This document shows, piece by piece, positions 1 to 64,000 of a DNA stretch of 64,000 nucleotides (its first letter is position 1; each line of letters opens with the position of its first letter). Source of the stretch: Antedon bifida (Eukaryota; Echinodermata; Crinoidea; Comatulida; Antedonidae). The translations under genes and the position numbers were made by a program. Under the pieces are notes generated by a model. The model searched no databases. It was not told where the DNA came from and saw nothing but the letters and a program-made list of their open reading frames with translations. The stretch lies in NCBI GenBank assembly GCA_963402885.1, contig OY727097.1, positions 26,343,401-26,407,400 on the forward strand, written 5' to 3'.

Positions 1-394
1 AGCCCTGTCATGAATATCACATTTTGTATAACATAGTTAGTGTGCCGTTTGCTTACTTCTGCTTATTAGTTTAGGCAAAGATCTGATATGCGATCTTTGG
101 TTTATAGGCCTGTAGCAAGCAAAGCCAGCTTTCACTTTCAATAGGAAGAAGCTTTTATATAGATAGATAGATAATATATAGATAAAATGTTATTCGTCAT
201 AAAATAAATAAAATTACATTATGAAAATTGTCTTCCTTGGCAAGAACATAAATATAAAAAGACCATATATAACATATTTGAAATACTTAAAAACAAATTA
301 CACAAAAATATTTATAATATACAGCACAGGTATGAATAGTGAAGGAATCAGTATTACAAACTTCTCTTAAATCGTGAAATAAAATTATGAATAG

Positions 395-484
395 CATTTG
401 GAACAAAAGATAGTCTAAAACGTGAATTATTTGACCGTGGTGGTCTAACTCTCCCTGATCTATTTACAATAAATTCATTGTAAA
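395..484 (+). repeat. possible LINE reverse-transcriptase C-terminal relic
   Basis: A short open stretch reads like the end of a non-LTR retrotransposon ORF2: an IWN segment, then, after a probable frameshift, a RGGLTLPDL motif. The GGLxLPDL pattern is common near the C-terminus of L1/Tx1-type elements. It lies in the intron before the first visible exon of R1. The stretch is too short for a firm assignment. The rest of 1-394 shows only AT-rich sequence with a short (ATAG) microsatellite near 161-185. Confidence 0.3.
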
Positions 485-524
485 CATATGTTTGTACTGT
501 TAGTGTACTTCGTTTTTATAATAG

Positions 525-3184
525 CAATGCCATACCGCTCTGAACCGCCAACTGTGGTAAATATGACAGCAACCACTCTAACGTTTGACGTCACTTGGAT
601 TCTTGGTGAAGACTATGGAACAGGAACAATTACAAAACGGAAGCTTTCGTATAAATCATCGCAAATGGATATTATAACAGAAGAACAAGATAATAGTTTA
701 ATTGTTATTGCTAATCTCGTCCCAAATACAGAATATCAATTCTATTCTCAATTTTCGAGGATGGTTGGTGGTATCGAGGTAGATGGACCAGCAAGTGCCA
801 TTGGATCAACAAACATGATATGTACAAGTAAGCAGATAATAACAATAATAATTCATTGAGTAAACTAAAAACTATATTATGTTACCACTGTCGGTATTAT
901 TATTACTTAAGAAAGTGAAACCGTACATAACCATGTATGTTTATAATGTACATTTTTATTTGCTGATTTCTAATCAATAACATTAATTAATATACAGAAC
1001 CTTTGGTCGAACCTGAAATAGAATTGAAAGCTGTTAACGAAAATTGTTTCATCTTGGGTCTAAAGGTATAGCAATAATTTTAAATAACATTTCAGTTGTT
1101 TAAATTGTACAGTTTTATTCTACTGCAAAAAATGATAAAAAATTCAAGCATTATTCTGCTGCAATAAAGAATAATGTATGTTATAATTAATTTATATCAT
1201 AATTATAATTAGACGGTGTAAGTATATGTTTATTATTCACGTTTCTTACTGCGTCTCACTAAGTTGAACCAGGGAAGATCACTTACAGTATCAACGTCTT
1301 AGATTTGTTTCATTTCACAAAACAACATAACGGCAAACTTTATTGTCCACGTAAAATGTACCTTATCTTTTAGTCTTCCTTCTTACTATTTCAATTAATT
1401 TATTTACTTCTATTATTCAGCCCGTTTCTGATGAGTATGATCAAATCCAATGTAACTACATTCTTCGATACCAAGTGCAATACTCTGACATAGATGGAAA
1501 TATACAAGGTATAATCAATACAACAAGCAGTACTCAATTGGAAGTTGAACTATCAGGATTGTCAAGATGTACTGCGTATGTCGCCACCGCTCGAGTTGTT
1601 AATAACATGAACATCCCAGGAAGCTGGGGACAGGACATATTAGTACAAACAGCTCCGTCAGGTTGGTTCGATAGCCATTCATATCGTTCTTTTACATAAC
1701 CTTTTACTTTTGTTGCGAAACACTAATTACAGTGTTTCATTATTATAATACTTATTTTTTTTAAATTAATTTATTCTGTGTTCCAATAATAGAACCATCA
1801 ATAGAAAGTAATCCATTCACAAATGGAACACATTTGCTGATGAATTGGAAAGCTTCTACGTGTGACATCCTAGATTATCAGGTGACCTACTATTATGAAC
1901 TATCAGGCGACAGAATATTTCAGCATGGGAAAACAACAGAAACTTCAGTAGCAGTTGGCATAGGCATTGGATCAAGTGAAGAATATACATTCACAGTATT
2001 AGCGTCATATTTAAAGGTTAATGGGACATCGGACAATAAAAAAATTATGTTTGAAACTGATTGTGAAAATAACCCAAACCAGACACAAGGTACGGAGTGT
2101 AACATACATTCCATAACTTATATTTAGAATTCTATTTTAGGGATATCTTAGCTCGTCGTTTCGTAGAAAATGCCATGTCTACATGGACAAATATTCAAAA
2201 ATGATATCTATCAACGAATATTTTTATTTATATTTTCCAGGTTACGTAATAAGTTTTGTAATTGGCTCAATAATTTCGACAGTGATTACAGTTGCTATTA
2301 CTTTGATATTAAAACGGTAAAGTAAAGTTTTATAGATGAAAATAAGACTGTAGGCCTAATGACTTAGCATAGCTCGACGAAAATGTTTGTCTGTAAAAAG
2401 GTAGTTAATGCGTTGGCAATATAGTTACATCAAAACAACTTATGTGAACTTTATTCAATCAATCGTACAATTTTTATAATGGTAACCATAATAAGGTATA
2501 ATATTACAGTAGATTTATAAAAAAAAACAATATAAATATTAATTATAAAATATCTACAATGATTATTTACAGTAATGATAATAATAAACATTCGTAAATA
2601 TGAAAAAAATGGATTAATAATTAAAAGATTGAATTTACAAGTAATATTTTGAAATGTAACAAAATGGTATTTAAGTAATCCGTTTAACTAACTTGCATCG
2701 GACTTTTAATTAAACATCTTGTTTAAAATTCAATTGTTTCATATTTAACCGTATTGCCAACATTAACTACTTAAAAAAACCACAAGACACTTTGTCCGTT
2801 TACACCCATTGGCCAATGATGAAGTCAAGTCAAGTCAAGTATCATTTATTATCATTTGTTTTAAGAAAAAACATAGAAATTCTGTTTGCTCTGTTGGCAG
2901 AAATACAACTACTCAAACTTTTTATTAATTTTAGGTTTAAACATTCAGAAAAGGACGTTGGTAAATCCTCTACTCAACACAATGTATGCACAATAGATAC
3001 TGTTTATCAAACGTTGTCAAAAAAATATGAAGAAAGTGCATATGAAGATATTAAGCCTACTGATACTACTTCTTCTGCTGAACACGTTTACGCAAACCCC
3101 GAGGACGTACTGAAACACGTTTATACAGAATTGGAAAAGAGAGAATACAAACCAGTAGTACCACCGAAGAAACATTTGCTGTAG
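525..3184 (+). CDS. R1: Tie-like-ectodomain receptor with short tyrosine-rich tail (3' part of gene)
   Basis: C-terminal half of the first array member; signal, N-domain, Ig and EGF exons lie outside the window. Exons: 525-827 (FN3-1), 998-1065 and 1421-1661 (FN3-2), 1793-2089 (FN3-3), 2241-2316 (TM), 2935-3184 (tail, TAG stop). All have AG/GT borders and consistent phases (1,0,1,1,2). FN3-1 carries the family's [21 protein letters not shown] signature; the TM reads YVISFVIGSIISTVITVAI. The 83-aa tail is the longest of the short tails. It has five tyrosine motifs: TVYQTL (ITSM-like), SAYEDI (matches the ITIM consensus S/I/V/LxYxxI/V/L), VYANP (YxN, Grb2-type), HVYTEL and EYKPV. A polyA-type AATAAA follows at 3208. 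The role is inferred: a surface receptor recruiting SH2 proteins when phosphorylated. Its ligand is unknown. Confidence 0.85.
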
Positions 3185-3639
3185 CCTATTCAGTAGCAAC
3201 AATGAAGAATAAACTTTTTCGACATATTTTTCCTTTCTATTTCATTGCAGTAAACAATTGCTGTATGCTGAACATTTTCAATTACTCCAAAATGGTCACG
3301 TGGTGACTGAATTTATATTTACATTTAAATATTCCCAATCATGTATTCTTTATTATCTACTACTATAAGCTTACTAGAGATAATTATAAGGAATTTGTTT
3401 CTTTTTTGCGTATAAGAGTACTAATTTGCATAAAACTGATACAACTTCTTATTGACGCAGTATAACCACTCAAGAATGGTCTTGAATGTTTGTTGGCCGT
3501 GAAAACTACTTTTTTTTTCAATATGGATAAGTATATTTTGCATAACAGCCTATTTTTAGTAATTTTGACCGACATAAATGTAACTCTGTTCTTCGATTTT
3601 AAGTACAATATTCAGACGTGAATATTAAAAATTGAATTG

Positions 3640-3975
3640 TTGTACCGATTATGTTGTGAATACTTGAGTCTTTAAAACAACCTGGATATCGCTGAAAAGC
3701 TGGGGAACCGCGGACAGGACATACTAGTAGGCCTACATCTTCAGGCCTGTTAGTCACGTGACTTACTAAACATGGTACCTAAACAAAAGACGTATACATT
3801 AGTAACTACTGTATTTAATAATTGATTTTTTATTCCAATATAGAGCAATCGAAGAAAACCATTCATTCACAAACGGAACACGTTTGAATAAAGAGGAAAG
3901 CTTCAACGTGCGACAATCAGGTGTACTATAATGTCGGGTGATGGATTATTTCTGCAAGGTGCTGTAATATAACAG
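3640..3975 (+). pseudogene. fossil FN3 exons of a dead receptor copy
   Basis: Decayed sequence matching the 3' end of FN3-2 (around 3677-3725: the CTGGATATCGCTG and GGGGACAGGACAT words seen in intact copies) and then FN3-3 (3842-3975: [11 protein letters not shown]-like start, KASTC region, dropped codons and frame breaks). It is on the + strand, in array orientation, between R1 and R2. No usable reading frame remains. Confidence 0.7.
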
Positions 3976-4129
3976 AAATTTGTCTGTCAGACAATAGTGA
4001 TTTGTTTTCTTCTCTTTTACAAGTGAAATTATTGTTTTTCTACGAAAGGAAACCTTTATTAAAACTGCAACTAAAAGTAGCAAAGTCTGATTTTATTAAT
4101 CTTCATTTTTAGTCGACACTACATCTTAA

Positions 4130-4840
4130 TTACATCCACTATTTCTATGGAGTACAGAACGATGACAGTTGGTATTGAAGAGTCTGTATAGATCTCAGTA
4201 AAGGTGGTGATCTTAACGAGACAAAACTACGGCGATGAAATACACAATCTGAGGTGTAATACGTCTGCTGTGATTGATAACATGATGATGATGAATGAAA
4301 GATGATGACGTATATTAATGTTACACAGGTGATGGTATCATGACACTTATAGTTAGAGGTAAGTCTTTACACAATAAGCTTTATTATTTCTCTCTTAATC
4401 TACACAATTATAATTATGTTTTTTTAAAACAGGTTCTAGACGTCAGATCAAGACTGCACAATTATGTTTACTCGTGTAGCAAATCGTCTAGGTATTCTCT
4501 GAAATCTTTAATAAGCCTAATTATAAGAGGCCTACAGTAGCAATTATGTATTTGTATTGATTTATACCATATGACTTTTATTCAATCCAATATACAATAT
4601 ACTTTCTCTGTATAAGAATATAAATATTTGTATAAAATCCATATACCTATTGGATAATTGCTGAATGTATGTTGCCTTTTAAAATTTGTCTTTGAATCAA
4701 ATCAAAACAGGTTGTGGAAATAACAACTGGGGCCTTGACTGCGCCATGTTTCCAACGGGACATATTGCTATGGAGGTTTGTTATGTCCAATTGGCTGCAC
4801 ATGCACTAATGGTTTTGGAGGAAACGATTGTAAACAAGGT
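4130..4840 (+). pseudogene. fossil Ig and EGF2 exons of a dead receptor copy
   Basis: Ig-exon relic at about 4130-4360: it starts like the [10 protein letters not shown] segment, has an in-frame stop and deletions, and still ends in the family's GTTAGAGGTAAGT donor. An EGF2-exon relic follows at about 4711-4838 (GCGNNNWG start, CTCTNGFGGNDCK-like end, donor GGTTTG). EGF1 is missing. The relic order FN3 then Ig means these pieces are either the tail of one dead unit and the head of another, or one rearranged unit. Confidence 0.75.
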
Positions 4841-5053
4841 TTGTTTTTAAACCACGTAATTAATTATATAAACCTACATGTACATTTGCAGACGTCAAAA
4901 TGCAATTTCCTCTAAAATGATATTACTATTTTTATTTTATCGAGGAAGAGTGATTGAACTTCCCACTTGTATTTAAACTAGCCAATGATAACAATATAAT
5001 ACACATATTTCGAACATAACATTTAAATCCTTTGTTTTGGTATTGATTTTTTA

Positions 5054-5657
5054 GAATGCCCGATTGAAAGAATGCCAGAGTGAAAGAATGCCAGAGTGAA
5101 AGAATGCCAGAGTGACAGAATGCCAGAGTGAAAGAATGCCAGAGTGAAAGAATCCCAGAGTGAAAGAATGCCAGAGTGAAATAATGCCACAGTGAAAGAA
5201 TGCCACAGTGAAAGAATCTCACAGTGAAAGAATCCCACAGTGAAAGAATGCCAGAGTGAAATAATGCCAGATTGAAAGAATGCTAGAGTGAAATAATGCC
5301 AGAGTGAACGAATGCCAGAGTGATATAATGCCAGATTGAAAGAATGCCGGAGTGAAAGAATGCCTAAATAATGCCAGAGTGAAATAATGCCAGAGTGAAA
5401 GAATGCCAGAGTGAAAGAATGCCAGAGTGAAATAATGCCAGAGTGAAAGAATGCCAGAGTGAAATAATGCCAGAGTGAAAGAATGCCAGAGTGAAAGAAT
5501 GCCAGAGTGAAATAATGCCAGAGTGAAATAATGCCAGAGTGAAATAATGCCAGAGTGAAAGAATGCCAGAGTGAAATAATGCCAGAGTGAAAGAATCCCA
5601 CAGTGAAAGAATCCCACAGTGAAAGAATCCCACAGTGAAGGAATGCCAGAGTGAATG
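5054..5657 (+). repeat. 16-bp minisatellite, about 38 copies
   Basis: Tandem units of consensus (G/T)AATGCCAGAGTGAAA with variants (CCACAG, CCAGATTG). The array lies downstream of the fossil EGF2 exon, the place where the EGF2-EGF3 intron would be. Because 16 is not a multiple of 3 and the unit lacks stops, all three minus-strand frames stay open with a repeating SGILSLWHSFTLAFFH-type translation. I treat those as artefacts, not genes. Decaying units continue to about 5712. Confidence 0.95.
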
Positions 5658-5712
5658 TTTTGCCCGAGAAAAATTCTTTCAGAGTTAAAGAATTTCAGAG
5701 TTACAAAATGCG

Positions 5713-6368
5713 AATTTAAAAGGATTGTTACTGTGTAATTTGACCTTTTCCTGCTACTGATAAGAAAAATCGTGCACCACAATACAAATTCAAAACATTA
5801 TGAAAAATAAGGGAAATTATGGATCGATAATTATTAGAATGTATGATCAATGAAATGTTTTGCCCACCCCTGGCCTTTATATGCTCATTTTACTATTTTT
5901 AGTTTGTTTTTTTTCTATCTACGTTAATATATGAAATTCGTCCTTTTTTTGATAAACCAGAAACCAGAAATATAATTATGTGTTACAGATTTGGTGTCGG
6001 TTTTTAGAGGTCAGAGGTTAATTTTTAGATGAAACACGGAAGAATTAGTTGGGAAACTAATGATTCGTAGATAAGTTTCGACATAAGCAGGGAAGAGTTA
6101 AATTTCAAAAAATATAATAAATTTGTAATTTAACTCTTTCCTGATATAAGTGTCAGGAGTTGATAAACGACACTCACAAGGAAACGCATTGCAATATTTG
6201 TGAACATATAATTGTGTCGTTAACATTTACTTTTGTGCATTTTTGTAGGCCTACTGTTGATTTGCATTGTATTATACAGTACATTTCTATCCAAATACAA
6301 ATACAAAGTGTCCGGTACATGACAATCCTGATTATTTTCAAAATCAGTGACAGTCGTGTATAAAGTTA
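5713..6368. other. intergenic region upstream of R2
   Basis: No gene recognised. It is AT-rich with oligo-T runs. A TATAAA lies at 6359-6364, a few bases before the R2 start region, which could be a TATA element or chance. The promoter and 5' UTR of R2 should lie here, but no transcript evidence is available. Confidence 0.3.
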
Positions 6369-6374
6369 ATGAAG

Positions 6375-9300
6375 ATGTTGGCTAAACGTATCGGCCTGGT
6401 CATAGGTCTAGCTTTCTCTTTGATGATTCAATCCGGATTATCAGGTATGAACCAGAATTATAACTTGTAATTGTTTTTTTTCTTGGCTGTATTTTATTTA
6501 CATGCGGACAGTCCACCCTTTATTCTTAATCTATATTCTTCATTAATCTTTAAATATATTCGTTTTCTTCTTTTTTTTGGAATATGAAAACACGCATTTT
6601 GAAGATTAGAAAGTACTTTCATCACAATTCAATTTACATTTACTTTAAAGGTCCTAATTTTGTATATGAATTTCAAAAAGTATTGGTAACCTTACTTGTT
6701 ACTTGTTTGGTTAGCCGTCATGATTGAGAACACCAGGTCGTCATTGACTGGTTTAAGTAGACATTACATTGCCTTTGCGTTTACTAATTCTCACTTATTA
6801 GCTACACAGTTTCTTTCTCCAAAAATGTTGCCTATTTACTCGTTCACCTTTATTAACTTAGGTGGCAGTAACGTGACTAACGTGTCTAATAAGTATCACA
6901 AAATATTATATTTTTCCTCAAACATGCTTGGAAACACAGGGTTCAGTGAGTCATACATTAGTATAACAACTCTTCATCACAACTAGAACATCAAGTCCTT
7001 TATAAAATAGCCCTATTCCCTATTTCACACTTTTCCTGGGAAGATTGTTTTACTTATTAAACGTTCTTGTTTGGTTGTATTTTATTTTGCAATTTACATG
7101 CAATTTGGCTTCTTTTCTAGCCAAGATGCGTAATATTCTTAAATGGAAGAGTTTTTACAATACAAAGAATATTGTTAAATTGTTTATTTCTTAAAGATCC
7201 CTTAGATATAATGGCATTTACTGAGAGAACACTAACGCATAGTTATAGGAATAGTTGGTTTCGAGGATACGTACTTGAAGACGATAATGACATTCGGGAT
7301 TTATCAGTTGGAATATTATACAAGAATATTGACGGAAAAGATAACGTGACTTGGAATGATACTGATTATGTGAGTGGTGGTCACAGTAGTCATTACCATA
7401 GGCCTATGCCAGACGGTAAAATATTTCACACAAGTAGCAGTATTATATACCGAGTTTTCAATGACATCGCGTATCTTGGTGTTAACTTGCACCAGACTGA
7501 GAGTGTTGGTGTGTTTTCTGTTCAAGCAAAGAGAAGCGAAGTAGTAACAAAGACAGCAATTGTATTGACATCTTACTCTGGTGAGTAATGTCATGATGTA
7601 TCTCATTTTCTTTTAATAAAAGTGATCAAATTTGTTTCAACATAATATAACACTGTTAATTACTAAGTATATTATGAATAATAGGCATGTATCCACAAAT
7701 GACGTAGCGCTGGCCTTCCAACTGCTGATCCATGAGTTGGCCTCCAGGTTACCAGTTTAGACACTAGGCTACTCTTCCACCTTTTTCACTGATCAGCAAA
7801 TACTGTTTGGACTTAGACTATAAGCAACCGCCTAGAGATCTTTTTATTTTATTCTTTTTAGTGTCCATGTTTCACACCTGTACAGTAGGACGCTCTCCAC
7901 TGTTGAATACTCCTTCCCAATTTGGAATTCCAGATATTATCTAATCTTTTCATGTCATTGCCTTTCTTACTTGTAGGCCTATATCTCCAGTAGTGGTTTA
8001 CTTTTACAATACAATTATTATATTATGTTACAGCCATTATTGTTATGGAGTATAAAACGATAACCGTCGGTATTGGAGAGTCTGTCACTATCAATCTTAG
8101 TAAAGGTGGTGATCTTAACAATTTACGTTGGAGACATAATTACGATGATGAAATACACAATCTGAGGGGTAATACGTATGCTGTGATTGATAACATACGG
8201 ATGAAAGATGATGGCGTATATGAATGTTATACAGGAGAAAGCCCAGATGGTAACCATGGTATTATGAGACTTATTGTTAGAGGTAAGTCATAATTGTTAG
8301 CTAGAACATTACAATCGGAGCTAAAATTTTAATTTTAATAGTTACATGGTCGGATCAAATTTACATTGTTGAAATATTTAATTGATGATAGGGCCTGCAT
8401 AACTCCACATTATTATGATTTTGGAATTAAACATAATCGTCAATATTCTGTGAGATCTTAAAGAAGTATTGTACCCCAAAAACATGAAAATGAAAATTAA
8501 TAAAATCAGACTTTGAATAGGTCATTTTGTGGTTTTAATGAAGTTTATAATTCCGTATAAAAAAACACTACTAATAATGTTTTTACTTCGTCAATAAACT
8601 GTTAAATTGAATCAGAAACCTGTTGGTTGACAGTCAATTTTTTGCTTAGAATAATTATAGGTTTTTTTCAGGTAAATAATTGTTCCGATCCAGTTTTAAG
8701 TCAAAGTGAATAACTATTGAAATGGCATATTCAACAGAAAAATGTTTTAAAAAAAAGGTTTCAGAGGAAAAATATTATTTTTAAATACAAATATGATAAA
8801 TCAATTTGTATTGGTTGGGAAATCAATACCTTATTTTTTAAGAGGTTATATCTTAACCTTTTTATTATAAACTAGATATTTTCTCGATCGGTTAAGGAAC
8901 AGATAAATTCGCTCGCACATAATTGCAAATGCCTGTTTGCCTTTTAAGTTTGTTTTTCCCTACACTGTTTCAGCTTGTCCCTCGCCAAAATGGAATGTCC
9001 CAGATTGTGAAATGGACTGTCCTATCTGTTATAATGGTGGAATTTGTGACCATATGACGGGTGTCTGTATTTGCCCAGCAGGATTTAAAGGCACTAATTG
9101 TCAAACTGGTAATTAACATAATACTGTAAATGTTATAAATTATGTTATGTTATTATGTAAGTTTATATGGTAGACGGTCCGAACTTGATCGTCCACGATG
9201 ATGCAAATCTCGAATCTTTAACTAAATTATGTTGACAGGTTGTGGAAACAACAACTTTGGTCGTTACTGCAAAGTTGTGTGTAATGGCCAGAGCAATTGT

Positions 9301-12300
9301 AATGGAAATCTGATATGTCCACCGGATCCAGTTGGATGTACATGTGCCAATGGTTTTGGAGAAAACGATTGTAAAACAGGTTTGTTGTGACATACGATGG
9401 TCTTTACGTTTGCAATTTACGTTATCCAATCAATTTAGCTTTCCGCCATTTAAACAAAATAAATGAATAACATTGTCTTTTTTTAAATTACTTTGTATCT
9501 TTTTAAATAGCAATGTTGACATTTTATTTTGTAATTTACGCTTAAAAAGTATTGAATTTTTTTTTTCTTCCTAATACTAAAATGTAAAGTAAAATTGTTA
9601 TATCTATAAAACGTTAGATAAATTTTAAAAGAGTGAAAGAAAACCATAATAAAATATTGATTAAACCAAAGATTACTAGAGCCAAAGAATGTCAGAATGA
9701 AAGATTGTCAGAATAAAATATTTTCAGAGTGAAATGATGTCAGAGTGAAAGATTGTCAGAGTTAACGAATGCTAAAGTTAAAGATTGTCAGATTAAAAGT
9801 TTGTCTGAGTCAAAGTTTGTCAGAATCAAACATTTCAGGGTCGAAACTTTGTCAAGAGTAGAAGATTGTTAGAATCAAATTTAAAAAGTGTCCTGAACTT
9901 TTTTTTTATCTTTAAGCGTGTGAGGTTTTATACCCAGACACCATTGTCCCAGATGAGGATTTATACTATGGAGCGGGATGTCGGCAAAAATGTAACTGTG
10001 CCAATGACGATTGTAATCGAAGTCCAAGCCTATCGAATGAAGACAAAGGATGTACTTCCGGGTCAACATGTGCTTTTGGTTTCACTGGAGCAAAATGTTT
10101 AGGTTTCAATACATTATTTTATTTTATGTTGTTCTCTTCATCAACTATTCACCAGTCTGTGCTGCCTTTTCTCCAAAAAGACTTGACACTGTCTTTCTGA
10201 CTGTTTTATTTTACTGTTTTGATCTCGCTTTCTACTTATTTATTTCTGTGTTGATTACCTCTCTGTGTTGATTACCAATCGTTTTGTACATCTCAGTCTC
10301 ATCATTTTGTTTAAAAAAACCCACTATCGCTATTTTATCAAAATAGCGATATTAGGCGTTTTTTCATTTAATGATGTATCCTGAACTATTTACATTATTC
10401 AGTTAAATAATTATATACTATGTTTTTAAAGAGCCTACTTCATGTTCATCTGGATTCTTTGGTGTTTTGTGTAACTTTCCATGTCACTGCAATGACTCTG
10501 AAGATTGTAATCGAGATGGAAGTTGTTCTAATGGATGTCACGAGGCTTGGGCTGGACCAAACTGCAGCATAGGTAACTAAACTACATTAATAAATAGTAT
10601 AAATGTATGCGATATAGATCAAAGACACAGTCGTATCATTGTATTAGTAGGCTTATTGTAGTGGTCGGGTTTCGTTGTTTAAGCATGTAAAATTGTAGAG
10701 TACTTTCGTACTATATATAATAGTTAGATGGTTAGGTATTAGAGCTACAATAAAATATAATTTATAGTGCATTTCCTTTTATAATTAGCGTTACCATACC
10801 GCTCTGAACCGCCAACTGTTGTAAACCAGACAGCAACTATTCTAACTTTTGACGTCACTTGGATTCTTGGTGAAGACTATGGAACAGGAACAATTACAAG
10901 ACGGAAGCTTTCGTATAAATCATTGCAGATGGATTCATTTATATCAATTGATGAACCAGATAACAATTTTTTTGTTATTGATAATCTCATCCCATTTACG
11001 CAATACCAAATCTACTCTCAATTTTTTAGGATAGTTGGGGGTATAGAGGTAGAAGGACCAAAAAGTACAATTGGATCAACAAATACTATATGTAAAAGTA
11101 AGCAGAATGCCATCGAGTAAAGTACACAGAATAGTACGAGAGTGTTCAATCAATAAATATTCGTAGATGTACTGTATAGTTTTTATAACTTAACTCTATT
11201 CTATACAGTCCCAATCCGCTGGCAAATTTGTTTTTCGTATGACGATTTTTGTATCTAACTTAACTTTACAGTAGGCCTACTGTAAGAGCGAAGAAATAAC
11301 AATTATTATATTGTTCTTTCTTCGCCCCTAAGCACACTCCCTCCTTGATAAAACAGTTTACGTTAGCTTTGTTGTTCTTTTTGCCACACAATCAATATAT
11401 CATATTACTTCTTACAGTTATTCATCAATTACATTTCGTATTTTATAGAACCTTTGGACGAACCCGAGATAGAATTGGAAACTGTGGAAGAAAATCGGGC
11501 CATCTTGAGTTTAAAGGTATATTTAAAAATAGAAAACTAACATCTTAGGTTTTTAATTACACAAACACAACCCAACAATCAATGAAACTTAATGCTCGTC
11601 CGTTTTCATTTTTCACAACCACATATTATAAAAACAGTCTATACATTTGTTCTACCATACTCGTTCAACTCATTTTTTCCTAATAAATATTCAGCCAGTT
11701 TCTAGTGAGTATGATCGAATACAATGCAACTCTATTCTTCGATATCAAGTGCAATATTCGGACAAAGATGGAGATATACAAGATGTAATCAATACAACAA
11801 GTAATACTCAATTAGAAGTTGAACTATCAGGGTTGTCAAGTTGTACTGATTATGTCGCCTACGCTCGAGTTATTAATAACCTGGATATCGCTGGAAATTG
11901 GGGACAGAGTATTACAGTACAAACAATTCCGTCAGGTAGGTTAGTCCACTTACTAAACTGGGTTCCTAACAATATTTTTACATTTGTCGTGAAACAATAT
12001 TACATTCTTAAATTATTATGCTTATTTTTATTGATTTATTTTGTATTCCAATAATAGGGCCATTGGTAGAAAGTAATCCATTCACAAACGAAACACATTT
12101 GCTGATAAAGTGGAAAGCTTCTACGTGCGAAAATGAGGTGACCTACTATTATGACCTGTCAAGTGATGGATTATCTCAGCAAGGGATAACAACAGAAACT
12201 GAATTTGTATTTGGCAAAGACACTGAGTCATGTAAAGAATATACATTCACAGTATTGGCATCATATTTAAGCGTTAACGGAACATCTGACAGCAAGAAAG

Positions 12301-13086
12301 TTATGTTTGAAACAGATTGTGCTAACCAAGAAGACAACTCAAACCAGACGCAAGGTGTGTAACAACTTTTCTTTATTTCTGGTTGGTATTGAGTTGATTT
12401 TCCTCAAAAAGCTGGCACGTTGTTGAGGAAACACATACATATAAATATGTCCTTTTATTTTTTCCAGGTTATGTAATATGTTTTGTAATTGGCTCAATAA
12501 TTTCGTCAGTTATCACAGTTGCTATCACCTTGATATTTCAACGGTAAAGTAATGTTTCTATGGGTAAAAAGAAATTAAATTTTGACTAACACAGTTACTA
12601 TTAAAGTTCTTCTAACAAAATAAAAGTAGTTATCGTTGCAATAAATCAATGGAATTTGCAAGTGAAATTAGAAAATGTAGGTAGGATTTGTTTAGTTAAT
12701 TCTTTTACCGTACCGACACAGAATTCTATTCCATTTTTCCATAATAGATCATTATTTTTATGAAAATATTGCTGACAAATCCCACAATGATACTTGATCC
12801 TTTACCTTCGTTGATCGATGAAATATAACACAACTATTAAAACTTTACTAATTTTAGATTTCGTCGTAAACATTCAGAAAAGGAAGTTGGTAAATCTACT
12901 CAATCCTCTACTCAACACTATGTATGCACAATAGATACGGATTATCAAACTTTGTCGAAAAAATGTGAAGAAAGTGCATACGACGATATTAAGCCTACTG
13001 TTGCTACTTCTTCTACTGAACCCGTTTATGCAAACACTAAACCGCCTGTCGCGGAACATGTTTATGGTCACACGATTGAAAAATGA
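6375..13086 (+). CDS. R2: complete Tie-like-ectodomain receptor with ITIM-like tail
   Basis: Thirteen exons give about 841 aa: 6375-6444, 7197-7580, 8034-8282, 8974-9108, 9239-9379, 9917-10102, 10432-10572, 10789-11097, 11449-11516, 11695-11935, 12058-12354, 12468-12543, 12858-13086. Every border is AG/GT and phases are consistent. Residues: signal 1-23; N-domain 24-151; Ig 152-234 (lone Cys in DGVYECYTG); EGF1 235-279 ([20 protein letters not shown]); EGF2 280-326; EGF3 327-388; EGF4 389-435; three FN3 436-740; TM 741-765; tail 766-841. Tail motifs: TDYQTL (ITSM-like), SAYDDI (ITIM consensus), PVYANT (YxN) and HVYGHT. The start was placed at the ATG aligned with that of the other copies; an in-frame ATG lies 6 nt upstream. 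AATAAA is at 13308. The Ig-EGF1-EGF2 order and spacing resemble vertebrate Tie2, but there is no kinase. I infer an inhibitory or adaptor-type surface receptor. Confidence 0.88.
8457..8760 (+). mobile_element. MITE-like interspersed repeat in R2 Ig-EGF1 intron
   Basis: The segment begins TTAAAGAAGTATTGTACCCC and shares words with 33385-33800 and, in reverse complement, 35840-36060: AAAACATGAAAATGAA, a TTTGAATA..TTTTGTGGTTTTAATGAAGTT block and a GGTAAATAATT...TCGATCC...GTCAAAGTGAATAACTAT block. TTAA at the left edge suggests a TTAA-targeting (piggyBac-like) non-autonomous element. No coding capacity. Confidence 0.5.
9680..9880 (+). repeat. decayed 16-bp minisatellite in R2 EGF2-EGF3 intron
   Basis: About a dozen diverged units of the form AGAATGTCAGAATGAA / AGATTGTCAGAGTGAA, the same 16-bp period and core (ATGxCAGAGTGAA) as the array at 5054-5657. 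It sits in the homologous intron, just before the EGF3 exon. Confidence 0.8.
10325..10350. repeat. short perfect hairpin in R2 EGF3-EGF4 intron
   Basis: ATCGCTATTTT and its reverse complement AAAATAGCGAT are separated by a few bases. It has no obvious role and may be a remnant of a small palindromic repeat. Confidence 0.5.
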
Positions 13087-14509
13087 AGACAACCGATTCC
13101 TACTAGACCCAAAGAAAAAATCATAGTACCAAAGAAAAATATATGAAGTCGATAGTTATAACTAGTATATAGTAAGAAATTATGAAGTTTGACAAAAAAA
13201 AACAAAAACGAGCAAAACGAAAAGAATATCTTTTTTAAATATATATTTGTAAATCTGTAAAACTGGTGGTTGTCAAAGAACGCGCATTCTAAAAAAATGG
13301 TATTTTTAATAAAGCAACAAATTGTATAGAGTATAGAATATGAATAATTTAGGTAACTGAAAACATAATTAAGCCTTTTAACAAAATATAATGTTTAGTT
13401 TGTAGGCAATTAATGGGGAATTTTAATCCAAACCGCCTTAGGCCCTATCTCCACATCTTCGAAAACCGAAATCTTCTTATTCAACATAATAAAATAATAA
13501 AACATTATTTTGTCGAACTTCTAACTAACCACAAGTTTATAATACACAGTAAACCGACGATAACCTTTTTCCTGTAAGTTGTTTATCCTTCATACCATGA
13601 CACTTAAGCCGAAAAAGCTCCTGAAAATCTTTGAATGATGCTTGAAAAATGTATATGCAGTATAATTATATTTCCAATAATGTTGTAGTTTGACCATTTT
13701 TAGTATTAGAGTAACATTATATGTTGACATAGTAATAGTTGGTATATCCAATCAGGAGCCTACATTTGTAGCTTGATGAGAGCACGTATCTACTTTATTT
13801 TGTCAAAAGCCATGTCATGTCACAAAAAACTATGCATAAACACAAAGAAGTTCCTTTCGGCACTTTCTTTTGAAATGATTATATATCCTTACACGATATG
13901 CTTACGTGATTGTGATAAACAAATCTTTAATTATAGTTTGAGTGTATATTATTGTTGGAATTTTGTTTGCTTTGTGATGTCCGGTTATTGGTAATCTGTT
14001 CATCAAAATACACTTATCAACAATCTTAGTGTCTGAACTGATTTGATTTTGCTATAAATTTGCTATAAATGAAAAAAAAAACAAAAGGATTGATTGAAGC
14101 CCTCTACAGTATAATAATCGTTTATTTCATTTCTCTTTTTACTTATTTCATTAGACATATCTGATAATAATAATATTATATTCTTTGAAAGTTTGTATGG
14201 CGAAATCTACGGGACGCAGTTCGGGGAATTTCTAGTTTTGTCGATATAATACAATTATGTGACAATTCTGTGCAGACATTATTAACTTTCCTTATACATA
14301 ACGCACATAGTTATGTCATGTAGTACATAATTAATTCTGTTTAATTAGAATAATAATTCTGTCCATACAAAATTAAATATATTCTTTGAAAAGGACATAA
14401 TTGATTATCTCGTGTCAACAAAAGGAATTATATGTCGACAGAATGGAGACAGAATTAATTTTATGTCAAGAAAACTATTTCTAGACGTAGTCAATTATAT
14501 TTCGACAAT
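13087..14509. other. intergenic region between R2 and repeat-rich block
   Basis: It holds the R2 3' UTR. In the first 50 bases the frame after the stop still reads RPKEKIIVPKK, a vestige of a longer ancestral tail. The rest is AT-rich with no supported gene. A 73-codon open frame at 13773-13994 has no recognisable features. Confidence 0.4.
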
Positions 14510-15056
14510 TCTTAACGATATATTGTCCCTTTGACTAATTCCAAAAAAATTAAATTTCGAAAAAAGTGGGTCATTTTGAAGTATCAAAATAGTTATTAAC
14601 TTTCACCAAAAATTAGTCGAAAAAAAAAAATTTAACTGAAATACAGACGTTTTTTTTGTTCAAAAAATAACTTTGACTTCCAGTCAAAGTTTTCAATCAA
14701 AACATATCTCATAATGCAACGCGCTTGTTTGGCTACTCTGTATGCATAATCATAAAACTTCTTCGCGATCTGTGTGAAAACACCTTCTCAACCGTAACGA
14801 GTTTTAAATAATCCTAATTAGCATCATGCATAATGCATACTCGTGGTTTGAAATCTTTGTTTACTTTCGCTCATGACGATTTTCCAGACGAAATGTAATC
14901 AAATTAATTTACCTGTTAATTACGTAAACTTGTTGTTTTTGGCTCGAATTTTCGACTTAAAGTGAATAACTTTAATATTACTTTAATATGGCCAATTTAA
15001 ATTTAGAATATTTTGACCTTCATTTTTTGTGTTTCAAGGGACAATACATCTTGAAC
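14510..15056. mobile_element. MITE with inverted ends (ATATTGTCCCTT / AAGGGACAATAC)
   Basis: The left end (TTAACGATATATTGTCCCTTTG) and the right end (CAAGGGACAATACATCTTG) are near-perfect inverted repeats about 540 bp apart, with no coding sequence between. The left terminus matches the left ends of the repeats at 8457 and 33385, which are also preceded by TTAA. This fits a piggyBac-like non-autonomous family, but the right-hand TTAA is not clean. Confidence 0.5.
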
Positions 15057-15246
15057 AAGGGGCGGATTGCAATAAAGGTCTTAACCGCGGTCTTAGACTT
15101 AAGCCTAGGCTTTATACCGCCCTCAATGGAGGTCTTAGAATAAAGCCTCTTGCAATATAAAGTCTAAGCCTACGAGAGGACGTTTCGCGGTCTTAGATTC
15201 TAAGCCTCCTCGTAGCAGGCTTAGAATTCGTCGCGAAGACAAAAAA

Positions 15247-16580
15247 ATGGCGAACTTTATCGCGGTGCAAGGCTATCGAGAGAGAATAGGTCGTATTTTT
15301 CGCGATAGATTGCATCCGCTTGATATATATGATGACAACGAATTAAATAGAAAATTTCGGTTCCACCGGCAAACTATAATGACGCTTAGCGATAATCTAG
15401 CAATTGATTTGAATGTTACAAATAGGAATAATGCAGTGCCACCGGTCCTCCAAGTGTGCACATTTCCGGCGATCTTTCTGGTAAGTATTAATATTAATAA
15501 TTAGTACAACTACAATAATAATATTGTTTAGTTTTTAGTGATATTAAATGAAGGTATAAAATTAGTAAATACTTAGTCTAATTAAGTAAAATAAATTATA
15601 ATTATTTATACCTAGGCCTAGACTATGACTATCGCGCCGGCGCTAGTTTACTCTCGCACCTTTACCCGTTTAAAAACATTCACCCGCTGCACAGCGGCGG
15701 TATGGTGATTGAGCGGAGTCAACAAGCCAATTAGTAAGCTTGTACTAGTAAATAGGCTGCTTTTTTTTTTGTATCTTTTAGTTTAGTTTTTAATAAAAAT
15801 AAAATTATGGTAAAAATATCTATAATTTTAATATATAAATTAAGTTACATTTTTCTTATAAATTTATAAAATTAAATTTATACATATTCTCTATTATCAA
15901 TTGTTATTTAATACTTTAGGTTAATTCAAGATTATAATATGTTGTATTCCTTTGTTTGTAGGAATTCATGAATCGACAGCTTGCCGAATTGTAAGGCAAG
16001 TTTCACTGGCCTTACAGAGACATATGAATGAGTATGTGTTTTTCCCGATGGATGCAGCAAGCATTAGGTTAACAAAAATTAAATTTCATGACATATCTGG
16101 TTTCCCTAATGTCATTGGAGCGGTTGATGGCACTTATGTCCGGATACAAGCTCCAACAGTTGACGAATTTGTTTATGTGAACAGAAAAGAAGGATATCAT
16201 AGCCTGAAGTCGTCTGTGACGCAAACATGCGGTTCACAAATTGTGTAGTGCGTTGGCCCGGTTCAACGCATGATTCCAGAATTTTCAGAGAGAGTGGTCC
16301 TGGCGTAGCCTTTGAAAATGGTGAAATGCCAGAAGGATATTTGTTGGGGGATTCTGGGTATGCTTTACGGCCATTTCTGTTTACACCCTTTATAAATCCA
16401 ATTACTCACGAAGAACGAAGGTATAACAATGTACATTCCATAACAAGAAGTATTGTCGAGAGGACAATAGGTGCTTGGAAAAGGCGAAGAAAACCGTATG
16501 CAGCCTCACAGAACCTGCGCTGTGGTAGCAGCAACAATGGTCCTTCGTAATATGGCCAAAGAATATATATCACAAGAATG
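15247..16580 (+). pseudogene. degenerate PIF/Harbinger (HARBI1-like) transposase
   Basis: The N-terminal part at 15247-15504 (YRERIGRIFRDRLHPLDIYDD, helix-rich) resembles the start of HARBI1-type proteins. The DDE nuclease region at 15961-16580 shows GIHESTACRIVRQV, FPNVIGAVDGTYVRI (first D), VVRWPGSTHDSRIF (D motif), LLGDSGYALRPF (second catalytic D) and the E in SIVERTIGAWKRR. The frame breaks near 16225 (a few bases missing before the DANMRFTN segment) and near 16500; the final CAVVAATMVLRNMAKEY is in another frame. The 15480-15960 gap could be an intron (GTAAGT at 15481, TAG at 15959-15961) or an insertion. Shifts and the missing middle indicate a dead element. It lies between R2 and R3 and is unrelated to the receptors. 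Confidence 0.85.
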
Positions 16581-17395
16581 AGTATTCCGCGATTTTTGCA
16601 TGAGAAATTTGTAACAGAGAGCTCCAGAGAGTAATGCCCGCCCTCATAAGGGCGGATGTATACATACTAAATAAGACTTGATTTAATAGATATTATACAT
16701 GTCACATTAAATAGAATTATGATAATATATTTTGCAATTGTAAACCATTTTATAATACATATTTATTAACAAACTAGTGTACATTCACTTTTACAGACAA
16801 TTATTTACTAACATGCTAAGTTAGTTCACAAAAAAGGCCTAACACAGCAACACCAAAAATCAACGAATCGTTACTCAGCACGGCCTATTCTTTACCATTG
16901 CCGTGTACTACTCTACGCCCGGTAAATTAAGTATTGTTTTTATGATATAAATTAGTATAAAATACATGTTATTAATAGGACAAAATGTTAAATGTCATTA
17001 ACATTTATTTGTTTTACCAGAAACAAGTTAAATATAGGAATATTATTAAACTATCCTTCGTGAAAACGCGTAAACACCAACACGCCCGGTCACGCTATCG
17101 TAGCGCCCGGTTGATAAAGCAAACTGTTTATACGACAGTTTTTACTAAATAAATTGCATAAAAGGAACAATTAAATATCCAAATAGTATTTAACATGATG
17201 TTGGCATGTAGTTGATAACATTTTTTATCATGAAAATACTACCGGTGGTCCAGCCTTTGATTAGTGAAACCGTCACAAAAAGTTGTATACATCCCAGATA
17301 CATCCACACTTATGGCGGCGCCCTACCACATGGACAATATTACTGTTACAGGGAAAATCGCGGATTACTCATTCTTGTGATATATATTCTTTGAT

Positions 17396-17539
17396 ATGGC
17401 TCGTAATTTGTGTTTACCAGAAATTGAAAATGATGAGGATATTGATATAGGGAATGCAGGGCAGCGCAATGAACACATTGAAGACAACAACAATGGACGT
17501 GCAATCAAGCAGATGGTTGCAAATGCAATCGCTAATTAA
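17396..17539 (+). pseudogene. second Harbinger C-terminal fragment
   Basis: A 47-codon frame starting at an ATG (MARNLCLPEIENDEDID ... IKQMVANAIAN, TAA stop) resembles the acidic C-terminal end of Harbinger transposases, where an LHNMAR-like helix precedes an acidic stretch. It overlaps in content with the end of the 15247-16580 copy, so it is probably the tail of another insertion or an alternative 3' end. The 16581-17395 interval otherwise shows no supported gene. Confidence 0.45.
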
Positions 17540-17661
17540 ATTTTGTTATGTAAAAAACTGTTAAAGGTTTATTAGATTAAATTTTTATTTAAAATAATTA
17601 TGGCGCTGTCATAACAGCATCATCATTGTACATAATACAGGTATTAGATATTAAATATTCT

Positions 17662-17890
17662 TAAATTATTTGTAAACACCCATAAAAAATTAATGAATTA
17701 TTCATTAAATACAGTATATTTAAATTGTATATAAATTGTAATTTATATATAATATAATTATTATATATAAATTACAATATTAAAGATTTTTAAATTATTT
17801 GTAAACATCAATTGAATGTTAATGAATTATTCATTAAATACAGTATATTTAAATTGTATATACATTGTAATTTATATATAATATATAACT
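17662..17890. repeat. two-copy tandem duplication, period 129 bp
   Basis: TAAATTATTTGTAAACA ... TTAATGAATTATTCATTAAATACAGTATATTTAAATTGTA is repeated at 17662 and 17791 with few changes. The first copy ends in an AT-rich palindrome (TTGTAATTTATATATAA / TTATATATAAATTACAA). Confidence 0.85.
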
Positions 17891-18299
17891 AATAATTTAT
17901 ATATTTATATTATATAACTGTATTATATGCAGTACAGTAGTACTACTATTCTAATAATACTACTAGCTAGCTAGGCCTAGATAGAGAGGAGCCTAGGCCT
18001 AGAGTAAAGTAGTAGCAATAAACAATATAAAACTTACTAATTAGGCCTATATGTAATTAATATTCAGCCGTCAGTGGTATAAAAATGTGTTTCGATTTTG
18101 TTCTAATATTTCGTTTACATACACCTCCTTAAAATCCACACGTGCAATGTACACGGTTGCGAGGTCTCATAAATATTCATAAATCATCCCTTTTTTGTTG
18201 TAAATGGCGTGTTATTGGTTGTTAGAAAAGTCATTTAATGATTGATAGCGCTTTCTCGTGCGAGTTTACCCACGTGTTATTTGAGCGGGGTTGGTGAAA

Positions 18300-18497
18300 T
18301 CTGTCCACAATAGGTTACTTTTCTGTCCATAATAGGTTACTTTCTGTCCACAATAGGGACTAGAGGGCGCTGTTGTTTGTCCATAATAGGTGACTTTCAT
18401 AATTGGCTGTCCAAAATAGGTGACTTTTTGTCCACAATAGGGGATTTTATTGGAGTAGTGCGCCATCCATTATGTTGTCCATAATAGGTGATTTTTG
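18300..18497 (+). repeat. degenerate 20-22 bp minisatellite (GTCCAYAATAGG)
   Basis: At least seven units of (T)CTGTCCATAATAGGTGACTTT with spacer variation. The core recurs singly near 20604 (GGTCCATAATAGGTGG). The minus-strand open frame through it (YCGQKVTYFGQ-type repeats) is a by-product of the array. No other feature is seen in 17891-18299. Confidence 0.8.
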
Positions 18498-19215
18498 TAA
18501 TGTGTAACTTGTGTAGGAAACTCCATAGCATAGTAGACTAGTAATTAAGTAGCCTGGCCCTAGTATAGGCTAGATAGTGGCCAACCAAGTACTAACTAAA
18601 CTAGGCCCTAGGCCTATATCCTAGGCCTCCAAGTCTGAGTTAATAGTAGGAAAGTTGTATCGTAAATAATAATTTGCTTTCTGGGAAGAATTATGAATTG
18701 CCTTTTGAATTCCAACAAAACCAAAAAAACTATAGTAACCCTTCAACACCTTAAATCCTAATAAAAGTTTAAATGTAATTCAAACAAGTCTTCAATAGAG
18801 TCTTCAAATAGGTTTTGAGAGAAAAAATCCTATTAAAGTGTGATTTTCCGGTTTTTTTTAATTGTTGAAATAAAGTGATCAATCAACCAATAGGTAATAT
18901 TTCTAGCAAACATTATTTAGGATCCCATTATTTAATTGATAATCATTTTAAATATAAACATAACCAAATAGGCCTATACATACTTTGGGCAGCGACAACT
19001 GGTGAAATTACTGACGCAGGCGCAGTGTCGTCAGTGGGCGGGGCTATCACTGTCAATCACTCGTTGTCTGAGCTCCCGTCGTGTTTCGTAAACTCTCTAT
19101 TGTCTCTTTGTTGCCAACACAACAATAGGCGTCATGAATTGACAACGAAGGAAGTATGCTGCAATATTATTGACTTGACTTATGTTACAGTTGCTATTAG
19201 GCCTATATTTCTTCG
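18498..19215. other. intergenic region upstream of R3
   Basis: Nothing coding is supported; a 126-codon open frame at 18875-19255 is composed of repeat-like and upstream sequence. A GC-richer stretch near 19000-19085 (GGCGGGGC box) lies 240-320 bp before the R3 start and could be promoter-related. From about 19130 the sequence aligns with the upstream regions of R5 and R6. Confidence 0.35.
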
Positions 19216-19231
19216 CATTAAGACGTATAAC
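19216..19231 (+). promoter_or_regulatory. conserved CATTAAGACGTATAAC element upstream of R3
   Basis: The same block occurs upstream of R5 (42414-42429) and R6 (54775-54792, where it reads GTATATAACC). A second shared block, ATTCTGGAGAATACA, precedes the ATG in R3 and R6 and is recognisable in R4. Conservation in non-coding DNA and the TATAAC/TATATAA core suggest a core promoter or 5' UTR. Confidence 0.4.
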
Positions 19232-19324
19232 ATCATTAACACCAAGTCTACATGAGGCGCATGTTACTAAGCACTAACTGATTCTGGAGAATACACAAGT
19301 GAACATTTGTGAACTTTAGTGAAG

Positions 19325-22300
19325 ATGTTTGCTAAACGTTTTCCAAGCTGTATTCGCCTGGTCATAGGCCTAGCTTTCTCTTTGACGTTTCAATCCGGGT
19401 CATCAGGTATGCTACACAGGCTTAAACAGTGTAGAATTATTATTTTAAAATATTTTTTTTGCGCCTTATTACTTTTTTTGTTTTTGTGTAGGAAGTCGAT
19501 TTTTATTTTTAATATTTATAAAATGCCAGATTATAATTAAATTAAAATATATATTATTTAAATTAAATCAACTTTGATATCCGGAAAGCAAATGTTTTCT
19601 CGAAAAATTTCCTATATATTACCCACCGTTCACTTACTTGATTAACGTATAATATTAAAAGTAAAGTGACTAAAATATTAAGTAATTAAAATATTATTAT
19701 TTTTTAGATCCATTAAATATAGTCGTTTTTTCTGGCTCACCACTGACATCATCTAGTACTGATAATTACTTTCAAGGATACGTACTTCAAAACGACAAAG
19801 ACATTCGAGATTTGTCAGTTGGAATATTATACAAGAATATTGATGGGAAAGATAACGTCACTTGGGATGATACTGGCTATGTAAGTGGTGGTAGCTCAAG
19901 AGATATGCCAGACGGTAAAATATTTAACACAAGTAGCAACATTGTATATCGAGTACACACCGATTTCACGTTCCTAGGTGTTAGTAACTTACAACCCCAG
20001 ACTGATAGAGTTGGTGTATTTTCATTTAAAGCAAAAAGAAGGGAAGTAGTCACAAATTCAGCAATTGTATTGGTCTCCGAATCTGGTGAGTAACGCCATA
20101 AAATACACTAGTAATTAACTACGCTCGCGCTAAGGTCAAATTTTCGTTCGCAAAAATGGCGAAAGGTTTTGAAAAACATTAGCCAAATTGAAAATCCTTT
20201 AGCCAAATTTAAAAAAACATAAAAATTCGCAAAAATGTTTATTAAATAAATAATGCATGTATTTGTTTGTTATTTTACTTCTTTTACATTTATATTATTA
20301 TTAGGTATCCCAATGAAGCTGATTTTCGTTACCGCGATTTTAACACGTTCGTGAAATTTCAAAAAGTGACGTGTCTTTGAAGTTAAAAATATACTATTTC
20401 TTATGTACCCATGAGAATAAAAATTATATGCCTGGAAAGATCTTGTTTAAGGGATTATTTTTATATATTTTTAATCTATGTTTATTAAATATTTTAATAG
20501 AAAACGCGAGTTAAAAATGAGGTACAAAAGCCGGCGAGCCGAAATCCGCGCGCTAAAAATAACTTTGGAAAACACCTACCCATTTTCGCACCCGATCGCA
20601 CGAGGTCCATAATAGGTGGTGGAGTAATTTTTGTTGCATGTTATCAGGCTTTAAATACTCTTTATTTTGATACGTAAATCGGTTATTATTATTATGTACA
20701 TCCGCCTCATATGTCAATTTTAACGATAAAAATTGAATTTTTGAGTCTTTCTCATTATCAAAATCTGGCTAATTTAGTATTGAATTAAAGCTAATTTATA
20801 TTTCTGTTTGATAAACCACATCGTTTTATTTAACTTTGCGTGGACCTCGTGCGAAGAAGCCAACAAGACCAACCACTGAAAAAAATAATCCCTACCATAA
20901 ATATCAGTGTTTACCATTTTCCTTACGGGGGATTCAGTTCTCCGCTTATTACTAAATTACTGTCGCCCAGGCAATGTGCATGGTATGCATGTATTAGCGC
21001 GTTAATTAATGATTGGATAACCCCCGCAGTGGACTGTTCCATTTTCTGAACTAGTCTTCGCCGCACACGAGGCATGTCGATAAATGTCGCCTCTCATCAT
21101 GGAATATTTGCTTCGAAACGTCAATTTTACCGATTTATTAAATATTTAATAAGTGGAATATTTATCAATCTATTATATAAAACAAGTACGTTAGGAACAA
21201 ATGTACCGCAGAAATTTAAGAAGCGCCAGTCTAGCGCCCCCTATCTGGGTTGACTCATATATCATGGCCGCTGGTTGTTATGTTATTGTGATATTTGGTT
21301 TTGACGAATAAAGATCTTATCCTACTTGAGTCTTACGTGTCCGGTCGTCTTTATTGTGGTGTGCCTTTTGCCATACTGGCGTGGTGGCAGCTATACGATT
21401 ACGAGCCCGCCCACCATTATTCGACTAGTACTGGTGTAGTAGCCTACCCAATCTAGTAGGCCTAGCCCAACAAATCGAGCTAGCATATCATCACATACTC
21501 TACGCTTTCACAGGCGCCGATCGGCTGTTGCTTCACAGTTCACACGTGCAACTGACAACACCTAGACTTCTGTATATATTTCTTACCATGGCCGGTACTA
21601 GAGCACCCAAGCAATGGTGCTTAACCAAGAATGAAACTATAAATACCGTTCGAAAACTGGAAGCAAAACCTTATCTACACACTCTCACTTGATGCAAATT
21701 TTGCCCCATTTCTCCTAGATGGTTCTGTTTGGCGTCCCAAAACCAGGGCATCCCCCCTTCGCGGCTTAACTGACGACAATGAGGAGGTACCTGTTGCACG
21801 TCGTCATACCGCCCAACAAAAACTATCCTTGAACTCATGCTCGGTCAGATCGCTAATTTTTGCCCTATAATTTCCCGGAATACCATTGTTAAAAGCTCCT
21901 CCTCACTTTCACAAATTTGGCAAACTATCCGACTGCATTATGGATTCCAGTCAATCGGCGCCCATTTTATTGATTTTGCTGATATACATTTACAAGATAA
22001 TGAAAGGCCGGAAGATCTCTATCAGCGCTTAGTTGCTTTCGTCCATGATAATTTACTACGTCAAGACGGGGGCATTTCCCACCATGATGCCCAAATACAG
22101 GAGGACGAAGAACTTTCACCCTCATTGGAAAATTTGGTAGTTCTTACTTGGCTCTCTCTCATCCACAAAGGCCTTCCTAAGTTAGTTAAGCAAAGGTATG
22201 GTACTGAGCTCCGCACTCGAACTCTAGCGTCAGTGAAACCGGAGATTTCTCAGGCTTTAGACTCTCTCTTAGAAGAGTTACGAACTGCGGATGATGCGCG

Positions 22301-25300
22301 TGTTTTTCGGTCATCCACATTTCGCTCTCCTTCAGCTTTCACACCCCGCTCCACTGATTCACGCCGAAATTCCAATCCTCGGCAGTCATTCTCCCGACCA
22401 CAGTTTTCCCAACACAAGTCCTCTCCTATCTGTAAACAGAGCGGCCGATCGGACGACAAGCATTTCCTCAGTGAATGCCCTCATTTGCCCGAGTCAGACA
22501 GGAAATACATGGCTAAAGCCCGACAAATCGTTGGCATCATCGATGATGATAACACCTCGGATGAGCCTGGTGATAATAGTACACCGTCAACAGCTTTACG
22601 AGTCCAAGTTCGCCAGTCCCCATACCTTGACACATTTCACCAACACCACACAGCCAGAATCACACTCGACAGTGGGGCTACGGGAAACATGATTGCCTTT
22701 ACTGCTGCCACTGCCCTTGGCGCCACCATTAAAAGTAGCTCTCAGTCTGCCCATCAGGCTGACGGATCTTCCCCACTTTCGGTCGTAGGCGAAACCACAA
22801 TTATTCTCACAAGGGACGACAGGGAATTTAAATTTGAGGGTCTCGTTGTCGAAAAACTTGACGTCGACATTCTTGCCGGAACTCCTTTTATGGAGCTAAA
22901 TGATATCGTCCTCCGACCCGCGAAGCGGGAAATTAAATTGGGTGACGGTACCACGTACATCTATGGTTCCCAGGTACAGGGCCTTCACCATAACACGGTT
23001 CGCCGTGCTTGTGTGCTTCGTGCTCCTGAAGGGGAGACCACTATATGGCCGGGAGAATTTATCGAGGTAGCCATTCCGTCTGACTTCATCCAACAAGATG
23101 ACGTGTTTGCCACATAGTAAGGGTACGTTTCCTCGAACCTGGCCAATGTTTGACTTGGTCTCTAGTGTAAGGGGAAGGGTACGTATCCCAAACTCCACCG
23201 ACACACCTCAGGTCATCAAACGACACGAACATTTTCGCCAAGTCCGACCCACCTTTGTGCCATTGTCAACCGAAAATGCTATTCCTCAAGAGTCGCCATC
23301 TAAGCCCTGTAAGCCTCCTTCCTCTGTCGCGTTTTCTGATTATGTCAAGCTAGATCCAGACCATATCCTCCCACAGAATGTGAAATCCCAATTCCAATCC
23401 ATTCTTACTGAATCCGATGTTGTTTTCGATCCTATGATTAAAGCCTACAACGGCTCTGTTGGCCCATTCCAGGCTGTTGTTAACATGGGACCTGTACAGC
23501 CTCCTCAGAGGAAAGGTCGAGTTCCTCAGTACTCCAGAGATAAACTGGTTGAGCTACAGGACAAATTTGATGAGCTTGAGGAAGTGGGAGTATTTGTTCG
23601 CCCCGAGGACGTCGGTGTCCAAGTCGAATATCTTAACCCATCTTTCCATGTCAAAAAAGAGAGTGGTGGTTATCGTCTGGTTACAGCATTCGCCGAGGTC
23701 GGACGATATGCGAAACCCCAACCCTCCCTTATGCCGGATGTCAACTCCGTTCTACGTAACATCGCAAAATGGAAGCACTTAATCACTACTGACCTCACAA
23801 AGGCCTTTTACCTTTGTATCGCGCTTCTATGAAGTACTGTGGCGTTGCCACACCATTTCGAGGTGTGAGAGTTTATGCCCGGTGTGCCATGGGTATGTCT
23901 GGTTCAGAGACCGCCCTCGAAGAGCTGACTTGTCGGGTACTGGGGGATTTGATTAAGGAGGGAGTAGTAGCAAAGCTTGCGGATGACCTTTATTGTAGAG
24001 GGGACAGTTTAGAGGAGTTAATTTACAATTGGCGGCGTCTACTCCAATGCATTTACAAGTGTGGTCTGCGATTGTCTGCTAGCAAAACGGTGATTTGTCC
24101 ACAAACTACAACCATTCTTGGGTGGACCTGGTCCCTAGGTTCTATTCGCGCAAATACTCATCGTATTTCAACGTTAAAGGCATGCACTCCACCACCGACG
24201 GTAAGAGGTTTACGCTCCTTTATCGGGGCATATAAGGTGTTAGCACACGTTTTACCTCAGTGCGCATCTCTCATCGCTCCACTGGAAGAAGCCATAGTCG
24301 GCTTACAGTCCAAAGAAACAATACATTGGTGCGATGCCTTGCATGAAGCATTTAAAGTAGCACAGAACGCACTTGACTCAAACAAGGTCATAGTTTTACC
24401 TCATCCCGATGGATCGTTACGGATGGTGCTGTTAAAAGTCATGGTCTAGGCGCAACCTTATACGTTACTCGTGAATCCAAACCACAGTTAGCCGGTTTTT
24501 TTAGTGCCAAACTCCGTGCACGTCAGGTCACATGGCTACCCTGCGAGATCAAAGCTTTGGCTATCGCGGCAGCCGTTAAACATTTTAGTCCTTTTATTAT
24601 CCAGTCTCGACATGACTAACTGACAGTAAGCCATGCGTCCAAGCGCTTGAAAAGCTATGCAGGGGAGAATTCTCAGTCAGTCCCCGTGTGTCCACCTTCC
24701 TGTCCACCGCTAGCAGGTACCAGATTTCTATTCGGCACCTGGCAGGCTCAGCCAACGTCCCATCCGAAGCTTTGAATTTGCTATGCAGCGGCCGTAACCC
24801 TTCTATGTAGGCGGCCGAAACGCGGTTTGGCCAGTGTTGCCGTTGTAGTATACGCTGTTTCTTAGCTATTCAATTTAAAGCACAACTTTCGGTTAGAATA
24901 ATCGAAAGGGAAATAAATTGAAACATGTTAACATTATACTATTGAGGTAATTACTTTGTTAAATTTAAAATTCCCTATTTTAAATAACATATACGGAAGT
25001 ATTCGTCCACATGTTTCTGTTTACATTTTCTTCTCGAAGTTCATTCACTACGTCGAAGAATAGGGACTTCCCCTTTTATTCGCTCATCATCACATCGACG
25101 ACGGCCGGCCACGAACCAATCACATTAACTGTGTGTCATTAAGACGTCATCGAGGCACGCTCTGCGCATGTTTAAACAGAACTAAAAAAATGAACACGGC
25201 GATCGTGACGTCGTCACATAAAATGCTGTGGTGGTAAAAATTGTACCCGAGTCAGAATTCTCGCTCCCCCATAAGAAGTCACGCCGACCAGGCTAGGCCT

Positions 25301-28300
25301 AGGCTTGGAAATGTATTTTCGCCTATTTGGCGAACGAGGCAATAATTATTTTCGCCAAATGGAGACTCCAGTCGCCATTGGCGAATTGGCGAGCGGTTAG
25401 CGCGAGCGTACGTAGATACAAATAATCCCATGAGGTCGGGCATGAGGTAAATGATGAAAGGTTACATTTCAACGAGGCGAGCCGAGTTGATAACCTTTCA
25501 TCATTCACCAAATGCCATTATTTTGTACCATTACACCAATACAAATCATTCATTATTTTGTATTATATGATTTCTGTCAATTGAATCAGATTGAATCATA
25601 AGGCCTCTAGTAGCCTATAGCCTACATTTAATTGACATTGAAACAGTTTTTTAAAATAATATATTATTTATTATATTTATTTGGATTGAAATACAGTTTA
25701 TAAATTTAAAAAAAGAAAAATAGATTTCATAAAATACCACTGTTATCTAAATGATTAAAAGTACTATTTATATATATATACTGTATATTTACTATTATTT
25801 TAATTTTTAAACATATTTTGTCACAACAACATTGTCAAATTCAATCAAATAATAATGATACTACATGTTTATTAAATGATAAAAACGAGTGTTTTGTTTA
25901 ACCTCATTCAAAGAATTTTAATAAATTATTTTCCTGTGTGTTTGACAGTCCTTGGAGAATTCTTCTGCAGTGTGTTGACCAATCAAAGGGCAAGAATCCA
26001 AAATCGTTCAACCGTGAGCCCTCATACTCTCTTTTCCCAAAGGCGATATTTCGTACACGGAAAAGTACTATTGAACGGCCGTTCAATAGTGCGTACTATT
26101 GTACACCATGTGACACACAATCGTCAAATGACAGGAATTTATTTTGGTGTTACAATATCTCATCTTATCAATTATCTATTTTTGTTTTTGATATAATTTT
26201 CAATTCGAAATCTTGACATAGTTAGAACCGTGCCTCTCTTCGTCTGTTTTATTCACACTTTAAAAATTTCATTTTAATAATACTGTATAATATACTGCAG
26301 TATATTAAAATGAAATTTATTAATATTATATAATAATTGTTTGAAATAATGAAATTGGAGCATAATAGTTGATACATTATTAAGTAACGCTGTTACACTT
26401 TAGTAGTATAAACGTTATTATTTACAGCCACTAATGCTATGGAGTACAGAACGATAACCGTCGGTATTGGAGAGTCTGTTACTATCAATCTTAGTAAAGG
26501 TGGCTCTCTTAACGATTTACGTTGGAGACATAATTATGGCGAGGAAATTGGCACTCTTAGGGGTAGTACGTCTGCTGTGATTAATAACATACGGATGAAA
26601 GATGATGGCGTATATGAATGTTATACAGGTGATAGCCCAGATGGTAAACATGGTATCATGAGACTTATTGTTAGAGGTAAGTTCTGAAAGTGCGTTTAAT
26701 TGATGATACATTATAACTCCACACTCTTCTTAAGGTTCTTGAAAAAGAAAAATGTTATTCTAACATTCTGTGAGATCATTAATTGCAAATAGCATAATAG
26801 CAATATGTTTTGTATTTGGTAATTAGATGTTTTGCCCTACTCTGACGTAATTTGTACTTTATACTAAGTACATTTGAGTAATTTGAGTCGTGGGTTCGAG
26901 TCCCACCCGAGAACTACTTGCGAATTGTTTCGCAAGCTTTCTCAAATGTACTTAGTATAAAGTACAAATTACGTCAGAGTAGGGAAAAACATCTAATTAC
27001 TCAACTCCCTGACGCAAAACTACAATTACAATCCTATTTGTATTGGTTTAGAAAATCATGTTTAAACTCAAATCCGGTCATAATGATGAAATGTTAAATT
27101 TTCTATTTTGTCTATTAGCTTGCCCTTCACCAAAATGGAATCCTCCAGATTGTGAAATGGACTGTCCCGTATGTTATAATGGTGGAATTTGTGACGATAA
27201 GACGGGTGTTTGTATTTGTCCAGCAGGGTTTGAAGGCAGCGATTGTCTACAAAGTAATAACATAATTATTATTATAAATCATAGTTTTTAATTGTATTTT
27301 ATATAACTCATTCTAAATGTGATGATGATTTCTGGTCTGTGATCACACTTTATTCACAATAATAGTGAAATTTGTGATTACAAGACGTGTGTCTGCATTT
27401 GCCCAGCAGGATTTAAATCAATAATTGTACGTCTAACTGGTAATAACATAGTTTTGTTTAAAATCATTCTAAATTGATTTATGCGGATTGGTGGTCGATG
27501 GTCAAGAACTTATTTCACTTACCACTAGTCAATTACAAATAATGTAATAGTAAAATAAAGCTGTTTTCAAATTAAGTAAAACATATAATTGAAAGCAATC
27601 TGTGTTTGTTGGTATTTCTACATGTATCATGCATTTTTAAAATTTGTTATTTGCACAGGTTGTGGAAATAACTATTTTGGTCGTGATTGCCAAATTATAT
27701 GTAGTTCTAGAGGATTTTGCGATGGACATCTGATATGTCCACCAGATCCAATTGGATGTGCATGCATCAATGGTTTTGGAGAAAATGATTGTAAAACAGG
27801 TTTGTTTTTCGTAACTTTTCATTAAATGGAAATTAGTTTATAGTTTAACTTTGTTTACTGTTTATTTATTTAATTTATTTTTTCATTTTTTTTGCTATAC
27901 CTGTAGGGCAGTCTTTTCTTAAACACTTTTTCATAATTTTCTAATATTCTTCTATATTTCTCTTTGATTTACTAAAACTTTACACACATAAGTAATAAAA
28001 ATGAGCGAAGACAGACTTTTAAACATTTTGTGCCTGTTTATAGTTTGTTGCCGAAACCACTAAGCCACTTTCATTAATGGTAGTTATAGGCTTACTATTC
28101 TATTAGTATGAACAAAATATAAAATTGTCTATGGTTTTAAATATTTCAAAACATAACAAAATGACTATTATGTTTTTAAGTGTGTACGGATTTATACCCA
28201 GACGACACCAATGTCCCAGATGAGGATTTATACTATGGAGCAGATTGTCGGCAAAAATGTAACTGTGCCAATGAAGATTGTAATCGAAGTCTAAGCCTAT

Positions 28301-31300
28301 CCAATCAAGATATAGGATGTACTTCCGGGTCAACATGTTTGACTGGTTACACTGGAAACAAATGTCTAGGTAGTATGATGATGTTTTCAGATAAATATCA
28401 ATATTATACAGGTAGAATGTCATCAAGCAGATTGCATGTGCGTTTTTTCTCATTCCTACATATTTCCTCAATCTCGGTGTTTACAAAATATTTAATTTCC
28501 AGTACAAGGCTTATCATATATATACATATAATATTAGACCACTGGGCTTTCATGGTATGGGTCAATTCGATAACGACTCTAACACCATTGGCGTTGTGCG
28601 GAGAAACAACACTAGTAGGCCTAGAGTTTGTACGAGCGATCAACTTACGCCCTCATCTTTAAGATTATTGAAAACCTATAAATAGGCGTAAACAAATAAT
28701 TACTGTAAGGATTTTTTTTAATACGTAGGGACATTACAGATTACATTTTTTTCATTTTTAAAATGTTATTTTTTACCACGTCGTTACCTACACAATTATT
28801 GCATTTTGTACAGAACCTACGTCATGTCCTTCTGGATTCTTTGGTGTTTTGTGTAACTTTCCATGTCACTGCAGAGACTCTGACGATTGTAATCGAGATG
28901 GAGGTTGCGATAATGGATGTCACGAGGCTTGGGCTGGACCACACTGCAGCATAGGTAACGAAACATTTAATATTCCTTATAAAGTACAGACGTGACCCTT
29001 ACTCGATGTATATAGAGTATCATTTAAGCCTTGCATACTACCTGAAATGAATATTATTGGAGCCTGAGAAGAAGTCACATCTTTCATGGCATTAGTCCTG
29101 GTACTTTAATTGTTAGTTTAAGCCTATGGAAAGTTATACTTTCATTCTCTAAAATATAGTATGAGAGCTATGTAGAATCATCTCTAGCGATGTTCTTCTT
29201 CATTTTCATAATTAGCATTACCGTACCGCTCTGAACCACCAGCTGTTGTAAACCAGACAGCAACTACCCTAACGTTTGACGTCACTTGGATTCTCGGTGA
29301 AGTCTACGGAACAGGAACAATTAAAAATCGGAAGCTTGCATATAAATCGTCGCAAATGGATTCATTTATATCAGTAATTGAACCAGATGTATTTCTTGTT
29401 ATTGATGATCTCATCCCAAATACGCAATATCAATTCTACTCTCAACTCTCAAGGATTGTTGATAGTGATGAGGTAGATGGACCAAGAAGTACACTCGGAA
29501 CAACCAACACCATCTGTTCAGGTAAACTCTAATATCTGATCTTTCATTGACCAAACTAAACATCCTAGTCCTACCATTCAGTAACGTAACGTAACACAGA
29601 TTTTTTTTAACGTAATTTGTGTCAAGTCATAATAATCGGCCTACAATTTTCCGAATTACGATTTTTTTTAATTACATTTTTTACTGTACTGTTTTTGGGG
29701 ATTTTTATTTTTATCCAATAAAATATTTCCGATAGCTTTTTTGTCATTGTTTACATCAATTGTGTAAATGTTCAGTTTTTAAAAAATCATTATTAATTGA
29801 TTGTGAGGTTACTTCATTTATTTCTTAGTACTAATCAATTACATATTTATAGAACCTCTTGAAGTACCTGAGATAGATTTTAAAACAGTTGAAGACAATC
29901 GGATCATCTTGAGTCTAAAGGTACAGTGACATCAAGTTTTAAATAAACTACATTGTAGGTTATATGAAATTCTCTATTGAAATTTTTTATCATGAAAACA
30001 ATAGCTGATGATTATATTATATAATAGACTTATTTATTTCTATTAAACTATGTTCTTCAGCCAGTTTCTAGTGAGTATGATCGAATCCAATGTGAATATA
30101 TTCTTCAATATCAAGTGCAATATTCGGACATAGATGGAAATGTACAAGGCTTACGCAGCAGAAGTAGTGTTGAAGAAGAAGTTGAATTTTCGGATCTGTC
30201 AAGCTGTACTGCGTATGTTATAAATGCTCGGGTTGTTAATAACATGGATTTTGCTGGGAGTTGGGGACAGGACATAACAGTACAAACAGCACCCTCAGGT
30301 TGGTTGATTAGTCACTCGCTAAATAACATGGTCTATAATGAAATGTTTTGTTTTTTTCGTAAAACTACTACTACTTACATTTTTCATCCTTTGATGAGTT
30401 CATTAGAAAATCTGTTTTTAGTTTTACAAAATCGTGTGAACGCAAGTAGTAATTCTTTGATCATGGCCATTAATCGCCACGTTCTTAATTTGTCAAGAAT
30501 GCACATACAATGGAATGTATTGTTGCATTGACTTTATATATTTTTGTTTTTGTTATATGAGCTCTTAGATTAAGATTTTTTTTCTCTCTTTTGCTATGGA
30601 TATATTATGTCACCATGATATTCTGAAATAAAAAGATGAATGAATGAATTTTTCCTCATATAACTGTATTTAATAGGCTATATTCTGAATAATTGATTTT
30701 GTATTCCAATAATAGAGCCATTGATAGAAAGTAATCCATTCACAAATGGAACACATTTGCTGATAAAGTGGAAAGCTTCTACGTGCGAAAATCAGGTGAC
30801 CTACTATTATGACCTGTCAGGTGATGGATTATTTTTGCAAGGGAACACAACAGAAACTGAAGTTGTATTTGGAGAAGGAATAGAGTCAAGTAAAGAATAT
30901 ACATTTACAGTATTAGCGTCATATCTAAATGTCAATGGGACGTCAGAAAACAAGAAAGTTATGTTTGAATCCGATTGTAATCAGACGAAAGGTATGCTAT
31001 ATTGGGTTATAATAGTAGGCCTAATTAGACTTTTTGTTGTTAAGGAACATTGTACATGGTCCAGAAAATACTACGTTTTGTCTCAAGGGATATGACCATA
31101 TCATAGCTGTTGGCTTGTTAATCTTGGTTCCCACTAGAAGAACAATCTTGCCGCAACGTAATTTCATGTACCAAAAGAACAAGCGCAAGCAGAACACAAA
31201 TCAGCTTTCCGCAGTTTTGCGTTGCTTGTGGCAGACCTTATGTCGTTTTCGTAATAGATTCAACTTTACGCACCGCAAACTGGCAAACGCAAGGAATATG

Positions 31301-32570
31301 TTATTTGCGCATGCTCATCAAGGGGATGTCAATTTTTGTCACACATGCTTAATGTATATATTATTTGGCTATGGGATACGCCAGAAGCCATGTTTCGACT
31401 ACATTGTAGTAGGCCTACCTAATTTTTGTGAAATTTAAAAAAAATGATTTTCTTACTTTGCCCTGCGGCAGCTTAAGCACGGCGTAAATAAATATTTAAA
31501 TTTTAAATATAACAACATGTGTTCTTATATTTTCCAGGTTACATAATAGGTTTTGTAATTGGTCCAGTTATCACATTTGCTATCACCTTAATATTTAAAC
31601 GGTAAATAATAAATTGAAAAACATTTTTAGACGCGACACATTAAATGATATAGTTACAATAACGATGGAAATATGTAATTCAACTTTTATAAATACAATG
31701 GTCTATATAAATAATACAAAATGAGATTAATAAAAACTATACCATTGAAATTTAGAAATACAGTAACTTGGGAAATGTACACAAAATGTGTTAATTAGTT
31801 CGCTATCGAATTAATTAATATGTAACAGGATATTACATGACGATTTTTGAACTTTTGTAAATCTTCCACTAAGAGAGGTTTGGAAAAAGGTCAAAGATTA
31901 AACATGCCCAATGAATAAACATGCCCAATCAATCTGCACTTATACTAACTTGTTTTATTGTTGTTTTGTTTTCATTTTTTCATATCTGTTTTTGTGTACT
32001 AATTACAGTATACATTGTTTTATTTATTTCTTTACATGAATGCACCAATTGTTTTGAGTGCTATCAATATAATGGTGTATGTTGAATGAATAAATGAATA
32101 TTAATTCTTTCATCTTACCGACACCTGACTTCCCGACACACTTTGTGTACATCTCCGACTTTCACTTCCAAATCTCATTGTTTTATTATTAATAACATTG
32201 TTCCATATAAAACATTGTTATTGTGCAAGTTTTATCGACTATTGCCACCATAACTAAAGACACATTATATTGTTCGCATTGTTATAATTAAATATAACCA
32301 CTACTCACACTTTTTACTAATTTTAGATTTAGACGTAAACATTCAGAAAGGGACGTTGGTAAATCCTCAGTTGAACTCAATGCAACTACACAAGATAGGC
32401 CTACTGACCAAAGTTTGTCGAAACAATATGAGTTAGAAAGTGAATATGAAAGTATAAGGACGGGTGCATCTTGTTCCACGGAACACGTTTACACAAAGCC
32501 TAAGCCGTCTGTAGCGGAACATGCATATGGCAACTCAATTGTTGAAAAAATGAAGAATACAAACATATAG
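19325..32570 (+). CDS. R3: complete receptor with retrotransposon-bearing intron 2
   Basis: Thirteen exons give about 836 aa: 19325-19406, 19708-20085, 26428-26676, 27119-27253, 27659-27799, 28181-28369, 28814-28954, 29216-29521, 29853-29920, 30061-30298, 30716-30991, 31538-31601, 32327-32570. All sites are AG/GT and phases consistent. Intron 2 is 6.3 kb, against about 0.1-0.5 kb in other copies, and holds a degraded LTR element. Residues: signal 1-27; N-domain 28-153; Ig 154-236; EGF1-4 237-438; FN3 x3 439-734; TM 735-755 (four residues shorter than in R1, R2, R4 and R5); tail 756-836. The tail differs: the DYQTL tyrosine is lost (DQSL), but SEYESI (ITIM consensus), KQYELE, HVYTKP and HAYGNS (YxN) are present. 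The stop is reached after a shift relative to R1; the old EYKxxVVVPKK frame is still visible across it. No lesion blocks expression, though the long intron might reduce it. Confidence 0.85.
20597..20853. mobile_element. possible small MITE with 13-bp inverted ends
   Basis: CGCACGAGGTCCA at 20597-20609 and TGGACCTCGTGCG at 20841-20853 are a perfect inverted pair flanking 231 bp of AT-rich DNA in R3 intron 2. No TSD was confirmed. Confidence 0.4.
21587..23117 (+). pseudogene. retrotransposon gag/protease remnant
   Basis: A gag-like frame begins with an ATG near 21587 and is broken by small indels near 21650 and 21830. It is then open from 21837 to 23117 (426 codons). Features: a helical gag core, a Ser/Arg-rich stretch, a zinc-knuckle-like [16 protein letters not shown], and an aspartic protease active site [10 protein letters not shown] followed by a flap region and an ILAGTPFM segment. 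Annotated as a dead mobile-element gene. Confidence 0.8.
23098..24808 (+). pseudogene. retrotransposon reverse transcriptase / RNase H remnant
   Basis: The linker and RT N-terminal part are open from 23098 to 23832 ([17 protein letters not shown], then TTDLTKAFY, the first catalytic Asp). A frameshift near 23815 leads into 23814-24449, which has AMGMSGSE and the catalytic box LADDLY, where the usual aromatic residue before xDD is Leu. The RNase H part (24430-24808) is in a shifted frame with an internal stop near 24618. An RNase H SAKL...[12 protein letters not shown] block is visible. No integrase follows. Confidence 0.8.
25450..25505. repeat. 15-bp perfect inverted repeat, interspersed
   Basis: AATGATGAAAGGTTA (25450-25464) and TAACCTTTCATCATT (25491-25505) form a stem. 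The right half and following bases (TTGTACCATTACAC..) recur at about 48556-48605 in an R5 intron, so this belongs to a dispersed repeat. No other feature is supported between 24811 and 25449. Confidence 0.6.
26051..26115. repeat. palindromic interspersed repeat (copy 1)
   Basis: CGTACACGGAAAAGTACTATTGAACGGCCGTTCAATAGT...GTACTATTGTACACCATGTGAC has a self-complementary core centred on CGGCCG. The same sequence in reverse orientation is at 47255-47320 (core CGATCG). Confidence 0.7.
26821..26998. mobile_element. 178-bp palindrome with tRNA T-arm-like loop
   Basis: The arms 26821-26878 and 26941-26998 are reverse complements over 58 bp with one mismatch. The loop contains GTGGGTTCGAGTCCCAC (26890-26906), a perfect tRNA T-stem/loop with a GGTTCGAGTCC B-box. 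No A-box or acceptor stem is visible, so it is not a tRNA gene. It lies in the R3 Ig-EGF1 intron and may be a fold-back element or a SINE remnant captured by one. Confidence 0.75.
27362..27443 (+). pseudogene. duplicated EGF1 exon fragment in R3
   Basis: The 3' half of EGF1 (GTGAAATTTGTGATTACAAGACGTGTGTCTG.. CCAGCAGGATTTAAA .. CTAACTGGTAATAACA) repeats about 110 bp after the real exon, with disrupted spacing and no acceptor or full module. It is an abortive tandem exon duplication. Confidence 0.75.
28370..28813. other. R3 EGF3-EGF4 intron
   Basis: No second feature is recognised. Open frames here on both strands have no family resemblance. Confidence 0.4.
30992..31537. other. R3 FN3-3 to TM intron with unidentified GC-richer insert
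   Basis: The segment 31110-31470 (CTTGCCGCAACGTAATTTC ... CCCTGCGGCAGC) is richer in GC than its surroundings and absent from the matching introns of R2 and R4. It is probably a repeat insertion of unknown type; no coding feature is supported. Confidence 0.35.
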
Positions 32571-33384
32571 TTGTCGTTCCGAAGAAATCGTGATAATAAC
32601 ATTAAAACTGGTGGTTGGAATATATATATTTTTATAATAAGCTTTTTTTTAATACAGTAAAACAATTTAGAATAGGAATACTTAAGGTAACTGAAATGCA
32701 ATTAAATGGTCCACAGCTACATGAAATTACTTCTATTTTAACCAAAACTGCTTAGTATCTCCACATGTTTGATGACCGAAATATCCACACTTCACAATCA
32801 GCTTTGTATCTATTTATGCAAAATATCAAATCCCCAACCACAACAGAGCACAGCTATACTGTAAGATTCAATAACAACACAGACAAGTAAACAAAATGAT
32901 TTTGTACATTTCATACCATGCCATTTATAAGCCGAAATTTCTCCTGTACAACTTGTAAATAAACTAAACAGAAAAAGAGCGAAATAAAGATTTTAACAAG
33001 CTTATGAGATTTTACTAATAATATTGATTTTTCTGCATATCAATATCTATAGGTTAAAAAATGGACGATATCTTATTGCTGATGTTATCTTGAAAATAGT
33101 CATACATAACATCATGAATAATTGCATACAAAGCAAGTATTACGCGGTATATTACAAATATCGAACTTACCGGTCGAACATAGAATAGAATAGAGCTCTT
33201 CTATGGAAAACATCCATTGATATAAAATATAGCCAAACATGGTATATTACAATAAACGAATGTATTTTTTTCTATTCATCAAAGTTAGATGTAAATAAAT
33301 TCAATCGTATGCATTATCAGTTAATGTGTTTAACCTATAGTTAGTTATTAATTGTGTAAGTATTTTATCTTTTTATGCCTATAT
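32571..33384. other. intergenic region after R3
   Basis: R3 3' UTR and AT-rich spacer. The frame GAA GAA TAC AAA overlapping the stop continues to VVVPKK, the old tail. AATAAA-type signals occur only farther on (near 32957). No gene is supported. Confidence 0.4.
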
Positions 33385-33800
33385 CTTAAAGATGTATTGT
33401 CCTCCAAAAACATGAAAAATGAAGAGTAGTTCAATTAGGCTTTGAATAATTTATTTTGTAGTTTTAATAAAGTTAATCACTTTCGTGACGGAAAACGGAA
33501 AAAATAAGGTTTTCACTTATAAAATGACAAAATAAACGGGTTAATTCAACCAAAAACCCATTGGCTGGCAGCCAATTTGACTATTTTTTGACAGTTTTTT
33601 AGGTAAATACATCATTTCTGTAAAAAAAACAAACAAGTATTATTTCACTTATAAAAAGACAAAAGAAACATTTAACGTTAGGCCTAATTAAAAACCATTT
33701 TATTACAGACAATTTAAGTATTTTTTTGCTTTAAATTATTTTTTTAGGTAAATCATTTTTTTTCGATCCCGTTTTTTGGTCAAAGTGAATAACTATGACA
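33385..33800 (+). mobile_element. MITE-like interspersed repeat between R3 and R4
   Basis: It starts TTAAAGATGTATTGTCCTCC and aligns with 8457-8760. It contains repeated ACTTATAAAA.GACAAAA and GGCTGGCAGCCAA (palindromic) blocks and ends near GTCAAAGTGAATAACTATGAC. The 33801-34238 interval holds AT-rich DNA and the R4 upstream region. Confidence 0.5.
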
Positions 33801-35839
33801 ATAAAATAAATTCAACAAAAATAAAATATATATATATTCTTTTAATACTCACAATACAACAAGTATAATACGATGTTAATTCTGTTAGTAAAATTACCAT
33901 TTAATGTGTGGTTAATACTGTATGTTGCTGTATCCGTGTTGTTTATATTATGTGTGTTTGGTGTCCATCTTCTCACCTCTTTTTCCAACATGCTGTAACC
34001 CTTCTACTCCTTTAGTTTTTTTTTGTTATGCTAAAGTATACAAAGTTTTATTATGTGTTTAGCGAGGAGGAAGTAAAAGGCACTGAAATTGCAGTAGGTC
34101 TATTGTATATAGATAATGTATCCGTGTGGTTATATTTAACTAACAGTTATTAATGACAATACCTCATTAACCCTTGGTTTTCTATCTCACACGGAACACG
34201 AGCATACGGTATTCTGGATATACACACGCTTAGTGAAGATGTTGAATAAACGTTTTCCAAAATGTATTGGCCTAATAGTCCTAGCTGTCACTTATTTGAT
34301 GTTTCAATCCGGATCAGCAGGTATGTTATAGGCTAAGCTTAGATTTGCCTTTATCTCTTTGAAATTATTGCTATAGGGCCTACTGTAGGTTAGACACCCG
34401 TATATTAGTATAGTGTATTACTGTTGTATTTGTGAGAGCAGCCTACCTACTTTAATCTTCATAGTTCACCTATTTTAATCATGAAATCAACAAAAACATT
34501 ACTATTTTTAAACAAAATTAATTAAATTAACCGACACTTTGGAAAAATACAGCATTTACAAAGATTACAATTTGTTTCTTTATTATTTTATTACCTTTAG
34601 GCCTACTTTATACTGTTATTTTGAAAACAAATGTTTAAATAATTTTTTAAAAATCTAGGGTCTCTATAACACAAACCTCCTGGGTTTCCTGGGACCCCAT
34701 TTCATTATTTTCTTGAAACATTGCACATATTATTATTTCTATTTGATGAATAAATGTATTTGTATTTTAGTTTTATTCAATCCACTAAGCACTGAGTACA
34801 GACAATACGCCCACTGTAGTCAGACGGGAAAAACCCCTAATCTCCATTGACATTATATACATTAGTTGATTTATAGGTCCATGGTATCTATGTGAGCTGA
34901 TTGTTTCCGTTATTCGGATCAGTTCTTAACTTCACCAATGCAAGTTAAATACGGTAGTAATATTTTCTAGATGGAAATTTACCCCATATTTTTTACCCGT
35001 TTACTTAATTGCAGTAAAATGATTTAATAGGTCTAAAGTTATCAAATAATATGTTTTTTTTTAAAGATCTATTAGATATAGTCGTATTCTGGTACACCAC
35101 TGACAACATCTAGTACTGATAGTTGGTTTCGAGGATACGTACTTGACGATGACAAAGACATTCGAGATTTGGCAGTGGGAATACTATACAAACATATTAC
35201 TGGGAAAGATAATGTGACTTGGGATGACACTGGCTATGTAAGTGGTGATGACGCGAAAACGACAGATATGCCAGACGGTAAAATATTTCACACAAGTAGC
35301 ACTATTACATACCGGGCATTCAGAGACCATACGAATCTAGGTGTTGAAACATCACAACAGACAGAGAGAGTTGGTGTATTTGCATTTGAAGCAAAGAAAG
35401 GCGAAGTAGTAAGAACTTCAGCAATTGTATTGACATCTGCTTCTGGTGAGTAACGGCATGATATATCTTATGTTTTATGGAAATTGACTAGAATATATAT
35501 AAATTGATTATTACGTTACTATGTTATTATTAATAATACTTTTATAATTATATTTTTTAATACAGTTATTATTTTACAGCCAGTATTGTAATGGAGCATA
35601 AAACAATAACCGTCGGTATTGGAGAATTGGTCACTATCAATCTTAGAAAAGGTGGTGATCTTAACGATTTACGTTGGAGACATAATTACGGTGATGAAAT
35701 ACAAAATCTGAGGGGTAGTACGTCTGCTGTGATCGATAACATACGAATGAAAGATGATGGTGTATATGAATGTTATACAGGTGATAGTACAAGTAAGACG
35801 AACAAGTTTTACAAAGTTATCACCATTTACCTTCTGCAA

Positions 35840-36060
35840 TAAAAATAATTATGAATTGAAAAAAAACTTATAACAATTATATATTGTTCACCTAAAAAAT
35901 ATTTTGTTTTCAATTTTTTGTTACTAGGCGATTTTAATTTCATATAATAGTTATTCCCTTTGACCAAAAACTGGATCGAAAACAAAATTATTTACCTGAA
36001 AAAAAAATAATTTAAAGCATCAAATACTTAAATTGTCTGTCATAGGCTACAATGGTTTTT
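35840..36060 (-). mobile_element. reverse-oriented MITE fragment next to truncated R4 Ig exon
   Basis: The reverse complement of the 33640-33790 block: ATAGTTATTCCCTTTGACCAAAAACTGGATCGAAAA and TTTACCTGAAAAAAAAATAATTTAAAG. Its position just after the altered Ig exon end suggests the insertion, or its imprecise loss, removed the original exon end. Confidence 0.5.
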
Positions 36061-36297
36061 GGTTAACAGTAAACGTTTCTTTTGTCTTTTTTATTATTGA
36101 GGTGCATAAATCCACACCTACGTACACCCAAAGCGCAATGGTGATGCTGTTGTTGTTGTTAGTGGTGGCGGGGAAGAGTGAATTTAGGCCTACACTTTTC
36201 TCTAGTGGTGGTGGTGTGTTGTAGCCGCTGCAGCCGATGGAAGCAATATCATTTTCATTAAAAAACAAGGCCAACAGCCATTAAGTCGCGTGCTACA

Positions 36298-36366
36298 ATG
36301 CATAGTGATACCGGACCGACAGACAGACCGACAGACAGACCGACAGACAGACCGACCGACCGACCA
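36298..36366 (+). repeat. (CCGACAGA)n array 1
   Basis: GCATAGTGATACCGGACCGACAGACAGACCGAC... continues into CCGACCGACCGACC. The same unique lead-in plus array occurs at 36921-36990. Confidence 0.85.
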
Positions 36367-36920
36367 ACCTACCAACTGACCGAAATTACTGAACATGTTT
36401 AAAAATGTTGAAATGTTTAAAAACATTTATATTTTTTAAATTTACACGTGCGTAGCCTGTCACTTTTGACGTGCTCGTATAACGTAATTTCGCGTTGAAA
36501 AGTAAAGAAAACAGAAATCGGGCAAAAAGAGTGCGCAATAACATTTAACACGCAGTGCGCGCGCAAAAATCTGCGCACTCATGCAATTTTGTAAACGCTT
36601 AAAATTGCCTGAAACGTACTCTTATTTCATCGAAAATAAATTTTGACAATTTTAAGCGCGCGTACGCATGCGTATTGTATTGCCATATGATGATTTATGC
36701 CCTGAAATTTATGAGTACCAAATTTTATTTAATTGTGATTCATGGTTGTGAAGATATGATTACAAACGTGATTTCGTTAAATCGTGCGTAGACCGCGTAA
36801 TTTTTTATTGCGCACCGTGAAAACATAACCACATCGATTCCTGGCCATAAGGAATATACTGTAAAAATTGACTTAGCTAGATTAAACTGATATCAAGATA
36901 AGGTCAGAAAGCGATAAAAC
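36367..36920. other. GC-shifted insert between the two CCGACAGA arrays (R4 Ig-EGF1 intron)
   Basis: About 550 bp unlike the neighbouring introns, with CGCGC-containing words (CGCAGTGCGCGCGCAAAAATCTGCGC, TTTTAAGCGCGCGTACGCATGCG). No open frame of note. It is probably an unidentified mobile insert. Confidence 0.4.
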
Positions 36921-36990
36921 GCATAGTGATACCGGACCGACAGACAGACCGACAGACCGACAGACCGACAGACAGACCGACCGACCAACA
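36921..36990 (+). repeat. (CCGACAGA)n array 2
   Basis: It repeats the CATAGTGATACCGGACCGACAGACAGACCGACAGACC unit of array 1 in direct orientation, about 620 bp downstream. Confidence 0.85.
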
Positions 36991-38416
36991 TAGTGAACTA
37001 TAGAGTCGCTTCCACGCGACTAAAAAGCCAGTAGGCCTATTTAGCTAGTTTGTATTATATTTCATAATTTTTTTATTATTAAACAAATCCGGTCTTAGGG
37101 GTGAAATGTGTTTATTTTTGTTTATTAGCTTGTTCCTCACCAAAATGGAATCCTCCAGATTGTGAAATGGACTGTCCCGTATGTTATAATGGAGGAATTT
37201 GTGACGATAAGACGGGTGTCTGTATTTGCCCAGCAGGATTTAAAGGCGCTAATTGTCTAACTGGTAATAGCAGAACTGTAAATATGTTTATGTTGATTTT
37301 TTAAACAAATTTGATTGGACCGAATTTTGAACTAAACATTATTTATCAAATAGGTTGTGGAAATAACAACTTCGGTCGTGACTGTGTCGTTCTGTGCAAC
37401 GCCAAAAGAGCCGGGTGCAATGGAGATCTAATATGTCCACCCGATCCAATTGGATGTACATGCATCAATGGTTTTGGAGGAAATGATTGTCAAACAGGTT
37501 TGTTGTTGCCAGTAACTTCTTTTATGTTATAACATGTTCCTCTATCTCCTCCTAAACCGCATGTCCGATACTAGCGCCGTTCTAGCTGGGACATCTTTTA
37601 ATTCCCCTTTATATATTAGAACGGAAAATTGGTACAAAAAAATGTTTTTTTGCTTCGCAACTTTCGAAGGCTGAACGAGTACCAGCTAGTTTTAGAATTA
37701 ATTTACTTACACGTCTTCGTTCGCCCATTCTAGTTTACTTTCGTAAATTACGCTTTTTCAGCAATAAAACATGTGATACTTGTCTTTTAGTATATGTATT
37801 TATAACCTTGCGAATAGATTTCGAACAACAATTAATTTGTAATTTACTAGGTCTAGTTGAAATAAAATATGCAAATTTTTGTTTCTTATGAAGTATTTGA
37901 CAAGCAAAGGGAAAAGTGAATGACAGAGTGATGAAAGAATAAGGAAGTAAAAAAGCCACAGAGAATTTACAGATATAGGCCATACCATTACATAGTGGGG
38001 CTCAAATGGCATAATTGTCAAAAATGTAGAGGTGTTGATCCACATTCATGCATCCTGTTTGTATTTAACTGGTAATAAACCGTCAATTAGATATGTCTTA
38101 GTGTTTCATAAGATACGAACGGTAATGGCTAGACTTGTAGTATACATATGAAACGACATAATGTGCAAACATATTTATCGTAAGTTAAAACTTCGTTTAG
38201 AACCTAATGTCGTGAATTATTTTTTTTAAGCGTGTGAAGTTTTATACCCAGACACCAATGCCACAGGTGAGGATTTATACTATGGAGCAGGATGTTGGCA
38301 AAAATGTAACTGTGCCAATGACGATTGTAATCGAAGTCCAACCGTATCCAATGAAGACATAGGATGTACTTCCGGGTCAACATGTTTATCTGGCTTTACT
38401 GGAGACAAATGCCAAG

Positions 38417-38963
38417 GTATTATTTGAAATTCTTTCATTCAAATATTATATTATTTATTTGTTTATTAATATCGTTATTGTTTTCGACGTTATTATCACT
38501 CAGTATTAAACAATGTGTCCGAAAATAACATATAATAGACCTAGCTTTAAACAATCGTTCTTGTCGCAATCATTGTTTAATACGTATTCTCACCATAGAG
38601 AAATGTTCGCTACGCTATTCGCTATTGCCTCACAGGTGATTTTGCGTAAGATTATCTAATTCTATTCCATCTTTCCTTTCTAAATAAGATTGCATAATTC
38701 GTGGCACGCGTTTAATACAATATAGACTATAAACATCGCATGCAGTGTAAACTATAAAAATATAATAAAGTACCTGATGTGATCCCTATCTATAGAAACA
38801 AATCTGTTCAAATAGACGATATTTACTGATATTTACTCACCTAAAAAATGGTTAACAATATGTCGATTTGATCAATTTGCAAACACGTTTTTTTTTATAT
38901 TACTTTAGAAAATCAATTAATTATTAAATCGTATTAAGTATTAAATACATTTTGTTTGTACAG
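38417..38963. other. R4 EGF3-EGF4 intron
   Basis: No additional feature is recognised. Likewise the 37498-38230 EGF2-EGF3 intron shows no minisatellite, unlike R2. Confidence 0.4.
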
Positions 38964-41413
38964 AGCCTACGTCATGTCCTTCTGGATTCTTTGGTGTTTT
39001 GTGTAATTTTCCATGTCACTGCATATATTCTGAAGATTGTAATCGAGATGGAAGTTGCGATAATGGATGTCACGAGGCTTGGGCTGGAACAAACTGCAGC
39101 ATAGGTAAATAAATACAGTCTTGGAACTCAGCTATTTCTGTATAACGAACTTGAAAAAACGACTAAAATTTCATACAATGTAATGTGTGACTGGAATTAA
39201 AGTTTTTAAAGTGTAATCTAAGCCTAATGATGTATTCTTTAATAATTAGCATTACCATACCTCTTTGAACCGCCAACTGTTGTAAACCAGACAGCAACCA
39301 CTCTGAAGTTTGACGTCACTTGGATTCTTGGTGAAAACTACGGAACAGGAACAATTACAAAACGGAAGCTGTCGTATAAATCGTCGCAAATGGATTCATT
39401 TACATCAATAACTGAAAAAACGGATAAGAATGTAATCATTATTAATAATCTGATTCCAAATACGCAATACAAATTCTACTCGCAATTTTCGAGGATGGTT
39501 GGTGGCATTGAGGTAGATGGACCAAGAAGTACAATCGGATCAACCAAAACCATATGTACAAGTAAGCAGAATGTCATTGGATAAAGTTGTTTTTTTTTGC
39601 CACAGGATCAGTATATTCTTTCAGTTCAAATATGATTATTAGATAATATGATAATTAGCAATTATAGTTATATTATTTTTTTATTTAAAAAAAACCCAAC
39701 AATATTGAAACACTAAATATTAAGAAAGTCGCTTCATATTTACTCAGTTACTAATCAATTGATTACATATTATATAGAACCTTTGGACGAACCTGAGATA
39801 GAATTGAAAGCAGTTGAAGACAATCGGGCCATCTTGAGTTTAAAGGTATAATTAAACAGAAAACCAATATCTTATATTTCTAATTGCACAAACACAACAC
39901 AACATGTCTTGGGTCAATTGAATGTAATTCTCGTCCAGTATCACTGTTCAATGTTCATTGTTGAGGCACTATATATAGTTTTCAACTGTACTAGTTCAGC
40001 TAATTTATTTACTTCTATCAAATTATATTCAGCCAGTTTCTAGTGGGTATGATCGAATCCAATGTAACTCTATTCTTCGATATCAAGTGAAATACTCGGA
40101 CAAAGATGGAAATGTACAAGGTATAATCGATACAACAAGCAGTACTCAATTGGAAGTTGAACTATCAGGATTGTCAAGCTGTACTGATTATGTCGCAAAC
40201 GCTCGAGTTGTTAATAACCTGGATATCTCTGGAAATTGGGGACAGGACTTAACAGTACAAACAGCACCGACTGGTTTGTTACAGTTATTAACGTATAACA
40301 AAGTATTTATAAGTCTTATATAATAGAGTAATTGATTATTCTTTTTTCCAAAAATAGAACCATCGATAGAAGATAATCCATTCACAAATGGAACACATTT
40401 GCTGATAAAGTGGAAAGCTTCTACGTGCCACATCCTAGATTATCAGGTGACCTACCATTATGAACTGTCAGGTGATGTAATATTTCAAGAAGGAAAAACA
40501 ACAGAAACTGAAGTTGTAATTGGTGATGGAATAAAGTCATGCAACGAATATACATTCACAGTATTAGCGTCATATTCAAATGTGAATGGGACATTGGACA
40601 GCAAGAAAGTTGTTTTTGGAACAGATTGTGCTAACCAAGAAAACTCAAACCAGACTCAAGGTGTGTAACATCTTTCCTTATTTAGTTTTATGATCAGTTG
40701 ACTTGTCGTCAAAAAGCTTACACGTCGTTGAGAAAACGCATACAATTATGTCATTTTGTATTTTCAGGTTATGTAATAGGTTTTGTAATTGGCTCAATAA
40801 TTTCGGCATTAATCACTGTTGCCATCACCTTAATATTACAACGGTAAAGTATGTTTCTATGGTTTAAATGAATATATTAAATAATGACACAATAAGTCAA
40901 TGGAATTTGCAAGTGAAATTCGAAAATGTAAATAAAATGTGTTTAGTTAATCTTTTTACCTTATTTTTCCATAACAGACCATTATTTTTATGCACACATT
41001 GCTCACAAATTCCACTAACATACTTGATCCTTCGCTGACCGATGAAATATAACACTCACACTTTACACATTTTAGATTTCGTCGTAAACATTCAGAAAAG
41101 GACGTTGGTAAATTCTCTACTGCTCAACCCAATGTATGCACAATAGATACTGATTACCAAACATTGCAGAAAAAAATTGAAGAAAGTGAATATGAAGTAA
41201 TTAAGCCTACTGCTACTACTTCTGCTAAATACGATTACGCGAACCCCGAGCCACCAGAATCGGAACATGTTTATAGTAACACGATTGATAAATGAAGAAT
41301 ACAACCTGTACTACTATTATACTATACTGGATTTCTATTCACAAGTATCGAACTTTCAGGGCAAATGAGGCCATTTTCCACTAAAAACCATAGACACAAC
41401 AGCTTTACATTGT

Positions 41414-42452
41414 CCTTGCAAAAAACTCTCCTTTTCCTTAAATTTTAAAAGAATAGTAGCTCCTACTACTTAAAATTTCTGGAATTTATCAATAAACTAT
41501 TTACAATAATCAAGAGTAGGCCTATAATTGATGATGACGTTGTATTACAAATTTAGTTCTTAGCCATGTTTGATTTAAATTTCTTCAATTTTATATTTTT
41601 GTGTATTATATTTACTATTTAAATGACGCGTTGAAGCGTGATCTACAAATAATCTTAAGTATAGTGCTGCAGAAATGTCACAAAACGGATCTCTTTTCTA
41701 TTAATAAACACAATGGTACTCTCCGCGGCATACAAATAATAGAATAAACATAAACTTTGTATAAATAAGTTATTGTACAAACATGGATAAATAAATTATT
41801 TCCCCATGGTCGATTGATCTCACCAAGAACCTAACACCACCTCCTTATAATGATTAGTTATTTCCTTATACGAAGTCTACGTAATATGATTATTGTTTAA
41901 TTCTAAAGGAACTGTAGTGAGAAAGTTGTTATGACGGTGTTGATATTTATTATTGGTATTTTTGCCTTTAAAAAATTTACTTTTTAAATATTGTATAACA
42001 CCAACTTGGGAGTAATAGTAGCCTAGGCCTACTAATTTTGCTACAATTTAACATAGCCCTAAACAATAACATAGGCCTAAAGATAATTACTAGATACAAA
42101 GATATAATGATCATCCAACAATGCCTCATCTTTCCTTCTTTATTTACCTTCATTTTCTTTCTTCTGGTTTGTATACTACAATAAACAGTGGTTATTTGAA
42201 TTAAGGCGAAATTGTTTGAATTGTATTCACCTTTTAGTATCGGGTTTAGCGATGGGGAAATAAAAGGACTATTATTACAGATAAAGCATTCAATGGATAT
42301 TAAAGCCTGTCACGAATTGACAACGATATTACAGAAGGAAGTACTTCACAATACTACTGACTATGAATTTGTGTAGTGCATTCTCTTATTAACTTGTACT
42401 ATTGTATTGCTTACATTAAGACATATAACCTCATGTGTAAACTTTAGTGAAG
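41414..42452 (+). repeat. segmental duplication upstream of R5 (copy 1)
   Basis: About 1 kb that aligns with 53803-54865 upstream of R6: TTTTCCTTAAATTTTAAAAGAATAGTAGCTCC, GACGCGTTGAAGCGTGATCTACAAAT, CTGCAGAAATGTCACAAAACGGATCTC and, nearer the start, GTAGTGCATTCTCTTATTAAC. It includes the R4 3' flank and the presumed R5 promoter. Confidence 0.8.
42414..42429 (+). promoter_or_regulatory. conserved CATTAAGACATATAAC element upstream of R5
   Basis: Matches the element upstream of R3 and R6, about 25-40 bp before the ATG in R5. Core promoter role is inferred only from conservation and the TATAAC core. Confidence 0.4.
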
Positions 42453-42537
42453 ATGTTGGCTAAACGTTTTCCAGACTGTATCCGTCTAGTCATAGGCCTA
42501 GCTTTTTCTTCTTTGACGTTTCAATCCGGGTTATCAG

Positions 42538-43237
42538 GTAAGCTACCCAGGCTTGCAAAACAGTTTAATCGGTTTTTTGTTTTTTTTTGTCTTGTGTGGT
42601 ATCATTGGTACACATTTAGTGCTTTGTTTTACTTTATTTTAGTTTTTTGTGGAGGAAGTCCACCTTAATTTTTAATTATCATTGTTCACAAATAGTTTAT
42701 TAAACGTTTTGCTTGTTTGTTTCAACAACAAATAATCGACAAAATAATTCACCCACATATTTAATTATAATTAGTTTCGTCATTAAGACCTTTACTTTAT
42801 TAAATATCATACTTTTCATTATTATTCTTATAATAGCTCACTTTATCAACAAAACATATTATATGCCAGATATTTATTTCGTTTGGTTTTAGACATACTG
42901 TTTCAACATCATTAAACATATTTTTAGATGTCTGTTTTAATATTTTTTAGCTTTATTAGACAGGTGCGTTTCTAAAAACGGTAAGGCAGATACTGCAGTA
43001 TTTTGTTGAATATAATCTACTGGTCAAATATCATGAGTCAATATGCCTTTATGACTGTAAAGAATATGCCTCCATAGAAGAACGGCTTTTTAAAATATAT
43101 ATTTACTAGATTTCAAGAAGATTCATTCACATTTTAATAACCAGTGCACTACTTTAATTCAAGAAAAAAATTTAAATAAATAAACATTAACTACCAGGCT
43201 TGTACTCACAATATATATATTTTTCTATTTTGTTTAG
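42538..43237. other. R5 intron 1
   Basis: Aligns in parts with R6 intron 1 (54951-55742; GACAGGTGCGTTTC..AAAA..GTAAGGCA and GTTGAATATAATC blocks), confirming that R5 and R6 share a recent 5' duplication. No other feature is seen. Confidence 0.5.
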
Positions 43238-46200
43238 ATCCATTAGATATAACAGTATATTCTAGCACACCACTGGTGACGTCTATTGGTGAGTTTCGAG
43301 GATACGCGCTTCAAGAAGACAGAAACATTCGAGATTTGTCAGTGGGAATATTATACAAGAATATTCCTGGGAAAGATAACGTGACTTGGGATGATATTGG
43401 TACAGTCAATGATGGAGATAACATTTTTCCTGCAAATAGTAGGGTTTCATCTCGTTCATGGATGGATATTTTCACATACCTAGGTATTTCTGGCTTACAA
43501 CCCCAGATTGATAGGGTTGGTGTATTTTCCTTTCAAGCAAAGAAAGGCGAAGTAGTCACAAATTCAGCAATTGTATTGACATCTGATTCTGGTGAGTAAT
43601 ACCCTGATGCATCATTTTTAAAATGAAAATTAGTTATACCTTTGTTTAGCTATAACCATTACGTAGCCCTGTTGATGGTATATACTGAAGGTTTTCAATT
43701 TTGTTTACTGGAATGTTGGGGTATGTGGGTCACTTAACGGCCATAGGGAGTAATGCCTCTACCCCGGATTATGTACAGTACTATAGTTTTGTTTAGGAAA
43801 TTGTTCATTTCAGACTATATTGACGTTACACAAAATGTTTAATACTGATTGCTAAACAAAAATAATAATAATAATAATAATAAATCATTATTTCCTCAGC
43901 CACTATTGCTATGGAGTATAGAACGATAACCGTTGGTATTGGAGAGTCTGTCACTATCAATCTCAGTAAAGGTGGTGATCTTAACGATTTACGTTGGAGA
44001 CATAATTACGGCGAAAAAATTGCCACTCTGAGAGGTAATACGTCTGCTGTGATTGAGAACATACGAATGAAAGATGATGGCGTATATGAATGTTTTACAG
44101 GTGATAGCCCGAATGGTAACCATGGCATCATGAGACTTATTGTTAGAGGTAGGTCATAATCACTGTTTACAGAGTAATTATGACACAAAGGCATTTTGAT
44201 AAAGAGCAGTCATATTAGGCTGCACGCCAGATCAAGATTGTTTTTATTATTATGTAGGCCTGCATAAATCCAAACTCATTTTCTTATGGAATTAAAATGA
44301 TATAATTAAATATTTTATCTTCTTATTGGTTTTATATTATATAACAAAATAAATTCGGTTTATGATTGTTAACCTGTAGCTTGTCCTTCACCAAAATGGA
44401 ATCCTCCAGATTGTGAAATGGACTGTCCCGTATGTTATAACGGTGGAATTTGTGACGATAAGACGGGTGTCTGTATTTGCCCAGCAGGATTCAAAGGCAC
44501 TAATTGCCTAACTGGTAATACAAATAATAATTATCAAGCTTATTTCATTTTAAAGTTCGTTCTATACGATTTATAATTGACGGTTAATGGGCGACCATAT
44601 GATCACAATTATGGAAACAAAATGAATTTTTATTTGCTTTGCTATAAAGTAGTGTCATTCATATACAACAATAAAAATATAATACGAATAAAATCCATTT
44701 TATTGGAATTTCTGAATGTTGTTTTTTAAAATTGTACTTCTTTTCTGTTAAACAGGTTGTGGAAATAACAACTGGGGTCGTGACTGCGACGTTGCGTGTT
44801 CTTCTGGTGGGATATGCAACGGACGTCTGTTCTGTCCACCGGATCCAGTTGGATGTGCATGCATCAATGGTTTTGGAGGAAATGATTGTAAAACAGGTTT
44901 GTAAATCATGTAACTGTATTCTTAGTTTAGTTGTCCACTCATTTTAGTTTACCTTACTTTACTTTTTTCTTTTACAATACATTATAACGCATCATAATAT
45001 TTATGTTATCTTATCTATAACTATTGTGCGATATATCACGTTTCTTTGCCTTATGTCGAGTTGAAATAAAGTTATTGAATTGAGTTCTTGTTCTGGTATA
45101 TTCTAGTTTTTGTATACGAGATGTTGATACTTACTCGTGAATATGGTGACGACAAATTAGTTCTTGACAGATGATGGTGTAAATGCAGTGTACAATAAAT
45201 TATAAAATAACTGGCATACCGTCTCGTTAAAATATTACAGTATTATTTCTTTTTTTCTACTAGAAATCGCAACTTTGTAGGCATATGCCTAATTCCTATT
45301 ATTATTAGTAGGCCTGACTAATTTTAGTTGTTGTTGTTAGACAAGAAATGAGAATAACGTTTCAACTGAATATTTTATAAAGAACATAAAAACTGTCTTC
45401 ATTTATTATTCCATGTTTGAACCTATTATGTGTTTAAGCCTGTGAGGTCTTATACCCAGACACCAATGTTCCAGATGAGGATATATATTATGGAGCAGAT
45501 TGTAAGCAAAAATGTAACTGTGCCAATGACGATTGTAATCGAATTCCAACCGTATCCAATACAGACATAGGATGTACTTCCAGGTCAACATGTTCGACTG
45601 GTTTCACTGGGGAAAAATGTCTAGGTAGTATGATATAATTAAGACTTATTACCCTCCAATCAATAATGTTATGAACGATTGTGCCAGTATCACTTACGTT
45701 ATCTAGTAATAATTAAAAAATAAATAAATTACATCTCGATGTTCATTACAAACGTATTTGTCACATATTTAACACGACGTTTCGCAAACTATGGGTCCCG
45801 CGCGCCCTAACATTCTTATAATCCAAACTTCAAGAACTGAAAGTTTCAAATAATGTCGGCCGCGACTTTCTCTATTTCCATAAAATACGGTGGATTACGT
45901 ACGAGGCCCGCGTACGTCTCGATCATAAACATAATTTTTCTTTCTTTCACCAAGTAAGGATGAGATCACGTTTAATTTAAATTGTTATTGATATTAATCA
46001 TATTATGCTTTGATTTAAAGAGCCTACGTCATGTTTATCTGGATACTTTGGTGTTTTGTGTAACTTTCTATGTCACTGCAAGAACTCTGCAGATTGTAAT
46101 CGAGATGGAAGTTGCGATAATGGATGTCACGAGGCTTGGGCTGGAACAAACTGCAGCATAGGTAATGAAACATACACAGGATCCATTATATAAAGTACAA

Positions 46201-47254
46201 CTCTATGCGATGAATACAAATGTGTTATAATAAATTAATGCTATTAGTAGGCATAATGGTGCACTTTTACTGTAATTTATATTTAAAATAAGATAAGATA
46301 GCAGAGAATGTATGGAGATATATTTTTTTAAATAAAACTAGTGATTTTCGTTTCTTTATTCATTAGCACTACCGTACCGCTCTGAACCGCCATCAGTGAT
46401 AAACCAGACAGCAACAAGTATAACGTTTGACGTCACTTGGATTCGTGGTGAAGACTACGGAACAGGGACAATTACAAAACGGAAGCTTTCGTATAAATCA
46501 TCGCAAATAGATTTAACAACAGAAGAACTATATAATAGTTTAATTGTTATTAATAATCTTGTCCCAAATACAGAATATCAATTCTATTCTAAATTGTCGA
46601 GGATGGTTGATGGTAATGAGGTAGATGGACCAGCAAGTGCAGTTGGATCAGCAAAAACCACATGTACAAGTAAGCTATACTATTAGCATTTTTAAAATTA
46701 TTTAAGTAAACTACTACGGTAATCACCTAAACAATCAGCAATTTCAGAAAATTCAATAAAGTAAAAACTAGGATTTTACAGAAATTGGCATACGACTTTG
46801 GCCGTCGCCGGAAAAATGGGTACAATGGAACATGTAAGGTGGTACCTAACCTTTAACAACTTATATTGAATAATGCTGGAATGATTTTTGCCCATCAGGA
46901 TTGTTGGACTGATACTAGAATATTTTAAAATATTTGATATAATACCAAATTTGTTTCTATTTTCTCAGTATTAATCAAGTTGTATTATTTATATCTCTTA
47001 TAGAACCATTGGATGATCCTGAGATTGAATTGAAAACCATTGATGATAATCAGGCCATCTTGAGTTTAAAGGTATTTAAAAATGTTCAGCTTCATTCTTC
47101 TTGACGGTTTCTATGTTTCATGTAAATTTGTTGTTATGGCGATTTAAATTGCATTTTAAATATAAATATGGCACTTTTCTCGTTATACCTTAAATATTAT
47201 ATTTTATTTTATATAACACCTAAATAAATTTCTGCCATTTAATTGATTGTTGGT

Positions 47255-47320
47255 CACATGGCGTGCAATAGTACGCACTATTAAACGATCGTTTAATAGT
47301 ACTTTTTTTTCGTGTACGAA
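47255..47320. repeat. palindromic interspersed repeat (copy 2)
   Basis: GTGCAATAGTACGCACTATTAAACGATCGTTTAATAGTAC...CGTGTACGAAA is the reverse-oriented relative of 26051-26115. It lies in the R5 FN3-2 internal intron, next to the hAT element. Confidence 0.7.
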
Positions 47321-47419
47321 AAAAAAATCTTTTCGCGTTTGGAAAATATTTCTTTTATACTACTGCTTTTGAAAACAACAGCGCCACCTATTTTGTATAG
47401 AAACATAATTAGTCTAGAT

Positions 47420-48236
47420 CAGAGCCATATATATAAAGAGTTACGACATTGAAAATTAGAAGCCATTTTTGTGTCAAAGAATTCGCACGCTGAGGGCGCG
47501 CGCGTCTCTTTTGTATAGCGTTTTCCTATAGTTCATGCACTATTTTTAGATTTTTTTGTCTATGAAATAACGCTTATATTCCGTTTTTATTTTAGTAATT
47601 AATTTTATTAATGGTATTAATTTGGTAACATATATATATTGTGTCTATAATAACAAAAGAATAAATGCTAGGGCCTACATGCAAGTCAGGATACATCAAA
47701 GCATGAACCAATACAAAAAACACACAAATTCACCCCTCTTTTTATACAGTATATGGCTCTCTGTGTGTTTTTGACACAAACTTTCAGAGACTCGTTCATC
47801 ATTTCATTTGTAATAATTTGCCTTTATTATTTTAATATTGTTCATACCCTATTCAATATATTAACAAATATATCCACGACACTTTATTATTTTATTTAGT
47901 CATCAAAGCATGCATTATGAATTGAAAATATTACATAATTGTTATTAATAGGACGTAGTTATGGGATGTTTCGTTCCAAAATCAATCAATCGAACTTTAT
48001 AATGTATTAGCGCACGCGCGCGCAATATTCTTTGCCGCAAGTACTTCTGTACGCTGTGCACATCGATATTTCACCGTAAAATGTGCAATTACATTTTTTT
48101 AAATATAAGAAAAAGTTTAAAGTATTTTCTTGCTCCTATACTTTACATGCAATAACGGAGACAAGTTTGACACAAATTGATCTGCATATCACGTGACTAT
48201 AATCCAATGTCGTAACTCTTTATATATATGGCTCTG
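47420..48236. mobile_element. hAT-type non-autonomous element (MITE), 817 bp
   Basis: Perfect 32-bp terminal inverted repeats, CAGAGCCATATATATAAAGA... at 47420-47451 and the reverse complement at 48205-48236. They are bordered by a perfect 8-bp target-site duplication GTCTAGAT (47412-47419 and 48237-48244). An 8-bp TSD with CA-starting TIRs is the hAT signature. No transposase frame is inside. The intact TSD and TIRs indicate a fairly recent insertion in the R5 FN3-2 intron. Confidence 0.9.
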
Positions 48237-49082
48237 GTCTAGATGAGTTTCAGTCGTATTTAGCTAGGCCTAGGCTTGTTAGTATTAGGCCTAGAACTAG
48301 GCGTTTTAGGCTTGCTAGGCCTAGGATTGTGTGGTCGTTTGTTGACATAATTGACAGTAGGTGCATTTATAAACTCCATATGAATATAATATTTGATATA
48401 ATATTATTAAAAATCAAATGTTACTGTTTTAATAAATTTCAATCTAACGTAGGCCTTGCCTAGGCCTACCTTTTAGTTGATTCAATTGACAGGAATCTAT
48501 TTAGATTTTAAATAAATCAAATGTTTTATATTCGTGTAGTGGTACAAAAATGATATATAACCTTTCATCATTCATCAATGCCATTTTTTGTACCATTACA
48601 CTCATAAACAATCATTGTTTGTATAATATATTATTCTTAGTCTGTTTCGTATGATTATGATCGAATCCAATGTAACTACATTCTTCGATACCAAGTGCAA
48701 TACTCGGACATATATGGAAATGTACAAGATGTAATCAATACAACAAGTAGTAATCAATTGGAAGTTAAACTATCAGGATTGTCAAGTTGTACTGCTTATG
48801 TTGCTAACGCTCGAGTTGTTAATAATATTGAGATAGCTGGTGATTGGGGACAAGACATAACGATACAGACACCGCCATCAGGTATTTATAGTCATTTTAC
48901 TAAAAAATAAGTAAATAATGTGTTTATTCATTAATTTATTTGGTCAAAATCAATTTCAATAACAAGTACACAATCAGAAAAATACAATAATAGAAATGAG
49001 AGTTAAAATGGTAGAAAATATTAAAAAATAAATAGAAATATATGATTAAAAATGTTTTTACATGTTAGAAATGTAAATAATG

Positions 49083-49130
49083 AAGGTATATATATATATA
49101 TAAATAATGAAGGTATATATATATATAATA
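49083..49130. repeat. duplicated (TA)n microsatellite
   Basis: AATGAAGGTATATATATATATA is present twice in tandem, in the R5 FN3-2 to FN3-3 intron. Confidence 0.7.
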
Positions 49131-49813
49131 AAAAGGTATTTTGAATAGTTAAAAAATGATCAAGCAGGTTGTTAAAAATTGTTTTTACTTTTACTTGAAA
49201 TAGAGTTGAGATATATAGAGAAAACAACGTTAGTATAAAACTTCACTGTTCATAATTTTATAAGCTTATGGTATTATAAAGATTGGTCTTTATGCTGTGT
49301 TTCACCACTACAGAACCATCGATAGAAAGTAATCCATTCACAAACGGAACATATTTACAGATAAAGTGGAAAGCTTCTACGTGTGACATCCCAGATTATC
49401 AGGTGACCTACTATTATGAACTGTCAGGTGATGGAATATTTCAGCAAGGAAACACAACACAAACTGAAGTTGTATTTGACATTGAGTCAGGTAAAGAATA
49501 TACATTTACAGTATTAGCGTCATATTCAAATGTGAATGGGACATCTGACACCAAGAAAGTTATGTTTGGAACAGATTATGATCACCAACAAGAAGACAAC
49601 TCAAACCAGATAGGAGGTGTGTAACATCATTTATCTTTAGCTTTTTAGATTCAGTTGAACCACAGGCACGTCATCAATAGAAACAATAAAACAAATATAA
49701 AATGTAATGTGATAAAAAGTTACTTCTATAATGATCCAATATAATGTCAAGATTGTAAGATTATATACATTTCCAGAGAACTCGACGTTTCGCCTACTAA
49801 CAGCAAGGCATAA

Positions 49814-50431
49814 TCATAAGTGAATACGTTCTGGTGACGTAACGGTGACACGGTTGAAAGGAGCCATTGTGAAGTTTACGGTGGTGTTATCCAAGCGGGA
49901 TGTGCGGGGGTCGGTCTCTGTACGTTTTAGAATGTTATCGTAATTGTGCGATAGTTCATATGCTCCTTCATCTCTATTCATATTATTAGGGTGTAATCTT
50001 ATATGTATCGCTTCTTTTATTTTTCTTGTGTTCCATTCAGTTCCTTTTGCTAAGATTTTGATGTTGTTACAATTGGGTGTGTGACCAAGAGTCGCCATAT
50101 GATCCGTGATAGCCGAGCTGTGAAACATTTCTGACGCCGACGTTCTGCTTGATCTGGTTGAAACACCTTTGCATTGTTCTACAACTTCGGTTTTATGTTC
50201 TTTGATCCTGGTCTTCAGCGCTCGTCCTGTTTCTCCAACGTACATACTATTGCAGTTGTGACAGTTCACTTGATAAACAACACCACAAGTGTCTTCTTTT
50301 TTAATTTTGTCTTTTGGGTGTACTAACTGGTTTCTTAACTTGTTTTCAGGAATAAAGTATGTGTTAATGTTATGTTCTTTTAGGCATCTTCGTATTCTTT
50401 CCGACATAATTTGGGATATATGGAATTCCAA
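49814..50431 (-). pseudogene. Penelope-like element GIY-YIG endonuclease part
   Basis: A 205-codon open frame with the GIY-YIG-type core: CGVVYQVNCHNC, then MYVGETGRALKTRIKEH, a His-containing DHMATLGH, and the conserved Glu in KIKEAIHIRL. This is the C-terminal nuclease of a Penelope-type polyprotein. The upstream linker to the RT (50432-50646) is shifted or stopped, so the protein is not intact. The last codons run into the left terminal repeat. Confidence 0.85.
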
Positions 50432-50646
50432 TACTTCCTTTTTTTCTTTCTAAGTTTTCATTCTTTTCTGCATTGTCGTTCTATCGCATGCTGATAGAGC
50501 ACTTGTTATGATTTTAACTTCATTATCTTGTTATTTTTGCGTGGAAACAACATTCTGTCCACAGGTGTGCTCACAACACTCAATTTATGTTGTAATGGGT
50601 GACATGAATGAAAGTGTAAATATTGGTTGGTATGAGTAGGTTTTCT

Positions 50647-50970
50647 TTAAACTGATGTAGTAATTTTGTTGACAATGAGTGAAATGGAGACGTCTAGGAA
50701 AGGTATAGTGTTATTAGTCATATGTTCTGTTGTGAAAGTGATGTTGTGTGTGGGATCGATTGAGTTAAGATGATGATTAAGGTTGTCAACAGCTCCTTCT
50801 GGAACAACTGCTAAAACGTCATCTACGTATCTTTTCCATATCAGTGGCTTAATTTCTGTATTAGCTGTTTTAAGTGCTTCCTCTTCTAGCCATTCTAGAA
50901 ATAGGTTCACCACAATAGGGCTCACTGCCCTAAACTTCACAATGGCTACTTTCAACCGTGTCACCGTCAC
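50647..50970 (-). pseudogene. Penelope-like reverse transcriptase fragment
   Basis: The catalytic WKRYVDDVLAVV box is followed by LNSIDPTHNITFTTEH and IPFLDVSI, typical of Penelope RT palm and thumb. Only the second half of the RT is present; its first codons derive from the right terminal repeat, so the element is 5'-truncated at the repeat junction. Confidence 0.85.
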
Positions 50971-51991
50971 CAGAACGTATTCACTTATGATTATGCCTTG
51001 CTGTTAGTAGGCGAAACGTCAAGTTCTCTGGAAATGTAAGTACCGATATCATCTTACAATCTTGACATTATATTGGATCATATAGAAGTAACTTTTTATC
51101 ACATTATATTACCAGGTCCAAATGAACCTATTTAACAAAATATTTTTATATTTCCTGGTTACGTTATAAGTTTTGTAATTGGCTCAATAGTTACAGCAGT
51201 AATCGCAGTTTCTATCACCTTGATATTAAAACGGTAAAGTAAAGTTTCTATATTTAAAAAATGGAAGAAATTAGATGACTTCCATAGTTAAGATCAACTC
51301 TTTCTGACAAAAGTGGTTAATGGTGGCAAAAGAGTTTGTAAAACAATCAAAATTCAGGAATATAAATGTGTTTAATTAAAATTTTCATCTTACAGACACC
51401 TAACTTCCTTCCTTTACATTTTTGACTTTTTATTCTGAATTGAAATCTTTCATATATAGACAATTTTTAAGGTTTTTAATTTCATCATTTTGGCAACCTA
51501 ATAGGCCTATTTGACTTACAAAGAAATTGTTTACACTAAACGGCCTAACATGAGTTAAAGAAAACAACCAAGGAATATAAGAAAGCTAGACTTAGATTTT
51601 CAGCAAAATATAGGTCATTACTTTTATTTATTTTGGCATTATTTCCACCGTTAAATACTGAAAAACTGAACCAAGACGCTTCTTTACCCGCGTTGACCGT
51701 TGATGAAATATAAAAACTTTTCTACACTTTAATTTTACATTTAGAGGAAAACACTCAGAAAAGGACGTTGGTAAATCCTCTACTGCTCAACCCAATGTAT
51801 GCACAATAGATACTGATTATCAAACATTATCGAAAAAAGATGAAGAAATGAATATGAAGGTATTAAGCCTACTGTTGTTGCTACTTCTTCTGCTGAACAC
51901 GTTTACGCAAACCCGGAGCCGCCAGTACCGGAACATGTTTACGGCAATACGATTGATAAATGAGGAATACAACCGAAGAAAAAGTCTATAG

Positions 51992-53802
51992 GTACATAGT
52001 ACTGGAAAAAATAAATGATGTCAATAGTTTTAACTAGATATATGTATACATAGAATTACTATCTGCAAAACTAGTGGTTAGTAAAAGAACGCGCAGTAGC
52101 TCTTCTCTAAAACACTTCCTATATAGCAATCAGATTCCTTTTGTTATAACAAAATGTTCAAGTTGTATAGTTTGTGGATATCCCACCCTCACCGCCAGAA
52201 AACGACGATAATTGTTTTCTGTATACTTCCTACCATGATTTGTGAATTCGCCTCTCAAAAATCTTTAAATGAAATGCATATCAAGTAGTATTTCTTTTTT
52301 ACCAATTTTTGCCACCATCCAAACGAGTTTTTTGAGCCGAGTCATATTCACAAGTACGAACTTACAGGGCACACGAAGTACTTTTCCACTAAAACACATA
52401 GACACAACAACATTACATTTGATACTATAATATACAAAAGTTAAATATTACTTAATAATCAATTCTTTAAATTTTCTATAAAATGGATATGTATTTTTTC
52501 TAAGTAGGTTACGAGTTGGTTAACATTTCATAACTTTATTATCTTAAATATATAATTTAATTTATAGAATCTTAAATTAATCTTGTCGTCAATCTGATAA
52601 TAATCCTGTAGAAACAGGTTCTTAAACTGTAATCATTTTTACTAAAGATTTTTTTGTATCCTCTATTCAAAAGTAAAAACTTACAGGGCACATGAGGCAA
52701 TTTTCATTTAAAAAAAAACAGACACAACAGCTTTACATTGTACTGATACCATAAAATTATATATGACTTAATAATCAATTGTTTAAAACCATTAATATTC
52801 TAAAAATGGATATGTATTTTTTCTACGTAGGCTACAAGTTAGTTAACATTTCCTATTTACCTTTACTATCTTAAATAGGCCTATATAATTTGATTGAAAG
52901 AATCTTAAGATAACTATCTTGTCGTACTCTGATAACAATCCTGTAGAAACAGCTTTTTAAACTTTTATCATTTGTAATAACGATTTTTTCTTATCTTTTA
53001 ATAGTTTTCCTTTTACCAAGTAAAGAAAAACTCAAAGTCACAATTATTCTATATTTGAAAAAAATATTTAAAAAATACTATGGGCCTACAGAAACAATTG
53101 ATTGATTATAAATAATTCCTTAAAAACAGCTTTTTATTGATTGATGGATCAATTTATTTAAGAATAACAAAATTCCATATAAAATACAATACAAAGAAAA
53201 GGTAAAAAAATTACACTAAAATAGGATTTTCTCCCATTTTTTTCCCTGAACAGATAGTTCGTAGTACACTTAAGACCATTTTTACTATTCAAAAACATAG
53301 AAGCACTTGCGGTCTTGCTCGTAAAAAGATGGTATTCTCCTAGTGGTAAATATGTTACAGTCCAAAAATCTTTAAAACAATATTATCATTCAAATTATCA
53401 TTTTAGTTTTAAAAGCCTAGAAAATAATTTAAAGATTGTTAATATTGTTGTTTTCAATTTTTTTTATAAAGAACCCTAATATACAGTTCTATTTGTTTTT
53501 TTTAATTATTATTACTTAAGCATCAATAGTTTTGTCTAGTATTAATACATAATAATTATAACTTGGTTAGTTTAAGCTTACTGTATTTGTTTTAGATCTT
53601 TGTTCTGGACCCTAGAGTGAGACAAGTTATACTTCTAACTAGGGCCCGTGATTTTAATGTTTTTATTCATACAGTACTTAAATATACTAAGTACGCTTTG
53701 TTTTCCTTTATGTCAATATTATCAAAATAATAGGTAATGCAAAGCACACTGTAAAAAATAATTCGGATTTAACACCATATTTTCGTGTAAATTTGTTTCC
53801 TC
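51992..53802. other. R5 3' flank, no gene seen
   Basis: AT-rich spacer that includes the tandem duplication at 52345-53010. Nothing else is recognised; some poly-A and poly-T tracts. Confidence 0.5.
52345..53010. repeat. two-copy tandem duplication, period about 319 bp
   Basis: TATTCACAAGTACGAACTTACAGGGCACA...ATGGATATGTATTTTTTCTA...AATCCTGTAGAAACAG repeats starting at 52345 and 52664. The first part also matches 41335-41410 after R4. Confidence 0.85.
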
Positions 53803-54865
53803 CTTGCAATAAACTCTCATTTTCCTTAAATTTTAAAAGAATAGTAGCTCCTACTACTTAAAATTTCTGGAATTTATCAATAAACCATTTACAATAATCA
53901 AGAGTAGGCCTATAATTGATGATGACGTTGTATTAAAAATTTAGTTCTTAGCCATGTTTGATTTTAATTTCTTCAATTTTATATTTTTGTGTATTATATT
54001 TACTATTTAAATGACGCGTTGAAGCGTGATCTACAAATAAATTATTTGACCCATCTTAAGTATAGTGCTGCAGAAATGTCACAAAACGGATCTCTTTTAT
54101 AAATAAACACAATGGTACCCTCGCACTTTGATACAAAGTAATAATAGAATAAACATAAACTTTGTATAAATAAGTTATTGTATAAACATGGATAAATAGG
54201 TTATTTCTCCATGGTCGATCGCTCTCACCAAGCAGCTGTAACCTAACCTCCTCCTTATAATGATTAGTTATTTCCTTATACGAAGTCTACGTAATTATTA
54301 GATTACTATTATTATTATTATCTAATATTATTATTTAATTCTGAAGAAACTCTGAAGGAATTTTTGCCATCAAAAATATAAAAAAACTGTTTAAATATTG
54401 TATAACACCAACTTGGAAATAATAGTACTAATTTTGCTAAACAATAACATAAAGATAAAATTATATTACTGAACACAAAGGTAAAAAATCATCCAATAAT
54501 GCCTCTTCTTTTCTTTATTTACCTTCTTATTTGCATACTACAATAAACAGTATAGTTATTTGAATTAAGGCGGAATTGTTTGAATTGTATTCACCTTTTA
54601 GTACCGGGTTAGCGATGGGGAAATAAAAGAACTATTATTAGACATAAAGTATTCCATGGATAAAGCCTGTCACGAGTGAACAATGATATTACACAAGGAA
54701 GTAGTTCACAATATTACTGACTATGAATTTGTGTAGTGCATTCTCTTATTAACTCGTACTATTGTATTACTTTACATTAAGACGTATATAACCACGTGCG
54801 ATATTTACTAAGCACCTACTGATTCTGGAGAATACAAAAGTGAACATGTGTAAACTTTAGTGGAA
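53803..54865 (+). repeat. segmental duplication upstream of R6 (copy 2)
   Basis: Counterpart of 41414-42452, aligned over about 1 kb with small indels. It ends in the shared GATTCTGGAGAATACAAAAGTGAACATG block seen before R3. Confidence 0.8.
54775..54792 (+). promoter_or_regulatory. conserved CATTAAGACGTATATAAC element upstream of R6
   Basis: The R6 version contains TATATAA, about 75-90 bp before the ATG. The inference is the same as for R3 and R5. Confidence 0.4.
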
Positions 54866-57800
54866 ATGTTGGCTAAACGTTTTCCAAACTGTATCCGTCT
54901 AGTCATAGGCCTAGCCTTTTCTTCTTTGACGTTTCAATCCGGATTATCAGGTATGATACATAGTGTAATTGGCTTGTTTTTTGTCATGTCTTTTGTGGAA
55001 TTATTGGTATACCTTAAGCGGCCTTTTTTATTTCATTCTTTATTTTAGTCTTTTGTCCACCATAATGTTTAATCTTCATCGTTCCCGAATATTTATAAAA
55101 CTATATATTGCTTTATGAAACCATTTACCACATTTACGCAATGTTTACAGTTACACAATATAACAGACGTAATTCGTTTTCACTAAATCATCTTAAACCT
55201 TTACTCTACAATAATAATATTAAAATATGTTTAGTCATTAATCCTACCTTTACTTAATATTCTGGTTTTCTCACGTCCTCATCAAAAACATGACAAGTAT
55301 TTATTAACGGTTTGTTTTCAACATCATTTAACACCTTTTTTTCAATTATTTTTATGTCTGTTATAATATATTTTAACTTTATATTGGACAGGTGCGTTTC
55401 GAAAAATATAGTAAGGCACAGGAAAACAGCACGATTGCAGATAGGCATACTGCAATAATTATTTGTTGAATATAATCCACAGGATATACCAATCCTACGC
55501 ACACTCACTGTATCAATCAAATACCATTAGTCAATAAACTGTCTTTATGACTGTAAATAATAATGCCTAGCCATGGAGGAACAGCTTTTAAAAAATTAAA
55601 ACTTACCAGATTGCAAAAAGAATCATCCACTTTACAATAGACAGAAGTTTACTACATATACTTAAAAGCAAGACAAGTTAAATAACTAAACACTAATAAC
55701 CACCATGGCTTATAATCACTATTGCTTTTTTATTTTATTTAGATCCCTTAGATATAACAGTATATTCTGCAACACCATCTAGTAGTGAGTTTCGAGGATA
55801 CGCGCTTAGAGAAGACAGAGACATTCGAGATTTGTCAGTCGGAATATTATACAAGAATATTCCTGGGAAAGACAACGTGACTTGGAATGATATTGGTACA
55901 GTCAATGATGGAAGTAAAATTTTTCCTGCAAATAGTAGGGTTTCACATCGTTCATTGAGGGATCTTTTCACGTATCTAGGTATTGCTAACTTACAACCCC
56001 AGACAGATAGAGTTGGTGTATTTTCATTTGAAGCAAGGAAAGGTGAAGTAGTCACAAATTCAGCAATTGTATTGCTGTCTAATTCTGGTGAGTACAATAA
56101 TGCCATGATGTATCTCATATCATTTTTAAATGGAAATGAAAATGTTTGTAACAGCACTTTATTGATGGTTTGTTAATACAGCTACTATTGTCATGGAGTA
56201 CAGAACGATAACCGTCGGTATTGGAGAGTCTGTCACTATTAATCTTGGTAAAGGTGGTGCTCTTAACGATTTACGTTGGAGACATAATTACGGTGATGAA
56301 ATACACAATCTGAGGGGTAATACGTCTGCTGTGATTGATAACATACGGATGAAAGATGATGGCATATATGAATGTTATACAAGTGATAGTCCGGATGGTA
56401 ACCATGGTATCATGAGACTTATTGTTAGAGGTAAGTCAATCATAATATCACAGCTGTTTTTACAAAGTTATCATTTGACACAAATAATTTTTGATAAAGA
56501 GCTATAAATTAAACGCCAGATCAAGATTTGTATTATGTAGGCCTACTTAAATTCAAACTCATTTTTTGATGGGACTAAATAATAAAATTTTTCAGCTTGT
56601 CCCTCACCAAAATGGAATCCTCCAGATTGTGAAATGGACTGTCCCGTATGTTATAATGGCGGAGTGTGTGATGATAAGACGGGTGTCTGTATTTGCCCAG
56701 CAGGATTTGAAGGCACTTATTGTCTAGAAGGTAATGGCATGCAATGCATGCAGTAGAATAGTTTTGATGTCATCGATATGTTTAAATTCATTATAAAAAA
56801 TGTGATTCAGGTTAATTGGTGTTCAATAGTCGAAACTTTCACTGTGCTTTGATAAACACTGAAATAACCCCTTATTGTTAAACACCCCGTTATAATATCG
56901 TCCTCCAGGTACAATTTAGGTTAACGACTTGAAATAATATAATAGGTTTGTGATAAAAATTAAAGAACATACACATAATAGGCCCCAATTTGGAATATAA
57001 TCCGCAATAATGGATCCGATAATATTCACAAAGTGATCAATGTATGTATACTGCCTGTTATTAGGCTGTGGAAATAACAACTGGGGTCGTAAGTGCGAAG
57101 TTGTGTGTGGTGGTAGTAACAGATGCAGTGGAGCTTTACTATGTCCCCCAGATCCAGTTGGATGTGCATGCATTAATGGTTTTACTGGGAACGATTGTAC
57201 AAAAGGTTTGTAGCATATTATAGTTTACCAGTGGCCTTCGTCCATTCATTTTAGTTTCACCTTCGAAGTTACTTTACTTTACTCTCTAAACTATTTCCGC
57301 CTTTGTTATTGTTATTTTCACTTTGTGTTTTATAACCTTTTTAAAAATCATTTTCAACCTTCTATTTTGTAGGCCTATTTTTAACGCAACCACGATAATT
57401 GTTATTTAATTTTTTTAATTTTTGTTGAAAAGCGATCTATAAATTAATCTTAATATTATTATATCTTTTCTCTACATTCATAACGTACAAACAAATGTGC
57501 TGTTACTATTTGAAATGGTGATTCTCTTGCACATTAGGCCTATAAATATCACAGTAAAATAAAGTCATGACATTGAGTACACTCAATCTATCGAGATGTT
57601 TATGCATATGCCTACTCATAAATCTTGTATGGTGATGGTCATTTGTTACAGTTATACATGAAATTTTTTTTAATAATCTAGAAAAGAACCCATCTCGAAA
57701 AGAAGCCCATCTTGATCGTGGGCTTCTTTTCGAGGTTTTATGGTTTTACGGTACGACTTTGAAATCGCAACTGTGTACAGAGAACTATGCCTAATTCCTA

Positions 57801-60800
57801 TTATCGATTCAATTGTTGTTGTTATATTTAGTAGGCCTAATTTTAGTTGTTGTTATTGGGCTACAAATCAGAATAATGTTTCAATGGAATCATTCACTTC
57901 TTCCATGTTTTAACCTATTATGTTTTTAAGCGTGTACGGATTTATACCCAGACGACACCGATGTCTCAGATGAGGATTTATACTATGGAGCAGACTGTCG
58001 GCAAAAATGTAACTGTGCCAATGAAGATTGTAATCGAGGTATAAGCAATTTAGATATAAACATAGGATGTGCTTCTGGGTCAACATGTTCGTCTGGTTTC
58101 ACTGGAGAAAAATGTCTAGGTAGTATGATAACATTAAGTCTTCTTACCCCCTACATAAGTGTATAATGCATTGACTGTATGATAATTATCTATGTGTTTA
58201 AAAACATAGAAATAGTTCATTACTGACATACCCATGTAACCAATGAGTTAAATATACCGACTATCGGTCAATAATTATTGCAAAACACTTCGAAACTGTT
58301 ATTTTGCTTTGAAAGTAGTTAATATAATACCAATTATGCTCTGTTTATAAAGAGCCTACGTCATGTCCGTCTGGATTTTTTGGTGTTTTGTGTAACTTTC
58401 CATGTCACTGCAAAGACTCTGAAGATTGTAATCAAGATGGAAGTTGCGGTAATGGATGTCATGAAGCTTGGGCTGGAACAAACTGCAGCATAGGTAAGGA
58501 AGGCTAAATTAATATACGTCATTAAGTATTTATTTGTTTTATTCAATTTTCTGCCATAGGCCTATACAATACAAAGCAAAATAAATATAAAAGGCAAGAA
58601 AAGACCAAACAGGTGCTAAACACCTATGCTAGTTGGTCAACCCAGAATATAGGCTACAATTAAAGCATGTACAAGAAAGCGACCAACTACACACATTTTC
58701 AATATCAAACTTATTTAAAAAGAAATTGTTAACCCAATTGCACTTGGTTCATCAACCTCAATATCACCAATTATCCTCGAAAAAGGAAAGTATAATTATA
58801 TGTGAATGTAAAATGTATCATAACTTACTGTTATTAGTAGGCATAATGGTGTCCTTTCACTGTGAGGTACAATAAGGTAATACGATAGCAGAGAATTGGA
58901 CATTGTTGTTAAATAATTAATCATGATGCTTTGCATTTCTTTAATAATTAGCATTACCATACCGCTCTGAACCGCCGACTGTTGTAAACCAGACAGCAAC
59001 CACTCTAATGTTTGACGTCACTTGGATTCCCGGTGAAGACTATGGAACAGGGACAATTACAAAGCGAAAGCTTTCGTATAAATCGTCGCAAATGGATTTG
59101 ATAACAGAAGAACAAAACGATAGTTTAATTGCTATTGATAATCTTGTCCCAAATACAGAATATCAATTCTATTCTCAATTTTCGAGGTTGGTTGGTGGTA
59201 TTGAGGTAGATGGACCAGCAAGTGCAATTGGATCAACAAAAACCATATGTACAAGTAAGTTATAAACAGAATGTTGAAATCTTTTTTTCAAACCACACAC
59301 TGCTCGTGATTCAATAATACAATTAAACCTAAATATTATTATTATATTTTTTTTTCCATTATAAGTATACATATAGTTATATTTATATATGTATTTAATA
59401 AAGTAAAACAAATGGCATACGAATTTAGCCAATTCGTCACACATTTGAAATGTGGCTCATGGGAACAATGTCAACTATGAGGCAATATTTCTACACTACC
59501 CTTAAACAACTTATATCTAATATACTTGACTAGTTTTAACACATTATGATTGTTGGCCAATTGACTGGGGTGTATATTTGAAATTAATATATTTTATTTA
59601 TCTGAAATTATATGGCTCTACAATCTGCAAAGCACATTGCGTATCTATGGATTGCAGTTCGTATACATATTGTATAATTTTTCTTTGTTTCTACTTATAA
59701 TATAGAACCTTTGGATGAACCTGATATTGAATTGAAAACCATTGAAGATAATAAGGCCACCTTGAGTTTAAAGGTACATTTCAAAATTCTCAGCTTTATT
59801 ATTAGTTGTTAACAATTCACTTTGAATCGTTGTCACTCACAATATGCGATGTGGTCCAAAAAACAAATGAATAACTAAACGAAAGAAGAACTATTTATTA
59901 TAAGCAACAATGCAATGATTTAATCATTGAGAGTACCGTTTCTTTCATATAGAACAGAATTTTGTTTACAAAATGTATCAGATACGTTGTATTATTTGTC
60001 AGAAAGAGACTATACTCCTAAGATAAAATTTAATTTATTTTTATTATTTGCATTTCTAAGCGTCCATTATGTCATAATCAATACAGAGGGTAAAATCATT
60101 TTCTTGTTTTTTTTATTAAACTTTTTGTTTTCTACTGTTTTCAAAAGCGTTACAGTTTAATACAAAATGTTTAATCTTTGTGTGCAAAAACATGTGGTTT
60201 CACTTGACCACTTAAGCAAGTTGTAGACTGATATCAAACATTAAACTTTAAACTGGCACCATAAAAATGTGTTTTGTCAATTTGTAATTTTTTAATTTCG
60301 GTTAGGGTGTAAATAAATGTATTTATTCATATATATTTTCAGCCGGTTCCTAAGGAACATGATCGAATCCAATGTAACTATATTCTTCGGTATCAAGTGC
60401 AATACTCGGGCATAGATGGAAATGCATCAGATGTAATAAATACAACAAGTAGTTCTCAATTAGTAGTTGAAATATCAGAACTATCAAGTTGTACTGCTTA
60501 TGTAGTCAACGCTCGAGTTGTTAATAATTTAGAGATAGCTGGTGATTGGGGAGAGGACATAACAATACAAACAGCACCATCAGGTAATTAACTAAAGTAG
60601 GCCATGATTTTAATTTAACCTAACATAATAAAGCCTTCATTAGAAAAGTTCATATTCATTTTGATTCGCTGTAACTGTATTTTGTCTTTATGTCTTTTAT
60701 GTGTAAACTGACTTTGGGGTTGGGTCAACCGGCTCAGCTACAGTGATTAAGTTCACTTAGGTTGACCCTGGTCTCCCCAATTTCAGTTTTTTTTGTTTTG

Positions 60801-63800
60801 TATATACTTAAATAGACCAAATAAATAATGAAATGAAATGAAATAATACTATTTTAAATTTAATTAAATTCAAATTTTATTTCGGAAGTATTATCCATAT
60901 AAATCCAAAAGAAAACTGAAAGAAAATGAACCCTAAAACTGTACACAAATATTCATTTCACTATGGAAATACTCTATGCAGAGCTCACGCATGTAAAAAA
61001 ACTTTAGAGTCAAAACGCATACCGTAGATTGGCATTTGGAAACAAGAACTATGAATAGGCCTATAGTGTACACTCCTTAAAAAAGTTTGAAATATAAACA
61101 TATTTTATTATGGTGTAAAAATATATCTCTAATCCTACCTCTATCCTAATATAATTTATATGCTAATTTTTCTGGCACTAGAGCCATCGATAGAAGATAA
61201 TCCATTCACAAATGGAACACATTTGCTGATAAAGTGGAAAGCTTCTACGTGTGGCATCCCAGATTATCAGGTGACCTACCATTATGAACTGTCAGGTGAC
61301 GAAGTATTACAGCAAGGAATAACAACAGAAACTGAAGTTATTTTTCACGAAGGAATTGAGTCATGTAAAGAATATCTATTCACAGTAATGGCGTCATATT
61401 TGAATGTTACTGGGACATCTGACTCAATACAAATTATGGTTGAATCCAGTTGCGACAACCCTGACAACTCGGACCAGAAGGAGGGAGAAGGTTTGCAAAA
61501 TAATACATGATCTTCCTTGTTTTTTTTTGGTATCTACTGTGTATAAGTTCTTAAAAGAAAGACATATCTTATCTCAATGTAGATAACATAGTGTGATTGC
61601 TTAAAGAAAAGCTTGGTGTTTCTATGTTCTACTGTTAACAGAAACAAACAAATGTTGAGGTAAAAATCTCAAGCAATTCTCGTTTGCATTAATTGTAGGC
61701 CCTATTCATTCATAGATCTTAGCCTAACTCGTGCGATGGTCATTACATTCCTACAATATAATACATTGCTGCATAGTTTATGTCTTCTTCTTTCCCTGAT
61801 CTAGCTGTCATGTTGACAAATGTTCAATTACTATTACTGTCATGGATAACAGCAGTGAAAAGTTTACCGCTAACAGTATCCACATTACTTCTATTATTAT
61901 TGAATAATAAATGGAATCTGTATCTGTAATTTCAGAATCTGGATCACCAATTGGTGTGATAATTGGCTGCCTGGTTCCTGCATTGTTGATACTTATTCTT
62001 GTGCTGATATTAATTAAACGGTATATATGTTATTATAATTGGCATTATGTTGTTATTAATATATAATAATATTACTTTTGTTCCCATTATTTTAATTGTA
62101 TTAGTCTTCTTTTTACGACCTCAAAATCTGTCACAACAAGTAGCATCTCTTTCCTTTTTTTTGTAACATTTAGACGTAGAAGCAATAAAGGTAAGCCTAC
62201 TGGTTTATCAAGCCATGCCGTATCCATCGGTGGTGTATCTCGTAAAACAAAACAAGAGCAAAATATTGAAGGTAAGTTACTGATTGTGAGAGGGGGAGAT
62301 ATGAGTGAAGAAGGATTAACGAGTAGTACAGTAGTCGTGTATAGGTCAAAGTTGATTTTGCGATATACAGTGATCTACAGTACTCTTTCTATTATTGAGA
62401 ACTTACTTTTTAAAATAATATATTTATACATATGATTTTATTACTCATAATATGGCCTCCTTTGCGTATAAAGACAGTGCTTATGATGAAGTAAGCGGTG
62501 CCTATGATAACGTGAGGGGTGCCAGAAACTCTTCAAAGAAACCAGTACACATTGAAGCTGATGCCGAACATGAAAATGATTATCAACCTGATTACGAAAT
62601 TGACCAGGAACCCGTGTATGGCAACACACAATTGGAAAATCAAGAATACAAACCAATCGAGTTATCTAAACTTCATGACTATGTGATGAAGCGTCAAATA
62701 AGTGTTGAAAGTGGCTTTGAGAAAGAGTTTGAGGTGCGTTAAAAGACATTATATTGGTATTTACACTCTACAATTAATACTAATAATGTCCAGTTTATTA
62801 AAACAAAATGCTTTTCAAACTGCTTGAATAATTACATTGACACAGGTATAATATATTGTTAGTGCCTGTATTAAATCCAGGATTCTGGTTTTCAAACTAC
62901 GTAACAACAAATAAAGCAAATGTTTCTCCATTTCTTTCCTTCCCATCATGCGTCGCACATTCAAGCCTTTTACCGCTCTCCGTTAAACCATTACTTTAAC
63001 CGTGAGCACTATACTCCGTCGGTTTAATCAAGCTTCTTTCTTTTTTATATATCTAAAGGATCTTGGCAACAAGCCCTTATTCCCCAGCACAGTCGCAAAG
63101 TCCTCAATAAATAGGAAGAAAAATCGATATGCGAACGTAATTCCATGTAAGTTAAAATGTTATTACTTCATAATTCATAGTACCGGTAATTTCTTATAAT
63201 TATATATATTATGTATAGTTTTTATGTACATCTTCATTATGATCAGCTGAACGTTTTCGTAAGTTCTAGCCTAGTGAATTGTACTGTATTTTATTTAAAT
63301 TTAGATGACAACACCCGTGTGGTTCTTGACAAGATTGAAAATGTTCCAGGATCCGATTACATTAATGCTTCGTATCTAGATGTAAGTTTAAAAATGTGAA
63401 AATTGTATATGTTCATAAATTTTATGATAAAATGGTCAAATTATTGTTTGAAATAATATACAAGCAGCTAATTTACTGTAGTTGTACTTTATTGTAGTTA
63501 TGATATCATATTACTATATTGATTAATAATTGTTCGTGTAATTGATAAAAGCTGTTTTAAAAAAATGTTAAGTTGTACTTTTTCAGGGATATACAATACC
63601 ACATGAGTTTATCGCATGCCAAGGTAAGCTTTAATTCAGATACTTAGTAGAATTTAATGAGTTTATTGGTGTTTGTATTGTTTAACGTATTCATTCTTTA
63701 CTATTTTATAATTTCCAGGACCAAATGTGGCTTCAGTCAATGATATGTGGAGAATGGTCTGGAAAGAGAAGTGTCGAGTGATTGTCGTAGTTACGAATCT

Positions 63801-63816
63801 TGTTGAAGGAAACCGA
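54866..63816 (+). CDS. R6: receptor-type protein tyrosine phosphatase with Tie-like ectodomain (3' end beyond window)
   Basis: Exons: 54866-54950, 55743-56087, 56182-56430, 56596-56730, 57065-57205, 57931-58119, 58353-58493, 58952-59254, 59706-59773, 60343-60583, 61182-61490, 61936-62020, 62174-62271, 62474-62733, 63059-63146, 63305-63381, 63587-63623, 63719-63816; 983 aa so far, phases consistent. Residues: signal 1-28; N-domain 29-143; Ig 144-226; EGF1-4 227-428; FN3 x3 429-735; TM 736-763 (different sequence from the others: VIIGCLVPALLILILVLILI); juxtamembrane 764-883 with SAYDEV (ITIM consensus), GAYDNV, PVYGNT, QEYKPI; phosphatase from 884. Phosphatase motifs: KNRYANVIP, SDYINASY, FIACQGP, MWRMVWKEKC and VVVTNLVEG, the standard order of a classical PTP. 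The catalytic HC(x)5R lies outside. The expected role is dephosphorylating tyrosines at the membrane, possibly those of the neighbouring receptors. Confidence 0.88.
57694..57734. repeat. perfect 16-bp stem hairpin in R6 EGF2-EGF3 intron
   Basis: CTCGAAAAGAAGCCCA (57694-57709) and TGGGCTTCTTTTCGAG (57719-57734) with a 9-base loop. A second GAAAAGAACCCATCTC just upstream resembles the left arm. Probably a repeat remnant. Confidence 0.7.
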
Positions 63817-64000
63817 GTAAGGCCTACTAGCATTTTCTAGTATTTGACAGTGCGAAGGTGTCACAGTGATAACAAGTAGTAAAAATTATGAATCATAAAT
63901 GATTTGGACAATGAATAAAGTCTAAATAAATCGTTTATATTCCAACAAACAAATTAACTGTGTTACTGAATATTATAATACAATCCAGATTTTGAAAATA
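63817..64000. other. R6 intron at window end
   Basis: Starts with the GTAAGG donor after EGNR; the next phosphatase exon lies beyond the window. Confidence 0.6.

Follow-up and report, generated by a model that had tools for sequence, protein, structure and literature searches.

Organization of the receptor array

The window analyzed in this work is a 64,000-nucleotide stretch of the Antedon bifida genome (C10:26343401-26407400); the genome searched comprises 315.6 Mb in 27 contigs. Its mitochondrial ND1 gene has AAA codons at conserved Asn positions, which points to the echinoderm mitochondrial code. Self-comparison of the window with blastn revealed exons that are repeated colinearly along the + strand far above chance (E down to 0.0). 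Exon models were built from shared GT/AG splice sites that keep the reading phase consistent, and these models share one order of exons: a signal exon (A), the N-domain (B), an Ig domain (C), four EGF-like modules (D-G), FN3 modules (H, I+J, and K), a TM segment (L), and a tail (M). The window contains five short-tail units (U0-U4) and one receptor-type protein tyrosine phosphatase (RPTP) unit, U5 (Table 1), which agrees with an earlier note on this DNA that described five units with short tyrosine tails and a sixth with a protein tyrosine phosphatase (PTP) domain. U1 and U2 can be read in one frame from ATG to stop through all of their 13 exons, and exons A-G of U0, located upstream of the window, are also uninterrupted. 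The same note had described six units plus fossils with a single exon layout. The colinear repeats and the GT/AG models bear out this layout, but U3 and U4 are damaged and U0 starts outside the window. The damage in U3 and U4 may reflect dying genes or assembly errors.

Table 1. Features of the receptor array, with positions given in window coordinates.
Feature	Position	Strand	Remarks
U0, exons H-M (FN3, TM, short tail)	525..3184	+	exon models; A-G upstream of window
U0 tail exon M (SAYEDI, YANP)	2935..3184	+	in-frame end REYKPVVPPKKHLL, then stop
Fossil between U0 and U1	3549..4834	+	partial J, K, C, E exons from decayed units
U1, 13-exon short-tail receptor	6375..13086	+	unbroken frame of 841 aa
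U1 exon B, membrane-distal N-domain	7197..7580	+	
U1 Ig and EGF-like exons 1-2	8034..9379	+	region matching human Tie2
U1 tail exon M (SAYDDI, YANT)	12858..13086	+	stop TGA
U2, 13-exon short-tail receptor	19325..32570	+	unbroken frame; retroelement piece in intron 2
U3, short-tail unit	34239..41295	+	exon B with 2-nt deletion; Ig exon truncated
U4, short-tail unit	42453..51963	+	TM acceptor TG instead of AG; frameshift in tail exon
U5, RPTP unit	54866..63816 in window	+	exons A-K 54866-61490; continues at least to coordinate 68421
U5 TM exon	61935..62018	+	approximate ends
U5 juxtamembrane exon J1	62172..62273	+	
U5 juxtamembrane exon J2	62473..62733	+	PVYGNTQLENQEYKPIELSKLHDY; short-tail counterpart
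U5 first PTP exons	63065..63816	+	KNRYANVIP, DYINASY, ACQGP, WRMVW

The array extends for approximately 37 kb further upstream of the window. In this region, we found three more units. U-1 has a short tail and an unbroken set of exons, a second unit is inverted and long-tailed, and the third is an inverted RPTP. The tail exon of the long-tail unit lies within an open frame of 289 aa that has repeated tyrosine motifs (e.g., IEYNNI). The inverted RPTP lacks the TGC that would encode the catalytic Cys (GTACAC-AG, compared with GTACATTGCAG in U5) and has WSD in place of WPD. Exon queries of 100 kb on each side of the window identified no further family member beyond these. Across the resulting 264 kb, PTP exons were found at E 0.05 only near U5 and the inverted unit, and none near U-1 to U4. 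The array had been described as ending in a phosphatase, and U5 is one; however, the second, catalytically broken RPTP is located in inverted orientation at the opposite end. Judged from these exons, the short-tail units are relatives of RPTPs by descent and are not themselves phosphatases.

The phosphatase unit and the Tie-type ectodomain

The catalytic-loop exon of U5 is located at 65094-65231, outside the window, and the remainder of both PTP domains was found within the next 4.4 kb past the window, with the last PTP exon found ending at approximately 68421. When motifs that span exon ends were joined by eye, the first domain (D1) contained KNRYANVIP, WPD, and an intact HCSAGAGRTG, so that both the C(X)5R loop and the WPD aspartate are present, and the second domain (D2) contained WPN and HCLNGVCRSG. 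Pfam Y_phosphatase (PF00102) matches U5 in two stretches (E = 5.5e-117), and the best solved-structure matches of the PTP part are PTPRS and LAR. By these sequence features, U5 is a two-domain RPTP. It resembles the known two-domain RPTPs (LAR/PTPRS, PTPRA/E, and PTPRK/M/T) in having tandem PTP domains with the catalytic motif in D1 and WPN in D2, but differs from them in its Tie-type ectodomain and in having many kin that lack D1 or both domains.

Because Pfam detected few domains in the whole models (FN3 over the cut-off, EGF_2 over it only in U5, and Ig under it), the assignment of the ectodomain relies on comparison with solved structures. When U1 was compared with PDB sequences using phmmer, three Tie2 entries were on top of the list (E = 3.8e-26, 6.3e-25, and 6.6e-25), and the first non-Tie family was contactin-1 (E = 1.8e-4). 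The aligned protein is human Tie2 (TEK), and the match spans the end of the Ig domain and EGF1-EGF2 of U1; the FN3 part gave weak matches to Tie2 (E = 0.0096 and 0.019). Given the distance between Tie2 and the next family, the Tie-type ectodomain proposed earlier stands, and the exon models of U1-U5 also uphold the proposal that one ectodomain type is attached to both tyrosine tails and a phosphatase.

Compared with Tie1/Tie2, the Ig-EGF-EGF segment aligns directly with human Tie2 and FN3 modules are likewise placed before the membrane. However, four EGF-like modules are present here, no Ig domain occurs between EGF and FN3, and a phosphatase or a tail occupies the place of the Tie kinase. The N-domain also sets these receptors apart. 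It has no significant Pfam match, with two weak hits that each occur in a single member (E = 0.049 and 0.13), and a PDB search at an E threshold of 10 found nothing; it might correspond to Ig1 of Tie. No kinase was found at the family clusters among the best 131 of 779 candidates, and the loci that were read carry PTP exons or tails. For a single-copy Tie-like gene at C10:2.555 Mb, no kinase or PTP motif was found in the 30 kb downstream.

Family expansion and origin of the short tails

The N-domain query gave 63 candidates, all of which were scored, and 62 copies of the N-domain exon were found genome-wide. These are distributed as 29 copies at C10:6.41-6.81 Mb, 12 at C8:13.07-13.19 Mb, nine in this array, four at C8:33.73 Mb, four at C10:11.02-11.13 Mb, and four elsewhere. 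The tail type of each copy was assigned by the position and strand of nearby tail, D1, D2, and juxtamembrane exons. Among the PTP matches listed, 14 copies have D1 and D2 (including the broken inverted copy), seven have D2 only, 19 have a short tail, and one has a long tail; no tail was placed for 21 of the 62, including all four at C8:33.73 Mb. The genome-wide counts of PTP exons are "at least" values drawn from the best 150 of 299 candidates. Reading confirmed the D2-only state in three of three loci (of the seven so classed), where a juxtamembrane exon is followed by D2 exons (WPK, WPE, and WPK, respectively) without D1. The 19 short-tail units, located on three contigs (C8, C10, and C12), have a common tail. 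By position, the four most divergent N-domain copies (32-36% identity) adjoin D1 and D2 exons, and a phosphatase-first, tail-later order is therefore favored; the next four in divergence are those at C8:33.73 Mb without a placed tail. This pattern suggests that RPTP may be the older state of the family.

The short-tail query produced 30 matches, eight of which are juxtamembrane exons adjoining PTP exons (E = 2.9e-8 to 1e-4). All eight run on past the point where the short tails stop, and seven do so clearly via EEYKPIELS or a near variant; the juxtamembrane exon of L027 has SQEYKPIELS following a longer insert. For example, one RPTP reads DYQTLSKKYEQNEYEGVQ...PVYNNTELDNEEYKPIELSKLHDYVRKRQLSVENGFEKEFK, which corresponds to a short tail plus the remaining part of the exon. 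In RPTPs, 21 nt lie between the last shared codons and the TAC of EEY (GAATTAGATAATGAAGAATAC). In 9 of the 17 short tails (U1, U3, U4, L034, L035, L037, L038, L043, and L044), the distance is 19 nt instead and the remnant is one frame off; a TGA is brought into frame in eight of these nine, and L035 still spells out EEYKPIELS after the stop. The remnant is kept in the other wrong frame in U2, L036, L039, L041, and L042. U0 and U-1 keep REYKPVVP/REYEPVVP in frame and then have differing ends, and the tail of L040 ends earlier than the other short tails.

These alignments clearly show homology between the short tails and the RPTP juxtamembrane exon, with the tails made by truncating that exon. 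The remnant of a phosphatase exon that persists out of frame after the stop shows that the tyrosine-tail receptors derive from RPTPs. Nine of the 17 tails are compatible with one common 2-nt deletion. A single truncation event for all 17 does not follow from these alignments, given the five other-frame ends, the in-frame ends of U0 and U-1, and the early end of L040; the descent of short tails from RPTPs does not depend on whether the truncation was one event. The earlier note described the tails as substrate-like; tyrosine tails are found on the same ectodomain, but by descent they are truncated phosphatases and not an independent invention.

The N-domains and the tails have different histories. 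The N-domain tree was inferred from 132 columns and 38 of the 41 assigned rows (three near-copies of a triplicate at C10:6.6 Mb were omitted), with 14 of its 35 inner branches open. Grouping all 16 short-tail rows as one clade was rejected on this tree (p-AU = 6e-9). There are 13 tail-type changes, compared with a mean of 17.7 in shuffled data, and 0 of 200 shuffles reached so small a number; tail type is thus clustered on the N-domain tree as well. Neighboring units with sister N-domains but unlike tails include L062/L063 (support 100/99), L053/L054 (99/77), and U4/U5 (92/42). The tail tree, with 24 rows (15 short tails and nine juxtamembrane exons; U4, L044, U5, and the long tail not included), has two changes, and on it a single clade of short tails is not rejected (AU p = 0.47); L072, a D2-only row, groups among the short tails. 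As the N-domain tree rejects a short-tail clade and the tail tree does not, N-domains and tails have been reassorted. Gene conversion or unequal crossing-over between neighbors would give such differing histories.

Estimates of dN/dS by the Nei-Gojobori method, with the damaged U3 and U4 included, were 0.45-0.74 for the N-domain, 0.23-0.48 for Ig, 0.34-0.56 for EGF, 0.34-0.52 for FN3, and 0.40-0.77 for the tail (six pairs, without U4 and U5) among the window units. Values below 1 among paralogues are compatible with recent loss of function as well. The N-domain dN (0.10-0.31) is approximately threefold that of Ig (0.06-0.10).

The ITIM consensus is [SILV]xYxx[ILV]. A motif of this type is present in 16 of 17 short tails, compared with 2.9 expected from residue shuffles (U4 lacks it; two of the 17, U4 and L044, were read across a frameshift), and anywhere in 5 of 10 juxtamembrane exons, U5 included, compared with 3.3 expected; these counts are not independent because the rows are related and because both types of motif, ITIM-like and YxN, are permissive and were inherited. 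The long tail of the inverted unit has the ITIM-like motif four times. At the SEYEGI site, short tails have SxYxxI, and 6 of 10 juxtamembrane exons have NEYEGV or NEYESV.

Evolutionary interpretation and comparison with known receptors

These genes probably make up a lineage-expanded set of RPTPs with Tie-type ectodomains that repeatedly lost catalysis but retained the ectodomain, TM, and tyrosines, and we infer a use as paired receptors. They most likely descend from an RPTP with two PTP domains, whose copies would have multiplied via tandem and dispersed duplication. Catalysis would then have been lost in many copies by separate routes, namely, absence of the Cys codon, absence of the whole D1, or loss of both PTP domains together with shortening of the juxtamembrane exon, and N-domains and tails would have been exchanged among neighboring units. 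Provided that the units are transcribed, members with similar N-domains would be expected to meet identical or related ligands. The RPTP members could then dephosphorylate nearby tyrosines, including those in the tails of catalytically dead kin, and short tails, when phosphorylated, may recruit SH2 proteins, with SxYxxI predicted to attract SHP-type phosphatases and YxN predicted to attract Grb2-type adaptors. The family may serve in surface recognition. More tentatively, the family could be an echinoderm self/non-self system that originated from a membrane phosphatase, in which the ancestral receptor was an inhibitory enzyme and its truncated kin use an ITIM-like site to recruit cytosolic phosphatases.

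Ordinary birth-and-death of RPTPs, with PTP-less copies being dying genes without a role of their own, would fit the damage in U3 and U4, the J-K-C-E fossil between U0 and U1, the retroelement insertion, the broken D1 of the inverted copy, and the truncation frames that vary among tails. We consider this explanation unlikely, as the exons of U-1, U0, U1, and U2 are uninterrupted, the tail dN/dS is 0.40-0.77 in six pairs, a common tail is found in 19 short-tail units across C8, C10, and C12, and the ITIM-like motif was retained in 16 of 17 tails. It is quite improbable that these receptors act purely in development, as membrane decoys for Tie-type (angiopoietin-like) ligands, and play no part in immunity or allorecognition. 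The Tie2 similarity does cover the Ig and EGF modules, and a Tie-2-like kinase receptor appears among starfish coelomocyte surface proteins in the available text of PMC13409769. However, 62 copies and a fast N-domain (dN 0.10-0.31 vs. 0.06-0.10 for Ig) better suit diversifying recognition, and a decoy has no need of conserved tail tyrosines.

The upstream units could also serve U5, either as cassettes encoding alternative 5′ ectodomains or as read-through partners, given that exon L and the U5 TM exon end in the same phase and that a splice from L to J1 of U5 would be in frame. This is very improbable: each of U1-U5, and also U0 and U-1, has its own ATG/signal exon, each short-tail unit has an in-frame stop within its own exon M, and the U5 ectodomain is complete by itself. 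Short tails are also found in C8, C10:6.5 Mb, and C12, and on C12 no PTP exon adjoins them among the matches listed.

The vertebrate paired receptors KIR, LILR, and SIRP each combine one ectodomain family with tails of opposite signalling, experience gene conversion between neighbors, and recruit cytosolic phosphatases. As in paired receptors, similar ectodomains were found here in sequence on tails of different signalling type; the difference is that part of the crinoid family is itself a membrane phosphatase. In the usual view, paired receptors arise when Ig receptors swap tails. In the expanded RPTP family favored here, the direction of the tail change, from RPTP to tyrosine-tail receptor, can be read from DNA, and a phosphatase carries the type of ectodomain that Tie receptors combine with a kinase. 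If the more tentative self/non-self reading is true, one gene family would document the change from an enzyme receptor to a paired receptor set via exon loss and reassortment. The array also adds a large family of predicted surface receptors with a fast N-domain from animals about whose recognition systems little is known. No such family was found described in open-access literature titles or abstract openings.

The nearest working analogy may be the fester co-receptors (FcoR) of Botryllus, which belong to the fuhc allorecognition locus, form a family of 53 loci, and have Ig-type ectodomains and ITIM, hemITAM, or core tyrosine tails, according to the available text of PMC12065747. Both are multigene receptor families with tyrosine-motif tails, but the FcoR ectodomain consists of V-Ig, sushi, and two C2-Ig domains, and the same text, as available, mentions no phosphatase members (PMC12065747). 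Given that the domains differ, we do not claim membership in one family. Among other echinoderms, the available text of PMC13409769 lists a Tie-2-like kinase receptor and a PTPRF-like protein as surface markers of Asterias and cites the sea urchin SpTie1/2.

Tie-like gene and exon clusters elsewhere in the genome

Outside the clusters of N-domain exons, a Tie-like gene (loci L045 and L047-L049) matches Tie2 with an E value of 6.3e-34, and no kinase or phosphatase motif was found in the 30 kb downstream of it. The N-domain and tail exons at G000:C10:6585304-6793885 recur in sets that score the same or almost the same and lie about 81 and 65 kb apart, the result of either a recent segmental triplication or an assembly duplication. 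Further PTP exon clusters were found on contig C11 (23.4-23.53, 27.2, and 0.11-0.18 Mb), where EGF exons at 23.28-23.50 Mb are 56-63% alike. These PTP exon clusters are possible sister families.

Repeats, a retroelement piece and an endonuclease match in the window

The 16-base tandem array has 38 copies, and a second, more diverged array akin to it has about 12. The retroelement piece has a G+C content of 49% (vs. about 32%); its matches to aspartyl protease and reverse transcriptase are weak, both below the Pfam cut-off, and in different frames. The GIY-YIG endonuclease match, marginally over the cut-off, is perhaps a Penelope-like fragment.

Locations of the features described
Feature	Location	Strand
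16-base array	window 5053-5655	
Diverged array	window 9684-9873	
Retroelement piece, U2 intron 2	window 21783-24449	
Additional EGF exon D copy, partial, U2	window 27359-27450	
GIY-YIG match, U4 intron	window 49814-50449	-
Tie-like gene (Ig, EGFs, FN3s, TM)	G000:C10:2523001-2555000	-
Mitochondrial contig	G000:C27	

Mitochondrial genetic code

ND1 on the mitochondrial contig has AAA codons at Asn positions, which we take to be conserved, matching the echinoderm code.
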